A stretch of DNA of 64,000 nucleotides from the NCBI RefSeq assembly GCF_000147075.1, contig NC_014484.1, positions 1,877,501-1,941,500 on the forward strand, read 5' to 3'. The translations under genes were made by a program, and so were the position numbers. Positions 1 to 64,000 of the stretch are shown here, piece by piece. The DNA comes from Spirochaeta thermophila DSM 6192 (lineage in GTDB: Bacteria; Spirochaetota; Spirochaetia; Winmispirales; Winmispiraceae). The notes beneath the pieces were generated by a model. That model saw only the letters and a list, made by a program, of their open reading frames with translations, was not told the origin of the DNA and ran no database searches. The first letter of the stretch is position 1, and every line of letters begins with the position of its first letter.

Positions 1-324
1 GCAGGCCAGGAGCGTACCGTGGTCGTCCCACCCGGGAAAGGCTACGGATCCCGGCACGAGAAAGCCGTCCAGACATTCTCGTGGGACGAACTCCCCGAGA
101 TGGACCGGACGACACTCAGGAAAGGGGCCCTCATCGCCGTCAACACGAAACAAGGCATCGTCCCCGCCACCGTGGTCTCGGTTTCCGACGAGGGCCTCAC
201 CCTCGACTTCAACCACCCCCTCGCAGGAAAGACCCTCATCTTCAACGTCCACATCCTCACCGTCCGCCCCCCCTCCCCGGAAGAGGAACGCATACTCACG
301 CCGTTCACCATCCAAACGCCTTGA
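1..324 (+). CDS. SlyD-like FKBP-type peptidyl-prolyl isomerase, C-terminal part (5' end outside window)
   Basis: The reading frame is open from base 1, so the N-terminus lies outside the window. The visible 107 residues contain the stretch FNHPLAGKTLIFNVHI, the hallmark of the C-terminal half of the FKBP domain of SlyD-type prolyl isomerases. Upstream, residues VVVPPGKGYGSR match the family's 'PP..AYG.R' loop. Between the two halves lies an insert-in-flap-like stretch that acts as the chaperone part in SlyD. No His-rich metal-binding tail is present; the protein stops shortly after the FKBP fold, as in metal-independent short SlyD proteins. Its last 20 bases overlap the convergent membrane-protein gene. 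An internal GTG at base 19 is in frame but is unlikely to be the true start, because conserved family sequence precedes it. Confidence 0.85.
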   Translation, partial: AGQERTVVVPPGKGYGSRHEKAVQTFSWDELPEMDRTTLRKGALIAVNTKQGIVPATVVSVSDEGLTLDFNHPLAGKTLIFNVHILTVRPPSPEEERILTPFTIQTP

Positions 325-1600
325 GGACGAAGAAATAACCACCCGCGCCCGCGGCGATCACGACAAGCGGCACGGCGAGCAACCGCATATTCCGGAAGAG
401 GTGCGACTCGAAGTACTCACTGCTCACCACGAAGCACACGTGGAGGGGCGAGAGCATCATTCCGATGTACCCCGCCACGTAGGCGAGCATCACGTACGGC
501 CCCACCCGCTCAACCCCCATACCTGAGAGGAGCCCCATCACCACCGGGAAGCTCACCCCCACGAACCCCACGGCGATCCCCAGGACCAACCCCGCGATGA
601 ACGGAAGGAACACCAGGACGACCACCGGGGGAATCCCCGCCCCCGAGAGCGACCCGGCGATCCGCTCGGCCAAGGTCCCCCCGTCCGAGGGAAACTCGAA
701 CAGGAAACCGTAGACCCTGATGAGCATCACCAGAAGCACGAGACTCCACAACCGCTTCCCGAAGAACACCCCCCGCACCTTCCCGCCCGGGATATCCGTC
801 CTCACGAGGAGCACCGCGATCGCCGACCACACCCCCAGCGCCAACCACAGATACCGTCCTCCCCTCACCCCGGGGAACAGGACGCTCCCGAGGACATACA
901 CCCCCAACACGATCCCGATCTCGAGGAACGGCGCCCGGAGCCCATCCCCAGCCCCCGCATCCTCTTCCTCCCCCCGCCCTCCCCCCGCACGGGTCACCGC
1001 CCTCAGGTAGACCACATATCCCACCACCAGGGCGAGTACCATGAAGACCGCGTGGTTTCTCATGAACGAAAGCGTACTCATCCCGGAGAGCTCCACGGCG
1101 AGGAGCACACCGGGATAGAGCGGCAGCCAGTACTCCCAGAGATGCCTGAACCAGTAGTTCACCACCGCACGCTGGGCACCGGAGAGCCTCTCCGACCTGT
1201 CCGCACGGGCGACCATGGGCGCAGAGAAGATGGCCCCTCCCGGCATGGGCAGCAACCCCACCAGAGCGGGAAAGACCGCGAGGCTCCAAGGATACCGCAC
1301 GCGTCTCTCCACGATCCGAACCACGGAATCCACGAGCCCCGCTTCTTTCAATAGAGACGAAAGGGCCATCACCCCTATGATGACGAGGAAGAAGAAGAGC
1401 ATCGGGAGCGTGAAGGCCCTCCCCGGCAGGAACGAGAGGAAGAAATCGGCAATCGGTATGCCGTAGAACAGTATCATACCCGCCATGCCCACCAAAATGG
1501 AGATCGTAATATTTTTTAGAAACAGGTAGGCGATGACGATGAGCGAAAAAACAACCAATAGCACGAGAAGGTCGGAAATCTGCACAAAAAAAGTCATCAT
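305..1600 (-). CDS. DUF401 family integral membrane protein
   Basis: A 431-residue hydrophobic protein with roughly ten or more membrane segments. The segment LLPMPGGAIFSAPMV near residue 115 is typical of the DUF401 family of bacterial and archaeal membrane proteins, distantly related to anion or gluconate-type permeases. The substrate is unknown. I start it at the ATG at 1600: GAGGAG lies just upstream, whereas the in-frame GTG at 1621 has no ribosome-binding site and lies inside the ilvB promoter. A second ATG follows immediately at 1597. It is divergent from ilvB and convergent, with a 20-bp overlap, with the SlyD-like gene. A Gly/Glu-rich hydrophilic loop around residues 205-220 is probably cytoplasmic. 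Confidence 0.75.
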   Translation of the reverse strand: MMTFFVQISDLLVLLVVFSLIVIAYLFLKNITISILVGMAGMILFYGIPIADFFLSFLPGRAFTLPMLFFFLVIIGVMALSSLLKEAGLVDSVVRIVERRVRYPWSLAVFPALVGLLPMPGGAIFSAPMVARADRSERLSGAQRAVVNYWFRHLWEYWLPLYPGVLLAVELSGMSTLSFMRNHAVFMVLALVVGYVVYLRAVTRAGGGRGEEEDAGAGDGLRAPFLEIGIVLGVYVLGSVLFPGVRGGRYLWLALGVWSAIAVLLVRTDIPGGKVRGVFFGKRLWSLVLLVMLIRVYGFLFEFPSDGGTLAERIAGSLSGAGIPPVVVLVFLPFIAGLVLGIAVGFVGVSFPVVMGLLSGMGVERVGPYVMLAYVAGYIGMMLSPLHVCFVVSSEYFESHLFRNMRLLAVPLVVIAAGAGGYFFVLKAFGW

Positions 1601-1614
1601 ATTCTCCTCTTTTC

Positions 1615-1643
1615 TTGACACACAACCAAATCGGGTATATTCT
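1615..1643 (+). promoter_or_regulatory. ilvBN promoter (TTGACA-17-TATTCT)
   Basis: A perfect -35 box TTGACA lies at 1615-1620, followed by a 17-base spacer and TATTCT at 1638-1643. The predicted start leaves a leader of about 30 bases containing the Shine-Dalgarno AAAGGA. The leader is too short for a T-box or a peptide attenuator, so ilvBN is not obviously attenuated. Confidence 0.65.
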
Positions 1644-1678
1644 GTAATCTATATCATACCGGAGCAAAGGACAAGCAT

Positions 1679-3394
1679 ATGACAGGTCAACAGAAAAAGG
1701 GAGCAGAAGTCGTCATCGACCTCATCCATCGACACGGAGTGGAATACATCTTCGGCATCCCCGGCGGAGCCGCCATTCCACTCTACGACGCCCTGGTCGA
1801 CTCCGGCATCAAGTTCATCCTCACCCGTCACGAACAAGGAGCCACCCACATGGCGGACGGGTATGCCAGGGCGAGCGGCAAAGCGGCGGTGGTACTGGTC
1901 ACCTCCGGTCCCGGGGCCACCAACACCGTCACCGGCATCTTCACCGCCTACATGGACTCCTCTCCAGTCGTCGTCATCACCGGGCAGCAGACGCGCAACA
2001 ACCTGGGACTCGACGCCTTCCAGGAAGCCGATGTCTCGGGGATCACCTACCCCATCGTAAAACACTCGTATCTCGTGAAGAACGCCAAGGAACTCCCCCG
2101 CATCGTCCGCGAGGCCTTCCACCTCGCCACCACGGGGAGACCCGGCCCCGTCCTCATCGACATCCCCAAAGACGTCTCCAACACCCCCATAGAACCCGAC
2201 TACGACGAGGAGTTCCACCTCGAGGGATACAAGGTCCAGATCGAAGGCGACATGGAAAAGATCGAGGAAGCCGCACGGCTCCTCCAAGAAGCCAAACGCC
2301 CCGTGCTCCTCGTGGGACACGGAGCCATCATCTCCGGAGCCGAGAAGGCCGTGCGCCAGCTCGCCGAGAAGCTCCAGATCCCCGTCACCACCACCCTCCT
2401 CGGAAAGGGAGCCTTCCCCGAGACACACGAACTGAGCCTCGGGATGCTCGGGATGCACGGCACGGCATACGCCAACATGGCCGTGGACAACTGCGACCTC
2501 ATCGTCTCCATCGGCTCGAGGTGGGACGACCGCATCACCGGAGACGTCTCCCGCTTCTGCGTGAACGCCAAGAAGATCCACATCGACATCGACCCGGCCG
2601 AGATCAACAAGATCATCAAGGTCGATGTGGGCATCGTGGGCGACGCACGCCACGTGGTGGAGGCCCTCGTGGGGATCACCAGACGCGGAGACACCACGGA
2701 CTGGCTCAAACAGATTAACCGGTGGAAACGCCAGTATCCACTCAAGTATCGGAAAGAGGGCAAACTCAAGGCCCAGCACGTGATAGAGGAACTCTACCGA
2801 CAGACGGGAGGAAAGGCCGTGGTGGTGACCGACGTGGGCCAGCACCAGATGTGGGCGGCCCAGTACTACAAGGTGGACTCCCCCCGGAACTGGATCTCCT
2901 CCGGAGGAGCGGGAACCATGGGCTTCGGCCTGCCCGCGGCCATAGGGGCCCAGTTCGCCCGCCCCGACGAGACGGTCGTGGCCATCGTGGGGGATGGAGG
3001 CTTCCAGATGACGTTCTTCGAGCTCGCCACCGCGGTGATCCACAAGCTCCCCATAAAGATCGTGGTGATCAACAACCGGTACCTCGGCATGGTACGGCAA
3101 TGGCAACACCTCTTCTACGAAAACCGGCTCTCCGGCGTGGACCTCGAAGGCAGCCCAGACTTCGTGAAGCTCGCCCGGAGCTTCGGGTGCAAGGCCTTCC
3201 GTCTGCGACGACCGGGCGACGTGAAGCGGGTGGTCGAGCAGGCACTCTCCTACAACGACGGCCCCTGCCTCATCGACGCAGAGGTGGAGAAAGAGGAGAA
3301 CGTCTTCCCCATGATTCCGGCCGGCGCCGCCATCAGCGAAATGATCCTCGAACCACCTCGAAGACGACTCAAGAGACCCGTAAGGAGCAGGTGA
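1679..3394 (+). CDS. ilvB: Acetolactate synthase, large catalytic subunit
   Basis: Catalyses the ThDP-dependent condensation of two pyruvates to 2-acetolactate, or of pyruvate and 2-oxobutyrate to acetohydroxybutyrate: the first common step of valine, leucine and isoleucine synthesis, in the cytoplasm. The 571 residues match the family length. The N-terminal ThDP (PYR) domain has the catalytic glutamate in [15 protein letters not shown] (Glu52). A central FAD-binding domain follows, with the sequence [10 protein letters not shown]. The C-terminal ThDP domain has GDGGFQM followed by [13 protein letters not shown], the Mg/ThDP diphosphate-binding motif. AAAGGA lies seven bases before the ATG. 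The ilvN start is one base after the stop, so the two subunits are translationally coupled. Confidence 0.95.
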
Positions 3395-3395
3395 T

Positions 3396-3938
3396 ATGGC
3401 ACAGGAACAGACCCTCACGAACAACAACGGCAGGAATCAGACCAACGAGCGTCACGCGATAAGCCTCTACGTGGCGAACAAACCGGGAGTCCTCATCCGG
3501 ATCGCCCTCGTATTCGCGCGGCGGGGGTACAACATCGACAGCCTCGTGGTCTCCGAATCGGCCACCAATCCAGACTTCTCGGTGATGAACATCGTGGCCA
3601 CCGGTGAACGCAAGGGGCTGGAACAGGTCATCAAGCAACTCAACAAGCTGGTAGACGTGGTCCATGCGAGCGACCGCACCGGGGAGGACATCATCCAGAG
3701 GGAACTCGCCCTCATCAAGGTCAACTGTCCCGCCGAGGTCAGGACGGACATCCTCCAAGCCGGCGAGGCACTCGGGTGCGAGATCCTCAACCTCACGGAG
3801 GACAGGATCATCCTCCAGGCGGTGGGCGATCCCGAGAGGATCGATACCGTCCTCAGGGTCTTCCAGCCCTACGGCATCCTGGAGAGCATGCGTACCGGCA
3901 AGGTGCTCATGGCAAAGGGGAGTGAGTTCACCCCTTGA
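3396..3938 (+). CDS. ilvN: Acetolactate synthase, small regulatory subunit
   Basis: The 180-residue regulatory subunit that stimulates IlvB and confers feedback inhibition by valine. An ACT domain occupies roughly residues 18-95, starting HAISLYVANKPGVLIRIALVFARRGYNIDSL, with the 'NKPGVL' and 'RRGYNI' signatures that form the valine site at the dimer interface. The C-terminal alpha/beta domain is also present, so this is the long ilvN/ilvH form. It is the second gene of the ilvBN operon, which ends at the terminator that follows at 3959. Confidence 0.93.
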   Translation: MAQEQTLTNNNGRNQTNERHAISLYVANKPGVLIRIALVFARRGYNIDSLVVSESATNPDFSVMNIVATGERKGLEQVIKQLNKLVDVVHASDRTGEDIIQRELALIKVNCPAEVRTDILQAGEALGCEILNLTEDRIILQAVGDPERIDTVLRVFQPYGILESMRTGKVLMAKGSEFTP

Positions 3939-3958
3939 CCATCGGTCTGAGGATAGCG

Positions 3959-3985
3959 GAAGCCGGGCTTGTCCCGGCTTCTTTA
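3959..3985 (+). terminator. Rho-independent terminator of ilvBN
   Basis: A 9-bp perfect stem, GAAGCCGGG with CCCGGCTTC, and a 5-base loop, followed by CTTTATG, lie 20 bases after the ilvN stop codon. Confidence 0.75.
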
Positions 3986-4058
3986 TGTGTTCCCGGAGAT
4001 CGAAGAGAGGCCCAAGGCCATTCACAAAGGCGCTTCTCTTATCACGATACGATGTCAT

Positions 4059-4087
4059 AAAAAACCCCCCTGCCCTCTTGCAGGGGG
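4059..4087 (-). terminator. Rho-independent terminator after tRNA-Val (end of the che transcript)
   Basis: Read on the minus strand, the stem CCCCCTGC / GCAGGGGG is followed by TTTTTT. It lies about 10 bases downstream of the tRNA 3' end and would close the cheA-to-tRNA transcription unit. Confidence 0.8.
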
Positions 4088-4096
4088 ATGTGTACT

Positions 4097-4170
4097 TGGG
4101 CGGTAGTGGATTCGAACCACCGACCCCTTGCATGTCAAGCAAGTGCTCTAACCAACTGAGCTAACCGCCC
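4097..4170 (-). tRNA. tRNA-Val (anticodon GAC)
   Basis: A complete 74-nt cloverleaf reads on the minus strand. The acceptor GGGCGGT pairs with ACCGCCC, the D stem is GCTC/GAGC, the anticodon stem is CTTGC/GCAAG with loop TTGACAT (anticodon GAC, Val), and the T arm contains TTCGAAT. The discriminator is A. The genome does not encode CCA (AGT follows), so CCA must be added after transcription. Its 5' end lies only one base after the cheY stop codon. No promoter can fit between them, so it is probably transcribed with the chemotaxis operon or from a promoter inside cheY. Confidence 0.95.
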
Positions 4171-4171
4171 A

Positions 4172-4609
4172 TCAGCGTTTCAGGGCCATGATGATACGCT
4201 CGAGCACCTTCTTCCTGTCGAGCGGTTTCACTATATAATTTTTTGCGCCGAGAAGCAAGGACTTCTTGACGAGGTCCTGTTTGCCCAGCGCGCTTATCAT
4301 GACGACACGGGCATTCTTGTCGAATTCCATGATTTTTTCAAGGGCCGTCACGCCGTCCATCTTCGGCATGGTGATATCCATGGTCACCAGGTCCACCTTC
4401 GGATAGAGCTCCTTGTACTTCTCGACGGCCTCCTCGCCGTCCCCCGCCGTGGCGATGATCTCGAACCCTTCGGAGGCGAGGATCTGACTTATCTGCTTGG
4501 TGACGAACATGGAATCATCTACCACGAGCACGCGATATGGTTCCCCGTTCTCCTTGATCCCTTCAGGCCGCCGCTCGTTGATGCTGGGAAAATCCGCTTT
4601 GGTCTTCAT
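4172..4609 (-). CDS. cheY: Chemotaxis response regulator CheY
   Basis: A single receiver domain (145 residues) that, once phosphorylated by CheA, controls the flagellar motor switch. It shows the acidic pair in VLVVDDSMF, the phospho-acceptor Asp in LVTMDITMPKMDG, the switch residue in VVMISALG, and the lysine in YIVKPL. A hydrophilic N-terminal extension of about 25 residues precedes the domain. It overlaps cheX by ATGA, with GGAGGG upstream of its start. It is the last protein gene of the che operon and directly abuts tRNA-Val. Confidence 0.93.
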   Translation of the reverse strand: MKTKADFPSINERRPEGIKENGEPYRVLVVDDSMFVTKQISQILASEGFEIIATAGDGEEAVEKYKELYPKVDLVTMDITMPKMDGVTALEKIMEFDKNARVVMISALGKQDLVKKSLLLGAKNYIVKPLDRKKVLERIIMALKR

Positions 4610-5076
4610 ACAGCCCTCCGCTCCCGGATTGCCACGTTTATCTCCACCTTTCCTTGAGGCACCTCCATGGGCACGATGAGCGCCTCCACCTCCGGATCCG
4701 TCACCTCCATGTTGTCCCCTGTGAAGATGGCCGGGGGAGTGAGATCGAATCGGAATCCCAACTCATGGAGCTTCGTCACCGCCTGGGCGGTGATCATGTT
4801 GGCGAGCTCCGTAATCGTAGCCTTCACCAGCTCGTCGAGCGTGGTGAGTTCCTCCCCGTTCATCACCGAAGCAACCTTGAGTGCGGTCTCCTTCGACATA
4901 TCGAACAGAACCCGCCCTTCCACGTCGCCGGCGAGGCCCACCACCGCAGCCACCCCGAGGACCGGCATGGTCGTCGATTTGAGGAAGAGTTCCCCCCTCC
5001 GTACCTCACCACCCAGAACCTCTTTGAGTACATAGTAGGCAGACTCGACAAAGGGGTTGATGTACTCTACCCGCAT
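4606..5076 (-). CDS. cheX: CheY-P phosphatase CheX
   Basis: A 156-residue protein that dephosphorylates CheY-P. In spirochaetes CheX takes the place of CheZ. The catalytic E-x-x-N motif is visible in ITELANMITAQA (Glu and Asn, around residues 90-93), on the helix that inserts into the CheY active site. The start beginning MRVEYINPFVESAYYVLKEVLG is characteristic of the family. The gene sits between the cheW/cheR-like gene (3 bases away) and cheY (4-bp overlap), and the Shine-Dalgarno GGAGTG overlaps the preceding gene's end. Confidence 0.92.
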   Translation of the reverse strand: MRVEYINPFVESAYYVLKEVLGGEVRRGELFLKSTTMPVLGVAAVVGLAGDVEGRVLFDMSKETALKVASVMNGEELTTLDELVKATITELANMITAQAVTKLHELGFRFDLTPPAIFTGDNMEVTDPEVEALIVPMEVPQGKVEINVAIRERRAV

Positions 5077-5079
5077 ATA

Positions 5080-6456
5080 TCACTCCTTCGTTCCAATCGC
5101 TGATTTCTGGAAAAGCGGGAGATCATCCCGGACCCTCTTCCATCCTTCGTACACGCTTATGTCCTCATGCGCCCCGGCGAGGACAAGGCCCTTGGGCTTG
5201 AGCTTCTCTTCCCACTCCTCCAGGACCCTGAGCTGAGCCGAAGGCTCGAGGAACGAGAGGACATCCCGTGCCACAATGAGATCTATACCAACAAACGGGT
5301 TGGCGTTCAAGACATCATGATACTCGAAGACGATGGCGTCCTTGATCTCCTTCGAAAAGGTGTAGCCGTTCCGGCCCTCAACCAGGAAGGGATGGAGCCA
5401 GGGGGGCACCTCCTCCTTGTTCACTACGAGATTGGGTGCCATGGAGACACTCAGGAGGTCTACATCCTGCGCCCAGATGGTGAGAAGCACACCGGGATAT
5501 CGGTTCCTGAGGAGCGCGGCGAGGGAATAGGTCTCATACCCCTTTCCACAACCGACATTCCAGACCTTGTAGGGCGGCGACACCTCTTTCGGCAGGCCCT
5601 CGGCCACACGCGTCGCGTACTTCTCTCCCCAGAACTCCCCGGTATGCGGGGAGAAGAAAGGAGAGAGGAACTCCTGCGCATCCTCCTCTTCCTGGAGCTG
5701 GAGCTCCTTCCCCTGAGCCGCCCGCTCCTGCTTCCACTCCTCCCACCGGGCTTTCAGCCATGCTTCATTGAGAGCCGTCACATGGAATCCTGCGAGGGCG
5801 GCGAGTCCTTCTTTTATGAACTGGATGTCCTGCTCTTCCTTCCTTCGCGGGGCGGCACCCTTTTCCTTCGGAGCCTTCGGGGGCTTCTCCTTCCCGATCT
5901 CGGATGGAGGAGCCGACTCTTCCGGGACGGACTCCTCTTCCTCTTCCTCCCTTCCGAGGATACGCTCTATGTCGAGGACGATGTAGAGCCTCTCCTCGTG
6001 CTCCACCACGCCGCTTATGAACCGAACGTTGATATCCCCGAAGAGGGGATGGGGAGGCTGGATCCTCCGGGAGGGGACGGCGACTACACGGTCGATGGCG
6101 TCGACCACCACCCCCACCAAGGTATCCCCCACGTGCACGATGAGTCCGGTATCCGGCCGGCCGGGGGTCTCCTCGAAGGGGAGATTGAACATCCGCCTGA
6201 GGTCCACCACCGAGATGATCTCACCCCTCAGATTATAGACCCCCCGCACATAGGGGGGCGTATTGGGCACATAGGTGTACTGAGCGAACTTCGCGATCTC
6301 CTTCACCTTCATGATATCCACGCCGTAATCCCGTCCGCCCAGGGAAAACGTCACCATCCTGAAATCGGGGATCTCTATCTCCTGGACCTCTTCCTCCTCG
6401 TCCCATACATCTTCCACCGCGTCCCGTTCCTTCAGGTCAGCATCTTTCACCGCCAT
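5080..6456 (-). CDS. CheW - CheR-like fusion (chemotaxis coupling protein with degenerate methyltransferase domain)
   Basis: Residues ~30-170 form a CheW/P5-like SH3-pair domain (FSLGGRDYGVDIMKVKEIAKF ... YVRGVYNLRGEIISVVDLRR) that couples receptors to CheA. A charged Pro/Lys/Glu linker (~170-210) leads into a CheR-like Rossmann domain. This retains the shape of the SAM site in VWNVGCGKGYETYSLAALL and of the later DLIVARDVLSFLEP strand-helix. The usual CheR residues are altered: the common 'ACSTGEEPYS' reads 'GCGKGYETYS', and the common 'FCRNVLIYF' reads 'VARDVLSFL'. This suggests a structural rather than catalytic role. Such CheW-CheR-like fusions are known from spirochaete chemotaxis clusters (for example Treponema). 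The gene starts 9 bases after cheA, with GGAGTG overlapping the cheA stop. Confidence 0.85.
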   Translation of the reverse strand: MAVKDADLKERDAVEDVWDEEEEVQEIEIPDFRMVTFSLGGRDYGVDIMKVKEIAKFAQYTYVPNTPPYVRGVYNLRGEIISVVDLRRMFNLPFEETPGRPDTGLIVHVGDTLVGVVVDAIDRVVAVPSRRIQPPHPLFGDINVRFISGVVEHEERLYIVLDIERILGREEEEEESVPEESAPPSEIGKEKPPKAPKEKGAAPRRKEEQDIQFIKEGLAALAGFHVTALNEAWLKARWEEWKQERAAQGKELQLQEEEDAQEFLSPFFSPHTGEFWGEKYATRVAEGLPKEVSPPYKVWNVGCGKGYETYSLAALLRNRYPGVLLTIWAQDVDLLSVSMAPNLVVNKEEVPPWLHPFLVEGRNGYTFSKEIKDAIVFEYHDVLNANPFVGIDLIVARDVLSFLEPSAQLRVLEEWEEKLKPKGLVLAGAHEDISVYEGWKRVRDDLPLFQKSAIGTKE

Positions 6457-6465
6457 GCAGCACTC

Positions 6466-8838
6466 CTAGAGGATACTGGTATCGCGCTTTTTGCGGGCCT
6501 CACGTTCCTCCTTGAGGCCCAGTTCCAGAAGCTGAGGGACGTCGATGATGAGAGATACGGTGCCTTCACCCGTGATATTGGCCCCCGCGATGCCGGGCGT
6601 ATTCACGAAGTGATCCTTGAGAGGTTTGATCACTACGTCCTCCTCTCCCAGGATGCCATCCACCACGATCCCCATCTTACGTTCCCCGCTTCCCACGATA
6701 ACCACGAAGAAATACTCCTTCTCCTCATCCGTGGGGATTTTGAAGAGGCGGTTCAACCTGAGGAGGGAGACCACCTCCTCCCGTACGTCGAAGACCTCAT
6801 ACCCGTCGATATACCGGATGTCCGAAGGACGTATCCTGTGGCAGTCCACCACCGAGGTGATGGGGATGGCGTAGCGCTCGGTGCCCACCTGCACGAGGAG
6901 CCCCTGTATGATAGCAAGGGTGAGGGGGAGCTTGATGGTGAACCGGGTGCCCTTTCCCTGCTCCGACCAGACCGAAATGGACCCGTTGAGCTTCTCGATC
7001 TGCCGCTTCACCACGTCGAGCCCCACACCCCGGCCCGAGAGATCGGTGACCGACCGTGCCGTGGAGAAGCCGGGCTCGAAAATGAGGTTGAAGGCCTCCA
7101 CTTGGGAGAGGATCTTGTTGGGATGGATGAGGCCCCGTTCCACCGCGCGCTTCCGCACCGCCTCTACATCTATCCCCCGCCCATCGTCGATGATCTCTAT
7201 CACGATGAGGTTGCCTTCGTTCCGCGCCCTGAGGATGATAGTACCCTCTTCAGGCTTCCCCGCCTTTTTCCGCTCCCCGGGGCTCTCTATACCGTGATCG
7301 ACCGAGTTCCGCACACAGTGGATGAGGGGATCGAGGAGATCCTCAATGACCGACTTGTCGAGCTCGGTCTCCTGCCCTTCGATGATGAGATTGATCTTCT
7401 TCTTGAGCGACCGTGAGAGATCCCTGACCAGCCTCGGGAAGCGCGCGAAGATCTGCGAGATGGGGACCATGCGGATACGCATCACCGCTTCCTGCATCTC
7501 ACCGGTGATGCGGTTGAGCTGCTGGGTCGCCTCACGATACTTGTTCAGTATCCCTTTGAACGAGGCCTCCACCGGGTCGAACATCTCGAAAAGATCACCG
7601 TACTGTTCCTGGAGCATCCGCCGCACCTGTTTCTCGGAGACATCCTGCTCCACCATCATACGCGCGAGCTCGGGGATCACTTCCATGAGGCCCCTGAGCT
7701 TCTCGCCGAAGAGCGACTGGAGGGTCTGAAACTGGGTGAACGTCTCTCCGAACTGGACGGAAATCTGATTGAACGTGGCCTTGTTGATGACCGCCTCGCT
7801 CACGAGGTTGAGGAGCGCGTCCACCCTCCCGCTGTCGACCCGGAGAATGGACGTGGCCACCGACTTCTCGCGCACCGGGGCAGCGGGTGCCTTCTTCGGG
7901 AGTTCGGGGAGCGGCCCCTCCTCCTCTCCGGCCGGAACGGGAACCACCTCTCCTCCCCCGCTCTCCGCTTCTTCCTCCACCCCCTCGGGCTCCCCGACGC
8001 GCTCCCGTTCCGCTTCGCCTTCCCCGGGGAGGCTCACTCGCTCCACTTTCACGTCCTTCGCCACGTCACTCGGGAAGACGATACGGGAGCGGATCTCCTC
8101 CTCCGAAAGGGAGGAGGCCACGTAGTACACCACCACCGGGAAGAACTCGTCCTCGTAGAGCTTCTCGAAGGGAGGATCCGTCCTGAGGACCGCCCCCAGA
8201 TCCTTGAGCAGGGCGAAGCCCTGGATCCCTCCCACCGTGTTCATCACATTCGACTCGTCGAACGTGACCTGCACCCTGTAGAGGGTGTGCCTCGACGGGG
8301 CCGCCTCGAAGAGCTCGCGTATCTCCTCTTCCGAGAGGCTCCCCCCTCCGGTGGAAGCGGCCTTGCCTCTGGAAGGGGCCCCTTTCCGGGACGATCCGAC
8401 GTTCTTTCCCGATACAGGGGGTTCCGCAGGCGGGTGTGCTCCGGCCCCCTGGAGGGCCTTGAGGCGTTCCACCAGGGCAGAGACATCCTCTCGGTAGACG
8501 TCCCCTGCCTCCCTCGCGCCGAGCATGGCCTTGATCACGTCGAGCGAGGAGAGAAGCAGGTCCACGATCTCCGAGGAGACCTTCACCGTGCCGCTTCGGA
8601 TCTCATCCAGGGCATCCTCGAGGGTGTGTGTGAATTCCGCGAGTTCCTCCATCTGGACGGTCCCCGCCCCCCCCTTCAAGGTATGGGCCGCCCTGAAGAT
8701 CTCGTCTACGGCCTCGGAGTTGCCCGGATCCTGTTCCAGCACCAGCAGGTTCTGCTCCATGAGCTCCACCTGCTGGTAGGCCTCTGCAAAGAAATCTTTG
8801 AGAAGCTCTTCATTGTGAGGATCAAGATAGTCGCTCAT
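6466..8838 (-). CDS. cheA: Chemotaxis histidine kinase CheA (with extended P3 domain)
   Basis: The 790-residue kinase that phosphorylates CheY. The P1 HPt domain has its phospho-His in FRAAHTLKGGAGT (His52). A P2-like response-regulator-binding domain lies around residues 180-275. A Glu/Pro-rich linker follows, then the P3 dimerisation domain (about 330-465). The P4 ATPase has HCVRNSVDHG, DDGRGID and GRGVGLDVV, and a C-terminal P5 CheW-like domain ends the protein. The canonical P3 hairpin runs directly from LVSEAVINKA to MQEAVMRIRMVPI. Here about 65 extra residues are inserted, matching the atypical P3 reported for spirochaete CheA. It is the first gene of the che operon, with AAGGAGAG before the ATG. 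A possible promoter, TTGACT at 8873 with TATAAA, has an unusually short 14-base spacer. Confidence 0.95.
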   Translation of the reverse strand: MSDYLDPHNEELLKDFFAEAYQQVELMEQNLLVLEQDPGNSEAVDEIFRAAHTLKGGAGTVQMEELAEFTHTLEDALDEIRSGTVKVSSEIVDLLLSSLDVIKAMLGAREAGDVYREDVSALVERLKALQGAGAHPPAEPPVSGKNVGSSRKGAPSRGKAASTGGGSLSEEEIRELFEAAPSRHTLYRVQVTFDESNVMNTVGGIQGFALLKDLGAVLRTDPPFEKLYEDEFFPVVVYYVASSLSEEEIRSRIVFPSDVAKDVKVERVSLPGEGEAERERVGEPEGVEEEAESGGGEVVPVPAGEEEGPLPELPKKAPAAPVREKSVATSILRVDSGRVDALLNLVSEAVINKATFNQISVQFGETFTQFQTLQSLFGEKLRGLMEVIPELARMMVEQDVSEKQVRRMLQEQYGDLFEMFDPVEASFKGILNKYREATQQLNRITGEMQEAVMRIRMVPISQIFARFPRLVRDLSRSLKKKINLIIEGQETELDKSVIEDLLDPLIHCVRNSVDHGIESPGERKKAGKPEEGTIILRARNEGNLIVIEIIDDGRGIDVEAVRKRAVERGLIHPNKILSQVEAFNLIFEPGFSTARSVTDLSGRGVGLDVVKRQIEKLNGSISVWSEQGKGTRFTIKLPLTLAIIQGLLVQVGTERYAIPITSVVDCHRIRPSDIRYIDGYEVFDVREEVVSLLRLNRLFKIPTDEEKEYFFVVIVGSGERKMGIVVDGILGEEDVVIKPLKDHFVNTPGIAGANITGEGTVSLIIDVPQLLELGLKEEREARKKRDTSIL

Positions 8839-8889
8839 TCTCTCCTTCTATCTTTATATAAACCTCCCTATAAGTCAAGCTGAAAACGC

Positions 8890-10737
8890 TCAGTAGGAAA
8901 GACCGTATCCATAAGGAAACAGGGCCTTCTCCGGGTGATCCCCACTCTCCTCGATGGTGAGAGGGAGTACCTCCATACTCCTCGGCCAGACGAAGGGCAG
9001 CTTTCCCGTGGGTGCATAGTCTCCGAAGAGGACATCGGCGATCCCATCCCCCTCGGTACCCGGCAGCCACACCGCGAGGAGCGCATCCACGGAGTCGACC
9101 AGATCGGTGATGAGGAGGGGTCTGCCGCTCACGAGAACCACGACCACCGGCAGGCCAGTCTGGGAGGCGCGGATAATGAGTTCCCTGTCCTCCCTGGTGA
9201 GCGAGAGATCCTGTCTGTCGCCGTGCATCTCGGCATAGGGCGTCTCTCCCACCACCACGATGATCACATCGGCCTTCACCTGCGCGAGCTGCGAGGCTCG
9301 CCGTACGTGTGTCACAAGGGAAGGATCGTCCACGGCCTTCCTGACTGCCTCCAGGATGGTCGTCCCCTCGGTGATCCTCCCCCGCTTCCCCTGCCAGGTG
9401 ATGGTCCATCCTCCGCACTGAACTCCGAGATCGTCGGCCTTGTCACCAAGCACAAGGATACGCGAACCGTCCTTCTTCAAGGGAAGTACTCCCCCCTCGT
9501 TCTTGAGAAGGACTACCGATTTCCGGACCGCCTCCCGGGCGAGGGCGCGGTGGGCCTCATTCCCCACCACCGAGAAGTCCACATTCTCCTGTATGGGATG
9601 CTCGAAGAGCCCAAGCCGGAACTTGGTGAGGAGAATACGGTACACGGCTTCGTCTATGCGCTTCCGAGACACGACGCCCTCTTCCACCAGCGACTTCACC
9701 GCCGCCACGAACCCCCGGTAGTCGTCGGGGATCATGATCATGTCGACCCCGGCGTTGATCACCGTGGCGAGTCTCTCCTTGAGCGACCCCGGCAACTCGG
9801 TGTGCGCCGCCCAATCCGAGACGATGAGTCCGTCGAATGCGAGCTCACCCCTCAGCACCTCCTGGATGAGTTCACGGTTGGCGTGCATCTTCACCCCGTT
9901 GATGCTCGAGTAGCTCACCATCACCGACCCCACACCCACCCTCACCGCCTCCACATAGGGGCGCAGGTGGATGCGGCGCAGTTCCTCCTCGGTGAGCCGT
10001 GCGTCGCCTCTATCTTTCCCTCCTGTGGTCCCGCCATCCGCCACAAAGTGCTTGGCCGTCGCGAGGATGGTATCGGGTCGGGCGAGGCTCTCCGGGGCCG
10101 GTACGCCCTGGAACCCCCGAATGAGCGCCGCGCCCAGCCGGGCCACGAGCTCCGGATCCTCGCTGAACCCCTCGTACGTCCTCCCCCACCGTTCGTCCTG
10201 GGGGACCGTTACACAGGGGGCGAAGGTCCAATGGATACCAGTGGCCACCACCTCCTCGGCCACCGCCCGTCCTATCCGCTCGACCAGCTCCGGATCCCTG
10301 GTAGCCCCCAGCCCTATATTGTGGGGAAAGATCACAGCACCATAGACATTGTTGTGACCATGCACCGCATCGATGCCGTAGAGTATCGGAATACCCAGAC
10401 GGGTACTGAGGGCCTCTCTCTGGAAGCCGTCCACCATCTCCTTCCACGACTCGGGGGTATTCCGCCGCGGCGCAGAACCTCCCCCGCTCAGGATGGCTCC
10501 CAGGCCGTACTCGGCGATGTCGTGTGGACTCTTGAGATACCCCCTGTCGACCATGGCCATCTGACCGATCTTCTCCTCGATCGTCATGTAGGAGAGGAGA
10601 TCACGCGCGCGTTCCTCCGGGGAGAGAGACGAGTCCCTGAACCTGCCTCGTGAAGGATCTCCCTTCACACCACATCCCCACATGGGAAAAAGAAGAAACA
10701 CGAGCATGAGCATCCAGACCTGTGTGTGATGTTTCAT
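8890..10737 (-). CDS. Glycoside hydrolase family 3 beta-glucosidase / exo-glucanase, lipoprotein
   Basis: A 615-residue GH3 enzyme that removes terminal beta-linked glucose, or related sugars, from oligosaccharides. The N-terminal TIM barrel carries the nucleophile in FDGLIVSDWA (Asp308). The alpha/beta-sandwich domain, about residues 390 to the end, has KNEGGVLPLKK and ends in the family's 'FPYGYGLSY'. There is no fibronectin-III tail, as in barley ExoI-type members. The N-terminus (MKHHTQVWMLMLVFLLFPMWGC) looks like a lipoprotein signal with lipidated Cys22, although Met-Trp-Gly is a loose lipobox. AGGAGGGG precedes the ATG. It lies 77 bases downstream of the Opp-type transporter operon on the same strand, which suggests that the imported or bound sugars are beta-glucosides. 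Confidence 0.92.
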   Translation of the reverse strand: MKHHTQVWMLMLVFLLFPMWGCGVKGDPSRGRFRDSSLSPEERARDLLSYMTIEEKIGQMAMVDRGYLKSPHDIAEYGLGAILSGGGSAPRRNTPESWKEMVDGFQREALSTRLGIPILYGIDAVHGHNNVYGAVIFPHNIGLGATRDPELVERIGRAVAEEVVATGIHWTFAPCVTVPQDERWGRTYEGFSEDPELVARLGAALIRGFQGVPAPESLARPDTILATAKHFVADGGTTGGKDRGDARLTEEELRRIHLRPYVEAVRVGVGSVMVSYSSINGVKMHANRELIQEVLRGELAFDGLIVSDWAAHTELPGSLKERLATVINAGVDMIMIPDDYRGFVAAVKSLVEEGVVSRKRIDEAVYRILLTKFRLGLFEHPIQENVDFSVVGNEAHRALAREAVRKSVVLLKNEGGVLPLKKDGSRILVLGDKADDLGVQCGGWTITWQGKRGRITEGTTILEAVRKAVDDPSLVTHVRRASQLAQVKADVIIVVVGETPYAEMHGDRQDLSLTREDRELIIRASQTGLPVVVVLVSGRPLLITDLVDSVDALLAVWLPGTEGDGIADVLFGDYAPTGKLPFVWPRSMEVLPLTIEESGDHPEKALFPYGYGLSY

Positions 10738-10781
10738 GTGCCCCTCCTTTTCGATGTGTTATCGTTACCAATCCTCTCACA

Positions 10782-10812
10782 GACGAGGGAGGGCATGCAA
10801 CCCTCCCTCGTC
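10782..10812 (-). other. Strong stem-loop between oppF-like gene and GH3 gene
   Basis: A perfect 12-bp stem, GACGAGGGAGGG / CCCTCCCTCGTC, with a 7-base loop, begins two bases after the transporter ATPase stop codon. No T-run follows on the minus strand, so it is more likely a processing or stabilising element, or a partial terminator, than a full stop before the GH3 gene. Confidence 0.6.
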
Positions 10813-10814
10813 GT

Positions 10815-11768
10815 TCAACCGTCCTTTCCCTCGTAGTACTTCCAGCACGCCACCCAGTGGTCCTCGTCCACTCGATGAAGGGGTGGATTCTCCACACGGC
10901 AACGGTCCTCCGCCACGGGACACCGGCCGTAGTAGGGGCACCCCAGACTCCCGTCCCCCGCCTGCTCCTTGAGGCGCAGCTCCACATCCTCCCACTTCTC
11001 ATCAAGGCGGGGCACCGCCGCCATGAGCATCTTCGTGTAGGGATGGAGGGTCTCGTGGTAGACCTTCTCGGTGGAGCCCATTTCCACCACCTTCCCCTTG
11101 TACATGATCACCGCCTTGTCACCTATATAGTACCCCAGGGCGAGATCGTGCGTGATGAAGAGGACCGAAAGCCCCCGCGCCTTGAGATCGCCTATGAGGT
11201 TGAGCACGTCCACGCGGGTGGAGGCATCCAGCATACTGATGATCTCGTCTGCCACCAGGAACTTCACGTCGAGGAGCAGAGCCCGGGCGATGAGGAACCG
11301 CTGGAGCTGGCCCCCGCTCAGCTGGTGGGGGTACTTGTTGAGCACGTCGGGAGGGTTGAGGCCCACCGCACGGAGGGCCCCTTCGACCTTTTCTTTCCAC
11401 TCGGAGGCGGGCACCGAAGGGTAGAATTCTTCCTTCACCAGGCTGAAGATACGATCAGCTTTGAAGATGGGGTTGTACGAACTGAAGGGATCCTGGAAGA
11501 CCCCCTGCACGTGACGATAGTACTCCTTGAGCGACGCCCCCTTGAGGAGGGAGATATCCTTGCCGTCGAAGAGGATCTTCCCCTCCGAAATCCCTATCAG
11601 CCTGAGGATCATCTTCCCGATGGTGGTCTTTCCGCTTCCGCTCTCCCCGATGAGCGAGACCACCTCTCCGTCCTCGATATCGAAGCTCACATCGTCCACC
11701 GCCCTCAGGGTCTTCCGTCCAAAGGCCCCTATCCTGTAGATCTTCGAGACATGCTGTAGTTCAAGCAT
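10815..11768 (-). CDS. Oligosaccharide/oligopeptide ABC transporter, ATP-binding subunit (OppF type)
   Basis: A 317-residue ABC ATPase of the peptide/nickel/oligosaccharide (Opp/Dpp) class. Walker A is GESGSGKTTIGK, the signature is LSGGQLQRFLIARALL, and Walker B plus D-loop is VADEIISMLDAST. The 'DEIISMLD' form, in place of the usual 'DEPVSALD', is seen in carbohydrate-type members. The C-terminal Opp extension has a Cys cluster (GCPYYGRCPVAEDRC ... WVACW) resembling the Fe-S site of this subfamily. It overlaps the preceding ATPase gene by 8 bp. It is the last transporter gene of the operon, with GH3 beta-glucosidase downstream. Confidence 0.9.
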   Translation of the reverse strand: MLELQHVSKIYRIGAFGRKTLRAVDDVSFDIEDGEVVSLIGESGSGKTTIGKMILRLIGISEGKILFDGKDISLLKGASLKEYYRHVQGVFQDPFSSYNPIFKADRIFSLVKEEFYPSVPASEWKEKVEGALRAVGLNPPDVLNKYPHQLSGGQLQRFLIARALLLDVKFLVADEIISMLDASTRVDVLNLIGDLKARGLSVLFITHDLALGYYIGDKAVIMYKGKVVEMGSTEKVYHETLHPYTKMLMAAVPRLDEKWEDVELRLKEQAGDGSLGCPYYGRCPVAEDRCRVENPPLHRVDEDHWVACWKYYEGKDG

Positions 11769-12723
11769 CGCTCCCTACCTCCTTCCAGCAGGATACCCAG
11801 TGTCCTTTCTCCACTTCGATCACGGGTGGTTCCTCCACACACCGCTCGTGGGCAAACGGGCACCTGTCCCTGAATCTGCATCCCCGGGGAGGATCGAGGA
11901 GGAGGGGCGGCTTGCCCGGTATTCCCTTGAGCCGCTTCTCACCGAACTTCACCCCTATCTCGGGGAGCGACGAGATGAGCATCTGTGTGTAGGGGTGCCG
12001 AGGCTCCCGGATGAGCGTGGAGGTGGGGGCCCGCTCGGCGAACTTGCCCGCGTACATCACCATGATGCTGTCGGCGATCTGGTAGAGGATCGAAACGTCA
12101 TGGGTGATGACGATCATCGACTTCACGAACTCCCTGTTGCGGAACTCCACCAGCATCTCGGCGATCGCCTTCTGGGTGGAGACGTCGAGGGCCGAGGTGA
12201 TCTCGTCGGCGATGAGGACCGAGGGGTTGAGGAGGGTGGAGATCACCATCACCATCCGCTGCTTCATCCCACCGGAAAGCTCGATGGGGTACATGTCGAG
12301 CACCTTCTCAGGCAGCTCCACGAGCTCGAGACGGCGTGTGAGCTCGGGGAGCAGGGCTTCGAAACTCTCCCCCTTCGCCTCGAGGATCTCGGCGATCATC
12401 CGCCCGATCTTCCTCGTGGGATTCATCGCATTCATGGCATACTGCGGCACGGTGGAGATGGTGCGGTACCGATAGTCGTTCATCCTCTCGAAGTCCCATA
12501 TGGGAAGATCGTCCCCGTCCACGGTGACCGAGCCCTCCACATAGCGCATGGGCGGCTTGAGGAGCACCAGACTGTTGCCCAGCGTGGACTTTCCGCACCC
12601 CGACTCTCCCGCGAGCCCCATGATCTCTCCGTCTCCTATGGTGAAGGAGACCCCGTCGAGGGCCTTCACATCACCCCGGAGGGTCTGATAGTACACCCTG
12701 AGATTCTCTATCTGTAGACTCAT
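11761..12723 (-). CDS. Oligosaccharide/oligopeptide ABC transporter, ATP-binding subunit (OppD type)
   Basis: A 320-residue ABC ATPase that pairs with the OppF-type subunit. Walker A is GESGCGKSTLGN, the signature is LSGGMKQRMVMVIS, and Walker B is VLIADEITSALDVS, with the switch His in VITHDV. The C-terminal region has four cysteines (GCRFRDRCPFAHERC ... WVSCW) in the pattern of the Opp/Dpp C-terminal Fe-S-like motif. The start ATG lies three bases after the permease stop, and the 3' end overlaps the next ATPase gene, so the two ATPases are translationally coupled and made in equal amounts. Confidence 0.9.
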   Translation of the reverse strand: MSLQIENLRVYYQTLRGDVKALDGVSFTIGDGEIMGLAGESGCGKSTLGNSLVLLKPPMRYVEGSVTVDGDDLPIWDFERMNDYRYRTISTVPQYAMNAMNPTRKIGRMIAEILEAKGESFEALLPELTRRLELVELPEKVLDMYPIELSGGMKQRMVMVISTLLNPSVLIADEITSALDVSTQKAIAEMLVEFRNREFVKSMIVITHDVSILYQIADSIMVMYAGKFAERAPTSTLIREPRHPYTQMLISSLPEIGVKFGEKRLKGIPGKPPLLLDPPRGCRFRDRCPFAHERCVEEPPVIEVEKGHWVSCWKEVGSDA

Positions 12724-12726
12724 GCC

Positions 12727-13644
12727 TCACATCTCCCTGAGTTTGGGGTTGAAGACCTCGTCGAGCCCTACGTTCGTGATGTAGAGGGCCCCCACTATGG
12801 CAGCGATCGCAAGCCCGGGCGGCACGAACCACCACCACACACCGAGCTGGAGCGCGCTCCAGAGCACCGCGTTGTTCATCATGAGTCCCAGGGATATGGC
12901 GTTGGTGGGACCGAGACCGATGAAGTCGAGAGTCGCCGCATTGAGGATGGCACCACCGAACTGGAGGATGAACGTCATGAAGAGGTACGACATCATGTTG
13001 GGGGCGATCTCGGTGAGGATGATCTTCCCCGAACGCATCCCCGATATCCGCGCGAGGTCCACGAACTCCCTGGCCCGCAGGGAGAAGGTCTGCGCTCTGA
13101 TGGCACGCGCCGCCCACGGCCACGCGGTGAACCCTATGAAGAGGGCCTCGCTGAAGATACTCCGCACCTTGAGGTAGGCCGCAATGATGAGGAGGAGGGC
13201 GAAGGTGGGAATCACGATCACGATATTGGTCAACATATTGAGGGCCTCATCGACGACCCCGCCCCTGTAGCCCGCGACGAACCCTATGAGCATGCCGATG
13301 AGGGTGCCGAGCCCTCCTCCAAGGAGGCCTACGATGAACACGGGTCTCAGGCCATAGACGAACTGGCTGTACACATCCTGGCCGAAGGTGGTGGTCCCGA
13401 ACCAGTACTCCGCGCTCGGAGGCTGATTCGGAGGCCCCACGTACTCGTTCGGATCGTACTTCGCAAAGAGAGGACCCACGAGGGCCACGAGGAGGAAGAA
13501 TCCCACGATGGCCACCCCTATCCTCACCCGCGTGTTCCTCCATGCGAAGAACAGGAGCTCCCTGAAAGACGACATCTGAGGCTTGACCCCTTGGGGAGGC
13601 TCGGCCCCCTGCTCTACCTCGTGTATCATTTCCCTGTCACTCAT
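12727..13644 (-). CDS. Oligosaccharide/oligopeptide ABC transporter, permease (OppC type)
   Basis: A 305-residue inner-membrane permease. A hydrophilic N-terminus of about 35 residues is followed by the first membrane helix (WRNTRVRIGVAIVGFFLLVALVGPLFA), then a periplasmic loop with FGTTTFGQDVYSQFVYGLRP, the OppC N-terminal signature. The binding-protein-dependent transport domain has the EAA-like loop ARAIRAQTFSLRAREFVDLARISGMRSGKI. The longer open frame upstream (to 14289) is only an overprint on oppB. The start at 13644 gives the usual OppC N-terminus and overlaps the oppB-type stop by ATGA. Confidence 0.9.
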   Translation of the reverse strand: MSDREMIHEVEQGAEPPQGVKPQMSSFRELLFFAWRNTRVRIGVAIVGFFLLVALVGPLFAKYDPNEYVGPPNQPPSAEYWFGTTTFGQDVYSQFVYGLRPVFIVGLLGGGLGTLIGMLIGFVAGYRGGVVDEALNMLTNIVIVIPTFALLLIIAAYLKVRSIFSEALFIGFTAWPWAARAIRAQTFSLRAREFVDLARISGMRSGKIILTEIAPNMMSYLFMTFILQFGGAILNAATLDFIGLGPTNAISLGLMMNNAVLWSALQLGVWWWFVPPGLAIAAIVGALYITNVGLDEVFNPKLREM

Positions 13645-14633
13645 GCCGACTCTCCTGTAAGTCCGTAACGGGTTCTCGGATCGATGAGAATGTAAATTAC
13701 GTCGATGAAGAAGTTCGCGAGAAGCACCCCGATGATGATGAAGAGGAAACATCCCTGGAGGAGGAAGTAGTCCTTGTTCTGAATGGCGGCCAGGATCTGA
13801 TATCCTATGCCGGGATAGGAGAAGACCTGTTCGGTCACGAGGGCTCCCGCGACGATCGTCCCCAGCTGGAGGGCGAGTCCGGTCACCTGGGGCAGGATGG
13901 CGTTCCGGAAGGCATACCGGCGGATGAGCTTGCGGGGTGTACCCAGGGCCTCGAGATAGCGGGAGTAGTCCGCCTCCAACTCGTAGATGATCATGTTCCG
14001 CATACCTATGGCCCATCCCCCGAACATCACAAGGAAAAGCGACAGAAAGGGGAGAAACCAGTGCCAGAGGAGATCGAGGAAGAATCGCACCGAGAGATGC
14101 GGCACCAGACCGAAGCTGTAGGCCCCGGCGATGGGAAAGATCCCGAAGGTGGTGCCGAGCACCCAGGCGAGTATGATCGCCATCCACATGTAGGGAGTGG
14201 CCGTGAGGAAGTACCCCACGGGCAGCAAGGTATTGTCGAGCCGCTTCCGTCTGGCGGCGAAGGCCCCGAACTTGTTCCCCGCCCACCAACTCAAGAGCAC
14301 GGCGGGAAGGAGGAGCGCGATGTCATAGGGTACGGCCTCCATGATGACCTCCATCACCGGCGTGGGGAACCGGTAGATGCTGATCCCGAGATCACCCCTG
14401 AAGATCGCCCCCCAGAAATTGAGATACTGTTTCCACAAGGGCAGATCGAGCCCGAAGGCCTGAGTGTAGTGGCTGTAGATGATCTTGTACGCATCGGGCC
14501 TGAGCTGGGCCCTCGCGAGCATCGACTGTATGGGATCCCCCGGCATGAACCGGGGAATGAGCCAGTCGATGGTGACGGCCACGAAAAACGTGAGGAGATA
14601 GACACCTATCTTCCGGGTGAAGTAGCGTTTCAC
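13641..14633 (-). CDS. Oligosaccharide/oligopeptide ABC transporter, permease (OppB type)
   Basis: A 330-residue permease with the family's N-terminal helix (KRYFTRKIGVYLLTFFVAVTIDWLIPRFMPGDP). This is followed by about five more membrane segments and the EAA loop region EADYSRYLEALGTPRKLIRRYAFRNAILP. The GTG start at 14633 is preceded by CAGGAGGATAC, a strong Shine-Dalgarno sequence. It lies 129 bases after the binding-protein gene; that gap holds a large stem-loop and a perfect TATAAT, so part of its expression may be independent. Confidence 0.9.
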   Translation of the reverse strand: MKRYFTRKIGVYLLTFFVAVTIDWLIPRFMPGDPIQSMLARAQLRPDAYKIIYSHYTQAFGLDLPLWKQYLNFWGAIFRGDLGISIYRFPTPVMEVIMEAVPYDIALLLPAVLLSWWAGNKFGAFAARRKRLDNTLLPVGYFLTATPYMWMAIILAWVLGTTFGIFPIAGAYSFGLVPHLSVRFFLDLLWHWFLPFLSLFLVMFGGWAIGMRNMIIYELEADYSRYLEALGTPRKLIRRYAFRNAILPQVTGLALQLGTIVAGALVTEQVFSYPGIGYQILAAIQNKDYFLLQGCFLFIIIGVLLANFFIDVIYILIDPRTRYGLTGESA

Positions 14634-14668
14634 GTATCCTCCTGAGCTTTTTGATACCCTCTTGTTCC

Positions 14669-14754
14669 ATTATAACGCCCGAATCCGATCCGTACGTAAA
14701 GACTTTTTGCACTGGAGTTGAGGAGGAGAAGGCCCTCCCCTCCGGGGAGGGCCT
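14669..14754 (-). promoter_or_regulatory. Gap between binding protein and permease: stem-loop plus possible internal promoter
   Basis: Read on the minus strand, an 11-bp perfect stem (AGGCCCTCCCC / GGGGAGGGCCT, 14730-14754) starts nine bases after the binding-protein stop. About 55 bases further on is a perfect -10 box TATAAT (14674-14669). The -35 is unclear: TACGTA or TTTACG with suboptimal spacing. The stem would protect or terminate an abundant binding-protein message, and the -10 could give a separate permease transcript. Confidence 0.5.
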
Positions 14755-14762
14755 CGACGTGC

Positions 14763-16484
14763 TTACTGCTGTGCGGGCTTGAGTTCGGTGAGGGTGAGGA
14801 GACCGCCCACCTGGACGTACCCGCCCCACAGACACGGCATGTAGTCGGGCGTATCCTTGGCTGAGGTGGGCCAGTTGGTCCACACCGAGGTGTTGAACTG
14901 GGCCCAGAGGCCGTTGAACCAGAGCGGGATGGCCACCATCTCCTTGAGCTGGATCTCCTGGATCTTGGAGATCACGGCTTTCATGCCTTCGGTATCGTCG
15001 GTGGGCACACGGTTGAGCTCTTCCACGAGGTCGAAGACCTGCTGGTTGTTATACCGGCCGAAGTTACCGTTGGGCATATTGTCCGAGATGGGATGGTAGA
15101 ACACCCAGTTGTAGAAGGTCCACGGCGTGTTGCTGAGACCGGAGCCGAAGTTGTTGATCGCCATATCGAAGGTGCCGCCGTAGAGCTGATCGCTGTACCC
15201 ACCGAAGTCGGGATACTCGGGTTCCACGTTGATACCCGCGGCCTTACACCCCTCGGCCACGATCTTGATGGACTCCATCCAGTCGGTCCACCCGAACGGC
15301 ACGATCACCGAGAGCCTGATCTTGGACCCGTCCGGCGCCTCGACGAACCCGTCACCGTCCACGTCCTTGTAACCCGCATCGGCGAGGATCTTCTTCGCCC
15401 GAGCGGTATCGTACTTGAACCCGTACTTCGCCACCACGTCCTTGTCCACGTACTTACTCCAGGTGGGCAACAAGCCGGTCGGATCCGCAGCCTGGACGAG
15501 ACCTGCGTAGGCCACGTTCACGATCTTCTGGGTGTCAATGGCGAAGGCGATCGCCCTCCGGAAAGCAGGATCATTGAGGGGCTTCTTCGTAAGGTTGAGC
15601 CAGAGGAAAGCGGTGTTAGCCGAGAGCATGTACGGAGGCCCGTCGTAGTAGGTCTTCACGTACCCCTGCTTCACCAGGGCGGCGATCCCGGGCAGGAAGT
15701 TGTTGGACAGGTCGAGCTCACCCTTCACCACCATGCCGAGCGCCACGTTGTTGCTCGAGTTGCGGATGTCGACGATGTACTTGGGAGCAACCTTCTTGCC
15801 GAGGAGCTTCGTGGCCCACCAGTCGTCGTTCCGCACCCAGATCATGCGGTCTTCGCTGTGCCCGTAATACTTGTAGGCACCGGAACCCACGGGGTTCTCG
15901 TTCGCATCGTTGGCCACGTCCTCCTTGCCCTCGAAGATGTGCTTGGGCACGATCCCCTGGGTGTAGAGGATGTTGTCCCACGACTGGTAACGGGGATCGC
16001 TGAACGTGAACCGCAAGGTGTAATCGTCGACCTTCACGATCTCGGCGAGCCAGTCCCAGATGGCGCTCAGGGACACGCTCTGCTGCTTGGCGAGCTCGAA
16101 GGTGAACTTCACGTCCTCGGCGGTGAGAGGCTTGCCGTCCTGCCACGTGATCCCCTCTCTCACCTTCAGTTCGTACGTCTTGTCGTCGACCCACTTCCCG
16201 CTCTCGGCGAGCCATGGGATGAACTCGTCCTTGAGCGGATCATAGAGGAAGAGAGGCTCGTAGCAGAGACCGATGGTCCCTGTGGCCACCGCCCACGGGG
16301 TATAGGGGTTCCAGTTGGACGGAGGAGCCCACATGGTACCGCTGGAGTACAGGGTCTCGTTCCTGGGGAACTCCACCACCTGCTGAGAGGGAGCCGCGCC
16401 GGCCTGCTGGGCAGCTTGACCGCTCGCGAACACCACACCCGCAAGGAGGAAGAGACTCAGGACCACGGTAAAGGCTTTTCTCAT
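14763..16484 (-). CDS. Periplasmic substrate-binding protein of the Opp-type transporter (SBP family 5)
   Basis: A 573-residue extracytoplasmic binding protein with an N-terminal signal peptide (MRKAFTVVLSLFLLAGVVFA, cleavage before SGQ) and no lipobox cysteine. Family-5 features are LKVREGITWQDGKPLTAEDVKFTFELAK and, further on, NLTKKPLNDPAFRRAIAFAIDTQKIV. Related SBP-5 proteins in thermophiles bind beta-linked oligosaccharides such as cellobiose rather than peptides. The GH3 enzyme downstream and the ROK regulator upstream support a sugar ligand here; this is inference. AGGAGGG precedes the ATG. A strong promoter and a palindrome lie upstream. Confidence 0.88.
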   Translation of the reverse strand: MRKAFTVVLSLFLLAGVVFASGQAAQQAGAAPSQQVVEFPRNETLYSSGTMWAPPSNWNPYTPWAVATGTIGLCYEPLFLYDPLKDEFIPWLAESGKWVDDKTYELKVREGITWQDGKPLTAEDVKFTFELAKQQSVSLSAIWDWLAEIVKVDDYTLRFTFSDPRYQSWDNILYTQGIVPKHIFEGKEDVANDANENPVGSGAYKYYGHSEDRMIWVRNDDWWATKLLGKKVAPKYIVDIRNSSNNVALGMVVKGELDLSNNFLPGIAALVKQGYVKTYYDGPPYMLSANTAFLWLNLTKKPLNDPAFRRAIAFAIDTQKIVNVAYAGLVQAADPTGLLPTWSKYVDKDVVAKYGFKYDTARAKKILADAGYKDVDGDGFVEAPDGSKIRLSVIVPFGWTDWMESIKIVAEGCKAAGINVEPEYPDFGGYSDQLYGGTFDMAINNFGSGLSNTPWTFYNWVFYHPISDNMPNGNFGRYNNQQVFDLVEELNRVPTDDTEGMKAVISKIQEIQLKEMVAIPLWFNGLWAQFNTSVWTNWPTSAKDTPDYMPCLWGGYVQVGGLLTLTELKPAQQ

Positions 16485-16511
16485 AACAGTCCCTCCTGCT
16501 GTGATATATTC

Positions 16512-16530
16512 ACCCCAATGACATTGGGGT
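16512..16530. promoter_or_regulatory. Perfect palindrome in the binding-protein leader (candidate ROK operator)
   Basis: ACCCCAATG-A-CATTGGGGT is a perfect 9+1+9 inverted repeat, about 30-47 bases downstream of the predicted start of the binding-protein transcript and about 130 bases from the ROK start. A weaker flanking pair, TGTGATA (16500-16506) and TATCACA (16551-16557), surrounds it. A downstream operator that blocks elongation fits a ROK-type sugar repressor, but an RNA stem is also possible. Confidence 0.55.
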
Positions 16531-16565
16531 TGTGCGATCCTTGGTTATTGTATCACACCAACGAA

Positions 16566-16595
16566 AGTATACCCCCGGCTTTTCGGAGCTGTCAA
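16566..16595 (-). promoter_or_regulatory. Promoter of the transporter operon (TTGACA-18-TATACT)
   Basis: On the minus strand TTGACA (16595-16590) is followed, after 18 bases, by TATACT (16571-16566). This is the best-matching promoter for the binding-protein gene, giving a leader of about 75 bases that contains the palindrome at 16512-16530. Confidence 0.65.
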
Positions 16596-16624
16596 GCTTT
16601 TTTTTGGAGTAGTCAATCAAGTTC

Positions 16625-16653
16625 TTGTGCTCTTTCCTGAGATATGATATAAA
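16625..16653 (+). promoter_or_regulatory. Promoter of the ROK regulator gene (TTGTGC-17-TATAAA), leaderless configuration
   Basis: TTGTGC at 16625-16630, a 17-base spacer, then TATAAA at 16648-16653. The ATG of the ROK gene begins six bases after the -10 box, so transcription should start at or next to the start codon. Confidence 0.6.
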
Positions 16654-16659
16654 AGTATC

Positions 16660-17838
16660 ATGGCTAATGCTCGTACCATCAACGCCATCAACATCTCGCG
16701 GGTCCTCAGACACGTGTGGCACTTTCCCAGGAAGAGCAGGAGCGAGATCGCCGAGGATCTGGGCCTCGACAAGTCCACCGTCACGAAGATCGTGGCATCC
16801 CTCGAACAGATGGGGCTCGTCGTTCCCCGTGAGGAAGGCCCCTCGGGTCCACGCGGCGGGAGGAAGCCCATCTACCTGGGCATCAACCCTTCCTTCGGGA
16901 TGGTCCTGGGGTTCGAACTCCACACCACGACGTATTCCGCCATCGCGCTCGACTTCACCGGAAGGGAACTCTTCTACAAGGAGGCCGCCCTCCCGAAGGA
17001 GGACGACATCATCCTCATCACCGTCCGCATGATCGAGGAGACCAGGGAGGATGTCCGAGCCCTCGGCCTCCCGCTCGCCGGCATAGGGATAGGGCTCTCG
17101 GGTCTGGTCGATCCCTTCGAAGGGGTGGTGCACCGTTCCAACCCCTTGGACATCACCTCCCCCACCGCACTCGTCCCTCCCCTCGAGACACGGTTCGGAC
17201 TTCCCGTGTTCATCGAGAACGACGCGAACTGCTGTTGCTGGGCCGACCTTCTCCAGACGAGGGGGGCCCGTGAGGGGAACGCCCTCTTCATCCTCTCGGA
17301 ATTCCGCCAAACGAGTGCCCACACCGTTCCCCAGATGGGGGTCGGCATCGGCATGGCGTTCCTCTTTCACGAGGGGGTCTTCTACGGCGATCACTTCATC
17401 GCAGGAGAGTTCAAGAGCATCCTCTGGCGGCCCCCGAACGTCACCCAGTTCAGCATCCCGGACGAGGAGGCGGCGCGCATACCCGACCCTCAGGTGGTGA
17501 GGAAGGTCATCGTGGAACTGGGCAAGCACGTGGCATTCCTGGCGAACACCCTCGACCTGAGCCGGATCGTGGTCTGCGGTGATCTGGAGGCCTTCGAGCA
17601 CGAAGTGAAGACCATCTTCATGGAAGAGATTCAGGAAAACTGGCTCTATCCGGAGCAGACTTCCCCCCGCATCGAGATGTCGCCTCTCAAAGAGAAGACC
17701 GTGGCCTACGGCGCCGCGGGGTGCTTCCTCGAGCGTCTCTTCAGCGTGCCGGAGGTGGTCCCCGGCTCCAGGGTCCTTCCCTCGGGCCTACACCTCCTCG
17801 AGCTGGTGCTCGAGCACTGGCAGCGGGGGGAATCCTGA
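16660..17838 (+). CDS. ROK-family sugar-responsive transcriptional regulator
   Basis: A 392-residue regulator. An N-terminal winged helix-turn-helix (residues ~10-70) contains KSRSEIAEDLGLDKSTVTKIVASLEQMGLV. The ROK sugar-kinase-like domain follows (GLSGLVDPFEGVVHRSNPLDI, then the FIENDANCCCWAD strand). The zinc-binding Cys cluster typical of many ROK proteins is not obvious. The kinase-like catalytic region is degenerate, so it should bind sugar but not phosphorylate it. It is divergent from the binding-protein operon and probably represses it. No Shine-Dalgarno sequence is present; the -10 box ends six bases before ATG, which implies a leaderless message. Confidence 0.88.
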   Translation: MANARTINAINISRVLRHVWHFPRKSRSEIAEDLGLDKSTVTKIVASLEQMGLVVPREEGPSGPRGGRKPIYLGINPSFGMVLGFELHTTTYSAIALDFTGRELFYKEAALPKEDDIILITVRMIEETREDVRALGLPLAGIGIGLSGLVDPFEGVVHRSNPLDITSPTALVPPLETRFGLPVFIENDANCCCWADLLQTRGAREGNALFILSEFRQTSAHTVPQMGVGIGMAFLFHEGVFYGDHFIAGEFKSILWRPPNVTQFSIPDEEAARIPDPQVVRKVIVELGKHVAFLANTLDLSRIVVCGDLEAFEHEVKTIFMEEIQENWLYPEQTSPRIEMSPLKEKTVAYGAAGCFLERLFSVPEVVPGSRVLPSGLHLLELVLEHWQRGES

Positions 17839-17856
17839 GACGCCGCAACGACCGTG

Positions 17857-17885
17857 TGTACAGCCGGAAGATTCTCTTCTATAGT
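17857..17885 (+). promoter_or_regulatory. Promoter of the 132-aa unknown gene (TGTACA-17-TATAGT), leaderless configuration
   Basis: TGTACA at 17857-17862, a 17-base spacer, and TATAGT at 17880-17885. The ATG at 17893 begins after exactly seven bases. A second TATAGT copy fills those seven bases. No Shine-Dalgarno sequence is visible. Confidence 0.5.
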
Positions 17886-17892
17886 CTATAGT

Positions 17893-18291
17893 ATGACGGA
17901 ACAGGAATTCCAGAAGGCATACGAGGAGATCCTCGAGGGGCTGGAACGGTTGCCCGATCATGATCCGGACATCATCCAGAAGACAGCGGCCCATCTGGAC
18001 ATGCTCTCCTTTTCGTTCACGCAGGGCAGGCTCGATCTCGACCTCGTGCGGATCACAAAATCCCGGCTGAGGGAAGAACTCGAGCGGCTCGCCTCGCTCG
18101 GCCCCGAGGAGTTCGAGGCCGAGCTCAACATGGAACGCCCTTACTCGGGGGGGGATAAGCAGGCCTGGGCGCGGGAGGCGAAACTCCAGAGGATGCGATT
18201 CCTCCTCGACAAGTATGCCTTCGTGTGCAGACTCAGGGACAACGATCCGGAGACCTGGGATGCGGTGAACGAGCTTTTCTACGACGATTGA
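17893..18291 (+). CDS. Unknown small acidic helical protein
   Basis: A 132-residue soluble protein, not recognised. It is rich in Glu, Asp, Leu and Arg and is predicted to be almost entirely helical (for example EFQKAYEEILEGLERL and EELERLASLGPEEFEAEL). It has no signal peptide or metal motif. A longer frame opens at 17854, but the ATG at 17893 fits both the helical start and the leaderless promoter. The gene is convergent with argA, with 14 bases between the stops. It follows the ROK gene but has its own promoter, so it need not belong to the sugar regulon. Confidence 0.6.
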   Translation: MTEQEFQKAYEEILEGLERLPDHDPDIIQKTAAHLDMLSFSFTQGRLDLDLVRITKSRLREELERLASLGPEEFEAELNMERPYSGGDKQAWAREAKLQRMRFLLDKYAFVCRLRDNDPETWDAVNELFYDD

Positions 18292-18305
18292 CGGACTCGT
18301 CCTGC

Positions 18306-19622
18306 TCAGTCGTGGTCCAGGTCCTTCACGTACACTCGGGAGTTGCGGGAAGGAAGGTAGCGACGACGGCGCTCGGGAGGAAGCTCCTCAGGGGAAGAAA
18401 GCGAAAAGCCCATCTGCTCGAACCAATCCGAGGCCTGCGTCGTGAGGGCGAAGAGACGCGTGAGTCCAGCCTTGCGCGCCTGATCGATGAGGAAGGTGGT
18501 GAGCCTCCGCCCGATCCCCAGGTGCCGCACCGTGGAGTCCATGGCCAGCCCGGCCACCTCACCTTCCTTCCCATAGATATAGAGAGCTCCGCACCCGTAG
18601 ATGCTCCCATCGAGCTCGTACACGTAGAAGTTCTGATATTCGTTCCGAAGCTGATCCGCGCTCCTCGGGAGGAGCACACCCTCGCGGATGAGGGGATCCA
18701 TGAGCCGGAGCACCGCGGGAACATCCTCCTCGCGCATGGGCCGAATGCTCTCGAACTCGTTCCTGTGAATCATGGTCCCCACCCCCAGATTGGAGAAGAT
18801 CTCCTTGAGGAGGACCCCGTCGATCATGGCGTTGAGGATGTGTACACGGTCCACGCCGGCCCTGCACGCACGAGCCGCATGAGCGATGTGCTCGAGATGG
18901 GAGCGGCTGCCCGGATTCATCTCGAGGAGGGCCTCGGCCTGTTCCACGGTGAGTCGGGAGATATACCCTTCCTCGGTGAGCACCACCCCTTCGGGGAGGA
19001 GGAGATCGGCGGCCCTGTACCCCGGTCGGTCGATGAGGTAGAAGAGTTTCTCTGCGGAGAGCTGGGCGGCGATGGTACCGGCGAGTTCGTTGGAGGAGAT
19101 GTTGTAAGGCTTGCCCTGGGCGTTCCACCCCACACAGGGGAAGATGGGAACGATCTCATCGTGAAGGAGCTTTACGACCGGCTCGATGTTCACCCGATCC
19201 ACCCTTCCGGTGCGCAGGAAGTCCACCCCGTCTATCACCCCGAGGCTCCGGGCCCGCACCCAATTGCCCACCACGGCATGGATCCCCTCGCCCGCAAGGG
19301 CGGTCATGAGCCTGGTGGAAACATCGAAGGCCGCCATCTCGATGAAGGGCATGGCCTCCTCCGGCGAGATGCGCACCCCGTCCTTCTCTTCCCAGGAGAT
19401 GCCGTACTGCCTGCAGATCTCGTCGATCCGCTCCTTTGCCCCGGGAACGAGGATCACGTTGATTCCCGCCTGTCTGAGGAGCGCGATGTCTCTCACCAGG
19501 AGTGGAGCGTGGGGGGCCTGCAGCGCACGGTAGTCCACCTTCACCACGAAGGTGGCTCCCCGGAACCTGCGGAGATAGTAGAAGACCTCCCGTATGAGTT
19601 CCACGTGCTCCTGAAGGTTCAT
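18306..19622 (-). CDS. argA: N-acetylglutamate synthase (ArgA type: amino-acid kinase fold plus GNAT)
   Basis: Transfers acetyl from acetyl-CoA to glutamate, the first step of arginine synthesis. The 438 residues closely match E. coli ArgA (443). The N-terminal amino-acid-kinase-like domain (about 1-285, FVVKVDYRAL ... VILVPGAKERID ... YNISSNELAGTIAAQL) carries the regulatory arginine site. The C-terminal GNAT domain (~290-438) has the acetyl-CoA loop VRHLGIGRRLTTFLI and a characteristic ASDWFEQMGF. It lies 24 bases downstream of ndk on the same strand. There is no close Shine-Dalgarno sequence: GGAAGG lies about 17 bases before the ATG. Confidence 0.9.
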   Translation of the reverse strand: MNLQEHVELIREVFYYLRRFRGATFVVKVDYRALQAPHAPLLVRDIALLRQAGINVILVPGAKERIDEICRQYGISWEEKDGVRISPEEAMPFIEMAAFDVSTRLMTALAGEGIHAVVGNWVRARSLGVIDGVDFLRTGRVDRVNIEPVVKLLHDEIVPIFPCVGWNAQGKPYNISSNELAGTIAAQLSAEKLFYLIDRPGYRAADLLLPEGVVLTEEGYISRLTVEQAEALLEMNPGSRSHLEHIAHAARACRAGVDRVHILNAMIDGVLLKEIFSNLGVGTMIHRNEFESIRPMREEDVPAVLRLMDPLIREGVLLPRSADQLRNEYQNFYVYELDGSIYGCGALYIYGKEGEVAGLAMDSTVRHLGIGRRLTTFLIDQARKAGLTRLFALTTQASDWFEQMGFSLSSPEELPPERRRRYLPSRNSRVYVKDLDHD

Positions 19623-19646
19623 AGGGGTATACGCCGTCCTTCCCTC

Positions 19647-20162
19647 TCAGGAGAGATAGTGCTCGGCCTCGTCCGACCTCTTGTATCCGGAGACGAGCTC
19701 TTCTTCCCGGAACCACACCGATATCTCGTATGCGGCCTCCTCGTCCGTAGCCGAAGCATGGATGAGATTGCGGACGCTCCCTTGGGCCGAATTGGTGTAT
19801 TCATAGGTATGGTGGGCAAAATCGCCCCTGATGGTCCCAGGGGGGGCGGAAGCGGGCTCCGTGCTGCCGCAGAGCTTCCTCACGACCGGCACCACGTCCA
19901 CCCCTTCGAGCACGAAGGCCACCACGGGGCCGGAACAGAGGAATTGCACGAGCCTGTTCCACACGGCCTCCCCGTGTCGTACCGCAATATCCTCGTACCG
20001 GTAGTGACGTCGTGCGCGCTCCTCGTCGGGCACGAGCATCTTCATGGCCACGATCTTGAGGCCCGCATCCTCGAACCTCGTGAGGATCCTTCCCACCAAC
20101 CCTCGCCGCACGCCATCAGGCTTGACGAGACAGAGGGTACGCGTGATCTCCTGTGTTCCCAT
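19647..20162 (-). CDS. ndk: Nucleoside diphosphate kinase (long form)
   Basis: Transfers the gamma-phosphate between nucleoside di- and triphosphates through a phospho-histidine. The start TRTLCLVKPDGVRRGLVGRILTRFEDAGLKIVAMK and the active-site segment SVRNLIHASATDEEAAYEI with the catalytic His are diagnostic. At 171 residues it is longer than the usual 140-150. The extra residues form an insertion before the catalytic loop (about 70-100) and a C-terminal extension, as in archaeal-type long NDKs. ATG at 20162 lies six bases after a -10 box, so the message is probably leaderless. Confidence 0.93.
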   Translation of the reverse strand: MGTQEITRTLCLVKPDGVRRGLVGRILTRFEDAGLKIVAMKMLVPDEERARRHYRYEDIAVRHGEAVWNRLVQFLCSGPVVAFVLEGVDVVPVVRKLCGSTEPASAPPGTIRGDFAHHTYEYTNSAQGSVRNLIHASATDEEAAYEISVWFREEELVSGYKRSDEAEHYLS

Positions 20163-20168
20163 GTCCCT

Positions 20169-20196
20169 ATCTTACGAGACATCCCCCTTCTGTCAA
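20169..20196 (-). promoter_or_regulatory. ndk promoter (TTGACA-16-TAAGAT), leaderless configuration
   Basis: On the minus strand TTGACA (20196-20191), a 16-base spacer, and TAAGAT (20174-20169), then six bases and the ndk ATG. AGGGAC in those six bases is too close to the ATG to serve well as a Shine-Dalgarno sequence. Confidence 0.55.
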
Positions 20197-20205
20197 GCAG
20201 TTTCG

Positions 20206-20235
20206 TTGACGAGCGTCATGCTCCTTCACTATAGT
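20206..20235 (+). promoter_or_regulatory. Promoter of the GH130-GT4-GH130 operon (TTGACG-18-TATAGT)
   Basis: TTGACG at 20206-20211, an 18-base spacer, and TATAGT at 20230-20235. A leader of about 40 bases ends with AAGGAGGATCC before the ATG at 20280. It is back to back with the ndk promoter. Confidence 0.65.
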
Positions 20236-20279
20236 TAAAGAGGGAATCCTTCTCTCCCTCTTCTCAACAAGGAGGATCC

Positions 20280-21743
20280 ATGGTCACGGTCACGCGAGTC
20301 CCCGTGAAATTGAGACCCAACCCTCAACGTGTCCTCCTTCGGTATTTCACTCCCGGCGAAAAGGAGCGGATAGAACACGTCCTCGCGAGGATACTCACCC
20401 TCTCGGAAGAAGAGGTGACGGAGCATCTTTCCTCGATATCAGCGCGTTTCTCCCACCATGAGTCCTACCTGAAGGAACGCCTCTCCAGTCACTTCGAAAG
20501 GATACGACCCTACCTCTTCCTGGATGCCGAACTCTCGGAGGAGAGAAAACTCTTCATCGGGAGCTTCTTCACGAGCGAGTATTCCATAGAGGCCTCGGCG
20601 CTCTTCAATCCATCCATCGTTCCCCATCCGGATCAGAGCGGGCTCCCCGAGGGGGCCATCCGCTTCGTCCTCTCCCTACGGGCCACGGGTGAGGGACACA
20701 TCTCCTCCCTCGTCTTCAGGGAAGGGGTCTTCCATCCCGACGGCCGGGTGACGGTGGAGGAATCCGGGGCCCGCTACGTCCTTCCCCCTCAAGTCATCGC
20801 CAATTCCACCTACAACAAGAGGGAGTTCATCGCAAAGCTCACTGAGGCGGGCTACTACAACGAGTACGCCGAACTGCTCCTCTCCCCTCTCGGAGAAGAG
20901 TTCGGCTACCGCGATCTCATCCGGAGGATCGAAGAGCTCAGGGAGGCCACCCCCACCCACACGCGCCCATTCCTCGGAACGCTCGAGGCGATAGAGTGGC
21001 TCGCGAGCTTCAACCAAGAGGTATACTTCCCGCCGGACGTACCGATCGACCGGCGGGTGATCCCCCCCGCGACCGTGGTCGATCTCAAGGGGATAGAGGA
21101 CGCCCGGTTCGTACGCTTCGTGGACGAAAGGGGAGCCGTCACCTACTATGCGACCTACACCGCCTATGACGGCACGAGCTTCTCACCACAGCTCCTCGCG
21201 ACCAAGGACTTCACCCACTTCAGGTTCATCTCGCTCACGGGCAAGGCGGTGAAGAACAAAGGCTTCGCCCTCTTTCCCCGGAAGATAGGGGGAAAGTACT
21301 GCATGCTCGGCCGCCAGGACAACGAGACCATCACCCTCATGTTCTCCGACCACCTGAGCTTCTGGAACGAGTACCGGATCATCCTGAGACCGAAGTATGT
21401 GTGGGAGTTCATCCAGATGGGGAACTGTGGACCGCCCATAGAGACCGAGGCGGGGTGGCTCGTGATCACCCACGGCGTGGGGCCCATGCGCCACTACGCT
21501 CTGGGGGCGGTGCTCCTCGATCGTGAAGACCCCCTCCGCGTCCTCGGGCGACTCAGGGATCCGCTCCTGGAAGCGGTGGGTGAGGAGCGGGCGGGATACG
21601 TGCCGAACGTACTCTACAGCTGCGGCTCCCTCCTGCACGAGGGGAGGCTCCTCATCCCCTACGCGATGTCCGACTACGTGACGAGCTTCGCCATCGTACA
21701 GGTGGATGAGCTTCTCGAGGAACTACTTCACTGCGGTCCCTAG
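20280..21743 (+). CDS. GH130 glycoside phosphorylase (long form, beta-mannan type)
   Basis: A 487-residue member of GH130, a family of inverting phosphorylases acting mainly on beta-mannosides. An N-terminal helical extension (about 1-100) precedes a five-bladed beta-propeller. The conserved propeller strand GIEDARFVRF carries the catalytic Asp. Later blades show YDGTSFSPQLLATKDF and GGKYCMLGRQDNE, the phosphate-binding side. Long GH130 proteins with a helical N-terminus include oligomannan phosphorylases from thermophilic Firmicutes, but substrate specificity cannot be read here. Shine-Dalgarno AAGGAGGA. It is first in an operon with a GT4 glycosyltransferase and a second GH130. Confidence 0.85.
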   Translation: MVTVTRVPVKLRPNPQRVLLRYFTPGEKERIEHVLARILTLSEEEVTEHLSSISARFSHHESYLKERLSSHFERIRPYLFLDAELSEERKLFIGSFFTSEYSIEASALFNPSIVPHPDQSGLPEGAIRFVLSLRATGEGHISSLVFREGVFHPDGRVTVEESGARYVLPPQVIANSTYNKREFIAKLTEAGYYNEYAELLLSPLGEEFGYRDLIRRIEELREATPTHTRPFLGTLEAIEWLASFNQEVYFPPDVPIDRRVIPPATVVDLKGIEDARFVRFVDERGAVTYYATYTAYDGTSFSPQLLATKDFTHFRFISLTGKAVKNKGFALFPRKIGGKYCMLGRQDNETITLMFSDHLSFWNEYRIILRPKYVWEFIQMGNCGPPIETEAGWLVITHGVGPMRHYALGAVLLDREDPLRVLGRLRDPLLEAVGEERAGYVPNVLYSCGSLLHEGRLLIPYAMSDYVTSFAIVQVDELLEELLHCGP

Positions 21744-21799
21744 AGAAGGGAGGTCCGGCTCTGGGGGCCGAGACGCTACCCCATTGAAAGGAGGACTGC

Positions 21800-23020
21800 A
21801 TGCGTATAGGGATGATCTCCACCCATCCGCCCATAGAGTGCGGTATCGCCACGTACTGTCAGTACCTGGTGGAAGCCCTCAGGTTCCACCAGATGGAGAT
21901 CTTCGTGATGAGCCCCTTCGGCGCCCAGGGAGAGCGTGTGTTTCCGGTCTTTCCTCCCGGGAGCGATACCTTCGCCCACACGGTATTCAAGCTCAGTACG
22001 TCCATGACCCCCGACATCATGCACATACAGCACGAGTACGGCCTCTATGGAGAGCAGCGGGGCATGGAGATCGTCGACCTCACACTCCGTTACCATCTGG
22101 TGGGAATCCCAGTGGTCATCACCCTCCACACCGTGTACGAGCACCTCTCACAGGAGGAGAAGATCGTGCTCCACCCGCTCGTCTCGGCGGCTTCCGCCGT
22201 CATCGTTCACGAGGACTTTCAGAAAACGTCCCTCCTCAAGGGTTTCCCCGATATCCCCTCCCTCGAGTCGAAGATCGCGGTCATCGAACATGGGATCAGG
22301 AAGGTAGGGCCGGTACCCAATGCCAAGCACATCCTGGGGCTCGAAGGCAAGAAGGTGGTCCTCCTCGCCGGCTACTTCAGGCCCAGCAAGCGGTTCGAAC
22401 TCATCGTCGATCTGCTGCCCCGCCTGGTGGAGAGGGTGGAAGACCTGGTCCTCGTAGTGGCCGGTAAGACGAGGAACCTGGAGTACGACGAGTACCGCAG
22501 ACAGCTCTTCGAAAAGATCCACTCCTCCCCCGTGGAGGACCGCATCGTGGTCTTCCGTGGCCAGTTCCCCCAGTACACGTTCGACACCATCCTCTCCGCG
22601 GCCGATGTGGTGGTGCTCCCCTACGAGAAAGGGGCACAGAGCGGGATGCTCGCCCAGTGCTTCGCCGCACACAGACCGGTGATCACCTCCGGGCTCCTCG
22701 CCTTCAGAAAGGTGATAGAACGCAGCGGAGGAGGTCTCATCGCGGAACACGACGAAGACTACCTGGAACTCATCCCCCGTGTGCTCAATGACAAGGCCCT
22801 CCATGCCCGGCTTCAAGAGAACATCCGCCGTTATATAGAGAAGAGGGCGTCCTGGAAAAAGGTGGCCGAGGCCCACATCGAGGTGTATCGAAGGATCCTC
22901 GGCTCCAATCTGGGGAAGGCCCGCTACATCTACATTCCCGAACCGGCACAGGACGAGCGGGTGAGACCGTTGTCACCCCGTATCCCCACGGAAGGAGGCG
23001 TGCATGGAACGACATCCTGA
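21800..23020 (+). CDS. GT4-family glycosyltransferase
   Basis: A 406-residue GT-B glycosyltransferase. The N-terminal acceptor domain begins MRIGMISTHPPIECGIATYCQYLVEAL, followed by the DIMHIQHEYGLYG strand common in GT4 mannosyltransferases. The C-terminal nucleotide-sugar domain has KVVLLAGYFRPSKRFELIVDLLP and VVLPYEKGAQSGMLAQCFAAHRPVITS, where the usual E-x7-E motif is degenerate. AAAGGAGG precedes the ATG. The 3' end overlaps the second GH130 gene by 17 bp. GT4 genes between two GH130 genes recur in bacteria and suggest coupled synthesis and phosphorolysis of a mannoside. Confidence 0.85.
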   Translation: MRIGMISTHPPIECGIATYCQYLVEALRFHQMEIFVMSPFGAQGERVFPVFPPGSDTFAHTVFKLSTSMTPDIMHIQHEYGLYGEQRGMEIVDLTLRYHLVGIPVVITLHTVYEHLSQEEKIVLHPLVSAASAVIVHEDFQKTSLLKGFPDIPSLESKIAVIEHGIRKVGPVPNAKHILGLEGKKVVLLAGYFRPSKRFELIVDLLPRLVERVEDLVLVVAGKTRNLEYDEYRRQLFEKIHSSPVEDRIVVFRGQFPQYTFDTILSAADVVVLPYEKGAQSGMLAQCFAAHRPVITSGLLAFRKVIERSGGGLIAEHDEDYLELIPRVLNDKALHARLQENIRRYIEKRASWKKVAEAHIEVYRRILGSNLGKARYIYIPEPAQDERVRPLSPRIPTEGGVHGTTS

Positions 23021-24083
23021 GAACCCCCTCATACGGCCGGAAGACGTATCCCCCTCCAATCCTGAGTATGAGGTGGTAGGGGCTTTCAACCCAGGGGCCA
23101 TCAAGGTGGGGGATGAGTACATCCTCCTCCTCCGCGTGGCCGAACGGGTGCGAAAGGAGGAGGGGTGGATACGGGTACCCCATGTGGAGTTCAGGGAAGA
23201 GGGCAATGGCATCCCCTCGGTCCTGTCATTCAGGGAAGACGATCCCGATGTACGCCTCAAGGACACCAGGGGAGTGGTGTACAAGGGTGTGGACTACCTG
23301 TCCAGCATGAGCCACATCCGCCTCGCGCGGAGCACCGACGGAGTCCACTTCACGGTGGAGCGGGAACCCTTCCTCTTCCCCGCCTCCCCGGTCGAACGTT
23401 TCGGGGTGGAAGACGCCCGGGTGGTGTACCTGGAGGGGCGGTACTGGATCAACTTCACCGTGGTCTCCCCCGATGGATGGGCCACGGCCCTCGCCTCCAC
23501 CACCGACTTCCGAACCGTGGAACGCCACGGGATCATCTTTCATCCCCAGAACAAGGACGTGTGTCTCTTTCCGGAAAAGATAAAAGGAAAGTACGCGGCG
23601 CTCCACAGACCCAACAACGAAGGCTTCGGAAAACCGTCGATCTGGTACGCGGAATCGCCGGACCTCCTTCACTGGGGAGCGCACTCCTGCCTTGCCCGAC
23701 CAAGGCCCACCGTGTGGGAGGCGATGAAGATAGGGGGCGGCGCGCCTTCGATCAGGACGACGGAGGGGTGGCTCCAGATCTACCACGCGAAAGGCGAGGG
23801 ACAACGCTACACCCTCTTCGCCCTTCTCCTCGACCACGAAGATCCCCGGAAGATCGTCGCGCGGGGTACCGTTCCCCTCATGGAACCCGAGGCACCCTAC
23901 GAGAAGGAAGGCTTCTTCGGAAACGTGCTCTTCACCAACGGGATCATCGCCCACGAGGACGGGACCCTCTCCATATACTACGGCGCGGCGGATCAGTATA
24001 CCTGCCTCGTCCGTACCGGAGTGGACGAGGTCCTCGCTCATCTCGAGGCCCACGGTGAACGGGGGCCTCGAGCAGCAGGCTGA
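23004..24083 (+). CDS. GH130 glycoside phosphorylase (short form)
   Basis: A 359-residue five-bladed propeller enzyme of GH130 without the helical N-terminal extension of its operon partner. Diagnostic features are AFNPGAIKVGDEYILLLRVAERV at the first blade, FGVEDARVVYLEGRYWINFT with the catalytic Asp, and WEAMKIGGGAPSIRTTEGWLQIYH, whose region contacts phosphate. Short GH130 members include beta-1,4-mannosylglucose and mannobiose phosphorylases and beta-1,2-mannobiose phosphorylases; the exact linkage is not determined. GGAAGGAGG lies seven bases before the ATG. It is the last gene of the operon, followed by the terminator at 24105. Confidence 0.87.
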   Translation: MERHPENPLIRPEDVSPSNPEYEVVGAFNPGAIKVGDEYILLLRVAERVRKEEGWIRVPHVEFREEGNGIPSVLSFREDDPDVRLKDTRGVVYKGVDYLSSMSHIRLARSTDGVHFTVEREPFLFPASPVERFGVEDARVVYLEGRYWINFTVVSPDGWATALASTTDFRTVERHGIIFHPQNKDVCLFPEKIKGKYAALHRPNNEGFGKPSIWYAESPDLLHWGAHSCLARPRPTVWEAMKIGGGAPSIRTTEGWLQIYHAKGEGQRYTLFALLLDHEDPRKIVARGTVPLMEPEAPYEKEGFFGNVLFTNGIIAHEDGTLSIYYGAADQYTCLVRTGVDEVLAHLEAHGERGPRAAG

Positions 24084-24104
24084 TCTCCTACGTGATGGTA
24101 CACA

Positions 24105-24135
24105 AGAGGCCCACCCTGAGGGTGGGCCTCTCTTT
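24105..24135. terminator. Shared terminator between GH130 operon and htrA (bidirectional)
   Basis: A perfect 12-bp stem, AGAGGCCCACCC / GGGTGGGCCTCT, with a 3-base loop sits between the two convergent units. CTTTC follows on the plus strand and TTGTG on the minus strand. Confidence 0.7.
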
Positions 24136-24152
24136 CATCACGTCAGGGACAC

Positions 24153-25667
24153 CTATCTGGGTACCTTGAGTCCGATCACCACCTCGGTGGTGCCCCGGAG
24201 CACGCTGAAACGTACCGTGGCCCCCGGCCTACTCGTCTCGGCAAGAGCCCCGTAGAAGTCCTTCACCGACCTCACGGCACGCTCTCCCACACCGGTGATC
24301 ACATCCCCTGCACGGAGCCCGGCCACCGCAGGTGGAGTCCCGGCCGCCACCTGTACCACCAGGACACCCGTACGGGCCTCGACCCCGTACCGCTCACGCA
24401 CCTCGTCGGTGAGCTGGGTGACCATGAGACCGGGCCACAACTGCTCCACGGCCCGGGAAAGCTCATCGTCGGTCTTCCTCTCCCCGAGGCGCACGGTGAA
24501 GATCTTGCTCCCGCCCTGCCTGAGTACCTCTATCTCAACACGCTCACCGGGGCTCCGCATCCCGATCTCCCGGGAGAGCTCCGAGGCCTGGGTGATGACG
24601 GTGTTCCCCGCCCGTACCACAAAGTCCCCCGGCCTCAGCCCCGCCTGCCACGCGGGGGACCCCACGTACACGTTGGAGATGAGCGTCCCCTTCTTCCCCT
24701 TGATACCGAGAGCCTCGGCAAACCCGGGGAACGCTACGTCCGAAGGGTCGAGGAGGGTCACTCCCAGCCATCCATAGGCCACGTGTCCTTTCTCGATGAG
24801 CTGTTCCATGGCACGCTTCGCCACGTTGATGGGGATGGCGAACCCGAGCCCCACGTTGCCTCCGGTCTGGGAGGCGATCCATGCGTTGATCCCTATCACC
24901 TCGGCGTCAAGGTTCACGAGCGCTCCGCCCGAGTTGCCCGGATTGATGGCCGCATCGGTCTGGATGTAGTCCGTGAACTCACCGATCTGCGTACCGGGGG
25001 GGCTCTTCCTCCCCAAGGCGCTCACTATCCCGGCCGTCACGGTGGACTCGAACCCGTACGGATTGCCCACCGCGAGCACCCAGTCGCCCACCTCGAGGGT
25101 ATCGGAGTCGCCCAGGCGGGCCACCGGTATCTCCTCGGAGGTCTCAAAAGAGACCACCGCGAGGTCGATCCGCTCGTCTTTCCCCACGATCTTCGCCGGA
25201 AAGCTCCGCTGGTCGTAGAGTTTCACGCTGATCTCGTCCGCATCCCCCACCACGTGGGCATTCGTGAGCACGTAGACCGTCTTCCCGTCACGACGTACGA
25301 TCACGCCCGAGCCGAGTCCGCTCCGCCTGAACTCCCGTTCCTGGAACTGCGGTGTCCCGAAGAAGAAGTCCCAGGGGGACTCGAAGGAGGGCACCCGCTG
25401 CTTCACCACCTCCACCACGTTGATCTCCACCACCACAGGGAGGACATCACGTGAGACCCGGTTGAAGATCTCCTCAAAGGCCCTCGGATCGACATAGGTC
25501 TTCTCGACCACCCGTTCCTCCCTCACGGGCACCGCAGAGGGAGAGGGATCGACCGTCTGGCCGGCTGCCGTAGGGGAGTCGACGAAGGCCACGTTCTGCT
25601 GCGCCTGCGTGCACGCAACCACGAGGAACACGAACGCCACGGCTCTGAGGACAAGATTCCGCTTCAT
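24153..25667 (-). CDS. HtrA/DegP-type serine protease, lipoprotein, two PDZ domains
   Basis: An envelope quality-control protease of 504 residues. The signal peptide ends AFVFLVVACT, giving a lipobox with Cys19, so this HtrA is probably membrane-anchored by lipid. The trypsin-like domain has the complete triad: His138 in LTNAHVVGD, Asp168 in RIDLAVV, and Ser246 in NPGNSGGAL. Two PDZ domains follow, about 290-385 (GWLGVTLLDPSD ...) and 405-504. GGGAGGAG precedes the ATG. It lies downstream of two hsp20 genes on the same strand, but a strong terminator separates them. Confidence 0.92.
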   Translation of the reverse strand: MKRNLVLRAVAFVFLVVACTQAQQNVAFVDSPTAAGQTVDPSPSAVPVREERVVEKTYVDPRAFEEIFNRVSRDVLPVVVEINVVEVVKQRVPSFESPWDFFFGTPQFQEREFRRSGLGSGVIVRRDGKTVYVLTNAHVVGDADEISVKLYDQRSFPAKIVGKDERIDLAVVSFETSEEIPVARLGDSDTLEVGDWVLAVGNPYGFESTVTAGIVSALGRKSPPGTQIGEFTDYIQTDAAINPGNSGGALVNLDAEVIGINAWIASQTGGNVGLGFAIPINVAKRAMEQLIEKGHVAYGWLGVTLLDPSDVAFPGFAEALGIKGKKGTLISNVYVGSPAWQAGLRPGDFVVRAGNTVITQASELSREIGMRSPGERVEIEVLRQGGSKIFTVRLGERKTDDELSRAVEQLWPGLMVTQLTDEVRERYGVEARTGVLVVQVAAGTPPAVAGLRAGDVITGVGERAVRSVKDFYGALAETSRPGATVRFSVLRGTTEVVIGLKVPR

Positions 25668-25731
25668 ACCACTCCTCCCTCATGACGAGCTTCTCTCACA
25701 AAAACGAATCCGGCCGGAAAAAGTTACAACA

Positions 25732-25764
25732 CAACAGGGGCTGCCCATCGGGCAGCCCCTGTTG
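25732..25764 (-). terminator. Terminator after the hsp20 pair
   Basis: A perfect 15-bp stem, CAACAGGGGCTGCCC / GGGCAGCCCCTGTTG, with a 3-base loop lies five bases after the hsp20 stop. TGTTGTAACTTTTT follows on the minus strand, so the T-run is slightly displaced. Confidence 0.75.
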
Positions 25765-25768
25765 CCAC

Positions 25769-26146
25769 TCAGGCGGTCTTCACCTCTATCTTCTTCGGTT
25801 TCGCGCTCTCCTTCACCTGGAGGGTGAGAAAGAGCACACCGTTCTCCAGCCGGGCCTCGATGGACTCGGGGTCCACGGTCTCGTCGAGGGTGAAGACCCT
25901 CCTGTAGTCGCACATCCTCCGCTCCCTCACCAGGTAGGCCCCCTCAGGAAGGGTGTCCTTCCTGTGCCCCACCACCGTGAGGGTGTTGTCCTCCACGGAG
26001 ATCTCCACCCCATCCTTGTCCACGCCCGGCATCTCCATCCTCACCACGATCTTTCCGTCCTCCTCGCGCACGTCGTACACAGGAGGCCGAAAGACCCGCT
26101 CCTCTTTCCTCGCTTCCTGTTTCTGGAGTTCCTTCCTCTCTTTCAT
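25769..26146 (-). CDS. Small heat-shock protein Hsp20 (second of two)
   Basis: A 125-residue alpha-crystallin-type holdase chaperone. The domain begins FRPPVYDVREEDGKIVVRMEMPGVDKDGVEISVEDNTLTVVG and ends with the conserved strand ARLENGVLFLTLQVKE. The tail KPKKIEVKTA includes the I-x-V type motif used for oligomer assembly. The N-terminal region is very short (about 25 charged residues), so assembly may depend on its longer neighbour. GGAGGTGTGCC precedes the ATG. It lies 21 bases downstream of the other hsp20 gene and is transcribed with it. Confidence 0.92.
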   Translation of the reverse strand: MKERKELQKQEARKEERVFRPPVYDVREEDGKIVVRMEMPGVDKDGVEISVEDNTLTVVGHRKDTLPEGAYLVRERRMCDYRRVFTLDETVDPESIEARLENGVLFLTLQVKESAKPKKIEVKTA

Positions 26147-26167
26147 GGCACACCTCCTTCCCCGGGA

Positions 26168-26620
26168 TTACTTCACCTGCACGGCGATCTTCTTGGGCTT
26201 CTTCTCCTCCCTCTTTGCGATGGTGATGGTGAGCACCCCGTTCTTGAGCTCGGCCTTCACCGCATCGGGATCGATGGAATCCGGCAGGGAGACCGTCCTC
26301 TGGAACGCACCACTCCAGGACTCCTTACGGTAGTAGTCTCCCTTCTTCTCCTCCTTCTCGTCCTTCTTCTCGCCCTTGATGGTCAGTACGTTGTTGGTGA
26401 GGGTGATGTCGAGATCCTTCTCGCTCACACCCGGGAGGTCGCAGGAGACGATCACCTCGTTGTCGGTCTCCATCACATCGAGACTCGGTGAGGTGACTCT
26501 GTCGAACAGACCTGTGGTCTCAGGCCATACGAGGTCGAAGACCCGGTTGATCTCCTCCTGTATCCTGTCCAGCTCGTCGAGCCAGGTGTCGGTCGTCCTT
26601 CTCACGAGATCCCTTGCCAT
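26168..26620 (-). CDS. Small heat-shock protein Hsp20 (first of two)
   Basis: A 150-residue alpha-crystallin-domain chaperone. Its N-terminal region is longer (MARDLVRRTTDTWLDELDRIQEEINRVFD). The domain runs from SPSLDVMETDNEVIVSCDLPGVSEKDLDITLTNNVLTIKGE to AELKNGVLTITIAKRE, with the C-terminal KKIAVQV motif. An acidic-basic insert (KKDEKEEKKGDYYRKE) matches the 'ERSYG' loop region. I start it at the ATG at 26620, where GGAGGGAGAT is well placed; the frame stays open further upstream but contains no plausible start. The promoter is of the sigma-54 type. Confidence 0.93.
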   Translation of the reverse strand: MARDLVRRTTDTWLDELDRIQEEINRVFDLVWPETTGLFDRVTSPSLDVMETDNEVIVSCDLPGVSEKDLDITLTNNVLTIKGEKKDEKEEKKGDYYRKESWSGAFQRTVSLPDSIDPDAVKAELKNGVLTITIAKREEKKPKKIAVQVK

Positions 26621-26652
26621 ATCTCCCTCCTTACGTACGGTGTGTGTATGGA

Positions 26653-26685
26653 GCCCACCACGTGGGCCGGAGCGATCTTCGCTCC
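26653..26685 (-). promoter_or_regulatory. Two adjacent hairpins in the hsp20 5' leader (possible RNA thermometer)
   Basis: Two perfect inverted repeats lie head to tail just after the predicted transcription start: GGAGCGA-3-TCGCTCC (26669-26685) and GCCCAC-3-GTGGGC (26653-26658 with 26662-26667). The leader is about 65 bases. Neither stem includes the Shine-Dalgarno sequence directly, so temperature control of translation is only a possibility. Confidence 0.4.
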
Positions 26686-26697
26686 ACATATAGATTA

Positions 26698-26713
26698 GCA
26701 AATGCCGTGCCAA
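26698..26713 (-). promoter_or_regulatory. Sigma-54 (RpoN) promoter of the hsp20 pair
   Basis: On the minus strand TTGGCACG-GCAT-TTGCT reproduces the -24/-12 consensus TGGCACG-N4-TTGCW. The invariant GG and GC are separated by exactly ten bases. The predicted start lies about 12 bases downstream, near 26687. No competing sigma70 promoter with good spacing is visible. Confidence 0.75.
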
Positions 26714-26836
26714 CCGTATGATAAAAACACATCTCCTTTGCTGGAAAGATCTTAAACGTGCATACCTCGGGCGGCGAGGATGGATGGGCGGTCCCGATTG
26801 GGTCGAAATTACCCACCCGGGGGAGGCGCCCCGAGA

Positions 26837-26859
26837 GACACCATGTGTCATAATGACAC
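26837..26859. promoter_or_regulatory. Three-half-site inverted repeat array upstream of hsp20 (candidate enhancer)
   Basis: GACAC (26837-26841), GTGTC (26845-26849) and GACAC (26855-26859) form two overlapping palindromes, including GTGTCAT-A-ATGACAC. The array lies about 150-170 bases upstream of the sigma-54 start, a usual distance for an enhancer-binding activator. It is also 34 bases upstream of the next gene's -35 box. Confidence 0.45.
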
Positions 26860-26892
26860 GATTCGGCCCTCACCGAGGATCCATGGGGCCCC

Positions 26893-26921
26893 TTGCAGGA
26901 ACGCCCCGCCTCGCCTACACT
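26893..26921 (+). promoter_or_regulatory. Promoter of the SDR gene (TTGCAG-17-TACACT), leaderless configuration
   Basis: TTGCAG at 26893-26898, a 17-base spacer, TACACT at 26916-26921, then seven bases to the ATG at 26929. There is no Shine-Dalgarno sequence. The boxes are weak individually, but the spacing is exact. Confidence 0.45.
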
Positions 26922-26928
26922 GGGCCTC

Positions 26929-27678
26929 ATGGAGAGAGCGGCGCTCGTGACCGGCGGAGCGCAGGGTATAGGCGACGCCATCGTGAAGGCCCTGCTCGAA
27001 GCGGGATATGCGGTGGCCTCCGTGGACAAGGACGGAGAGGCGCTCCAGGAACAACAGGAACGGTTGGCAACATACCGGGGCTACCTCCCGATCGAGGCCG
27101 ACATCGCCTTCCAGGAAGGGATAGAACACGCAGTGCGCCTCACCTTGGAGCGCTTCGGACGCCTCCACGGCCTGGTGAACAATGCGGCCGTCTCGGCAGA
27201 CGCCCCCCTGCACGCGCTCTCGAGGCAGGAGTGGGAGGCGGTGCTGGCCGTGAACCTCACGGCGCCGTGCTTCCTCGCCCAGGCCTGTGCACCCCATCTG
27301 GCCGCCACCCGGGGGGCCATCGTCAACATCTGTTCCACACGTGCCCTCATGTCCGAGCCGCACACCGAGGCCTACAGCGCGAGCAAGGGAGGGCTCCTGG
27401 CCCTCACCCACGCCCTCGCGGTGAGTCTGGGCCCCCGCGTCCGTGTGAACGCCGTGAGCCCCGGATGGATAGAGGTGCGCGATCGGAAGAAGCGTGCGCT
27501 GAGGCAGGAGGTCCACCACACCGAGGAAGACGCGCTCCAGCACCCTGCGGGCCGCGTAGGGGTACCGGAAGACATCGCGCGCATGGTGCTCTTCCTGCTC
27601 GACCCTGCGAACGACTTCATCACGGGACAGAACTTCGTCATCGACGGCGGCATGACGAGGAAGATGATCTACGTGTAA
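26929..27678 (+). CDS. Short-chain dehydrogenase/reductase (classical SDR)
   Basis: A 249-residue NAD(P)-dependent oxidoreductase. The Rossmann motif is TGGAQGIG. VDKD at the end of the second strand favours NAD. NNAA is present, and the catalytic Tyr-x-x-x-Lys is in EAYSASKGG, with the catalytic serine in NICSTRALMS. The C-terminus ends GQNFVIDGGMTRKMIYV, typical of 3-ketoacyl-ACP or sugar-alcohol reductase-like SDRs; the substrate is unknown. I use the ATG at 26929 because the longer frame begins with TTG inside the likely -35 box. The MazG-like gene follows after 15 bases. Confidence 0.87.
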   Translation: MERAALVTGGAQGIGDAIVKALLEAGYAVASVDKDGEALQEQQERLATYRGYLPIEADIAFQEGIEHAVRLTLERFGRLHGLVNNAAVSADAPLHALSRQEWEAVLAVNLTAPCFLAQACAPHLAATRGAIVNICSTRALMSEPHTEAYSASKGGLLALTHALAVSLGPRVRVNAVSPGWIEVRDRKKRALRQEVHHTEEDALQHPAGRVGVPEDIARMVLFLLDPANDFITGQNFVIDGGMTRKMIYV

Positions 27679-27693
27679 CACCCTGGAGGGACT

Positions 27694-28140
27694 ATGCTCA
27701 TATCGGAAGACGAGAGGGAGAAGGACGGACGGGTCTGCGACTCCGACGAGGGCCTCAACCTGGCCTGGCGGGCCGTACGGGAGTTCCACCTGCGCTTCGG
27801 ACATCCACACGAGGACCGGCCCCGGTTCCTCGAGGGGAAGCGGGCCGCGGCCCGCGCCAAGTGGATGCAGGAGGAGGTGGAGGAGTTTCTCGAAGCGGAG
27901 GATGTGGTGGATCAGGCGGATGCCATGATCGACCTCATCTATTTCGCGTTGGGCACCCTGGTGGAGATGGGGGTGGAACCGGAGCCCTTGTTCCGCATCG
28001 TCCACGAGGCCAACATGAAGAAACTCTGGCCCGACGGGAAGCCTCACTACAACGAGGACGGCAAGACCGTGAAACCTCCCGGTTGGACGGACCCCTATCC
28101 CGCCCTGAAGGCGGAAATAGAACGGCAGGGGAAGCGATAG
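27694..28140 (+). CDS. MazG/PRA-PH-like nucleotide pyrophosphohydrolase
   Basis: A 148-residue all-alpha NTP-pyrophosphatase-type protein. The metal-binding acidic pattern appears as WMQEEVEEFLEAEDVVDQADAMIDLIYFALGTLVEMG (E-E-x-x-E ... D-x-x-D), as in PRA-PH/MazG-like enzymes. The C-terminal ANMKKLWPDGKPHYNEDGKTVKPPGW segment recurs in a subgroup often labelled Cof-like hydrolase or MazG-like. It probably cleaves a nucleoside triphosphate or related compound to the monophosphate; the substrate is unknown. GGAGGG precedes the ATG. It is probably transcribed with the SDR gene. Confidence 0.8.
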   Translation: MLISEDEREKDGRVCDSDEGLNLAWRAVREFHLRFGHPHEDRPRFLEGKRAAARAKWMQEEVEEFLEAEDVVDQADAMIDLIYFALGTLVEMGVEPEPLFRIVHEANMKKLWPDGKPHYNEDGKTVKPPGWTDPYPALKAEIERQGKR

Positions 28141-28151
28141 GAGATCTTGCT

Positions 28152-28176
28152 CAATCTTATATCCGATGTTAGATTG
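28152..28176. promoter_or_regulatory. Inverted repeat overlapping a candidate promoter of the VIT1-like transporter gene
   Basis: CAATCT (28152-28157) and AGATTG (28171-28176) form a 6-bp inverted repeat with a 13-base spacer. A possible promoter, TTGCTC (28147) -17- TAGATT, overlaps it. The position fits a repressor operator, perhaps metal-responsive given the downstream gene, but it matches no family consensus that I recognise. Confidence 0.4.
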
Positions 28177-28203
28177 AAACGAGATCATACAAGGAGGAAC
28201 GGG

Positions 28204-29067
28204 GTGGATCAGAGGCTTCTCGAGACCATCGAGGTGTTCCAGAAGACAGAGACCACGGAACACTATGTCTACACCCGGCTCGCCGAGTTCGTGGGGGGAG
28301 ACAACCGTGAGGTACTCCTCCGCATCGCCGGGGAAGAGGGGCGGCACGCCGAGGTGTGGTCCCGTTACACCGGAAAGACCTTCCGTCCGAACCGCCTCAA
28401 GGCCTTCTTCTACCTCTTCATCGCCCGCATCTTCAGCTACACCTTCGCCATCAAACTCATGGAGCGGGGCGAGGAACGGGCCGAGGCCGGATACGGCAGC
28501 CTGGTGACGGCCGTGCCCGAGGCCGAGGAGATCCTCCACGAGGAGGAGGAGCATGAAAAGGAGCTCGCCGCCATGCTCGACGAGGAGCGGCTCGGCTACA
28601 TCGGCTCAATGGTCCTGGGACTCAACGACGCCCTGGTGGAACTCACCGGCGCCCTCGCCGGTCTCACCTTCGCGCTCCAGCACACCCGGCTCGTGGGCCT
28701 CACCGGACTCATCACAGGGATCTCGGCGGCCCTCTCGATGGCCGCCTCCGAATACCTCTCCACCCGCTCCGAGAAGGGGGAGAAGTCCCCCGGCAAGGCG
28801 GCTCTCTACACGGGGGTGGTTTACCTGGTGACGGTGCTCATCCTCGTGTGGCCATACTTCGTCCTCGGCCACTATGTCCCTGCCCTCGCGCTCGCCCTCC
28901 TGGGGGCGGTGATCGTGATAGTGATCTTCACCTTCTTCGTGAGCGTGGTACAGGAGGAATCCTTCGCCCGGCTCTTCCTCGAGATGCTGGGCGTGAGCCT
29001 CGGGGTGGCGGCCCTCTCGTTCGGCATCGGCCTCCTCGCCCGCATCGTCCTCAAGGTGGAGGTCTAG
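28204..29067 (+). CDS. Ferritin-like/VIT1 fusion membrane protein (iron/manganese exporter type)
   Basis: A 287-residue protein. The N-terminal rubrerythrin-like four-helix domain (about 1-130) has ligand motifs E-T-T-E-H-Y, GEEGRHAEVW and HEEEEHEKEL. The VIT1/CCC1-family membrane domain follows, with five segments and GLNDALVELTGALAGLTFAL, then ISAALSMAASEYLSTRSE. Related proteins export or sequester iron or manganese, with the ferritin-like domain sensing or delivering metal. The start is GTG at 28204, with AAGGAGG six bases before it; the longer frame to 28147 has no ribosome-binding site. An inverted repeat lies in the promoter. Confidence 0.87.
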   Translation: MDQRLLETIEVFQKTETTEHYVYTRLAEFVGGDNREVLLRIAGEEGRHAEVWSRYTGKTFRPNRLKAFFYLFIARIFSYTFAIKLMERGEERAEAGYGSLVTAVPEAEEILHEEEEHEKELAAMLDEERLGYIGSMVLGLNDALVELTGALAGLTFALQHTRLVGLTGLITGISAALSMAASEYLSTRSEKGEKSPGKAALYTGVVYLVTVLILVWPYFVLGHYVPALALALLGAVIVIVIFTFFVSVVQEESFARLFLEMLGVSLGVAALSFGIGLLARIVLKVEV

Positions 29068-29226
29068 AGAGGCGCGGCAGACCGCGCCGTATGAGCCCAG
29101 CCTCCCGAGATGATGTACCCCCCACAGGTGGTCGAGTCGCCTCAAGACCAAGACCCGCCCAAGACTCAGCAAGGCATGAACAAAGTATGAATTCTCTTGT
29201 TGAGGAATTCGGGAAATCACGGTACC

Positions 29227-31302
29227 ATGGCCTCATCCATGAGAGGGCTGAGCAGATCGATCGTCGTTCTCTTTTTCCTGGGGGTGCGTCTCCTTGCGGC
29301 AGATCCCGTGATCCCGGTGACGGACTCCGACAGAGCGGTGCACATAGGCGGCCGGTGTTCCTATTGGAAGGACACCACCGGCACAGCCGGTCTCGACCAC
29401 GTCCTTTCCCTCCCCCCGTCCGCCTTTGAAGAGGCCTCCGGGGAAGGGGATGTCTCGTTCGGATTCGAGCGCAATCCCATGTGGTTCCGACTCCTCTTCG
29501 AGTACAAGGGCGGGAGGCCCGCCTCCTTCCTCCTCGTGCTCGACTACAGCCTCGTGGACGACGTGTGGCTCTACCTCCCTCAGGAGACGGGCGGATGGCG
29601 CGTACTCGGATCCGACACCTACACCGGTTCTCACAGGCCCGTATTCCCCGTGGAGCTCAGGCCGGGGCGCAACACGATGTATCTGCGGATCGCCACCGAG
29701 GGAACCCTCAGGCTTCCCCTCCACCTCTACGAGGAGCACACCTACAGGGTCCTCGCCCTCAGGGAGACCGCCGCGAAGGGCCTCTACCTGGGGGCCATTC
29801 TCCTGGCCGCATTCATCAACCTCTTCTTCTTCTATGTCTACAAGAGGGAATCCGACGGTATCGCGAGCCTGTTCCTCTCGGTATTCATCCTCTTCTACGG
29901 CATCTTCCAGTCCGTACAGGACGGGTTCGTCCTCTTCTTCATGCCGAAACACATCGTCCCCCTCTTTCGGCTCTACGTGATATGCGGCGTGCTGGGACTC
30001 GTGGCCCTGAGCTTCTTCATGATCTTCTTCTTCAGGAGAGAGGATGAGTCCGGCTTCTTCCGGATCTTCTCCCCATTCTGGGGCGCGGCCCTCCTCCTCA
30101 TCGTCCTCACCTTCCTCACCGAGCCCGGGTTCTACGTGAAGGCCTTCGCCCTCATCGGGGTGGTGTCATTCATCCCCAGCCTCTGGATCGTCCTGCGCGC
30201 TCCCAGCAGGAAGGTATTCCTGGGACGGGAACTCCTGTACGTCTACATGCTGCTCATTGCGAGCGTCGTGATCTTCGGCCTAAGAGGGCTGGGGTTCCTC
30301 CCCTCCAACCGGCTCACCCTCAATATCATCCCCGCGGGTTTCCTGGTCTTCATCGTGCTCCTCACCCTGATCCAGTTCAAGAGACTCCAGACCTCGATAG
30401 AGGAGAAATACACCATGGAGAGGAACTGGAAGGAGCTCTACGAGGCCTCTTCCACGTTCGTCCCCCGGGAATTCCTCTCCTTCATGCACAGGGGGTCGAT
30501 AAAGGACGTGCGACTGGGAGATCAGACGGAGACCGAGCTCACCCTCATGTTCTCCGACATCAGGAACTTCACGAGCATCGTGGAGTCCCTCACCCCTGCC
30601 GAGAGCTTCGAATTCCTCAATGGGTATTTCGAGTGCGTCGGTCCCATCATCAGGAAGCACCACGGATTCATCGACAAGTACATAGGGGACGGGGTCATGG
30701 CCATCTTCCCCCATAAGGCGGACGACGCCCTTGCAGCGGCCCTCGAGATCCAGCAGGCGCTCCCGGCGCTCAACAGGCGGTATGAGTCGAGGGGTTGGCC
30801 GTCCATACGCATAGGTATAGGGATACATACCGGGCCGTGCATGGTGGGTACCGTGGGCGAGGATCTCCGAATGGATACCACCGTGATCTCCGACGTGGTC
30901 AACATCGCGGCGAGGCTGGAGAATCTCACCAAGACGTTCGGAACCGATATCCTCATATCGGAGCAGGTGGTGATGTCCCTGGCGGATCCCGGAGCCCTCC
31001 ATCTCCGATTCCTGGGGAAGGTGATGGTGAAGGGCAAGTCCTCCGCGGTATCGGTCTTCCAGGTGCTCACCGACAGGGAGTTCCTCAAGGAAAAGGAGCT
31101 GAGGGCGGCGTACGATTCCTTCGAACAGGGGATGTTCGCCTTCTTCAAGCGGGATTTCGCCACCGCCATCTCGCTCTTCAACAGGGTCCTCGAGGTCGTC
31201 CCTTCCGACATGCCCGCAAGGGTCTACCTCGAGCAGGCAATGACCCTGCATGCATCGGGTGTACCCGAAGGGTGGGATGGGTATCTCAGGATCACCTCGT
31301 GA
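29227..31302 (+). CDS. Membrane-bound adenylate/guanylate cyclase with 7TMR-DISM sensor
   Basis: A receptor-type class III nucleotide cyclase of about 690 residues. A signal peptide (MRGLSRSIVVLFFLGVRLLA) precedes a periplasmic 7TMR-DISM extracellular beta-domain (about 30-185, with WFRLLFEYKG and NTMYLRIATEG). Seven membrane helices follow (~190-395), then the catalytic domain (LTLMFSDIRNFTSIVESL with the metal Asp, GDGVMAIFP, and VVNIAARLENLTK). A short TPR-like C-terminus ends it. The cognate second messenger is probably cAMP. ATG at 29227 and ATG at 29239 are both possible. TTGAGG-17-TACCAT (29223-29228) overlaps the first and would make the second nearly leaderless. Confidence 0.85.
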   Translation: MASSMRGLSRSIVVLFFLGVRLLAADPVIPVTDSDRAVHIGGRCSYWKDTTGTAGLDHVLSLPPSAFEEASGEGDVSFGFERNPMWFRLLFEYKGGRPASFLLVLDYSLVDDVWLYLPQETGGWRVLGSDTYTGSHRPVFPVELRPGRNTMYLRIATEGTLRLPLHLYEEHTYRVLALRETAAKGLYLGAILLAAFINLFFFYVYKRESDGIASLFLSVFILFYGIFQSVQDGFVLFFMPKHIVPLFRLYVICGVLGLVALSFFMIFFFRREDESGFFRIFSPFWGAALLLIVLTFLTEPGFYVKAFALIGVVSFIPSLWIVLRAPSRKVFLGRELLYVYMLLIASVVIFGLRGLGFLPSNRLTLNIIPAGFLVFIVLLTLIQFKRLQTSIEEKYTMERNWKELYEASSTFVPREFLSFMHRGSIKDVRLGDQTETELTLMFSDIRNFTSIVESLTPAESFEFLNGYFECVGPIIRKHHGFIDKYIGDGVMAIFPHKADDALAAALEIQQALPALNRRYESRGWPSIRIGIGIHTGPCMVGTVGEDLRMDTTVISDVVNIAARLENLTKTFGTDILISEQVVMSLADPGALHLRFLGKVMVKGKSSAVSVFQVLTDREFLKEKELRAAYDSFEQGMFAFFKRDFATAISLFNRVLEVVPSDMPARVYLEQAMTLHASGVPEGWDGYLRITS

Positions 31303-31419
31303 GGGGGCTCGACAGGCGGGCGCACCCCGGTGGGGAGGGTGTACACGCACCTCTTCGCGGGCTTCGACGCCGAGTCACACGAGGCGCGCCCTCCAACGGA
31401 AGACGAGGCGCCCCGGCGT

Positions 31420-32097
31420 TCACCGCAGGGGGGACAACTCTCGGGAGAGGAGGTCGGAGAGCTCCTCTACACTATGACAGAGTATCCGCGCGCCCGCATC
31501 CCTCAGTTCCTCCTCGGTGCGGAAGCCCCAGGTGACCGCGACCGCCTGTATGCCCGCAGCCCTCGCGGTCTGGAGGTCCACTTCGGAATCGCCTACAAGC
31601 ACCACATCCTCGGGTCCGAGATCGCTCCACGCTGCGAGGATCTCGTAGACCCCTCGGGGGTCCGGTTTCGGCGGGAGCCCTTCCCGGTGCCCCAGGATCA
31701 CATCGAAGAGGGAGAGGTCGAAGAACGGGGCGAGGGCTCCCTCCACGGCGTGGTGCGGCTTGTTGCTCAACACCGCGAGACGGACGCCGGCCTCCCTGAG
31801 ACGGCCGAGGAGCTCGGGTATGCCGGGATAGGGGCGGGTTCGGAGGTGTGCCCGTCGCTCGTATTCCTCCTCGAACTCACGAAAGAGGGCCTCCACCCGG
31901 TCGGGCGATCGGGCCTCCGGCGGCACGGCCCGTTCTATCATGGTGATGGCGCCGAATCCCACCATGAGCCGGTAGCCTTCGATGGGGTGGGTCGGGAACC
32001 CGTGGCGTGCGAGTACGGTATTCACCGCCTCCGCCAAGTCGGGGAGGGTGTCCAGCAGGGTGCCGTCGAGATCGAAGATCACACCTCGTATCCTCAT
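31420..32097 (-). CDS. HAD-superfamily phosphatase, phosphoglycolate-phosphatase-like
   Basis: A 225-residue HAD hydrolase. Motif I is FDLDGTLLDT with the nucleophile Asp, motif II is LAVLSNKPH, motif III is the Lys in PPKPDPRGVYEIL, and motif IV is VLVGDSEVDLQTARAAG. The helical cap between motifs I and II (about 15-90) fits Gph-type enzymes, which remove 2-phosphoglycolate or related phosphates. It is convergent with the cyclase gene. The ATG lies six bases after a plausible -10 box, without a Shine-Dalgarno sequence. Confidence 0.85.
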   Translation of the reverse strand: MRIRGVIFDLDGTLLDTLPDLAEAVNTVLARHGFPTHPIEGYRLMVGFGAITMIERAVPPEARSPDRVEALFREFEEEYERRAHLRTRPYPGIPELLGRLREAGVRLAVLSNKPHHAVEGALAPFFDLSLFDVILGHREGLPPKPDPRGVYEILAAWSDLGPEDVVLVGDSEVDLQTARAAGIQAVAVTWGFRTEEELRDAGARILCHSVEELSDLLSRELSPLR

Positions 32098-32103
32098 GCG
32101 GAG

Positions 32104-32132
32104 AACGTACTGGATTCCGACGGGGGAGGCAA
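32104..32132 (-). promoter_or_regulatory. Promoter of the HAD phosphatase gene (TTGCCT-17-TACGTT), leaderless configuration
   Basis: On the minus strand TTGCCT (32132-32127), a 17-base spacer, TACGTT (32109-32104), then six bases and ATG. The -10 match is weak; spacing and the absence of a Shine-Dalgarno sequence are the main support. Confidence 0.35.
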
Positions 32133-32148
32133 GTGGCCCAGGCAGGGC

Positions 32149-32237
32149 TCACTCCTCAAGGAGCCTCGTGAGGATCCGGTCGAAGACCGCGGCAAAGGCC
32201 CGCAGCTCGCGGTGCGAGAAACGACTGCGGGTCTTCA
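32149..32237 (-). pseudogene. Truncated copy of the yaiI 3' end (left direct repeat)
   Basis: 87 bases (32151-32237) match the 3' end of the intact yaiI gene (33112-33198) with a single difference that I can find (T versus C within GAGGATCCGG / GAGGACCCGG). The copy encodes the last ~27 residues of YaiI in the same orientation (KTRSRFSHRELRAFAAVFDR...) and then a stop. There is no upstream part of the gene. It lies on the far side of the toxin-antitoxin pair, so the two copies bracket it. Confidence 0.88.
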
Positions 32238-32294
32238 AGGAGCCGAAACCTACAGGCTGCACAACCGCGCGGGATGTGCTAGTATGTACACGGG

Positions 32295-32684
32295 ATGAGG
32301 AAAGGAGTGCACGGAAAAGGGCGACGGTCCTTCCCTTTCGATTCGGGGGGAGCAATCCCCGAGGACGAGGTGAAACCGCTCATCGGGAAACTCATCCGTG
32401 AGCACCTGGGAGAGAACGGGCTCCATCCCGAGCGCATCCTCCTCTTCGGATCGCGCGCGCGAGGGGACTCCTCCAAGGGGAGCGACTGGGATATCCTCGT
32501 CATCGTGAGAGAGAGGTTGAGCATCCAGGAGAAGAGGAGGATTTCGAGGGAGCTGAGAAGGGTCTTTGCCGGAAAGCTCATTCCGGTGGACATCCTCGTA
32601 AAGACCGCCGAAGAGCTCCCCTCTTACGAATCGTTGCCGGGAAGCATCACGAGAGAGGCGCTCCATCGAGGGGTCCCCCTGTGA
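32295..32684 (+). CDS. MNT-type nucleotidyltransferase (antitoxin of HEPN/MNT module)
   Basis: A 129-residue minimal nucleotidyltransferase. The active-site signature is LLFGSRARGDSSKGSDWDILV (G-S-x-A-x-G ... D-x-D), with a third acidic residue in KLIPVDILV. In HEPN/MNT modules this partner neutralises the HEPN ribonuclease, in studied cases by AMPylating it near its active site. The first ~25 residues are basic and may not belong to the fold; ATG at 32295 is the only good start before the domain, and no clear Shine-Dalgarno sequence is seen. The stop overlaps the HEPN start by GTGA. Confidence 0.87.
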   Translation: MRKGVHGKGRRSFPFDSGGAIPEDEVKPLIGKLIREHLGENGLHPERILLFGSRARGDSSKGSDWDILVIVRERLSIQEKRRISRELRRVFAGKLIPVDILVKTAEELPSYESLPGSITREALHRGVPL

Positions 32685-33097
32685 ACCCCAAGGATTACGT
32701 GAGGAAGTGGCTCCACAAAGGCTGGGAAGACTACCTCACGGCCTCGCACGAGCTCAACCTCCCCCCAGAGAACGAGGTCATCACCTCCTCGGTATGTTTC
32801 CACTCTCAACAGGCGGTGGAGAAGTTCCTGAAGGCGTACCTCATCTCCCGCGGGGTGGAGTTCGGGAGAACGCACTCGATCGAGTTCCTGCTCGCACTCT
32901 GCAGCAGGGAGGATGAGGATTTCGAATCACTCGATCCGGGGGATCTTACCTCGTATGCGGTGGACGTGCGCTATCCGGACGAGTTCTATACCCCCACCCT
33001 GGAAGAGGCACGGAAAGCGCTCGAACGTGCGGGCGAGGTGAAGGATCTGGTCCTCAGGAAACTGGGGATCTCCGAGAGAGAGGTGGAGGAACCCTGA
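32681..33097 (+). CDS. HEPN-domain protein (toxin of HEPN/MNT module)
   Basis: A 138-residue all-alpha HEPN protein, the predicted ribonuclease toxin. The typical first helix has KWLHKGWEDYLTASHEL. CFHSQQAVEKFLKAYLISRGVEFGRTHSIEFLL follows, containing the R-x(4-6)-H type catalytic motif of HEPN RNases, with His in RTHSI. A GTG start overlaps the preceding stop, so the two proteins are translationally coupled with the antitoxin gene first. It is convergent with yaiI, with six bases between the stops. The pair lies inside a direct repeat of the yaiI 3' end. Confidence 0.87.
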   Translation: MNPKDYVRKWLHKGWEDYLTASHELNLPPENEVITSSVCFHSQQAVEKFLKAYLISRGVEFGRTHSIEFLLALCSREDEDFESLDPGDLTSYAVDVRYPDEFYTPTLEEARKALERAGEVKDLVLRKLGISEREVEEP

Positions 33098-33103
33098 CTT
33101 CCC

Positions 33104-33568
33104 CTACCCCGACTCCTCAAGGAGCCTCGTGAGGACCCGGTCGAAGACCGCGGCAAAGGCCCGCAGCTCGCGGTGCGAGAAACGACTGCGGGTCTTCACC
33201 AGCCCCAGCTCCCTCAGCTGCTTCATGGCGTGGCGCACGGAGAGGCGCTCCCGGACGTTTTCCCGGGTGAACTCCGTACCCCTGTCGTTTATCACCGGCA
33301 CCCCCCGCTCCACGAGCTCGGCGGCGAGGGGGATATCCCGGGTGACGACCAGGTGCCAGGGTTTCGCATGGGTGAGGATGTACGCATCGGCCGCGCCGGG
33401 CGCCGGGGGGAGTTTCACCGGCTTGATCCACGGGCCTTGCGGGAGCCGCAGCCTTCCCTGATGCACCACGTAGACGGGAACCTCACGCCGCGCTGCAGCC
33501 CTGAAGATCACCTCCCTCACCTTCACGGGACACGAGTCGCCGTCGAGGTAGATGCGAACCCGCGCCAT
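33104..33568 (-). CDS. YaiI/YqxD-family UPF0178 protein
   Basis: A 154-residue conserved protein of the UPF0178 (DUF188) family, function not established. It is often grouped with PIN-like folds because of conserved acidic residues. Visible family motifs are IYLDGDSCPVK at the N-terminus, YILTHAKPWHLVVTRDIPLAAELVERGVPVINDRG in the centre, and FSHRELRAFAAVFDRVL at the C-terminus. The gene is intact. Its last 87 bases are duplicated at 32151-32237 on the other side of the toxin-antitoxin genes. Its start directly abuts the manA stop codon, so it is transcribed with manA. Confidence 0.85.
   Translation of the reverse strand: MARVRIYLDGDSCPVKVREVIFRAAARREVPVYVVHQGRLRLPQGPWIKPVKLPPAPGAADAYILTHAKPWHLVVTRDIPLAAELVERGVPVINDRGTEFTRENVRERLSVRHAMKQLRELGLVKTRSRFSHRELRAFAAVFDRVLTRLLEESG
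33112..33198. repeat. Right copy of the 87-bp direct repeat (inside the yaiI 3' end)
   Basis: Bases 33112-33198 repeat 32151-32237 in direct orientation with one visible mismatch. The copies are 961 bases apart and the MNT-HEPN pair fills the interval. This copy is the genuine 3' end of intact yaiI. Confidence 0.9.
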
Positions 33569-34783
33569 CTACGCCACCGGCAACGAGGCCCGGTAGAGGC
33601 GGCCCTCGACACTCACCTCGTAGCGGCCCACCACGGCCGCCACTACCACCGACTGTCCCCTGGAGAGCTCGAGGGTTCCGCCTTCCCAGGAGAAGATCGC
33701 ATGGTCCCCAAGGAGCACGAGGATCTCCATGGAACCCACCTGCACCTCAACCGGGTCGTCCGCCTCGATACAGGAGAGGGCGAACTCCCCGGTGGGCAGG
33801 TCGTACGCCCATAGACCGGGTGCGACCTCCCGGGGGGAGAGCACCTCCACCCCATCCTTCCCTCGAAAGGTGAGTATGCGGAGGAGCTCCGGCACGTCCA
33901 CGTGCTTAGGAGTACATCCGCCCCTCAGGACGTTGTCCGAGTTGGCCATGAGTTCCACCCCCACGCCCTCGAGATAGGCGTGGAGTTCCCCTGCGGGGAG
34001 GAACATGGCCTCACCCGGCGCGAGCTTGACCAGGTTGAGGTAGAGGGGGGCGAGGACACCGATGTCCCCGGGATAGAGGTCGGCGAGCCGGAGGAGCCAC
34101 TGGTATTCGGGCTCCGGATGATCCCGGAAGGCCACCGAGGCCGTGGTCACCACCTCTCGTTTCACCTGAGGCTCCAGGGTCATGAGGGTGCGGAAGAAGC
34201 GGGAGAGGCCCGAGGGAGTGGGGTCTATCCGGAGGTCCCTCACCGCCTGCTCGAGGGGCTCGAAGGCGGGATGGGTGAACCTGCGTGCGATCTCCCCGGG
34301 CGAGCGGAAGCCCCGCAGGGCCCAGAAGGGCGTCACCGCACAGATCACCTCCGGTTTGTGGTTGGGATCCCTGTAGTTGCGATGAGGTGCATCGAGTGGG
34401 ATGCCCTCCCGGTTCTCCCGTTCGAAGCCCTCTCGTGCCTGCTCCTTGTTCGGATGGGCCTGGATGGAGAGCGGCTGAGCCACGCCCAAGACCTTGAAGA
34501 GAAAGGGGAGGACGTTGCCGTAGCGCGGGGCCGCAGCGCCGAGCCAGGAGACGGGATCCCGTTCGATGAGGTCTCCGAGCGGTACGCGTTCCCCGTCCGA
34601 GAGGCGGACATAGGAGGGGGCTTTCGGATGGGCGCCCATCCACAGCTCGGCCATGGGCGTGCCCTCGGGGTTGGGGATGCCGAGAAAGGTGGTGAAGGCG
34701 GTGGGAGACCCCCACGCATAGTGCTGGATGCTGTTCTCGAGCAGATGGATACCGGGCTGCACGGGCGTTCTTCCTCCCTTCAT
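33569..34783 (-). CDS. manA: Mannose-6-phosphate isomerase, class I
   Basis: Interconverts mannose-6-phosphate and fructose-6-phosphate, linking mannose released by the GH130 enzymes to glycolysis and GDP-mannose. This is the 404-residue type I Zn enzyme. N-terminal sequence IQHYAWGSPTAF, zinc ligands in LSIQAHPNKEQA (Gln, His) and HKPEVICA (Glu), and the last His with the catalytic arm in PAGELHAYLEGVGVELMANSDNVLRGGCTPKHVD are all present. I start at ATG 34783, preceded by GGAAG. An upstream in-frame ATG at 34801 lies only four bases after the -10 box and would fall partly before the transcript start. Confidence 0.92.
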   Translation of the reverse strand: MKGGRTPVQPGIHLLENSIQHYAWGSPTAFTTFLGIPNPEGTPMAELWMGAHPKAPSYVRLSDGERVPLGDLIERDPVSWLGAAAPRYGNVLPFLFKVLGVAQPLSIQAHPNKEQAREGFERENREGIPLDAPHRNYRDPNHKPEVICAVTPFWALRGFRSPGEIARRFTHPAFEPLEQAVRDLRIDPTPSGLSRFFRTLMTLEPQVKREVVTTASVAFRDHPEPEYQWLLRLADLYPGDIGVLAPLYLNLVKLAPGEAMFLPAGELHAYLEGVGVELMANSDNVLRGGCTPKHVDVPELLRILTFRGKDGVEVLSPREVAPGLWAYDLPTGEFALSCIEADDPVEVQVGSMEILVLLGDHAIFSWEGGTLELSRGQSVVVAAVVGRYEVSVEGRLYRASLPVA

Positions 34784-34805
34784 CGTGCTTCCGTGTGTCA
34801 TACCC

Positions 34806-34834
34806 AGTGTACGGCAAAAATTCCGATATGACAA
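34806..34834 (-). promoter_or_regulatory. manA promoter (TTGTCA-17-TACACT)
   Basis: On the minus strand TTGTCA (34834-34829), a 17-base spacer, TACACT (34811-34806). The predicted start is near 34799, leaving a leader of about 15 bases before the preferred ATG at 34783. Confidence 0.55.
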
Positions 34835-34902
34835 GGAGTAGCGATGTGGAGAAACGAGCGGGAGGCAGCAGCCGGGCGTTTCCCGACGCTGATGCACACT
34901 CC

Positions 34903-34931
34903 TTGAACAAACCGATCCATACGGATACACT
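34903..34931 (+). promoter_or_regulatory. Promoter of the PPi-phosphofructokinase gene (TTGAAC-17-TACACT)
   Basis: TTGAAC at 34903-34908, a 17-base spacer, TACACT at 34926-34931. A leader of about 32 bases carries AAAGGAGAGGAGCTC before the ATG. It is divergent from the manA promoter. Confidence 0.6.
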
Positions 34932-34970
34932 TTCCCCGTCGCAACCATATCATCCAAAGGAGAGGAGCTC

Positions 34971-36635
34971 ATGACACGGATATCCCCGCTTCAGAAGGCC
35001 AGATATGGATACGTCCCCAAGCTGCCTCCCGTGCTTCAGGACGAGATCGCCAGGATCCAGGCGGAACTGGGACAGCCCACCGAGGCGGTGGCCGACAGGG
35101 AAGACCTCAAGCGTCTGTTTGCGAACACCTATGGGAAGCCCATCGCCACCCTCACCAGGGGATCCAACCCCGAGGCGGGGAGGAGGCGGACCGTGGGGGT
35201 GATCCTCTCGGGCGGGCCTGCACCCGGCGGCCATAACGTGATCTGCGGCCTCTTCGACGCCCTCAAGAAGGCGAACAGGGAGTCCACGCTCATCGGCTTC
35301 AAGGGAGGGCCTTCCGGCATCCTCGACGACGAGTGGATAGAGTTCACCGACTCGCTCATCAACCAGTACCGGAACACCGGAGGGTTCGACATCATCGGCT
35401 CGGGACGAACCAAGATCGAGACGCCCGAGCAGTTCGCAAAGGCTCTCGAGAACGCGAAGAAACACGGGCTGGACGCCCTGGTCATCATAGGAGGCGACGA
35501 CTCCAACACGAACGCCGCCTTGCTCGCCGAGTACTTCGTACAACAGGGGGCGCCCATACAGGTGATCGGAATCCCCAAGACCATCGACGGGGACTTGAAG
35601 AACGAGTACATCGAGGCGTCCTTCGGATTCGATACCGCCACCAAGGTCTACGCAGAGCTCATCGGCAACATCGCCCGGGATGCGATCTCCTCCCGAAAGT
35701 ACTGGCACTTCATCCGGCTCATGGGCCGTTCGGCCTCACACATCGCCCTGGAGTGCGCCCTCCAGACCCACCCGAACGTGTGCATCGTCTCGGAGGAGGT
35801 GCGCGAGAAGAACATGACCCTCTCCCAGATCGTGGATCAGATCGTGGATGCCGTGGTGAAACGGGCCGCAAAGGGGGAGAACTTCGGGGTGGTGCTCGTG
35901 CCCGAGGGGCTCATCGAGTTCATACCGGAGGTGGGGGCGCTCATCGACGAGCTCAACACCCTGCTCGCGAAGGAGGCGGAGGTCTTCAACAGGATCGATG
36001 ATCCGAGGGAACGGATCTCGTGGGTGAAGGGGAAGCTCTCGGGCAACAACCAGCACGTGTTCTCCTCACTCCCCGAGACGATCCAGGCACAGCTCCTCAT
36101 GGACAGGGATCCGCACGGTAACGTCCAGGTCTCGCGGATCGAGACCGAGAAACTGCTCATCGAGATGGTCTCCTCCCGGCTCAAGGCGCTCAAAGAGGAA
36201 GGGGCCTACAAGGGTAAGTTCAGCGCTCTCAACCACTTCTTCGGCTACGAGGCGAGGTGCGCCTTCCCGAGCAACTTCGACGCCGACTACTGCTACGCCC
36301 TCGGGTTCACGGCCTTCGTGTTGATCGCGAACGGGCTCACGGGCTACATCGCGGCGATCAAGAACCTCGCCCGACCTGCGGTGGAGTGGAAGCCCATGGG
36401 GATCCCCCTCACGATGATGATGAACATGGAGAAGCGGCACGGGAAGATGAAGCCGGTGATCAGGAAGGCCCTCGTGGATCTCGAGGGTGCACCGTTCAAG
36501 CGGTTCGCAACACAGCGGGATGCGTGGGCGACCGAGAGCGCCTATGTCTTCCCGGGCGCGATCCAGTACTACGGGCCGGACGATGTGTGCAACCAGCCGA
36601 CCATGACGCTGAAGCTCGAACAAGGGCTGGAATAG
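34971..36635 (+). CDS. pfp: Pyrophosphate-dependent phosphofructokinase (long, plant-beta-like type)
   Basis: Phosphorylates fructose-6-phosphate with PPi, reversibly, so it serves glycolysis and gluconeogenesis. The 554 residues match the long PPi-PFK clade found in spirochaetes and plants. [16 protein letters not shown] forms the phosphate loop. [16 protein letters not shown] has the GGDD that marks PPi rather than ATP use. PKTIDGDL carries the catalytic Asp and the Lys/Thr/Asp site, and [14 protein letters not shown] contacts the sugar phosphate. A strong Shine-Dalgarno sequence precedes the ATG, and it is followed by its own terminator. Confidence 0.95.
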
Positions 36636-36661
36636 GCGACGATCAATGCCTCTTTCATGGC

Positions 36662-36694
36662 AAAGGCGCCCGGGACCTTCCGGGCGCCTTTCTT
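36662..36694 (+). terminator. Terminator of the PPi-phosphofructokinase gene
   Basis: A 12-bp stem, AAAGGCGCCCGG / CCGGGCGCCTTT, with a 6-base loop is followed by CTTC, 26 bases after the stop codon. Confidence 0.75.
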
Positions 36695-36787
36695 CATGAG
36701 GGACGGAGTGGAGGAGTGAAGGCGGATCGCGAGGGGAGAACGGGATACGGGAGGTGCGCAGGGGGTCGGATGGGGCGGGAGGCGGGG

Positions 36788-37741
36788 TCAGTCCGCGAGC
36801 TCGAGGATGAGTGCCCTGGGGTCGGGAAGGGAGGCGGGGACGAGGGTGCGGGCGCTCTCGGAGGCGCACCGAGCCGCGAAGGAGGCGGCCTCCTGGAGGG
36901 GCTTGCCCCGATGGAGGGCGAGGGCGAGGCCCGCCGTGAAGGCGTCGCCGCACCCTATGGTGTTGACCGCCGGAACCCGGGGCACCGGGACGTGGTCCAC
37001 TCCGTCCGGGCCGGCGAGGATGAGGGGCTCCGGGCCACAGGTGATGGCGAAGGCGGTGTGGTAGGCGCGTGCGAGGCGCAGGGCCTCGGCGGCGGCCTGG
37101 TCCCTGGATGCGGCCGCTCCCCGGAGGAAGGTGGAGGAGAACTCCTCCAGGTTGGGGGTCACGACCAGGGGACGGTGGGGAAGCACGGCCTCGAGCTCGG
37201 GGCCGCGTATGTCCACGATGAGGCGGACGCCTGTACGGGAGGCGGCCTGCGCCATGCGGGCGTAGAGGTCTGCGGGGTAACCGGGGGCCGGTTTGCCGGT
37301 GAGGATGAGGGTGTGGGCGCCGGAGAGGAGCTGGAAGAAGGCCTCAGTGAGGCGGGAGGATGCCTGTTCGGGGACGCGGGGCGACTCCTCGACGAGTTCG
37401 GTGACCGCTCCGTCGGCCTCGATCACGGTGGTGCAGGTACGGATCTCCACCGGAAGGGAGACGGCGTGCACGTGGATGCCCTCCCGGTGGGCGTGGTGGA
37501 GATAGAGGGGGGCCTGGAGTCCGCCGAGGTGGGTGAGGTGTACGGCGCGTTGTCCGAGCTGGCTCAGGGTGCGACAGACGTTGTGGCCTTTGCCGGCCAC
37601 GCAGAGGGATGACTCCCGGGCGCGATTGACCGCCCCTCTGCGCACCGCATCGAACCGGAGGGTACGCTGGAAGGTGGGACTGGGGCAGACTACCAGGAAG
37701 TAGGGGGGAAGGGGGGGCGGAGGAACGGGGATATCGGGCAT
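36788..37741 (-). CDS. PfkB-family sugar kinase (1-phosphofructokinase/tagatose-6-P kinase-like)
   Basis: A 317-residue ribokinase-fold kinase. The N-terminal signature region is VAGKGHNVCRTLSQLG, which resembles the 'GGKGINVAR' of FruK/LacC enzymes that phosphorylate fructose-1-phosphate or tagatose-6-phosphate. The C-terminal PfkB signature is VNTIGCGDAFTAGLALAL, with the catalytic Asp in G-C-G-D. The substrate is not certain. The N-terminus is Pro-rich (PDIPVPPPPLPP). The start at 37741 has GGAGGCCGC upstream; the longer frame to 38149 is an overprint on the dehydrogenase gene. It lies eight bases after the Fe-ADH gene. Confidence 0.82.
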   Translation of the reverse strand: MPDIPVPPPPLPPYFLVVCPSPTFQRTLRFDAVRRGAVNRARESSLCVAGKGHNVCRTLSQLGQRAVHLTHLGGLQAPLYLHHAHREGIHVHAVSLPVEIRTCTTVIEADGAVTELVEESPRVPEQASSRLTEAFFQLLSGAHTLILTGKPAPGYPADLYARMAQAASRTGVRLIVDIRGPELEAVLPHRPLVVTPNLEEFSSTFLRGAAASRDQAAAEALRLARAYHTAFAITCGPEPLILAGPDGVDHVPVPRVPAVNTIGCGDAFTAGLALALHRGKPLQEAASFAARCASESARTLVPASLPDPRALILELAD

Positions 37742-37749
37742 GCGGCCTC

Positions 37750-38922
37750 CTAGATGCGTGAGATGATGATGGAAGCGATCTCCTCTCGAGGTATGGTGCA
37801 GGGGTGGGCCTTGTGGGAAGCGGAGGCGGCGAGGGCGCGCGCATCCTCGGGTGTGATGCCGCATCCCGAGAGGGAGGGGATGCCCGCCTGTTCGCGGAGG
37901 GCATAGAGGGTGGCGGGGAGGAGGGAGGGGGGACTGGTACCGGTGGGACGCCGACCCGAGAGGGCCTCGCCCGCGAGGGCGCACCGGGTGAGGAGGGAGG
38001 AGTACCCCTCCCGCTCCAGGACCCGCACCGTGGCCTCCATTACCTCGGGCAGGAGGTTGGCACACAGGAGGCCGTGCGATACGGGGAACCGAGCCCCCAG
38101 AGGTGAGGCGAGCCCATGCACCAACCCCAGGCCTGCGCTCGTGAGGCACACGCCGGAGAAATAGGCGGCATAGGCCATCTCGAGCCTCGCATCCACCTTC
38201 CGCCCGCCCTCACGCACCACCACGAGGAAGGAACGACCTGCGAGCACGAGCCCCTGGAGGGCGAGGGCGTCGCTTGCAGGGTTGGCCTCGGTGGAGAGGA
38301 AGGCTTCGACGAGCTGCGAGATGGCGTCCATACCCGCCGCTGCGGTGATGGAAGGGGGACAGGAGAGATGGAGGAGCGGATCGAGAAAGGCGGCATCGGG
38401 AACATAGCCGGGATGGCGGAGGGAGCGTTTGTAGCCCGAGGGGCCCACCTCGGAGAGCACGGCGTTCGAGGTGGCTTCACTCCCCGTACCCGCCGTGGTG
38501 GGCACGGCCACGAGCGGGAGTCGCTCCCCTGTGGGGGACTTCGTCCCCACTCCTTCGAGGTAGTCCTTCACGCTCCCCTCGAGGAAGAGGCCTGCGCTCA
38601 CCGCCTTTCCGGTGTCGAGCACGCTCCCTCCGCCCACCGCCACCACCACCTCGGCCCCCATCTCGCGGGCCCTTCGCACCCCCTCGTCCACCACCTGGGG
38701 CGAGGGCTCGCCGTGTATCGGGTATCGTTCCCACTCCACCCCGTTGCGCTCGATCTCCCTGAGCGCCTCCTGTACAGGCTCGAGACCGTCGAAGGAGGAC
38801 ATGCCGGTACAGAGGAAGACCTTCCTCCACCCCCGCTCCGCCACGAGCCGGGGGAACAGGTCGAACACCCCTTCCCCTGCATAGAGCTCCGGTGTCCGGG
38901 CCACAGTGGGACGAACCGCCAT
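37750..38922 (-). CDS. Iron-containing alcohol dehydrogenase family protein
   Basis: A 390-residue group III alcohol dehydrogenase. The NAD(P)-binding region has VVVAVGGGSVLDTGKAVSA and PTTAGTGSEATSNAVLS. Metal ligands are the Asp in AAGMDAISQLVEAF with His residues in GLGLVHGLASPLGARFPVSHG, and the last His may be the H of that segment. Members oxidise or reduce alcohols, lactaldehyde, 1,3-propanediol or sugar aldehydes; the substrate is not readable. The stop of yhbY's upstream neighbour abuts its start with no gap. The downstream partner is the PfkB kinase, so a shared sugar-derived substrate is possible. Confidence 0.87.
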   Translation of the reverse strand: MAVRPTVARTPELYAGEGVFDLFPRLVAERGWRKVFLCTGMSSFDGLEPVQEALREIERNGVEWERYPIHGEPSPQVVDEGVRRAREMGAEVVVAVGGGSVLDTGKAVSAGLFLEGSVKDYLEGVGTKSPTGERLPLVAVPTTAGTGSEATSNAVLSEVGPSGYKRSLRHPGYVPDAAFLDPLLHLSCPPSITAAAGMDAISQLVEAFLSTEANPASDALALQGLVLAGRSFLVVVREGGRKVDARLEMAYAAYFSGVCLTSAGLGLVHGLASPLGARFPVSHGLLCANLLPEVMEATVRVLEREGYSSLLTRCALAGEALSGRRPTGTSPPSLLPATLYALREQAGIPSLSGCGITPEDARALAASASHKAHPCTIPREEIASIIISRI

Positions 38923-39234
38923 TCACCCCTCCTCGCGGTACGGGATGATCACCCTCCGCCTCTCGGGATCGCTCGCCTCCCGGTAAAACACGGCCACGTG
39001 TCCGATCACGGCTACGAGGAGGGCCCCCAGTCTCTCCGCGAGCTCGCGGGCGAGGTCTTCCCGTTCATCCTTCCAGGCCACGAACCGCACCTTCACGAGT
39101 TCGTTCCTCTCGAGGGCATCGTGGAGGGCCCGGAACACACCTTCGGCCAAGCCCGCCTTTCCCACATAGACCGCCGGTTCCAGATCGTGCGCCATCCGTA
39201 TGAGGGCGCTCCTCTGATAGCCTCTGAGTTCCAT
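38923..39234 (-). CDS. yhbY: YhbY-family (CRM domain) RNA-binding protein
   Basis: A 103-residue CRM-domain protein associated with pre-50S ribosome maturation. The fold begins LRGYQRSALIRMAHDLEPAVYVGKAGLAEGVFRALHDALERNELVKVRF, including the GxxG-like loop VGKAG and the ELVKV strand. It ends in the 'ERLGALLVAVIGHVAVFYRE' region. Three tandem starts, GTG-ATG-ATG, lie at 39240, 39237 and 39234. There is no Shine-Dalgarno sequence, and TATAAA (39246-39241) ends six bases before the third, so I choose 39234 and suspect a leaderless message; no good -35 was found. The stop directly abuts the dehydrogenase start. Confidence 0.85.
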   Translation of the reverse strand: MELRGYQRSALIRMAHDLEPAVYVGKAGLAEGVFRALHDALERNELVKVRFVAWKDEREDLARELAERLGALLVAVIGHVAVFYREASDPERRRVIIPYREEG

Positions 39235-39286
39235 CATCACTTTATACTATGCAAATCGTGAGCCTTCCGCAAGGATGGGCATATCC

Positions 39287-39715
39287 TCAGGGCTCCGCCT
39301 TCCGGCGTGCGAGTCCGAAGATGAGGAGCAGTCCCGCGGCGGCCGCTGCGAGCACCCATCCGGGCCTGAGTGCGAGATCGTGGCGCACCACCTCGAAGAG
39401 GACGCCGCCTGCCAGGAGGAGCCCCAGCACGCCCGTGACCACGGAGACGAGACGCGCCCCGGCATCGGCGAGCCGCAGGAGGAGGACGATCCAGCAGAGG
39501 GCGAAGAGCACGTAGAAGGCATAGCGGAGCACGGTGAGCACAGAGGTGCCACCCTTGAGCAGCTCCTGGATACTCCCCATTCCGCCGGCCATCTCCCCTA
39601 AGGTGACGGCAGAGAACGAAATCCCCAAGGCGCTCACCCAGGGGAGGAAGAGCGAGATCATGAGGATCACCGCGAGCACGGCATCGAACCGTCGGAGAAA
39701 GATTCGAAGGTTCAT
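39287..39715 (-). CDS. Unknown four-helix membrane protein
   Basis: A 142-residue hydrophobic protein, not recognised. Four membrane segments are visible: DAVLAVILMISLFLPWVSALG, SVLTVLRYAFYVLFALCWIVLLL, LVSVVTGVLGLLLAGGVLFEVV, and WVLAAAAAGLLLIFGLA. A short loop contains a Gly-rich GEMAGGMGSIQELLKGG. It ends in positively charged residues (RRKAEP). I start it at ATG 39715 with GGAGGTACGT upstream; the frame extends to 39760 without a better start. It is 52 bases upstream of yhbY on the same strand. Confidence 0.65.
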   Translation of the reverse strand: MNLRIFLRRFDAVLAVILMISLFLPWVSALGISFSAVTLGEMAGGMGSIQELLKGGTSVLTVLRYAFYVLFALCWIVLLLRLADAGARLVSVVTGVLGLLLAGGVLFEVVRHDLALRPGWVLAAAAAGLLLIFGLARRKAEP

Positions 39716-39843
39716 ACGTACCTCCATGGGATGGCTCCACGAGGACCTCCCCCGTGACACGAGAAAGCATAGTACAGGCGGTGACCGGAATCAATCAGGA
39801 GATCCGCGTGGGGAATCGACGACACCCTCCTCACCCGAAGAGT

Positions 39844-41556
39844 TCACTCCTGCCGTTCCATCTTCCCCATCCGTCTCCGGGCGCGTTCCAGGAGGCGGGC
39901 GAGGTCTCGTTCGATGAGGGGATAGGCGCCCGGCGACGACGCGAGGAGGTGCTGCAGGTGGGACACGGCGCGGCTGAACTCGCACCGGTACTTCTTGAAG
40001 GCGAACTTGGAGAGGAGCCACACCACGCGTTTGGAGAGGAGCCGGACCTCCTTCCTGTGGGAGAGTCGGGGGAGGATGGAGAGGGCCACGTAGAATTCCT
40101 CCTCCTTGTCGGTACACGCCGCGAGGGAGAGGTCGGCCCTCATGCTCTCGAGTTCCTCGAGGCTGCACCGTTCGAGACCCGGAGGGGCTCCCTGGGGGAG
40201 GTAGCCGGCTATGGTCTTCACCGGAGGGAGAGAGGGGGAGAGGTGGAGGAGGTCGCCTTCCAGTCGGAAGAGGCGGGAAAGGAGGGCGGGTCGGAAACCC
40301 CTCGAGAGGAGGGCCTCGACCTCCTTCACCGCAAGGACGTGTCTGAGGGATCGTCGCAGCTCCGGCGAGGCGGGTTTCCCCCTGGTGAGGATGCACACAT
40401 ACTCCACGGTGCCGGTCTTTCTGTGGATGCTCTGCCGTCCCCCGCGGTAGGCGGTGTGGTTCGCCACCTCCACCTCCACCGAGCCGTGGAGCGAGAGGAT
40501 GTCGACGAGGCGTTCACAGGGGATGATCCCGTCGGTGTTGTAGCTCACCAGCAGCACAGGGGCCCGCACCTGCACGACGAGGGCCTCCATGGCCTCCTCG
40601 GCGTACCTGCGGGAACAGAAGGGAGACCAGGTGCGCTTCCAGTCAGACCTGATCCCCGCCTTGTGGACGAGCTTCCCTTCCCGGTCGCGTTCCTCGCTCA
40701 CCGGAGGTCTGTCCCATAGGGCGATGGTGTTGAGCATGAAGTAGTTGCTGCCGTATTGGTGGATGGTGTACGGCGGGTCGAGGTAGCAGAGATCGGCTTC
40801 TATTCGCGAGACGAGGGAGAAGGCGTCCTCGCAGAAGGTACGGGCGGACGGTCCGTGCTCGAGGAGCACCGGATGGGGAATCCTGATGGGGGCGAGGATA
40901 CGGGTGAGGGCATCGCGGCCATGGCCTCCGAAGCCCCGGTGGAAGGCCTTGAAGAGCCCCGAGGTGTTGGCGTGCTTGGCCGCACCGTAGAGCAGGAGGG
41001 CCACGAGGAGGGCCTTTTCCTTTCCCGCCGGGTCGGGGAGGTCCCAGCCGGGATACCACTCCTCGATGGTCTCGCGCACCACATCGATGAATCGGGCGTT
41101 GTACGGTGTGTAGAAGAGTCGCTCGGAAGAGGGATCGGCGTCTTCGAGGCTGCGTGGGGCGTAGTACCGGCTGATGTAGGGCGCTCGCGGGTATCCGGCG
41201 GCGCCTCGACGGTTGAGGACCGAGAGGACTTCCTCGATGCCGCCCAGATGCCGGTACAGAAGGGGAAGATCGGAGGCGTCGATCTCAAGGTAGGCCTTGT
41301 TCACGAGGGAGGCGTAGAACTCCCAGTCGCCTGCAGTCACCTCGAAGCCCAGAGTACGAGCGAGACGGCTCACCACGCCCGTGCCGGCAAAGGGGTCGAG
41401 GAAGGTGCGGGCTCCGGTACGGGCTCTCACCTTGTGGAAGATCCGGGCGAGGAAGGGGAGGAGGGGGCGTTTGTTGCCTATGTAGGCGATGAGCTGACGG
41501 TTAAGGTAGGGGTGGGAACGTATCCCCGTACGGAAGGTAGATGGCGAGGTTCTCAT
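39844..41556 (-). CDS. D12-class adenine-specific DNA methyltransferase with C-terminal extension
   Basis: A 570-residue N6-adenine methyltransferase of the Dam/D12 class. The N-terminal motif is IAYIGNKRPLLPFL (Dam-like 'GGK' variant), the SAM motif I is FLDPFAGTGVVSRLA, and the catalytic motif IV is LCYLDPPYTIHQYG (DPPY). The methyltransferase core covers about residues 20-385. The remaining ~185 residues are a helical, Arg/Leu-rich extension that I do not recognise; target recognition or an added activity is possible. No restriction gene is adjacent, so it may be solitary. No in-frame start exists after 41556 before motif I, so its first 56 bases overlap the queD end. Confidence 0.82.
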   Translation of the reverse strand: MRTSPSTFRTGIRSHPYLNRQLIAYIGNKRPLLPFLARIFHKVRARTGARTFLDPFAGTGVVSRLARTLGFEVTAGDWEFYASLVNKAYLEIDASDLPLLYRHLGGIEEVLSVLNRRGAAGYPRAPYISRYYAPRSLEDADPSSERLFYTPYNARFIDVVRETIEEWYPGWDLPDPAGKEKALLVALLLYGAAKHANTSGLFKAFHRGFGGHGRDALTRILAPIRIPHPVLLEHGPSARTFCEDAFSLVSRIEADLCYLDPPYTIHQYGSNYFMLNTIALWDRPPVSEERDREGKLVHKAGIRSDWKRTWSPFCSRRYAEEAMEALVVQVRAPVLLVSYNTDGIIPCERLVDILSLHGSVEVEVANHTAYRGGRQSIHRKTGTVEYVCILTRGKPASPELRRSLRHVLAVKEVEALLSRGFRPALLSRLFRLEGDLLHLSPSLPPVKTIAGYLPQGAPPGLERCSLEELESMRADLSLAACTDKEEEFYVALSILPRLSHRKEVRLLSKRVVWLLSKFAFKKYRCEFSRAVSHLQHLLASSPGAYPLIERDLARLLERARRRMGKMERQE

Positions 41557-41929
41557 CGGTCTCGAACACCTCTACCTTCCATATCGGTGTCCCGGGGAGT
41601 TTCTTCACCATCTCCTCGTACACATAGGTGGCGATCCGCTCGGCGCTCGGGTTCTCCTGGAAGAAGGGGTGGTCGTTGAGGTTCGTATGGTCGAGCCGTG
41701 CGAGGACCTCCCTGAGGGCCTTCTTGAGGATCCCGAAGTCGAGGACCATACCCCCTTCGTCGAGCTTCCTCCCTGCGGCGTAGGCTCGGACGCGGTAGTT
41801 GTGGCCGTGGAGGGTTTCGCACTTCCCGTGGTAGGAAGAGAGGTAGTGGGCCGCAGCAAAGGTGCCTTCCGCCCTCACCACATACACGGCCTTGTCTGCG
41901 CGCTCGTCTCCCTGATAGGATGGGGCCAT
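41501..41929 (-). CDS. queD: 6-carboxy-5,6,7,8-tetrahydropterin synthase (QueD/PTPS family)
   Basis: Converts dihydroneopterin triphosphate to 6-carboxytetrahydropterin for queuosine or related 7-deazapurines. This 142-residue T-fold protein has zinc ligands His in GTFAAAHYL and the two in LHGHNYRV. The catalytic Cys lies in YHGKCETLHGHNY, and the catalytic Asp-His pair in ARLDHTNLND. No other queuosine genes are in the window. The ATG at 41929 shares the tetranucleotide CATG with the divergent murE start. TAGAAC ends seven bases before it, so it is probably leaderless. The frame is open to a TTG at 41965, which coincides with the predicted -35 box. Confidence 0.88.
   Translation of the reverse strand: MAPSYQGDERADKAVYVVRAEGTFAAAHYLSSYHGKCETLHGHNYRVRAYAAGRKLDEGGMVLDFGILKKALREVLARLDHTNLNDHPFFQENPSAERIATYVYEEMVKKLPGTPIWKVEVFETDENLAIYLPYGDTFPPLP
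41892..41921 (+). promoter_or_regulatory. murE promoter (TTGTCT-18-TAGGAT), leaderless, located inside queD
   Basis: TTGTCT at 41892-41897, an 18-base spacer, TAGGAT at 41916-41921, then GGGGCC and the murE ATG at 41928. The whole promoter lies within the first codons of the opposing queD gene. Confidence 0.5.
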
Positions 41930-43439
41930 GAGTCTGGTTCTATCATCTTTGCTGGATGCGATCAAGCCCGAGGAGGTGCGGGGCGGAGGGGATCCCCGGG
42001 TGCGTCTCCTCGCCTACGATTCGCGGGACGTGGAATCGGGGGCGCTCTTCTTCGCCCTTCCGGGGCTTCACACCGACGGACACAGGTTCGTTGAGGATGC
42101 GCTCGGGCGGGGTGCGGTCGCGGTGGTACACGAGCGGGAGCTTCCGTCCTACCGGGAAGGGGTGGTGTACCTGAGGGTGAAGAACGCCCGGAGGGCGCTC
42201 TCCGCCGCTTCCGCGGTGTTCTACGGGCATCCTTCCCAGGATCTCGAGGTGACGGGGGTGACGGGTACGGACGGGAAGAGCAGTACCACCTACTTCATCT
42301 ACCAGCTCCTCCGGGCTTCGGGAGTGAAGGTGGGGTGCATCTCCACGGCGCTCTTCTCCACCGGGGGGGAGCCCGAGCCGAATCCGCTTCGCCAGTCCAC
42401 GCCCGAGGCCCCGTTCGTGCATGGGGCGCTGGCCCGTATGAGGGAGGCGGGGTGCACCCACGCGGTGGTGGAGGCGACCTCCCACGGGCTCTCTCCGCGC
42501 ACGGCACGGCTGGAAGACGTGCGCTTCACCGTGGGGGTGCTCACCAACATCACCCACGAGCACATGGAGTTCCACGGGTCGTTCGAGCAGTACCGCGAGG
42601 ACAAGGGCAGGCTCTTCAGGGGGCTCCCCGAGGGGGGGAAGGCGGTGCTCAACCTGGACGATCCTTCCTCAGGGTTCCTCGCCGAGAGGACGAGGGCCGG
42701 GGTGTGGGGGTACGGGCTTGGTACACGGGAGGGGGCGAGGCTCTGGGCCGAGGTGCGGGAGGAGTCGCTCGCAGGGTCGCGGTGTCTCGTGCACGGGAGG
42801 GAGACCCTCGAGGTGTGGGTGCCGTTCCCGGGCCGCTTCAATGTGGAGAACGTGCTCGCGGCGGTGCTGGGGGCCGCGGCGGCGGCGGGGAAGGAGCCGG
42901 AGGGGTTCCTGTCCCACGTGCCACACCTCGAGGGTGTACCGGGCCGGATGGAGCGGGTGGAGGCAGGTCAGCCGTTCCTCGTGCTGGTGGATTATGCCCA
43001 CACGCCGGGGGCGTTCGAGAAGCTCCTGCCGTTCGTGCGCCGGTTCGTGGAGGGGCGCCTGATCGTGGTCTTCGGATCGGCGGGCGAGCGGGACAGGACG
43101 AAGCGGCCGATGCAGGGGCGGGTGGCCTCGCGCTGGGCGGAGGTGGTGGTGCTCACGGATGAGGATCCCCGGGGCGAGGACAGGATGGCGATCCTGCGGG
43201 AGATCGCCGCGGGGTGCGAGGGGCTGGTGGAGGGTGAGAGCCTGTTCATGGTGCCGGACCGCAGAGAGGCGATCGGCCTGGCGGTGGGGATGGCGCGCGA
43301 GGGGGATGCGGTGCTGTGCCTGGGGAAGGGCCACGAGCGGAGCATCGTCACGGCGGAGGGTCCGGTGGCGTGGGATGAGGTGGGGGCGGTACGGGAGGCA
43401 CTGGCGGCGCGGGGGTGGCGGGAGGAGCAGGGCTTGTGA
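41928..43439 (+). CDS. murE: UDP-MurNAc-L-Ala-D-Glu ligase adding the diamino acid (MurE)
   Basis: Adds the third amino acid of the peptidoglycan stem peptide. The 503 residues fit the family. The N-terminal UDP-binding domain has YDSRDVESGALFFALPGLHTDGHRF, the P-loop is GVTGTDGKSSTTYF, and the C-terminal domain has DYAHTPGAFEKLL and GSAGERDRTKRPMQG. The specificity loop reads TDEDPRGED, not the DNPR of meso-diaminopimelate enzymes or the usual Lys-type loop. Spirochaetes generally use ornithine here, so an ornithine-adding enzyme is plausible. The start ATG overlaps the queD start on the other strand and aligns with the start of known MurE proteins. Confidence 0.92.
   Translation: MSLVLSSLLDAIKPEEVRGGGDPRVRLLAYDSRDVESGALFFALPGLHTDGHRFVEDALGRGAVAVVHERELPSYREGVVYLRVKNARRALSAASAVFYGHPSQDLEVTGVTGTDGKSSTTYFIYQLLRASGVKVGCISTALFSTGGEPEPNPLRQSTPEAPFVHGALARMREAGCTHAVVEATSHGLSPRTARLEDVRFTVGVLTNITHEHMEFHGSFEQYREDKGRLFRGLPEGGKAVLNLDDPSSGFLAERTRAGVWGYGLGTREGARLWAEVREESLAGSRCLVHGRETLEVWVPFPGRFNVENVLAAVLGAAAAAGKEPEGFLSHVPHLEGVPGRMERVEAGQPFLVLVDYAHTPGAFEKLLPFVRRFVEGRLIVVFGSAGERDRTKRPMQGRVASRWAEVVVLTDEDPRGEDRMAILREIAAGCEGLVEGESLFMVPDRREAIGLAVGMAREGDAVLCLGKGHERSIVTAEGPVAWDEVGAVREALAARGWREEQGL
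41937..41965 (-). promoter_or_regulatory. queD promoter (TTGATC-17-TAGAAC), leaderless, located inside murE
   Basis: On the minus strand TTGATC (41965-41960), a 17-base spacer, TAGAAC (41942-41937), seven bases, then the queD ATG. It lies within the first codons of murE, so the two promoters face each other across CATG. Confidence 0.45.
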
Positions 43440-43462
43440 GGGAAGGGGGGGGCGGGTATAAT
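43434..43462 (+). promoter_or_regulatory. ddl promoter (TTGTGA-17-TATAAT), leaderless configuration
   Basis: TTGTGA (43434-43439) contains the murE stop codon TGA. After a 17-base spacer there is a perfect TATAAT (43457-43462), then seven bases and the ddl ATG at 43470. This is the clearest leaderless promoter in the window. Confidence 0.65.
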
Positions 43463-43469
43463 GCGGGGC

Positions 43470-44555
43470 ATGGAACGGATGAGGATCGCCTTGCTCTACG
43501 GTGGACGCTCAGGGGAACACGAGGTCTCGTGCAGGTCGGCGGCCGCGATCTACGAGCACCTCGATCGCGAGAGGTTCGAGGTCCTGCCGGTAGGGATCAC
43601 CCACGCGGGACGGTGGTACCTGCAGCGCGAGGTGCGGGTGAAGGAGGGGGCGCTGGAGGTGGCCGAGGACGAGGGGGCGGTGGTGTGGGTGGTGCCGGGC
43701 GCGGGGCTCTGGTGTGGGGGGGAAGACCTGAGGGTGGACTGCGTCTTCCCCATCGTGCACGGCACCTTCGGAGAGGACGGCACGCTCCAGGGGTTGCTGG
43801 AGCAGGCCGGGGTGGCGTACGTGGGAGCGGGGGTGCTCGGGAGCGCGTTGGGTATGGACAAGGACAGGGCCAAGGCGGTGTGGCTGCAGGCGGGACTCCC
43901 CATCCTCCCCTTCATGGTGGTACGCCGGGAGTCACTCCCTCCCTGGAACGAGCTTGCGATTCAGCTCAGACGGAGAATGGAGTTTCCCGTCTTTGTGAAG
44001 CCCGCCCGGGGCGGTTCCTCTGTGGGCATCTCAAAGGTCCACGACGAGCGGGGGCTCAAAAAGGCCTGTGAACTCGCCTTCACGTACGACTCGAAGATCG
44101 TCATCGAGCAGGGGATCGAGGCCCGGGAGATCGAATGCGGGGTGTGGGGAAACGAGGACGTACGGAGCTTCCCCCCCGGCGAGATCATCCACACGCACGA
44201 ATTCTACGATTACGAGGCCAAGTACGAGGACACCGAAGGTCTCCAGCTCAAGATCCCTGCAGAGCTCACCCCTGAACAGCAGGAGTACGTACGGAGCTTG
44301 GCGGAGAAGGCCTACAGGGCCCTCGAGTGTGAGGGATTCGCGCGAGTCGATTTTCTCCTCGACACCGAGACCGAGGTCTTCTACCTCAACGAGATCAACA
44401 CCCTTCCGGGATTCACGCCGGTGAGCATGTTCCCCCTCATGGCCCAGGCAGCGGGCATCTCGTTTCCTGACCTCCTCACCAGGCTCATCGAACTGGGGCT
44501 CGATCGCAGCAGGAGGAGAGCCGCCCTCTCATACCGCTACGAGGCCCTCCGCTGA
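43470..44555 (+). CDS. ddl: D-alanine-D-alanine ligase
   Basis: Makes the D-Ala-D-Ala dipeptide for peptidoglycan. The 361-residue ATP-grasp enzyme has the N-terminal LLYGGRSGEHEVSCRSAAAI, the substrate Glu and Ser in that motif, the ATP-lid region FVKPARGGSSVGISKV, and metal ligands in ARVDFLLD and FYLNEINTLPGFT. Between lid and core, a YDYEAKYEDTEGLQLKIPA segment is typical of D-Ala-D-Ala rather than D-Ala-D-Lac enzymes. An ATG at 43461 is also in frame but lies inside the -10 box. ATG 43470 sits seven bases after TATAAT without a Shine-Dalgarno sequence. It follows murE by 30 bases. Confidence 0.94.
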   Translation: MERMRIALLYGGRSGEHEVSCRSAAAIYEHLDRERFEVLPVGITHAGRWYLQREVRVKEGALEVAEDEGAVVWVVPGAGLWCGGEDLRVDCVFPIVHGTFGEDGTLQGLLEQAGVAYVGAGVLGSALGMDKDRAKAVWLQAGLPILPFMVVRRESLPPWNELAIQLRRRMEFPVFVKPARGGSSVGISKVHDERGLKKACELAFTYDSKIVIEQGIEAREIECGVWGNEDVRSFPPGEIIHTHEFYDYEAKYEDTEGLQLKIPAELTPEQQEYVRSLAEKAYRALECEGFARVDFLLDTETEVFYLNEINTLPGFTPVSMFPLMAQAAGISFPDLLTRLIELGLDRSRRRAALSYRYEALR

Positions 44556-44558
44556 CAC

Positions 44559-45068
44559 TCACCAGTGGTCGAAACCCACGATGCGCTCGAGGGGATAGCG
44601 CTCAGGCCTCAGCGGCTCTTCCGCCGGATACCCCAGGAGGAGGAGGAGCACCACGCGCATGGAGTAGGGAACCGAGAGCACGTACTTCACCCGCTCTTCG
44701 TCGTAGCTCGAGACGAAGCAGGTACCGAGGCCCTCGTGCACGGCCTGGAGCATCATCTGGGTCATGGCGATACTGATGTCGATGGGATAGGAGAGCTGGC
44801 CGTTGGGCATGCGGTATTCCACGTTGGTGGTACACCCTGCAATGATCACCGGCGCCTGCCCCACGTACTCCTGATGGAAGGCCGCCTCCTCGATCTTCCT
44901 CCGCACCTCCTCCTTTCGTATCACCACGAACCGCCACGCCTGCCTGTTCTTGGCCGAGGGAGCGAGGCGCCCCGCCTCGAGGATCCTGCGGACCACATCT
45001 TCGGGCGGCACTCTGTCGGTGAAGGATCGGACGCTCACACGTTCCGCGATCTCGGGCAGAAGTTCCAC
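44559..45068 (-). CDS. Nitroreductase-family FMN oxidoreductase
   Basis: A 169-residue FMN-dependent NAD(P)H oxidoreductase. The FMN-phosphate site is SVRSFTDRV, with APSAKNRQAWRFVVI for isoalloxazine and ribityl contacts. The C-terminal half has AVHEGLGTCFVSSYDEERVKYVLSVPYSMRVVLLLLLGYPAEEP. Physiological substrates of such small NfsA/NfsB-like enzymes are usually unknown quinones or nitro compounds. The GTG start at 45068 is preceded by AAGGGGGAAAAA. The upstream frame to 45107 has no ribosome-binding site. It is convergent with ddl, with three bases between the stops. Confidence 0.85.
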   Translation of the reverse strand: MELLPEIAERVSVRSFTDRVPPEDVVRRILEAGRLAPSAKNRQAWRFVVIRKEEVRRKIEEAAFHQEYVGQAPVIIAGCTTNVEYRMPNGQLSYPIDISIAMTQMMLQAVHEGLGTCFVSSYDEERVKYVLSVPYSMRVVLLLLLGYPAEEPLRPERYPLERIVGFDHW

Positions 45069-45175
45069 TTTTTCCCCCTTACCACACCATGGATGTGATT
45101 CGGACAACCCGTGTCGGGCATCATTATAGCGGGAAACCGGGGGATTGTAAAACCGTGACCGAGCAAAGGTTTGAG

Positions 45176-45204
45176 TTGACCTTGCCCTGTGGTTGTCCTA
45201 TGCT
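45176..45204 (+). promoter_or_regulatory. Promoter of the large unknown membrane-protein gene (TTGACC-17-TATGCT)
   Basis: TTGACC at 45176-45181, a 17-base spacer, TATGCT at 45199-45204. The ATG at 45215 is ten bases after the -10 box, predicting a leader of only 3-4 bases and no Shine-Dalgarno sequence. Confidence 0.5.
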
Positions 45205-45214
45205 TACATCCATC

Positions 45215-47335
45215 ATGAGGCGACATCCCTGGATCCCGCTGTTTTCGCTCCTCGTCCTCCTTCCCCTCTCCCCCCAATCCCCCTCCCTCGCCCAGCACCT
45301 CCACGCCCTCTCCGCCACCGACACCCCCCGCGCCTACCTCCTCTCGGCGCTCTCCGACGCAGGCATCCCCGCCTCCCCCCTCTCCCCCGCCCCCGACGCC
45401 CCCATCCTCGCCACCCTCTCCCGCCACCGCCCCACCACCCTCACCCTCGTCCTCCCCCTCGGCACCCCGTTCCCCCCCGCCCTCGGCCTCACCCTCCTCG
45501 CCTGGGCTGCAACCACCGACATCCCGGTCAACCTGGAAGTCCTCTTCGTACAGGAACGCACCGAACCCTCTGCACCCCTCCCTTCCCCCTTCCCCGTCAC
45601 CCCACCCTTCCACCACACCCTCTCCTACCTCGAAGGACTCCCCGCCCTCGACCATAGGGTCCTCCTCTACCTGGACATCACCCACCCCGCCTCCTCCCTC
45701 ACCCTCCACACCACCGCCTCGGCCCGCAAGGCCCCTCCCTGGCTCCTCGCCACACTCTTCCGGGCCGCAGGCCCCTCCCTCTCCATCCACACCCCCCCCT
45801 CCATCCCTGCCCAGACCCTCTCACTCCTCGCACCCGACGACCTCCCCTACGCCTCCCTCCTCACCACCCTCTACACCCACGACCTCCCCTCGGCCGCCCT
45901 CACCCCGGCCACCCCCGCTGCAGACCCCACCCCCCTCCTCGACTTCCTCACCACCCTCATCACCACCCTCCCCCCCACCCCCCCTCGAACCTGGGAGAAC
46001 CACTACCTCGCCATCCCCCTGAATGCCGGACACCTCATCGTCATCCACGAACACCACTATCTCATCCTCCTCCTCGCAGGCATAACCGCCACCCTCCTCT
46101 TCGGCTTCTTCAGATTCAGGCACCTCCGCCGCTACCTCTCCATCATGAAGCGGGGATGGTTCATGACGCCCCTCCTCTTTCTCGCCACCGGCGCATTCCT
46201 GCTGCTCGGCACCACCCTCCTCGGGAGCATCGCAGGATTCCACCGGTACGACGCCTTCCTCCTCCACCACCTCCAGGCCTCTTTCCTCCTCAAGATCTCC
46301 CTCACGGTATTCCTCATCTCGACCCTCCTCTTCCTCCTCAGGATCTTCTCCCTCCCCCTCATGAGGATAACCCATTACTACACCGCAGCCGCCATCCTCC
46401 TCCTCGCCCTCGACATCGCCCTCTTCGGGAGCATCATGCTCCCCTTGGGCATCGTCTTCCTCTGGTCCCTCCTCTGTGCCACCGGATTCTCGGTCACACG
46501 ATCGCGCATCCTCCGCCTCCTCCTCTTCCTCCTCTCACCGCTCTGGATCGTCTACACCCTCTGGTGGATCCTCTCCACCCCCACCCCGTCCCCCCTCCTC
46601 CTCACCCCACCGGCGGCCGGCGACCTCCTCATGGCCTTCCTCCTCCTCCCCTTCCTCCTCCTCCTCTTCCGCCTCGACATCCTCCTCCACCGTCCCGCCA
46701 CCAAGGTGGGCACCCTCCTCCTGCTCTCCCTCATCCTCTCCGGACTCGCCACCGCACTCCTCACGACCCACCTCCTCCTCACCCCCACCTTCACCGAAGA
46801 GACCCCCCGGCCCGTACACGTGGTGGAATACATCGACGAGACGGAACGCCGCATCACCGTGGAAAGCCCCGCCCCACTCTCCGGCCTCATCCTCACGTAC
46901 GACACCGCGTGGAAGCCGCTCCCCGAAACCCGCACCTTCTCACTCACCACCCCCGCCCCCCCTTCACCCCTCCTCCTCTCCACCCGGGAACACCGGTTCC
47001 TCAACCGCCTGCGCGTCGACCTCACCATAGAGAGCACCCTGCCCCTCGACGCCTGTCACCTCACCCTCGAATCAGAGGAAGGCCTCCCCCTCCTGGAGAC
47101 CACCTTCCCCTTCGAATTCGACACCGATCGGAAACGAGCCCTCGTGGTCATCTCCCCCGTCCCCGCGCTCCCGCTCACACTCCCCCTCTACATCCCCCAC
47201 GGCCGCCCCATCACCCTCACCGTGAGGGCCCTCACCCGCTCGAACCCCGGAGCCCCCTCCATCTCCTCCCCCCTGGTGAAGGTCGAGACCCACACCGTGT
47301 ACATCCGCACACTCACGCTCGGAGGCGGCCCGTGA
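45215..47335 (+). CDS. Unknown large membrane protein (signal peptide, extracytoplasmic domain, ~10 membrane helices, C-terminal beta-domain)
   Basis: A 706-residue protein, not confidently recognised. A signal peptide (MRRHPWIPLFSLLVLLPLSPQSPSLA) leads to an extracytoplasmic alpha/beta domain (~28-280). A block of about ten membrane helices (~285-545) follows, then a periplasmic beta-rich domain (~550-706). The first domain has a spacing of strand and helix (LTLVLPLG ... LGLTLLAWAA ... NLEVLFVQERTE ... HRVLLYLDI) reminiscent of M28-type aminopeptidase folds, but the metal ligands are absent. A degenerate M28-like fold attached to membrane helices would resemble GPI-transamidase GAA1; this is only a hypothesis. 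The coding strand is extremely C-rich. The stop overlaps the dinB start by GTGA. Confidence 0.65.
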   Translation: MRRHPWIPLFSLLVLLPLSPQSPSLAQHLHALSATDTPRAYLLSALSDAGIPASPLSPAPDAPILATLSRHRPTTLTLVLPLGTPFPPALGLTLLAWAATTDIPVNLEVLFVQERTEPSAPLPSPFPVTPPFHHTLSYLEGLPALDHRVLLYLDITHPASSLTLHTTASARKAPPWLLATLFRAAGPSLSIHTPPSIPAQTLSLLAPDDLPYASLLTTLYTHDLPSAALTPATPAADPTPLLDFLTTLITTLPPTPPRTWENHYLAIPLNAGHLIVIHEHHYLILLLAGITATLLFGFFRFRHLRRYLSIMKRGWFMTPLLFLATGAFLLLGTTLLGSIAGFHRYDAFLLHHLQASFLLKISLTVFLISTLLFLLRIFSLPLMRITHYYTAAAILLLALDIALFGSIMLPLGIVFLWSLLCATGFSVTRSRILRLLLFLLSPLWIVYTLWWILSTPTPSPLLLTPPAAGDLLMAFLLLPFLLLLFRLDILLHRPATKVGTLLLLSLILSGLATALLTTHLLLTPTFTEETPRPVHVVEYIDETERRITVESPAPLSGLILTYDTAWKPLPETRTFSLTTPAPPSPLLLSTREHRFLNRLRVDLTIESTLPLDACHLTLESEEGLPLLETTFPFEFDTDRKRALVVISPVPALPLTLPLYIPHGRPITLTVRALTRSNPGAPSISSPLVKVETHTVYIRTLTLGGGP

Positions 47336-48522
47336 GACCCGTGTACTTCCACGTGGACCTCGACGCCTTCTACGCCTCGGTCGAGAAAGTCGAGCACCCC
47401 GAGCTCAAAGACAAACCGGTCATCGTAGGCGGACTCCCCCCCAGGAGAGGCGTGGTCTCGGCCTGCTCCTACGAGGCGAGACGTTACGGCATACGCTCCG
47501 GCATGCCCATACAGGAGGCCATGCGACGCTGCCCCCACGGCATCTTCCTCCCCGTCCGCATGCGCCTCTACCAGGAATACTCCAGGCGTGTCATGGAGAT
47601 CCTCCATCGCTTCACCCCCGAGGTGAGACAGATCTCGGTGGACGAGGCATCCCTCGACATGAGCGGAACCGAACGCCTCTTCGGCCCTCCGGAGGAGGCG
47701 GCCCGGACCATCCAGCGCACCATCCGGGAAGAGGTGGGGGTCACCGCTTCCATCGGCATCGCCTCCAACCGGTACGTGGCGAAGCTCGCCTCGGAAAGGA
47801 ACAAACCGGCGGGACTCTTCCTGGTGCCTCGAGGAGAAGAGGAACCCTTCATCCGAAGCCTCGATCTCGCCGATCTGTGGGGTGTGGGAGAGAAGACCCT
47901 CGCGCTCCTCAAGCAGAAAGGGATCACCACCACCTCCAGGCTCCAGGCACTCACCCGTGAACAGCTCCAGGCCCTCTTCGGCAAGGCTCAGGGCGCATTC
48001 CTCCATACCATCGCCCACGGCCACGACCCAGGCATCTACCATGACGAACCCAAGACCCGCTCGGCGAGCCACGAAGAGACCTTCGACCAGGACATCACCA
48101 CCATGGATCAAGCCGAGACCCACCTCCTCGCACTTTCCCACAAGGTGATGGAACGCCTCCTCCTCCACGAAGAGACCGGGAAGACCGTATTCATCAAGAT
48201 CCGCTACTCCAGCTTCACCACCACCACCGCACAGATCACCCTCCCCACCCCCATCCAGTGCGCCGAGGACCTCTACGAGACCGCCCGGACCCTCCTCACC
48301 TCACGATGGGACGGCAAGACTCCCATCAGGCTCCTCGGCGTGGGGGTCTCGGGCCTCGCCCCCGAGACGGAACTCCTACCCCCCCAGCTCTTCCCCGATC
48401 CCTCCCGGAAGAAGAAGACACTGGAAGAGGCGCTCCTCGCCCTCGAGAAGAAGAAAGGGAGGAAACTCCTCACCAAGGCGCGACTCCTTCCCCATCCCCA
48501 CCGGGATCCCCCCGCACCTTGA
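47332..48522 (+). CDS. dinB: DNA polymerase IV (Y-family)
   Basis: An error-prone translesion polymerase, 396 residues. The palm has YFHVDLDAFYASVE with the first metal Asp and ISVDEASLDMS with the catalytic Asp-Glu pair. The fingers have VVSACSYEARRYGIRSGMP, and TASIGIASNRYVAKLASERNKPAG is the nucleotide-binding region. A helix-hairpin-helix thumb (DLWGVGEKTLALLKQKGI) and a little-finger domain follow. The basic C-terminus (KKTLEEALLALEKKKGRKLLTKARLL) lacks an obvious QL-x-LF clamp motif. A GTG start overlaps the previous stop, with GGAGG six bases upstream. The long open frame before 47332 is an overprint on the membrane-protein gene. Confidence 0.94.
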   Translation: MRPVYFHVDLDAFYASVEKVEHPELKDKPVIVGGLPPRRGVVSACSYEARRYGIRSGMPIQEAMRRCPHGIFLPVRMRLYQEYSRRVMEILHRFTPEVRQISVDEASLDMSGTERLFGPPEEAARTIQRTIREEVGVTASIGIASNRYVAKLASERNKPAGLFLVPRGEEEPFIRSLDLADLWGVGEKTLALLKQKGITTTSRLQALTREQLQALFGKAQGAFLHTIAHGHDPGIYHDEPKTRSASHEETFDQDITTMDQAETHLLALSHKVMERLLLHEETGKTVFIKIRYSSFTTTTAQITLPTPIQCAEDLYETARTLLTSRWDGKTPIRLLGVGVSGLAPETELLPPQLFPDPSRKKKTLEEALLALEKKKGRKLLTKARLLPHPHRDPPAP

Positions 48523-48546
48523 TTTTTTCCCTTCCCCCGCTACAAT
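48519..48546 (+). promoter_or_regulatory. Promoter of the AEC transporter gene (TTGATT-16-TACAAT), leaderless configuration
   Basis: TTGATT at 48519-48524 contains the dinB stop codon. After a 16-base spacer comes TACAAT at 48541-48546, then six bases and ATG at 48553. There is no Shine-Dalgarno sequence. Confidence 0.6.
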
Positions 48547-48552
48547 CAGGCC

Positions 48553-49560
48553 ATGCGCATCCCCTTCCTCCCCCTCATGTACTCGGTGCTTCAACTCTTC
48601 GTGCTCATGGGACTGGGCTTCCTCCTCAGAAAGAGAGGAGGATTCTCCTCATCGTTCTTCCAGGACCTCAGCACCCTCCTCGTGCGCATCTTCCTCCCCC
48701 TCTACTTCTTCGCACGCTTCTCGCGCACCACCCTCCCGCAACTCACCACAGCCTGGATATTCCCCCTCAGCGCAGTGGGGATCGCCCTCACAGGCCTCGT
48801 CGCAGCCACACTCCTGGGGACCCTGATCCCCCGACTCGACCGGGAGGAACGAAAGGCCTACCTCGCCCTCGCCTCGTTCGGCAACTCGGGGTATCTCCCC
48901 ATCACCAACATCGAACTCCTCGCCCTCTCGGTGCCCCTCGTGGCCGAACGCTTCGGTACCGACCTCCCCGGGATCTACGTGGGCGCCTACCTCGTGGGCT
49001 CGAGCACCCTCCTGTGGACCGCGGGCTACGCCCTCATCACCGGGACCGCCACCCGATCCCCCCTCGCCCTCCTCACCCCCACCGTGCGGGGGATCCTCGC
49101 GGGACTCTCCATCCCCGTCCTCGGTCTCCAGGAGGCCTTCTTCCACCCCTCCCTCCCCTTCGCGAGCATCGTCTCCACCCTCGACACCATAGGTTCCACC
49201 ACCCTCCCCCTCGTCCTCCTCTGCCTCGGTGCCATGCTCGCCGACATCTCCGTGTCACGGGAGGAACGAAAGGCCTATCTGGGAGCCGCCCTCACCATCG
49301 TGGGCGTCCGCCTCCTCATCCTCCCGGCCCTCTTCTACCTCGCCTATTTCCTCTTCCTCAGGGACACCCTTACCCCTCCCCAGCTGTGGGTCCTCTTCCT
49401 CGAGACCCACACCCCGCCCGCCACCAACCTCTCGATCATGGCCCAGAGCGCCGACACCCACAAAGAGATAGCCGGCATCTCCCTCTTCACCTCCTATCTC
49501 GCCTACCTCATCCTCTTCCCCGTCTCCCTCGTCCTCTTTCTCTCGCTCCTCTACCCATGA
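48553..49560 (+). CDS. AEC-family (auxin efflux carrier-like) permease
   Basis: A 335-residue secondary transporter with ten predicted membrane segments in two five-helix repeats. The first helix is SVLQLFVLMGLGFLLRKRG. The broken-helix crossover of repeat one is ALASFGNSGYLPITNIELLAL (N-S-G-Y-L-P), and of repeat two WVLFLETHTPPATNLSIMAQ, where 'PPATN' is characteristic of the family. Bacterial members move dicarboxylates or other organic anions, often malate; the substrate is unknown. The message is probably leaderless. Confidence 0.85.
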   Translation: MRIPFLPLMYSVLQLFVLMGLGFLLRKRGGFSSSFFQDLSTLLVRIFLPLYFFARFSRTTLPQLTTAWIFPLSAVGIALTGLVAATLLGTLIPRLDREERKAYLALASFGNSGYLPITNIELLALSVPLVAERFGTDLPGIYVGAYLVGSSTLLWTAGYALITGTATRSPLALLTPTVRGILAGLSIPVLGLQEAFFHPSLPFASIVSTLDTIGSTTLPLVLLCLGAMLADISVSREERKAYLGAALTIVGVRLLILPALFYLAYFLFLRDTLTPPQLWVLFLETHTPPATNLSIMAQSADTHKEIAGISLFTSYLAYLILFPVSLVLFLSLLYP

Positions 49561-49597
49561 AGTTGAAAAACCGCTTGTTATATACCACACTTGATAT

Positions 49598-51346
49598 GTG
49601 GCCACGCGGTTCCCTCCCGTCCTTCTCGTGGAGGACGAAGTACTCATCGCCCTCGACCTCGTACGGACCCTCGCCGAGAGGGGACTGGAGACCATCCACA
49701 CCACTTCCTCGGAAGAGGCTCTCAGGGCCCTCGATACCACACCCGCCGTGGGCCTCGTCCTCATGGACATTGGACTCGGTGAAGGGGAAAACGGTATCGA
49801 CCTCGCACGGCGGATCAGGACGACATCGTCCCTTCCCATCATCTTCTTCTCGAACTACTCGTTCTTCTCGAACTACTCGGACCCCGAGACCCTCGCCCAG
49901 GTGGAGTCGATAGAGGGAAGCATCTTCCTTCCCAAACTCGTCACCAGGGAAACCCTCCTCACCAACGTGATCCGTCTCCTCAAGGACAGGTGCGCGGATC
50001 GCGCCGCCGGAACCGACGACCGTATACGGCGCCTCATAGACGTGCTCGACCAGCCCGCCGCCCTCTGCGGACTCACGCGGGAGAGAGGGGCCCTCTCCTG
50101 GAGGCCCCTCCATGGAAACGGCCTCTTCAAGGCATGGATGGACCACTCCTCCCCCCTCCTCTCGGACATGACGAGCCTCCCGGCCGAGAGGGTGGCGGAA
50201 GCCCTCGACCAGGGGGGGCCCCTCGAGATCCCCCTCCGGAAGACCTCGGAGCATGGAGGAAGGGCGCTCCTCATCCCATGGACGAAGGACCTCTTCCTCA
50301 TCGTCCTGAGGGGATCCGATCTCCTTGAGACCCTCACGGAAAACGAGGAGAAGTATCGTCTCCTGATCGAAAACCAGACCGACCTCGTGGTCAAAATCGA
50401 CACCGAGGGCCGGTTCCTCTACGTGAGCCCCTCCTATTGCCGCATGTTCGGCAAGAGCGAAGAGGAACTTCTGGGTAAGACCTTCATCCCCCTCGTCCAT
50501 CCCGACGACCGGGAGGCAACCCTCAAGGCCATGGAAGCCCTCTATCGTCCCCCCTACACCGCCTACATGGAGCAACGCGCCATGACCGTCTACGGCGAAC
50601 GATGGCTCGCCTGGAGCGACACCGCCGTACTCGACGAAGAGGGGAATGTGGTGGGCATCATCGGGGTAGGAAGAGACATCCACGAGAAGAAACTCGCCGA
50701 GATCGCCCTCAAGGAGGCCACGGAACAGCTCAAGAAGGCCGTGGAAGAGAGGGAACTCCTCCTCAAGGAACTCCTCCACCGGGTCCGGAACACCCTCTCG
50801 CTCATCCTCAGCTTCATCCATCTCGAGAAATCCTCATGGGCCGATCCACGTCTCCTCTCCCGCATCTCCTCGCTCGAGGCCAGGGTGAAGTCCCTCTCGG
50901 AGCTCTACGCCCTGCTCCACAACCTCGGAGGCATCAAGGAGGTCGACCTCTCCGCCTATCTCTCCCGCCTCGCCCAGACACTGCTGATAGCCTATGCGCC
51001 GGGGGATAGGATCTCCCTCGACATGGACCTCGCGCCCCTCTCCTGCAGTGCCAAGGACGCCACCTCCCTCGGACTCATCGTCACGGAGATCATCACCAAT
51101 TCCTGCAAGCACGCCTTCGAGGATCGTGGAACCATCTCCCTCGCGCTGCGCCGGGAAGGGGACGAACTCGTCATGGAACTGGGAGACGACGGACGAGGAT
51201 TGCCCGAAACACACGACTCCGCAGGATCGGGAGGCCTCGGTCTCCAGGTCATCCGCTTGCTCGTCCAGCAACTCGGCGGCACCCTCTCGGTGGATTCCGG
51301 GAGAGGCACCCGATACACCATCCGCATCCCCGCCCGCCGGTCGTGA
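49598..51346 (+). CDS. Hybrid sensor: receiver - PAS - HisKA_2-type histidine kinase
   Basis: A 582-residue soluble signalling protein. An N-terminal receiver domain (~5-125) has VEDE, phospho-acceptor Asp in [10 protein letters not shown], and Lys in FLPKLV. A linker domain (~130-240) follows, then a PAS domain (~245-365, [33 protein letters not shown]). The HisKA_2 dimerisation/phospho-acceptor region is [23 protein letters not shown], and the HATPase_c domain has [12 protein letters not shown] and GDDGRGLPE. No membrane segment is present. The receiver carries a perfect in-frame 18-bp tandem duplication (FFSNYS twice) at the beta-4 switch position. GTG at 49598 is the start; an ATG two bases earlier is out of frame. 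Confidence 0.88.
49844..49879 (+). repeat. In-frame 18-bp tandem duplication inside the receiver domain
   Basis: Two identical 18-base units (49844-49861 and 49862-49879) each encode Phe-Phe-Ser-Asn-Tyr-Ser. Related receivers have one copy, running as 'PIIFF(T/S)xYSDPETL'. The duplication falls at the conserved switch Ser/Thr. Confidence 0.9.
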
Positions 51347-51408
51347 CCGTTTGATTTTTTCACCACTCTCTACTATCATGGGGAAAACTCTTCCAGCAGG
51401 AGCGCCCT

Positions 51409-52644
51409 ATGGCGAGGATGAACGAGCACTTCCTCAAACTCACTTCATCGTACCTCTTCTCCGAGATCGCGAAGCGGGTGAACACCTATAAGGAGGCACA
51501 TCCAGAGGCGGACATCATCAAGATGGGGATAGGCGACGTCACCCTGCCCCTGCCGGAGGCGTGCATAAGGGCCTTTCACGAGGCCGTGGACGAGATGGCC
51601 CGGGCCGAGAGCTTCAAGGGCTACGGACCGGAGCAGGGCTACGCCTTCCTCCGGGAGGCCATCGCAGAGGGAGACTACCGGAGCAGAGGCGTGGAGATAG
51701 ACCCCGAGGAGATCTTCATCTCCGACGGAGCCAAGTCGGATACCGCCAACTTCCAGGATCTCTTCTCCTCCGACGCGAAGATCGCCATCCAGGATCCGGT
51801 GTATCCCGTGTACCTCGACACCAACGTGATGGCCGGTCGTACGGGCTCCCATCGCGACGGACGGTACGAGGGCGTGATCTACCTCCCCTGCGTGCCCGAG
51901 AACCGCTTCCTCCCGGAACCCCCTGACGAGGAGGTGGACGTGGTCTACCTCTGCTACCCCAACAACCCCACCGGAGCGGTGGCACCCCGGGACTACCTGG
52001 CGCTGTGGGTGGAGTATGCGAGGAGGCACGACGCGATCATCCTCTTCGACGGGGCCTACGAGGCCTTCATTCAGGATCCAGACCTTCCTCGCTCGATCTA
52101 CGAGATCCCCGGAGCCCGTGAGGTGGCGGTTGAATTCCGCAGCTTCTCCAAGACCGCAGGCTTCACCGGCACGCGGTGCGCCTACACCGTGGTCCCCAAA
52201 GAGTGCAGGGTGAAGGACAGCGAGGGGAGGTTCCACAGCCTCCACGACCTCTGGTTCAGGAGGCAGAGCACCAAGTTCAACGGTGTCTCCTACCCCGTAC
52301 AGCGGGCGGCCGCGGCGGTCTACACCCCGGAGGGCCAGGCCCAGGTGCGCGCCAACATCGCCTACTACATGGAAAACGCCAGGATCTTCAGAGAAGCCCT
52401 CACCGGTCTCGGCTACGCCTGTACAGGTGGAGAGGACTCACCCTACATCTGGGTGGAGACCGGCACTGACTCCTGGGAGTTCTTCCAGCTCCTCCTCGAA
52501 AGGGCCCAGGTGGTATGCACACCGGGTGCAGGATTCGGGAAATCGGGAGAGGGCTTCGTGAGGTTCAGCGCCTTCAACTTCAGGGAGAACGTCGAGGAGG
52601 CGGCCCGCCGCCTCTCCACCGTATTCTCGGGGGCAACGCAATGA
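51409..52644 (+). CDS. dapL: LL-diaminopimelate aminotransferase
   Basis: Converts tetrahydrodipicolinate directly to LL-diaminopimelate with glutamate as amino donor, the DapL shortcut of lysine synthesis found in spirochaetes, chlamydiae and plants. The 411 residues fit the family. The N-terminus is NEHFLKLTSSYLFSEIAKRVN with IKMGIGDVTLPLPEA. PLP-site residues are in DPVYPVYLDTN, CYPNNPTGAV and FDGAYEAF, and the Schiff-base Lys is in FRSFSKTAGFTGTRCAYT. AGGAG lies seven bases before the ATG. Its stop overlaps the plsC start (ATGA). MurE here may use ornithine, so the product probably serves lysine synthesis. Confidence 0.93.
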   Translation: MARMNEHFLKLTSSYLFSEIAKRVNTYKEAHPEADIIKMGIGDVTLPLPEACIRAFHEAVDEMARAESFKGYGPEQGYAFLREAIAEGDYRSRGVEIDPEEIFISDGAKSDTANFQDLFSSDAKIAIQDPVYPVYLDTNVMAGRTGSHRDGRYEGVIYLPCVPENRFLPEPPDEEVDVVYLCYPNNPTGAVAPRDYLALWVEYARRHDAIILFDGAYEAFIQDPDLPRSIYEIPGAREVAVEFRSFSKTAGFTGTRCAYTVVPKECRVKDSEGRFHSLHDLWFRRQSTKFNGVSYPVQRAAAAVYTPEGQAQVRANIAYYMENARIFREALTGLGYACTGGEDSPYIWVETGTDSWEFFQLLLERAQVVCTPGAGFGKSGEGFVRFSAFNFRENVEEAARRLSTVFSGATQ

Positions 52645-53372
52645 GGAGCACGGCCTTCCTTCTCTTCTTCATCACCGAGCTCCTCTTCGTCGCCCTTCTC
52701 TATCCCCTCGGTCCCCTCCTCTCCCTCTTCTCCCCCCGTCTCGCGCGACGGTACGTCCAGATGACCGCCACGCTGTGGGGCAAGTCACTCTTCTTCGTGG
52801 CCGGGGTGCCGATCACGGTGAAGGGGAAGGAACACCTTCCGCCCCACGACCGCATCTGTTTCGTGGCCAACCACCAGGGTTTCGCCGACATCCCCCTCAT
52901 CCTCATGGCCACCGGGAGGGCGCCCGGCTTCATCGCAAAAAAAGAGCTGAAGTTGCTCCCCGTCATCGGGTTCTGGATGACCGCCCTCCGCTGCGTCTTC
53001 ATCGACCGGAAGAGCCTCCGGCAGGGCAAGCGCGCGATAGAAGAGGGGGCCCGTCACATCCGGGAGGGCCACCCCATGGTCATCTTCCCCGAAGGCACAC
53101 GCTCCCGTTCCTACACCATGAGGCCCTTCAGGCACGGGAGCTTCAAGCTCGCCTACCTCTCGAACGCCACCATCGTGCCCATCACCATCGTGGGGAGTTT
53201 CCACCTCCTCGAGGAGAGAGGGTACCTCAGGAAGCACCCTGTGGAGGTGCACATCCATCCTCCCATAGAGCTCTCGACCCTCACCGAAGAAGGGCGGAAG
53301 GAACTCCCCGAGAAGGTCTTTCACATCATTCAAGGACCACTTCTCGATCGGGAAACGAGCCGCCCCTCCTGA
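52641..53372 (+). CDS. plsC: 1-acyl-sn-glycerol-3-phosphate acyltransferase
   Basis: Acylates lysophosphatidic acid to phosphatidic acid at the inner membrane. A 243-residue protein with an N-terminal membrane helix (FLLFFITELLFVALLYPLGPLLSLF). The catalytic H-x4-D is in VANHQGFADIPLI, block II is FIDRKSLRQGKRAIEEG, and block III is VIFPEGTRSRS. Block IV, with a Pro after a strand, is NATIVPITIVGSF. The ATG at 52641 overlaps the dapL stop codon, so translation is coupled although the functions are unrelated. Confidence 0.9.
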   Translation: MRSTAFLLFFITELLFVALLYPLGPLLSLFSPRLARRYVQMTATLWGKSLFFVAGVPITVKGKEHLPPHDRICFVANHQGFADIPLILMATGRAPGFIAKKELKLLPVIGFWMTALRCVFIDRKSLRQGKRAIEEGARHIREGHPMVIFPEGTRSRSYTMRPFRHGSFKLAYLSNATIVPITIVGSFHLLEERGYLRKHPVEVHIHPPIELSTLTEEGRKELPEKVFHIIQGPLLDRETSRPS

Positions 53373-53427
53373 GGCGCGCCTAATACCTCCGGTTTAGTCC
53401 TCCTCCCCCATCACGCGTGTTTTTTTC

Positions 53428-53456
53428 TTGCACGATCGGCCCATCCATTGCACAAT
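53428..53456 (+). promoter_or_regulatory. Promoter of the GT-C/DPM/GtrA operon (TTGCAC-17-CACAAT)
   Basis: TTGCAC at 53428-53433, a 17-base spacer, CACAAT at 53451-53456. A leader of about 30 bases contains AAGGAG before ATG 53493. Confidence 0.5.
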
Positions 53457-53492
53457 AAGTCGGAGTCGGCACAATCCCCAAGGAGCGTCGTG

Positions 53493-56400
53493 ATGAGAGA
53501 GAGACTCCTGCCCTTCCTTCTCCTGGTAGGCACCCTCCTCCCTGTCGCAGCCGGAGAGAACCTGCTTCGAAATCCCGGATTCGAGGAGTGGTCACCCTCT
53601 GCGCCCCACGGCTGGCATCTCCACACATGGAAGCACACCGACGGTGTGGTCCTCACCCGGTCCGAGGATGCCCACTCGGGGAGGTATGCTGCCGTCCTCA
53701 CCGCCACCACCCTTGAAGACAGCAAACTCGTCCAGAAGGTCAAGGTGGAACCCAATAGTCTCTACAGGTTCTCGGTGTGGGTGAAGGTGGAAGGCGTGCC
53801 CTCCGACATGCTGGGGGCCAACCTCTCCGCCCTCGAGACCACCGAGCGGTCCTCTGACGTGAAGGACACCCAAGGGGAGTGGGTCCTCCTCGAGACCTAC
53901 TGCCGCACCGGAGCAACCCAGAGAGAGGTGAACCTCACCCTCAGGTTGGGGGGCTACGGGGCCCTCTCCACAGGCACGGTGTGGTTCGACGATGCGGAGT
54001 TCGTGGAGGTGGAACGCGCGCCTGCAGGGGCCAGGATCATCGGCCTCGCCCCCACCACCCCCTCCACCCCCCGCTTCCCCCTCGGCCTCCACCTCCTCCT
54101 CATCCTCGCCTACCTCGGCCTCCTCGCCCTCCTCCTCCGCACCCCCCTCCTCTCCCGCATCCCCCTCCCCGCCCTCCTCCTCGCAGCCCTCCTCATCCGG
54201 CTCGCCCTCGCCCCCCTCTTCCCCGGCCACTCCTCCGACATGCCCACCTTCTACGCCTGGGCCACCGAACTCGCCCGGGAGGGCATCCCCCACTTCTACG
54301 CCACCGCCAGCTTCAAGGACTACCCCCCCGGCTATCTCCTCCTCCTCTATCCCGTAGGCCTCCTCATCACCCTCTTCCGCCTCCCCTTCGGCCACCCCGC
54401 CACACTCCTCCTCCTCAAGCTCCCCTCCATCCTCTCCGACCTCCTCACCGGCACCATCCTCCTTCGCACCTTCTCCTCACCCCTCGCCCTCCCCCTCACC
54501 GCCGCCTACTTCTTCAATCCATCCATCATCCTCAACTCGGCAGTCTACGGCCAGGCGGACAGCGTCCTCACCCTGGTGCTCCTCCTCTTCCTCCTCGCCT
54601 TCCACCGCAGGTCCTACATCGCCTCCGCCGCCTGGCTCGGCCTCGCCCTCGCCATAAAACCCCAAGCCCTCCTCTTCGCCCCCATCGCCCTTCTCTTCCT
54701 CCTCACCTGGCTCATCCGTCCCCTCACCACCCGCACCCGACCCGAGGCCCTCACCACCTTCCGACGCCTCGCCCCCACCATGGGCCTCTCCCTCCTCTCC
54801 TTCGCCGGCACCTTCCTCCTCGTCCACTTCCCCTTCTTCATCCTCCACCCCCAGCTCGCCCCAGCCCTCTACCGCCGCATCCTCACCTCCTACCCCTTCG
54901 GCTCGGTGAACGCAGCCAACCTCTGGACCCTCACAGGCCTCAACTGGAAACCCCTCTTCACCCCCTTCCTCGGCATCCCCCTCTCCACCTGGCAGACCCT
55001 CATCCAGCTCGCCCTACTCGGCGGTGCCGCCCTCGTCTACCTCCGCGAGGAACGGCACACCCCCTCCACCATCCCCTTCCTCACCGCCCTCTTCCTCGCC
55101 CTCTGGGGATTCGCCCTCCTCCCCAAGATGCACGAGCGCTACATCTACCCTGCCCTCATCCTCTCCCTCCTCGCCTTCCTCACCACCACCCGGACCCCCT
55201 TCCTCTGGATCTTCGGACTCATCACCGCCTCCTCCTACCTCAACCAGGCCCACGTCCTCTTCCACGCCGCCCTGAAACAGTTCCAGCTCCCCCTTGAAGC
55301 CCCCATGGCCCTCGCCTCCCTCCTCACCCTCATCGCTGCCCTCCTCCTCATCTTCGGGCTCTTCCCCTCCCTCATCCCTCCCCTCCGCCGCCTCATCCCT
55401 CAGCGGCCGGCCCCCTCACCCCTCCTCCCATCACACGAGGAACACACCACCCCCCGACACCTCATCCTCCTCGGCCTCATCACCCTCGCCTACACCCTCA
55501 TCGCCTTCACCAACCTCGGCTCCCTCAACACCCCCACCACCTTCTACAAGCCGCGTGAACGCACCGAATACTTCATGGTGGAACTCCCCCCCGACCGCGT
55601 CCCACGAACCATCCTCTACTACCGCGGACTCGGTACGGGAAAATACTTCATCCTCTCCTCTCCCGACCGAAAAAGCTGGAAGAACCTCACGGTCATCGAA
55701 AACACCAACCCCTACGCCGAATTCGGCTGGTTCAGCGCGCCCCTCCCTGCCCCGGAAGGCCGCTACCTCCTCTTTCGAGTCCACACCCCCGGCCTTGCCC
55801 TCCACGAGATCGCCTTTCTCGACAGGGACGGCACCCCCATCCCGGTGAAGATCCCCACTTACTTCTCCTCGGCCAAGAGCATGGGCAACCCCGACCTCCT
55901 GGTGGACGAGCAGGGGACCATCCCCGAACGGATAAGCTACCTCACCAACATGTACTTTGACGAGATCTACCACGCCCGGACCGCCTACGAGTACGTACTG
56001 GGCCTCCCCCCGAGCGAGACCACCCACCCACCCCTCGGCAAGCTCATCATCAGCCTGGGGATCCTCCTCTTCGGCATGACCCCCTTCGGCTGGCGCTTTG
56101 CAGGAACCCTCATAGGGGTCCTCATGATCCCCCTCTTCTACCTCCTCGCGAGGACCCTCCTCCGGAGACCATGCCTCGCCCTACTCGCCGCCCTCCTCCT
56201 CTCGGTGGAACACCTTCACTTCGTCCAGACCCGCATCGCCACCATCGACAGCTTCGCGGTCTTCTTCATCATCCTCATGTACATCCCCATGCTCCACTAC
56301 GTGCTCCTCCCCGATGAGGAGGCCCTCTCTTTCAGGCACTTCGGCCTCCCCCTCCTCCTCTCGGGCCTCTTCTTCGGACTCGGCGCAGCCACCAAGTGGA

Positions 56401-57152
56401 CCTGCGTCTATGCGGGCGGGGGCCTCGCGGTCCTCTACCTCTGGAAGCTCGCCCGCGCCGCAAAGGCAGGCGAGGTCACCCCACGCAGGCTCGGCCTGTT
56501 CCTCCTCTGGTCGGCAGGGAGCTTCCTCCTCCTCCCCGCCCTCACCTACGGGGCGAGCTACATCCCGAACATCCGCATCCTCTCCATCTCCTCACCGATC
56601 TCCTACATCCTCAGGGAACAGGTGGGGATGTACCGGTACCACAGCGAGCTCACCGCCACGCACCCCTTCTCCTCGCCGTGGTGGCAGTGGCCCCTGCTCA
56701 TCAAGCCCATCTGGTACTACTCCGGAAAGTCGTACCTCCCCTCCGACGTGGTCTCCTCCATCTTCGCCATGGGCAACCCGCTCATCATCTGGGGAGGCAC
56801 CGCATCCCTGCTCTGGCTCCTCGTACGGTGGGTGAAGACCCGCTCCCGGCTCACAGGCCTCCTGCTCCTCCTCTACGCCTTCCAGTACCTCCCCTGGGCC
56901 ATAAGCCCCAGGTCGCTCACCTTCTTCTATCACTACTTCGCCGCCATACCCTTCAGCATCCTCCTCCTCGTGCACGCAGCCGAGGAGCTCGGCCTCTTCC
57001 ACCCCCAGGGGAAGAACCGATGGATCGTGCCCGCCTTCGCGGCGGGGTGCGTCGTTCTCTTTGTCCTCTTCTATCCCATCCTCTCGGGCCTTCCCGTACC
57101 CCGCTGGTACGCCACACTTCTCAGGTGGATGCCCACCTGGTACTTCTACTAG
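53493..57152 (+). CDS. Tandem GT-C glycosyltransferase: CBM-like domain, mannosyltransferase-like GT-C, discoidin-like domain, PMT-type GT-C
   Basis: A 1219-residue envelope protein containing two complete GT-C units. A signal peptide ends around GTLLPVAAG. A CBM4/9-like beta-sandwich follows (~22-175, NLLRNPGFEEWSP ... GTVWFDDAEF). The first polytopic unit (~185-610) has GHSSDMPTFYAWATELARE, a D-Y-P-P-G-Y loop and NSAVYGQADSV. A periplasmic F5/8-type-like domain lies at ~670-790. The second unit (~800-1215) has protein-O-mannosyltransferase marks: YFDEIYHARTAYEY with the catalytic Asp-Glu, ETTHPPLGKLIISLG, and TRIATIDSFAVFF. It probably transfers mannose from a polyprenyl-phosphate donor made by the next gene. 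Start at ATG 53493 with AGGAG seven bases upstream. Confidence 0.85.
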   Translation: MRERLLPFLLLVGTLLPVAAGENLLRNPGFEEWSPSAPHGWHLHTWKHTDGVVLTRSEDAHSGRYAAVLTATTLEDSKLVQKVKVEPNSLYRFSVWVKVEGVPSDMLGANLSALETTERSSDVKDTQGEWVLLETYCRTGATQREVNLTLRLGGYGALSTGTVWFDDAEFVEVERAPAGARIIGLAPTTPSTPRFPLGLHLLLILAYLGLLALLLRTPLLSRIPLPALLLAALLIRLALAPLFPGHSSDMPTFYAWATELAREGIPHFYATASFKDYPPGYLLLLYPVGLLITLFRLPFGHPATLLLLKLPSILSDLLTGTILLRTFSSPLALPLTAAYFFNPSIILNSAVYGQADSVLTLVLLLFLLAFHRRSYIASAAWLGLALAIKPQALLFAPIALLFLLTWLIRPLTTRTRPEALTTFRRLAPTMGLSLLSFAGTFLLVHFPFFILHPQLAPALYRRILTSYPFGSVNAANLWTLTGLNWKPLFTPFLGIPLSTWQTLIQLALLGGAALVYLREERHTPSTIPFLTALFLALWGFALLPKMHERYIYPALILSLLAFLTTTRTPFLWIFGLITASSYLNQAHVLFHAALKQFQLPLEAPMALASLLTLIAALLLIFGLFPSLIPPLRRLIPQRPAPSPLLPSHEEHTTPRHLILLGLITLAYTLIAFTNLGSLNTPTTFYKPRERTEYFMVELPPDRVPRTILYYRGLGTGKYFILSSPDRKSWKNLTVIENTNPYAEFGWFSAPLPAPEGRYLLFRVHTPGLALHEIAFLDRDGTPIPVKIPTYFSSAKSMGNPDLLVDEQGTIPERISYLTNMYFDEIYHARTAYEYVLGLPPSETTHPPLGKLIISLGILLFGMTPFGWRFAGTLIGVLMIPLFYLLARTLLRRPCLALLAALLLSVEHLHFVQTRIATIDSFAVFFIILMYIPMLHYVLLPDEEALSFRHFGLPLLLSGLFFGLGAATKWTCVYAGGGLAVLYLWKLARAAKAGEVTPRRLGLFLLWSAGSFLLLPALTYGASYIPNIRILSISSPISYILREQVGMYRYHSELTATHPFSSPWWQWPLLIKPIWYYSGKSYLPSDVVSSIFAMGNPLIIWGGTASLLWLLVRWVKTRSRLTGLLLLLYAFQYLPWAISPRSLTFFYHYFAAIPFSILLLVHAAEELGLFHPQGKNRWIVPAFAAGCVVLFVLFYPILSGLPVPRWYATLLRWMPTWYFY

Positions 57153-57161
57153 GAGGAACCC

Positions 57162-58106
57162 ATGATCTCGATCATCATCCCTGTGTACAACGAAGAGGAG
57201 GTGCTCCCGGCCCTCTACGAGCGGCTCACCCGCGTCATGGAGGGCACCGGGGAAGCGTACGAGCTCGTCTTCGTGGACGACGGGAGCACCGATCGCACCT
57301 ACCAGCTCCTCAAAGACCTCCATCGGAGGGACCCCCGCTGCAAGGTCATCCACTTCTCCCGCAACTTCGGCCACCAGATCGCCATTACCGCGGGCATGGA
57401 CCATGCTCGGGGGGATGCCGTGATCATCATCGACGCAGACCTCCAGGACCCGCCCGAGCTCATCCCCCGGATGCTCGAGAAGTGGAGGGCCGGGGCACAG
57501 ATCGTCCATGCCCGAAGGGTGAAACGCAAGGGTGAGGGCCTCTTCAAACGCGCCACTGCGGCCCTCTTCTACCGGATCCTCAAGGCCCTCACCGACGTGG
57601 AGATACCGGTTGATGTGGGGGACTTCAGGCTCATGGACAGGAAGGTGGTGGACTCGCTCAAAGGGATGCGGGAACGCAACCGGTTCGTGCGGGGCCTGGT
57701 GAGCTGGACGGGATTCAGGCAGGACGAGGTCACCTATGTGCGCGACCCGCGCTACGCAGGAACCACGAAGTACCCGCTCGGAAAGATGATTCGCTTCGCC
57801 CTCAACGGGATCACCTCGTTCTCGGACAAACCCCTCAAGGTGGCGAGCCTCCTGGGAAGTCTCCTCTCCCTCGCGGGCTTTCTCTACCTCCTCTACGTGC
57901 TCTACCTCAGGCTCTTCACCGATCGCGTGGTCCAGGGGTGGGCGAGCATCGTGGTCCTCATACTGGTCTTCAACGGCTTCACCCTCCTGTCCCTCGGGAT
58001 CCTGGGCGAGTACGTGGGAAGGATCTACGACGAGGTGAAACAGCGGCCCCTCTACATCGTGGAGGAGGCCCTGGGCGTGGAGGAGAAGGAGATGCGGCAT
58101 GGGTGA
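57162..58106 (+). CDS. GT2 polyprenyl-phosphate glycosyltransferase (DPM/GtrB-like)
   Basis: A 314-residue membrane-associated GT2 enzyme that loads a sugar from a nucleotide donor onto undecaprenyl phosphate. The catalytic domain has ISIIIPVYNEEEVLPALYERL, FVDDGSTDRTYQLL and IIDADLQDPPELIP (D-A-D and metal site), and VGDFRLMDRKVVDSL. Two C-terminal membrane helices follow, then the LGEYVGRIYDEVKQRPLYIVEE tail typical of GtrB/ArnC-like proteins. AGGAGG precedes the ATG, ten bases after the GT-C gene. It supplies the donor for the GT-C protein, probably polyprenyl-phospho-mannose or -glucose. Confidence 0.9.
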   Translation: MISIIIPVYNEEEVLPALYERLTRVMEGTGEAYELVFVDDGSTDRTYQLLKDLHRRDPRCKVIHFSRNFGHQIAITAGMDHARGDAVIIIDADLQDPPELIPRMLEKWRAGAQIVHARRVKRKGEGLFKRATAALFYRILKALTDVEIPVDVGDFRLMDRKVVDSLKGMRERNRFVRGLVSWTGFRQDEVTYVRDPRYAGTTKYPLGKMIRFALNGITSFSDKPLKVASLLGSLLSLAGFLYLLYVLYLRLFTDRVVQGWASIVVLILVFNGFTLLSLGILGEYVGRIYDEVKQRPLYIVEEALGVEEKEMRHG

Positions 58107-58539
58107 GAGATCCCGGCACCTGCACCTCGCCCTCCAGTTCGTACGGTTCAACCTGGTGGGCACCATCAACACCCTCATCGACGTGGGTGTCTTCGCCCTC
58201 CTCACCTCGCTGGGCACCCCACCGGTCGCCGCCCAACCTGTCTCCTACTTCTGCGGCATGGTGAACGGCTTCTTCCTCCACAAGTACTGGACCTTCAGGC
58301 AACGGAGAGGGTCGTGGGGAGTTCAGGCCCTCAAGTTCGTGTTCGTGAACCTTGCGGGGATCCTCCTCACCACGAGCATCATCGCCCTCTTTGAGGAGCT
58401 CGTTGCCCCCACCGCCTGGGGGTCTACCCTGATCCTCGCCTGGCCTGCCTACGTGGTGGCAGGCAAGGCCTGCGCCCTCGTGGCAGGCAGCCTCCTCACC
58501 TTCACCGCCAACAGGTGGTGGGTCTTCAGAGCGGAATAG
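58099..58539 (+). CDS. GtrA-family membrane protein (polyprenyl-linked sugar flippase candidate)
   Basis: A 146-residue protein with four membrane helices, starting LALQFVRFNLVGTINTLIDVGVFALL. FCGMVNGFFLHKYWTFRQRR and FTANRWWVFRAE follow, the paired 'N-F.-.-.-WVF' motifs of GtrA proteins. GtrA is thought to flip the lipid-linked sugar made by GtrB across the membrane. It overlaps the GT2 gene by 8 bp. With the GT-C gene this forms a synthesise-flip-transfer cassette. Confidence 0.87.
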   Translation: MGERSRHLHLALQFVRFNLVGTINTLIDVGVFALLTSLGTPPVAAQPVSYFCGMVNGFFLHKYWTFRQRRGSWGVQALKFVFVNLAGILLTTSIIALFEELVAPTAWGSTLILAWPAYVVAGKACALVAGSLLTFTANRWWVFRAE

Positions 58540-58550
58540 CTCCCCACAAC

Positions 58551-58580
58551 AAAAAAACGGGGAGGGGCTTCCCCCTCCCC
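58551..58580 (-). terminator. Terminator of the CBM64 xylanase gene
   Basis: On the minus strand the 9-bp stem GGGGAGGGG / CCCCTCCCC is followed by GTTTTTTT, 15 bases after the xylanase stop. On the plus strand no T-run follows, so it serves mainly the xylanase. Confidence 0.8.
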
Positions 58581-58594
58581 ATGCGGTACCTGTG

Positions 58595-59950
58595 CTAGTT
58601 CATCTCCACGTGGCTCCACGGATAGGAGCCCTTGTAGTGGATGTACCAGTAGCCATCGGAGGCAGGCGGGATGGCATGCTGAGGCACCCAGGTATTGGCA
58701 TAGTCGGTACCGTTGATCTCGAGGAGATCGAGGTTCCAGGAGTTCACATACCGGCCCCAATTGGTGGTGGTGGAGAAGTCGTCCGTCTTCCAGTAGTACT
58801 CACCCGCCCCGTCGTAGCTGAAGGGAAGGGCGATCTCGGTATACTCACCTCCACCGGGCGTAGAAGTAGGTGTGGGGGTGGGGGTGGCCGTAGGCGTCGG
58901 TGTGGGAGTGGGGGTCGGAGTCGGCGTGGGTGTGGGTGTGGGTGTGGGTGTGGGTGTGGGTGTGGAACCACCGCTCACGTACTGCATGAGCCAGGAGAGG
59001 GCGGGCCGCTCCGTGCCGTCGGAGTGCAGCAGGTACGCCTCGCTCTGCCAGATGTGTCCCTCCACATACCCCCAGAGCGTCACACCCCTCACCGAGGGAT
59101 GCTCCCACAACACCGGAAACTTCTCCTGGTACCGCTGAAGCTGCGTCTGATCGTCACCCCTCATGTCCAACTCGGACACATAGATGGGAAGACCCGTCTG
59201 CGCAAGCATGTCGAGCACCTGCTCCATCGTGGACACGCTCACGCTATCCATGTTGAAGGCGTGACACTGAATCCCTATCCCGTCCACAAGCCCTCGCGCC
59301 GTGAGAAGATCGATGATCTGGATGTACCGCTGCGCTGCACTCGGATCGGAGATGATCCCGTACTCGTTGATGAGCAGGGTGCTGTCCGGAAAGTACTCCC
59401 TCGCAAGCTGGAACGAGGTGATCACCCAGTCCCAACCGGTGCTCCCATCACCACCAAGGGCATCACGGTACGGCGGCGGCGAGTGCAGCGGCTCGTTCAC
59501 CACGTCGATCATGTCGATGTCGGCGTACCGGTCCGCCACGGCCGCAAACCACTCCTCCACCTCCGCACGCTGCTCGCTCGTCGAAAGCCCGCTGATCCAC
59601 GAGGGCTGCTGCTGACCCCACACGAGCACGTGAAACTTGAACGGCATCCCGTGCTGCTTCGCATAGTTGTAGATGTAGTCGAGTGTACCGAAGTTCATCT
59701 GATCCCGGCTCGACTCCACCGACCCCCACTTCCCCGCATTCTCAGGGGTCACCTGGTTCCAGTACTGCGAAAACTTCAGCGGCTCCTCGGCACCGTAGAA
59801 GATGTTGCCGAGGAATTTGCTCCCCGTATCGGGCGCACGGGAGAGCACATCGGAGGAAATCCCTTCGATCGGGCTTCCGAGCTCACAGGAGACCATCACC
59901 CCAAGGAGGAGGAGAAGGCCTGCCATGAGCACCTGTACCACTCGTTTCAT
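58595..59950 (-). CDS. GH10 endo-xylanase lipoprotein with Pro-Thr linker and C-terminal CBM64
   Basis: A 451-residue secreted xylanase. The lipoprotein signal is MKRVVQVLMAGLLLLLGVMVSC with Cys22. The compact GH10 barrel (~45-325) has the acid/base Glu in DMIDVVNEPLHS and the nucleophile Glu in PIYVSELDMRG. A repetitive Thr-Pro linker of about 40 residues follows. The C-terminal ~85 residues (EIALPFSYDGAGEYYWKTDD ... DGYWYIHYKGSYPWSHVEM), rich in surface Trp/Tyr, match CBM64, a cellulose-binding family from S. thermophila. The enzyme should be cell-surface-anchored and attach to cellulose while cutting xylan. GGAGGTGTTCT precedes the ATG. The catalytic domain is duplicated in the next gene. 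Confidence 0.93.
   Translation of the reverse strand: MKRVVQVLMAGLLLLLGVMVSCELGSPIEGISSDVLSRAPDTGSKFLGNIFYGAEEPLKFSQYWNQVTPENAGKWGSVESSRDQMNFGTLDYIYNYAKQHGMPFKFHVLVWGQQQPSWISGLSTSEQRAEVEEWFAAVADRYADIDMIDVVNEPLHSPPPYRDALGGDGSTGWDWVITSFQLAREYFPDSTLLINEYGIISDPSAAQRYIQIIDLLTARGLVDGIGIQCHAFNMDSVSVSTMEQVLDMLAQTGLPIYVSELDMRGDDQTQLQRYQEKFPVLWEHPSVRGVTLWGYVEGHIWQSEAYLLHSDGTERPALSWLMQYVSGGSTPTPTPTPTPTPTPTPTPTPTPTPTATPTPTPTSTPGGGEYTEIALPFSYDGAGEYYWKTDDFSTTTNWGRYVNSWNLDLLEINGTDYANTWVPQHAIPPASDGYWYIHYKGSYPWSHVEMN
58866..58972. repeat. Thr-Pro linker minisatellite
   Basis: About 105 bases of imperfect then perfect GGTGTG / GGGTGTGG-type hexamer units encode the xylanase linker. The units nearest the catalytic domain are perfect and those toward the CBM have drifted, which suggests slippage expansion at one end. 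Confidence 0.85.
58976..59816. repeat. 841-bp duplicated GH10 catalytic segment, copy 1
   Basis: Direct repeat of 60111-60951 at a constant offset of 1135 bases. I find a single difference (GCTCGTTCACC here, GCTCGTTTACC in copy 2). The edges fall exactly at the catalytic-domain boundaries: after the lipoprotein leader and before the linker. Confidence 0.9.
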
Positions 59951-60002
59951 AGAACACCTCCACATGGAAATAGTGCAACGCCCTTTTGTAAGGGTATTCA
60001 CT

Positions 60003-60031
60003 ATCCTAATCCCAGTTCAGCCAACGGTCAA
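60003..60031 (-). promoter_or_regulatory. Promoter of the CBM64 xylanase gene (TTGACC-17-TAGGAT) with structured leader
   Basis: On the minus strand TTGACC (60031-60026), a 17-base spacer, TAGGAT (60008-60003). The leader just downstream contains a nested inverted repeat: outer ATAGTG / CACTAT, inner CCCTT / AAGGG. It could be an operator or an RNA stem. Confidence 0.55.
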
Positions 60032-60051
60032 TAAACTTGACGGGTTATCCC

Positions 60052-60077
60052 AACAAAAGCCGCCCTCAAGGGGCGGC
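60052..60077 (-). terminator. Terminator of the second xylanase gene
   Basis: On the minus strand the 7-bp stem GCCGCCC / GGGCGGC is followed by TTTTGTT, about 20 bases after the stop and upstream of the first xylanase promoter. The two genes are therefore separate units. Confidence 0.75.
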
Positions 60078-60098
60078 CTGAAGACAAGGAAGAGGAAC

Positions 60099-61058
60099 TC
60101 AGTCGCCGTACACGTACTGCATGAGCCAGGAGAGGGCGGGCCGCTCCGTGCCGTCGGAGTGCAGCAGGTACGCCTCGCTCTGCCAGATGTGTCCCTCCAC
60201 ATACCCCCAGAGCGTCACACCCCTCACCGAGGGATGCTCCCACAACACCGGAAACTTCTCCTGGTACCGCTGAAGCTGCGTCTGATCGTCACCCCTCATG
60301 TCCAACTCGGACACATAGATGGGAAGACCCGTCTGCGCAAGCATGTCGAGCACCTGCTCCATCGTGGACACGCTCACGCTATCCATGTTGAAGGCGTGAC
60401 ACTGAATCCCTATCCCGTCCACAAGCCCTCGCGCCGTGAGAAGATCGATGATCTGGATGTACCGCTGCGCTGCACTCGGATCGGAGATGATCCCGTACTC
60501 GTTGATGAGCAGGGTGCTGTCCGGAAAGTACTCCCTCGCAAGCTGGAACGAGGTGATCACCCAGTCCCAACCGGTGCTCCCATCACCACCAAGGGCATCA
60601 CGGTACGGCGGCGGCGAGTGCAGCGGCTCGTTTACCACGTCGATCATGTCGATGTCGGCGTACCGGTCCGCCACGGCCGCAAACCACTCCTCCACCTCCG
60701 CACGCTGCTCGCTCGTCGAAAGCCCGCTGATCCACGAGGGCTGCTGCTGACCCCACACGAGCACGTGAAACTTGAACGGCATCCCGTGCTGCTTCGCATA
60801 GTTGTAGATGTAGTCGAGTGTACCGAAGTTCATCTGATCCCGGCTCGACTCCACCGACCCCCACTTCCCCGCATTCTCAGGGGTCACCTGGTTCCAGTAC
60901 TGCGAAAACTTCAGCGGCTCCTCGGCACCGTAGAAGATGTTGCCGAGGAATCGTCCCTCCAGAGGTTTCATCCCACCTCTAAGGGATGGCTCGAACCAAC
61001 AGGAGACAAGCAGAGGGACGAGAAGGGAGATCGCACACATTCGTACCAGATTACGCAT
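60099..61058 (-). CDS. GH10 endo-xylanase lipoprotein without carbohydrate-binding module
   Basis: A 319-residue xylanase. The lipoprotein signal is MRNLVRMCAISLLVPLLVSC with Cys20, different from that of the neighbouring xylanase. From FLGNIFYGAEEPLKF to the end of the barrel (SWLMQYV) the protein appears identical to the CBM64 xylanase, including acid/base Glu (VVNEPLHS) and nucleophile Glu (YVSELDM). It then ends after three residues, with no linker or CBM. It should act on soluble or loosened xylan at the cell surface. AAGGAGCCT precedes the ATG. It has its own promoter and terminator. Confidence 0.93.
   Translation of the reverse strand: MRNLVRMCAISLLVPLLVSCWFEPSLRGGMKPLEGRFLGNIFYGAEEPLKFSQYWNQVTPENAGKWGSVESSRDQMNFGTLDYIYNYAKQHGMPFKFHVLVWGQQQPSWISGLSTSEQRAEVEEWFAAVADRYADIDMIDVVNEPLHSPPPYRDALGGDGSTGWDWVITSFQLAREYFPDSTLLINEYGIISDPSAAQRYIQIIDLLTARGLVDGIGIQCHAFNMDSVSVSTMEQVLDMLAQTGLPIYVSELDMRGDDQTQLQRYQEKFPVLWEHPSVRGVTLWGYVEGHIWQSEAYLLHSDGTERPALSWLMQYVYGD
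60111..60951. repeat. 841-bp duplicated GH10 catalytic segment, copy 2
   Basis: Near-perfect direct repeat of 58976-59816. Beyond both edges the two genes share no similarity in leader, C-terminus or promoter. Confidence 0.9.
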
Positions 61059-61108
61059 AGGCTCCTTCCTGTGAGTATGGATACGAGTTGCTGTCGCATA
61101 CTCCCTTC

Positions 61109-61137
61109 ATGGTAGCATATGCGAAAGGATTTTTCAA
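61109..61137 (-). promoter_or_regulatory. Promoter of the second xylanase gene (TTGAAA-17-TACCAT)
   Basis: On the minus strand TTGAAA (61137-61132), a 17-base spacer, TACCAT (61114-61109). An AT-rich stretch immediately upstream may act as an UP element. Confidence 0.55.
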
Positions 61138-61177
61138 AAGAATTTAAAAAATACCTTGTATTGTCTCGTCTTTGGAG

Positions 61178-61207
61178 AAAAAAAAACACCCGGGGCGGCC
61201 CGGGTGT
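61178..61207 (-). terminator. Terminator of the E2-like acyltransferase gene
   Basis: On the minus strand the 8-bp stem CACCCGGG / CCCGGGTG with a 4-base loop is followed by nine T residues, about 30 bases after the stop codon. Confidence 0.85.
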
Positions 61208-61234
61208 GCTCCTGACATCACTCCTGAAACGGTA

Positions 61235-62125
61235 TCACACCTCTTCCAGCATGTGTTCCTTGAGGATCTCTTCCGGGATCTCAGGCGGCTCTACGAGTTC
61301 CTGCGGGTGTTCGACGAAGTGCTTGAGCATCCTGATGGTCTTCGCCCAGTAGATGCCCTCTGATATCCTGTCGTCGATGGTGAACTTTGCCTCCATCACG
61401 GTGTGTACCTTCACCTGGCCCTCTTCGTCGATGTAGGGCACCTTCTTGATCCTCCCCATGACGAAGAAGACCGAGGCGTTGCCCCACTCGTAGAGGTGGT
61501 GGAAGGGGGCATCGAGGCCGAGACTCGAGAGATTGGCGAGAAAGACGCTCGTATAGAGGGGATCGGTCTCGATCATCGACTTGGGCGCGATGCCGTAGTA
61601 GTCGAGGATCTTGAATCCCTTGATCACCAGGTTGAGGAGAAAGCGGGGGAGCTTCGTGACGAACTCCATCTCCTTGTCGGTGGCGGTGCCCGCCGCATCC
61701 CGGGCCGCCTTCACCCCCCGGTGCACCTTGTCCACGATGGTCTGAAGGGTCTCATTCGGGCTGAACGTGATCTTCGCCGTACTCTCGAGCCCCTCCTCGG
61801 TGAGCTCCTTCTTCACCACGAACGAGATCTGGATCCTGTTGCGCTGGTAGATCTTCTGTCCGGAGATGAACCTGTTCGCCTGGGGCCTGAGGGCGATGGT
61901 CCGGACCGCGGCGCAGAGGACCACATGGAAGATGCTGATGGACTTCTGTCCCGGCTTTCTGTTCCGGTTGTACTCCCTGATGAACTCGAGCGTCTCGTCG
62001 AGCACGAACTCGTCGCTGTAGTAGACCGCCGACTCGTTACGCCCCTTCATCACAAAGGGGTTTATCTTCCTGAATCCCGGAAGTCCCTTGATGAGGGTCC
62101 CATCGCATCGCTTCCGCACACCCAT
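61235..62125 (-). CDS. Stand-alone 2-oxoacid dehydrogenase E2-like (CAT-fold) protein, catalytic His missing
   Basis: A 296-residue protein with the chloramphenicol-acetyltransferase/E2 fold. KINPFVMKGRNESAVYYSDEFVLDETLEFIREYN, ISIFHVVLCAAVRTIALRPQANRFI and the C-terminal VMEAKFTIDDRISEGIYWAKTIRML resemble E2 catalytic domains. E2 enzymes carry 'DHRVxDG' at the last motif; here it reads D-D-R-I-S-E-G, so the catalytic His is replaced by Asp. There is no lipoyl or peripheral-subunit-binding domain and no E1 or E3 nearby. The function is unknown; an acyltransferase with altered chemistry or a non-catalytic oligomer is possible. GGAGGCTGT precedes the ATG. Confidence 0.7.
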   Translation of the reverse strand: MGVRKRCDGTLIKGLPGFRKINPFVMKGRNESAVYYSDEFVLDETLEFIREYNRNRKPGQKSISIFHVVLCAAVRTIALRPQANRFISGQKIYQRNRIQISFVVKKELTEEGLESTAKITFSPNETLQTIVDKVHRGVKAARDAAGTATDKEMEFVTKLPRFLLNLVIKGFKILDYYGIAPKSMIETDPLYTSVFLANLSSLGLDAPFHHLYEWGNASVFFVMGRIKKVPYIDEEGQVKVHTVMEAKFTIDDRISEGIYWAKTIRMLKHFVEHPQELVEPPEIPEEILKEHMLEEV

Positions 62126-62164
62126 ACAGCCTCCTCAAAGAGAGATATTCACACCTCCAGCCGT

Positions 62165-62183
62165 TCTCGACCAGCGGTCAAGA
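62165..62183. promoter_or_regulatory. Near-perfect palindrome at the start site of the E2-like gene (candidate operator)
   Basis: TCTCGACC-AGC-GGTCAAGA, an 8+3+8 inverted repeat with one mismatch pair, lies immediately downstream of the -10 box of the E2-like gene. This is where a repressor would block initiation. Confidence 0.5.
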
Positions 62184-62211
62184 GTATAGCACATATGCTT
62201 CCAAAACACAA
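62183..62211 (-). promoter_or_regulatory. Promoter of the E2-like gene (TTGTGT-17-TATACT)
   Basis: On the minus strand TTGTGT (62211-62206), a 17-base spacer, TATACT (62188-62183). The leader is about 50 bases and ends in GAGGAGG. Confidence 0.6.
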
Positions 62212-62221
62212 ACATCTCAAC

Positions 62222-62250
62222 TTGTGAATGTCTCGGTTTTCCGATATAGT
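62222..62250 (+). promoter_or_regulatory. Promoter of the PyrD-like gene (TTGTGA-17-TATAGT)
   Basis: TTGTGA at 62222-62227, a 17-base spacer, TATAGT at 62245-62250, then AAAGGAGG and ATG 62271. It is divergent from the E2-like promoter. Confidence 0.6.
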
Positions 62251-62270
62251 GTGGAAAGGAGGTCGTACGG

Positions 62271-63251
62271 ATGGAACTTTCCACGCGCTATCTTGGCCTT
62301 TCTCTCAAAAATCCTCTCATTGTGGGGGCATCTCCCCTCACCGCCGACGTCTCCCACCTCGTCTCCTGCGAAACGCACGGCGCCGCCGCCGTGGTGCTCC
62401 GCTCCCTCTTCCAGGAGGAGATCGCAGAGGGGGTGGAACACCTGAAGAGCCTCTCCGAAGGGTTCCACACCGAAGCCGCGGACTATCTCACCCACTTCGG
62501 CACCCAGCAGGCCCTGGAGGCCTACCTCTCCCTCGTGCGCGAGGCGAAGGATCGGCTCTCCATCCCCGTGATCGCGAGCCTCAACTGCAGCAGCCGCGAG
62601 TGGTGGGCCGAGGCTGCAAGCCGCATCGAAGAGGCAGGGGCGGACGCCCTCGAGCTGAACGTGGCCCCCTTTCCCTCGAACGATGCCGAGTCCTCGCAGG
62701 AGGTGGAGGAACGGATCTACGACATAGTGAGGACCGCACGGTCGGCGGTCTCCGTCCCCATCGCCGTGAAGGTAGGCCCCTATTTCACGAGTCTGGGACA
62801 CCTCCTCGCCCGGATCGAGGCCCTCGGCGCCGGGGGGGTGGTGCTCTTCAACCGATTCTACCAGGTGGACATCGCCCCCTCGACGAGGAGGCTCGTCTCG
62901 GGGCACAGGCTGAGCGATCCCCACGAATTCTCACACACCCTCCGCTGGACAGCCCTGGAGGCGCCGAGGCGAAATCTGGACATCGTCGCATCGTGCGGGA
63001 TCCACTCCGGCCTCGATATCGCCAAGGCGGTGCTCGCAGGCGCGAGTGCGGTACAGGTGGTCTCCGCCGTCCTCAGACATGGATTCGGCCACATCGAGAA
63101 GATGGTTCATGAACTCGAGGCCTGGCTCTCCGAGCAGGGCTTCTCCTCGCTCCGGGAGGCGAAGGGCGCACTCATACGCACCCCTGGCGAGGACGAGGAG
63201 CGCTTGAGCAGGCTCCAGTACCTCATCGCCCTCCGCGGTTTCGGAAGATAG
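62271..63251 (+). CDS. Dihydroorotate dehydrogenase-like flavoprotein
   Basis: A 326-residue TIM-barrel protein related to class 1 dihydroorotate dehydrogenases. The N-terminus STRYLGLSLKNPLIVGASPLT, the strand IPVIASLNCSSREWWAEAASRIEEAGADALELNVAP, and the FMN-phosphate region DIVASCGIHSGLDIAKAVLAGASAVQVVSAVL are clear. True PyrD enzymes have 'NxSCPN' at the substrate site and a Cys base nearby; here this is NVAPFPSN without a cysteine. It therefore fits the family named dihydroorotate dehydrogenase-like, whose role is unknown. AAAGGAGG precedes the ATG. No other pyrimidine gene is nearby. Confidence 0.78.
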   Translation: MELSTRYLGLSLKNPLIVGASPLTADVSHLVSCETHGAAAVVLRSLFQEEIAEGVEHLKSLSEGFHTEAADYLTHFGTQQALEAYLSLVREAKDRLSIPVIASLNCSSREWWAEAASRIEEAGADALELNVAPFPSNDAESSQEVEERIYDIVRTARSAVSVPIAVKVGPYFTSLGHLLARIEALGAGGVVLFNRFYQVDIAPSTRRLVSGHRLSDPHEFSHTLRWTALEAPRRNLDIVASCGIHSGLDIAKAVLAGASAVQVVSAVLRHGFGHIEKMVHELEAWLSEQGFSSLREAKGALIRTPGEDEERLSRLQYLIALRGFGR

Positions 63252-63255
63252 ACAA

Positions 63256-63280
63256 AGAGGGGCCTTGCGGCCCCTCTGTT
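63256..63280. terminator. Terminator between PyrD-like gene and ABC permease (convergent)
   Basis: A perfect 9-bp stem, AGAGGGGCC / GGCCCCTCT, with loop TTGC is followed by GTT on the plus strand and TTTGTC on the minus strand. It can serve both genes. Confidence 0.65.
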
Positions 63281-63295
63281 CCCACCTTGCGCCCA

Positions 63296-64000
63296 CTAGC
63301 GCTGATAGATCCGTCCCGCCGCCCGTGGTCCCGAATACCTTCCCGCGAAGGCGAGAAGGGCGACTATGGTGAGGACGTAGGGAAAGGCGTGGAAGAATTC
63401 GAGGGGGATGCTCTGGAGGAAGGAGATGTCGTTCACATAGAACGAGAGAGCCTGCGAGAAACCGAAGAACGTGGCGGCCCCCAGCACCCCCCAGGGGTTC
63501 CACTTCCCGAATATGAGGGACGCGAGGGCGATGAAGCCTGTGCCGTGTATGGAAGTGAGGGTGTACTGGATGTCCTGCGAGAGGACCATCACCCCACCTG
63601 CGAGTCCTGCGAGCACACCTGAGAGCATCACCCCCAGGTATCGCATCCTGTACACGTCTATCCCCATGCTCGCGGCGGCCTCGGGGTGTTCTCCGCAGGC
63701 CCTCAGCCTGAGACCGAAGACGGTCCTGTAGACCACGATCCACGTGATCACCACAAGGAACAGGGCGAGATAGAACGTGGGATAGATTTCGGAGAAGAAG
63801 AGAGGGCCCACGAGGGGAATGTCCTCGAGAAAGGGTACCGTCACCTTCCTGAGGCCCACGGAGAAGGCCCGGGTCCGCTGCTGACCGAAGAGGATCTGAC
63901 AGAGATAGACCGTGAGGCCTCCCGCGAGGATGTTGAGCGCCGTACCCGAGATGATCTGATCGGCCCTGAGGTGGACCGAGGCCACCGCATGGAACAGGGA
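63296..64000 (-). CDS. ABC transporter permease of the simple-sugar/nucleoside (BPD_transp_2) class, partial
   Basis: The C-terminal 234 residues of a permease whose start lies beyond the window; the frame is open to base 64000. Features of the branched-chain/ribose/nucleoside permease class are visible. VHLRADQIISGTALNILAGGLTVYLC is typical of the YufQ/TsgC-like nucleoside or simple-sugar subgroup. The EAA-type loop is GLRLRACGEHPEAAASMGIDVYRMRYLGVMLSG, and a GTGFIALASLIFGKWNPWGVLGAATFFG segment follows. About six membrane helices are present here. The partner permease, ATPase and binding protein would lie to the right. Confidence 0.87.
   Translation of the reverse strand, partial: SLFHAVASVHLRADQIISGTALNILAGGLTVYLCQILFGQQRTRAFSVGLRKVTVPFLEDIPLVGPLFFSEIYPTFYLALFLVVITWIVVYRTVFGLRLRACGEHPEAAASMGIDVYRMRYLGVMLSGVLAGLAGGVMVLSQDIQYTLTSIHGTGFIALASLIFGKWNPWGVLGAATFFGFSQALSFYVNDISFLQSIPLEFFHAFPYVLTIVALLAFAGRYSGPRAAGRIYQR

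Follow-up and report, generated by a model that had tools for sequence, protein, structure and literature searches.

Promoters placed against the start codon predict a leaderless gene class in Spirochaeta thermophila that recurs across Spirochaetia

The window analyzed here, a stretch of 64,000 nucleotides (contig positions 1,877,501-1,941,500) from the genome of the thermophilic spirochaete Spirochaeta thermophila DSM 6192, contains nine genes in which a promoter-like sequence lies directly before the start codon: a ROK regulator, a gene for a 132-aa protein of unknown function (17893-18291), ndk, an SDR, a HAD hydrolase, queD, murE, ddl and an AEC permease (Table 1). An earlier note, made from the letters of the window alone, had listed these as leaderless starts with a -10 hexamer ending 6-7 bases before the start codon and a spacer of 16-18 bp, and we found all nine promoters in place, including the perfect TATAAT at ddl. 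The -10 begins at -12 or -13 in every case and reads TANNNT in seven of the nine; the two exceptions, ROK and queD, are the weaker promoters of the set, and queD is the weakest case. The -35 of ddl overlaps the murE stop codon. In the sister genome, G001, which differs from the window at 0.4-10% of bases around the nine starts, every -10 hexamer is identical and the -35 hexamers are almost the same. The 132-aa gene has no Pfam match. Since an Rfam search of the window found a single tRNA and nothing else, no known RNA leader rivals the leaderless reading there. The GC skew of the window also changes sign abruptly near 44 kb, dropping from about +0.24 to -0.29, and it remains negative to about 58 kb, with its lowest value of -0.52 at 54-56 kb, although on either side of this change most genes are on the + strand.

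Table 1. Predicted promoters and start codons in the window (window positions; hexamers and start codons read on the strand given).
Gene	Span	Strand	-35	Spacer	-10	Start codon	Remark
ROK regulator	16625..16662	+	TTGTGC 16625-16630	17 bp	TATAAA 16648-16653	ATG 16660	
132-aa unknown	17857..17895	+	TGTACA 17857-17862	17 bp	TATAGT 17880-17885	ATG 17893	
ndk	20160..20196	-	TTGACA 20191-20196	16 bp	TAAGAT 20169-20174	ATG 20162	Pfam NDK
SDR	26893..26931	+	TTGCAG 26893-26898	17 bp	TACACT 26916-26921	ATG 26929	
HAD hydrolase	32095..32132	-	TTGCCT 32127-32132	17 bp	TACGTT 32104-32109	ATG 32097	
queD	41927..41965	-	TTGATC 41960-41965	17 bp	TAGAAC 41937-41942	ATG 41929	
murE	41892..41930	+	TTGTCT 41892-41897	18 bp	TAGGAT 41916-41921	ATG 41928	
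ddl	43434..43472	+	TTGTGA 43434-43439	17 bp	TATAAT 43457-43462	ATG 43470	
AEC permease	48519..48555	+	TTGATT 48519-48524	16 bp	TACAAT 48541-48546	ATG 48553	
45215 gene	45176..45217	+	TTGACC	17 bp	TATGCT 45199-45204	ATG 45215	predicted leader ~4 nt
29239 gene	29200..29241	+	TTGAGG	17 bp	TACCAT 29223-29228	ATG 29239	predicted leader ~4 nt
39237 gene	39235..39272	-	TTGCGG 39267-39272	17 bp	TAGTAT 39244-39249	ATG 39237	listed at 39234 in the earlier note

How firmly each start can be assigned differs among these genes. A start model that includes leaderless signals placed eight of the nine in its leaderless class. It put the murE start later, at an SD-like (Shine-Dalgarno-like) site inside the conserved N-terminus, a choice that the alignment of MurE proteins does not support; the alignment, with an N-terminal consensus of MxKxLSxL, supports ATG 41928. 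The start of queD is ambiguous, with GTG 41887 as an alternative. Three more genes had been proposed as near-leaderless. Those at 45215 and 29239 do have good promoters, but with the -10 at -16 they would be short-leadered and not strictly leaderless. The third also has a promoter, but its start region reads ATGATG and the first ATG, at 39237, is the better start, which would make the gene leaderless with TAGTAT at -12.

We then looked at the motif across the genome, a single contig of 2,472,645 bp, using a sample of 60 stretches of 20 kb that covers about half of it (61.9% GC in the sampled stretches). Gene starts in the sample were called with a codon model blind to all upstream sequence, and since the calls cannot see upstream signals, the choice of start cannot generate the motif signal. 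In this sample, TANNNT occurs at -13/-12 in 51 of 272 genes with a poor SD sequence, where 4.6 were expected (P = 6e-37). The signal is just as evident when the window is set aside (45/259 low-SD genes, 4.5 expected, P = 1e-30) and within the window alone (6/13 low-SD genes, 0.1 expected, P = 1e-11). Strong-SD genes (SD of at least 5) in the half-genome sample show no excess of TANNNT at -13/-12 (7/512, 13.3 expected), and the peak at -12/-13 is confined to genes with SD <=3, weak at SD 4 and absent at SD >=5. Among low-SD genes, none of the other xyNNNz patterns, 64 in all, is as enriched as TANNNT, which stands at tenfold.

The element at low-SD starts is promoter-like, with a -35 at 17 bp, and the genes that carry it are likely to head transcription units. 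Of the 67 TANNNT matches, 31 are preceded by a TTG at a spacer of exactly 17 bp and six by one at 18 bp, with other spacers accounting for 0-2 each. A pyrimidine occupies -1 in 61/67 matches, and the start is ATG in 61/67, compared to 744/1015 genes (73%) overall. Only three of the 67 have a co-directional upstream gene within 20 bp (64/67 do not), compared to 348/1015 overall. The earlier note had named beforehand, as grounds for giving up the idea, a lack of -10 enrichment over shuffled controls across the genome, but the enrichment is there: a -35/-10 promoter model placed a promoter at -14 to -11 in 77 of 1015 genes, compared to 2.5 in shuffled sequence. In strong-SD genes, the promoter motif lies further upstream and is spread across about -35 to -58. 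Since low-SD genes carry promoters in the leaderless position while strong-SD genes carry scattered upstream ones, two classes of start coexist, as had been proposed from the window. The claim that constant spacing is the signal likewise holds genome-wide: the spacing is specific to genes without an SD, accompanied by the -35 at 17 bp, and kept between genera.

When a start model holding both SD and leaderless signals was applied to 1058 genes, 797 were labeled SD-led, 156 leaderless and 105 other. Control models with permuted promoter columns still labeled 36-85 of the 1058 genes leaderless (mean 57), so that single weak assignments are unreliable, and subtraction of the mean control level from the 156 leaves an excess of about 100 genes. 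We thus estimate the leaderless or nearly leaderless share at about 9-10% of genes, and the leaderless class makes up about 15% of the genes likely to head a transcription unit. Free expectation-maximization with a loose motif was dropped, having drifted to weak motifs in the controls as well, and strict TANNNT, a fixed promoter model and permuted controls were adopted instead. A strict count of TTG-N20-TANNNT-gap-ATG, which needs no gene calls, gave 29 matches at a gap of 6, 19 at a gap of 7 and six at a gap of 5; 38 of the 48 matches at gaps 6 and 7 coincide with called starts. A smaller secondary excess appears at a gap of 9, which corresponds to a 3-nt leader.

Conservation on individual genes was assessed in G002, which belongs to another genus of the family, has only 41% GC and gave 149 reciprocal best hits with usable starts; the ortholog test rests on this genome, since four further families supplied about 60-80 genes each, too few for such a test. 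We found a promoter in the leaderless position in G002 for 23 of 34 genes predicted as leaderless in S. thermophila, compared to 10 of 115 others (P = 1.7e-11). The ddl gene of G002 reads TTGACA-17 bp-TAGAAT-6 bp-ATG, with the -10 at -12 (locus L064), the ndk promoter is also present there, and ROK has its promoter there too, a short way before its start. Beyond the family, TANNNT lies at -17 to -10 in 36 of 50 spirochaete murE loci, a set that includes the window's own gene, its sister and a few redundant records, compared to 7 of 47 comparison loci, nearly all from Chloroflexota. Many families share the murE layout, often with TGATAGCAT or a closely similar sequence whose end lies six bases before the ATG.

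We measured the spread of the pattern by counting it over whole genomes, again without gene calls, at gaps of 6-7 and of 10-11. The S. thermophila genome has 86 matches at the former and 22 at the latter. The ratio of the two counts has a median of 2.0 in 59 genomes of the class, 43 of which reach at least 1.5, compared to a median of 1.16 in 51 genomes of the phylum's other classes (Mann-Whitney P = 5e-11 for the difference between classes); high background in AT-rich genomes means that the ratio understates them. The excess is found in most families of the class. Of the families with several genomes sampled, f19 (G020, G095, G106, G114 and G121), a family of small genomes that is probably Borrelia, is the only one with no excess. 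In murE genes of the Borrelia type, a TANNNT is nevertheless retained about 14 bp ahead of the start codon, but the TTG of a -35 is missing. Together, these findings suggest that the layout has been inherited across genera on the same genes, such as murE, and that it represents an old, maintained second mode of translation start.

In the window, queD and murE form a head-to-head pair whose start codons overlap on one CATG. The predicted queD promoter is located inside the 5' part of the murE reading frame, and the predicted murE promoter overlaps the 5' region of queD. The head-to-head order is present in at least six other genomes of the class (G002, G003, G007, G012, G017 and G024), most of which also conserve the murE half of the arrangement. 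Across window positions 41501-43439 and the corresponding regions of relatives, a queuosine-pathway gene is persistently paired with a cell-wall gene. The queD half of the pair is uncertain. Its -10 has no T at the last position, and in several relatives queD begins about 14 codons further downstream with an SD before it; GTG 41887 aligns with the inner start of one relative. The Pfam PTPS match in QueD begins at residue 19. Were queD to start at ATG 41929, the two polymerases would each cross the promoter of the opposite gene. Elsewhere in the genome, two divergent genes 43 bp apart (L008:14735-14779) are both predicted to be leaderless or nearly so, with opposed promoters that overlap on a common TTGACA/TGTCAA; in G002, the TTGACAG element is present again together with one arm. 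Compact divergent pairs resembling this one are found at L017:13281-13347, L022:16403-16479 and L030:3454-3522. An apparent overlapping divergent pair at L020:2248/2249 was dropped after inspection showed no real promoter.

Leaderless transcripts are the simplest reading of the spacing signal. From the motif, its position, the -35 spacing, the separation of the two classes and the conservation, all of which can be read in the sequence, we infer where the transcripts begin and how they are translated: a housekeeping promoter of the sigma70/sigmaA type whose -10 ends 6-7 bp before the start codon would start transcription on the first base of the ATG or no more than 1-4 nt from it, and the resulting mRNA would be read by direct recognition of its 5'-terminal AUG, presumably by 70S ribosomes. 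These genes would stand alongside SD-led ones with normal leaders and be kept by selection throughout Spirochaetia. It is conceivable that the signal is no promoter but an AT-rich, unstructured or S1-binding stretch that aids the non-SD translation of leadered mRNAs, and it has been suggested that the AT-rich biases seen ahead of non-SD genes are S1 sites (PMC5397173). However, the -35 hexamer at exactly 17 bp, the top rank of TANNNT among the 64 patterns, the pyrimidine at -1 and the near absence of matches inside operons all speak for a promoter, and we give the S1 interpretation next to no credence.

The promoters could also be real and the ATGs wrong, with the true starts downstream behind SD sequences and ordinary leaders. 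Indeed, an in-frame start with SD >=5 lies within 30 codons downstream in 29 of the 156 model-called leaderless genes and in 8 of the 78 strong ones (about 10%), and the inner starts of queD relatives fit the same idea. Nevertheless, such downstream starts are commoner in SD-led genes (308/797), the ATG at the predicted transcription start is conserved across genera for murE and ddl, and the count made without gene calls requires an ATG at a gap of 6-7; misplaced ATGs are therefore a very improbable explanation. Leaders of 1-5 nt in most of these genes, in place of strictly leaderless starts, would account for a secondary set of promoters at -15/-16, 45215 and 29239 among them, and for the occurrence of the hexamer at both -12 and -13. 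We regard this as unlikely, since the main peak at -12/-13 and the pyrimidine at -1 followed by A at +1 agree with transcription beginning at that A, and short-leadered transcripts would in any case have no room for an SD. Altogether, the evidence makes it highly probable that ordinary sigma70/sigmaA-type promoters are set so that the mRNA starts at the ATG, forming a leaderless class that is selectively maintained in Spirochaetia. A more far-reaching proposal, that leaderless initiation is an ancestral second system kept by selection on particular genes (on murE class-wide) and in S. thermophila also lets queD and murE begin in opposite directions from a single CATG, with their promoters buried in each other's coding sequence and their transcription interfering, is one that we put forward tentatively and consider doubtful.

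The predicted class has practical consequences. The whole class Spirochaetia, including treponemes and many free-living spirochaetes, would join the organisms with substantial leaderless translation, and murE, ddl and ndk can be named as conserved test genes. Gene finders and expression vectors that assume an SD would misplace starts or fail on leaderless genes, and the position of the -10 could serve to correct start codons in Spirochaetia.

Leaderless genes are a known kind and have already been reported at low levels in spirochaetes. The earlier note knew of no description of widespread leaderless translation in this spirochaete, and our literature search, mostly of papers outside subscription journals, found no paper joining S. 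thermophila with leaderless genes; such genes have nonetheless been reported for spirochaetes generally (PMC3160421) and mapped in Leptospira interrogans (PMC5243855). What appears to be new is their extent in S. thermophila, their spread over the class and their conservation on particular genes. Zheng et al. (2011), whose main text does not name S. thermophila, predicted leaderless genes for 6 of 18 spirochaete genomes, with an average share of 3.9% (1.8-6.9), and our estimate is above the spirochaete figures given there (PMC3160421). In L. interrogans, which belongs to the same phylum but a different class, differential RNA-seq mapped the transcription start to the start codon of 184 genes at 30 C and found about 440 genes with a leader of <10 nt, so that leaderless mRNAs are experimentally mapped there and predicted here; the available part of that study shows no cross-species conservation of single leaderless genes, which we do see (PMC5243855). 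A close likeness is to the TA-led genes of Actinobacteria and Deinococcus-Thermus, where TANNNT likewise precedes the start by about 12 bp, an SD is lacking and the genomes are typically GC-rich, but where by the figures reported such genes make up about 20-40% of the total, compared to about 10% here (PMC3160421). In Deinococcus radiodurans, a -10 motif next to the start acts as a promoter, and an added -35 restored expression in E. coli (PMC12340547). Unlike the TA-led genes of Actinobacteria and Deinococcus-Thermus, the predicted leaderless genes of S. thermophila have a clear -35 at 17 bp.

Follow-up and report, generated by a model that had tools for sequence, protein, structure and literature searches.

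The best explanation of the queD-murE junction of Spirochaeta thermophila DSM 6192 is, with reasonable confidence from its sequence and that of its relatives, that a pair of sigma-70-type promoters points inward from both sides of the murE start, with coinciding predicted transcription starts and competition by occlusion. The junction lies in a window of 64,000 nucleotides of the genome, which is a single contig of 2,472,645 bp, and positions given here are those of the window. murE (41928..43439, plus strand) codes for UDP-N-acetylmuramyl-tripeptide synthetase (486 bits to TIGR01085, over the curated cutoff of 257.3), and its start aligns with those of relatives. The queD-like PTPS gene (41501..41929, minus strand; PF01242 and TIGR03367) codes for 142 amino acids when read from ATG 41929, and the next gene on the same strand, overlapping the queD 3′ end, codes for a D12-class adenine DNA methyltransferase (39844..41556; PF02086, 73 bits). 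murE and ddl are read rightward and queD and the methyltransferase gene leftward, the latter two probably as one transcript. The murE ATG (41928-41930, plus strand) and the queD-frame ATG (41929-41927, minus strand) share one CATG at 41927..41930. The predicted murE promoter (TTGTCT-18-TAGGAT-6-ATG) has its −35 box at 41892..41897 and an extended −10, TGA-TAGGAT, at 41913..41921 (hexamer 41916-41921). On the minus strand, the predicted queD promoter (TTGATC-17-TAGAAC-7-ATG) has its −35 box inside murE at 41960..41965 and an extended −10, TGA-TAGAAC, in murE codons 4 to 6 at 41937..41945 (hexamer 41942-41937). When reread from the sequence, the positions that a preliminary description of this DNA gave for promoters, start codons, and CATG are all correct; the TG upstream of both −10 boxes is an addition to it.

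As bare motifs these promoters are modest, each with 8 of 12 consensus matches, and a standard consensus scan of 41600-42200 lists no promoter-like site, including neither of these two, because it is too strict for such boxes. Their position, their conservation, and the choice of codons are what raise them above chance. The shared CATG was rejected as a signal: the word is palindromic, so a C before any start codon creates an ATG on the opposite strand, which falls in the neighbor's frame one time in three, and the sharing is weak evidence and largely a palindrome coincidence. At the junction from the nearest other genus (L004), CATG is present and the minus-strand ATG is out of the queD frame. 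A second opposite ATG pair on one CATG occurs at 58099-58100, where both frames are codon-like by a rough gene call, and it may be spurious. Two further candidates were set aside: a terminator-like hairpin at 41919-41944, the only one in the standard scan, is at chance level, and the identity of the junction between two genomes of the same genus is uninformative, there being longer identical runs nearby.

Leaderless genes are a real class in this genome. Among 733 ATG starts picked by codon usage from 864,000 bases (the window and a further 800 kb taken in stretches), TANNNT with its first T 12 to 13 nt before the ATG occurs 44 times versus 14.6 expected (P = 4e-10), and a Shine-Dalgarno (SD) sequence is present in 3 of these 44 genes versus 401 of the 689 others (P = 5e-12). 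The excess amounts to about 4%, and murE belongs to the set, with the first T of TAGGAT 12 nt before its ATG. Bacterial leaderless genes are described as having TANNNT about 12 bp before the start, and they account for a mean of 3.9% of genes over the six Spirochaetes genomes having them (PMC3160421). murE agrees with this description in spacing, in the lack of an SD in its relatives, and in genome frequency; overlapping divergent pairs are not treated there, and the word "divergent" does not appear. ddl, which probably starts at ATG 43470 (plus strand) rather than at 43461, looks leaderless as well (TTGTGA-17-TATAAT-7-ATG).

Comparison with related genomes, which the preliminary description had proposed, finds the divergent queD-murE pair in many spirochaete families, and outside the genus it finds a shorter queD N terminus. 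The two starts are within 75 nt of each other at 41 loci (27 after removal of near-duplicates), and the face-to-face arrangement appears to be conserved in about ten families. A methyltransferase gene adjoins queD at 42 loci, and 8 genomes that lack queD have this gene next to murE itself, in divergent orientation. There are two layouts. Where the gap is up to 51 nt, most predicted queD promoters lie within murE, and the queD transcript would carry a leader that often includes an SD. At gaps of 54 to 75 nt, TANNNT is present 11 to 14 nt before queD in 9 of 11 junctions and at none of the control offsets, so that both genes look leaderless, with promoters back to back in the gap. Junctions with both genes apparently leaderless at these gaps are L050, L056, L072, L074, L092, L093, and L109; the −35 boxes of L050 abut each other in TTGCCAACGCAA.

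The proposal that both genes are leaderless, with starts agreeing with family alignments, is well borne out for murE and does not hold as stated for queD. In the relatives compared, alignment runs from residue 13 to 15 of the window frame and the queD protein begins at residue 15, with M/V-Y/F-x-V/I-R, which here is GTG 41887-41885 (minus strand); outside the genus, nothing corresponds to the 14-residue extension MAPSYQGDERADKA. Relatives therefore start queD 42 nt further in, several of them after an SD, and leaderless queD at ATG 41929 would be specific to the genus. It is quite plausible that the same face-to-face promoters serve a queD translated here too from GTG 41887, behind a 42-nt leader, with the shared CATG accidental: this position is the queD start in all relatives compared, one of which (L007) has GTG there as well, and an SD-like word precedes the family-conserved start in 8 of 26 compact relatives. 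The TAGAAC box, 13 nt before the queD ATG, ends in C and so departs from strict TANNNT. However, GTG 41887 has no usable SD (duplex energy of −1.9 kcal/mol; the median over genes is −6.9). The 14 codons before it contain no stop, and their codon usage, at the gene median, is equaled by 1.2% of upstream stretches without stops and by 3.8% of base shuffles. Because the leader is in frame and coding-like, leaderless translation is somewhat likelier in this genus, and we lean toward queD being translated from ATG 41929 with 14 extra residues.

The predicted queD promoter is written into murE codons. A conserved L-S-x-L motif of MurE is encoded CTA/TTA-TCA, the complement of which reads TGATAG/TGATAA. 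A TTG box follows after another 17 bp, and relatives have the queD-side TTG box at the same spacing. Protein and DNA constraint were separated by synonymous recoding of murE codons 2 to 24, using a score and junction groups that were fixed after the motif had been seen. In the window, only 1 of 20,000 recodings drawn by genome codon usage yields an equally good leftward promoter, and an equal leftward score is reached by any means in 7 of 733 genes. Synonym usage in codons 4 to 8 (GTT CTA TCA TCT TTG) is among the lowest, at a level that 1 of 733 genes reaches or falls below; CTA accounts for 1.8% of Leu codons and TCA for 6.7% of Ser codons in the genome. The class test, in which P has a floor of 0.0025, gives a combined P of 6e-12 for compact queD junctions and 1e-6 for methyltransferase-adjacent junctions. 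Genomes without queD were initially negative controls and were later regrouped, because many have a methyltransferase gene divergent at murE, leaving only those with co-directional neighbors as controls. When one divergent junction is taken per family, 11 of 16 reach P ≤ 0.05 (combined P = 6e-12) and 5 of 16 have no queD promoter found inside murE, the junctions being hand-chosen by the analyst from families that share ancestry; one co-directional junction per family gives no signal (P = 0.31). Of 15 well-supported junctions, 12 have their predicted leftward start 0 to +6 from the A of the murE ATG, and the other three have it at +15. The codon tests, the co-directional controls, and the recurrence in about ten families support two proposals of the preliminary description, namely that each promoter lies within the other gene and that the predicted starts fall at practically one base pair.

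Gene starts are often AT-rich, and the odd murE codons could reflect selection for AT-rich, weakly folded gene starts, with no leftward promoter and with queD transcribed from elsewhere. We regard this as unlikely. It fits a common property of gene starts and the weak consensus matches of the leftward hexamers, but the codon effect persists under a null of N-terminal codon usage (8 of 20,000 recodings as good), is aimed at a spaced two-box promoter, and is gone where the upstream gene is co-directional (P = 0.52) or where queD has moved far away (P = 0.96).

On the rightward side, TANNNT is present 11 to 15 nt before the murE ATG in 54 of 76 nonredundant spirochaete murE junctions, compared with 7 to 12 of the 76 at other offsets of equal width, and most relatives also have a TTG box located 16 to 18 bp away from the −10 box. 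Because the box is present whether or not queD adjoins, leaderless murE looks ancestral. In the window, AGGA is contained in the −10 box TAGGAT, ending 7 nt before the ATG with a duplex energy of −6.9 kcal/mol, equal to the gene median, and it might act as an SD on a transcript begun further upstream in queD, so that murE would not be leaderless. This has little probability in our estimation: relatives have no such SD, L004 has TAGCAT at the same site, 6 nt before the ATG, and no SD, only 4 of the 54 box-bearing junctions have an SD-like word and 50 have none, and the scan of 41600-42200 offers no other promoter-like site from which such a transcript might come. Together with the genome's leaderless class, these junctions make murE very probably leaderless.

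Least credible is an operator reading, in which the inverted repeat TGATAG...CTATCA would be bound by a regulator acting on both genes instead of forming two −10 boxes. In the window the repeat is perfect, but each word is at promoter distance from a TTG box and the inner spacing of the hexamers ranges from 13 to 30 bp among relatives in single-base steps with no fixed helical phase, and we reject the reading on this variable spacing.

The facing promoters that we favor would operate as follows. The murE promoter (41892-41921), within the 5′ end of the queD frame, would start at or next to 41928 and give a leaderless murE mRNA, and the queD promoter (41965-41937), within the first murE codons, would start the queD-methyltransferase transcript at about 41929-41930; in most relatives of this geometry, the queD mRNA would have a leader of about 30 to 50 nt. 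Polymerase footprints reaching from about −55 to +20 would share 41909-41948, some 40 bp in which both −10 boxes and both starts lie, so that only one polymerase at a time could occupy the site, and each elongating polymerase would run at once over the opposing promoter. With opposing promoters starting at almost one base pair in a conserved arrangement, the genes probably compete for RNA polymerase, presumably by occlusion. The preliminary description had the two genes as mutually exclusive or strictly alternating, which is a fair reading of the footprint overlap, with milder competition equally likely; the outcome may be alternation, noise, or mild competition only. It is doubtful that the arrangement is an ancient, selected promoter-exclusion switch of the Spirochaetia, kept over many families and forcing alternate transcription of murE and the pterin/DNA-methyltransferase genes.

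Several known systems share parts of this geometry. In the bidirectional promoters of E. coli and Salmonella, starts lie 7 to 25 bp apart (18 bp in most), with overlapping −10 boxes in between (PMC10268837, PMC12825309). The junction resembles these in having two divergent starts from one short stretch, where polymerase would bind in one orientation at a time, but here the predicted starts coincide (within about 3 bp) and the −10 hexamers are 15 bp apart, facing, outside the starts, and each in the other's coding frame, so it falls outside the definition of 7 to 25 bp with reciprocal −10 boxes. The E. coli bio genes are functionally linked and under the BirA repressor, unlike queD and murE, which are unrelated, with murE very probably leaderless. 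The bioA/bioBFCD promoters also face and overlap each other between divergent genes, as predicted here, with starts 10 to 23 bp apart (PMC3494674, PMC12825309). When a shared operator of the bio type was sought at the queD-murE junction, the one candidate was the inverted repeat that the two −10 boxes form, whose spacing varies in relatives. In the EcoRV restriction-modification system, overlapping divergent polymerase sites bar simultaneous binding and couple both genes (PMC5333194), much as predicted for queD and murE; the EcoRV promoters differ in being intergenic and under a C-protein regulator, and the C transcript is not leaderless. By the descriptions cited, predicted starts that coincide, together with mutual coding overlap, would set this locus apart from bio and EcoRV. 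We found no literature reporting spirochaete start mapping at the queD-murE locus or describing the gene pair.

The queD product scores 128 bits to PF01242 and 94.8 bits to TIGR03367 (QueD), over the cutoff of 89.25. It carries CETLHGH, and the aligned relatives carry CE[RN][LV]HGH, in agreement with the CExxHGH motif of PTPS-I/III hybrids (PMC5041015). No FolB was found in the genome, FolK (125 bits) and TGT are present, and QueC is represented by only two weak partial matches. FolK without FolB is the genomic pattern expected where a PTPS-III enzyme replaces FolB. Given the CExxHGH-type protein, the missing FolB, and the lack of a clear QueC, the gene is likely to serve folate synthesis and may also take part in salvage of queuine precursors, which we consider more probable than de novo queuosine synthesis; the queD product may be the missing folate-pathway enzyme and not a queuosine enzyme.

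The locus is a clear case in which the codons of one gene appear to have been shaped to accommodate a promoter of the opposite direction, and natural controls, in genomes where queD has been lost, where it has moved away, or where murE is behind a co-directional gene, make this reading testable. It would serve as a conserved model in which to study promoter occlusion where starts coincide and, in spirochaetes, the leaderless translation of a core gene of the cell wall.
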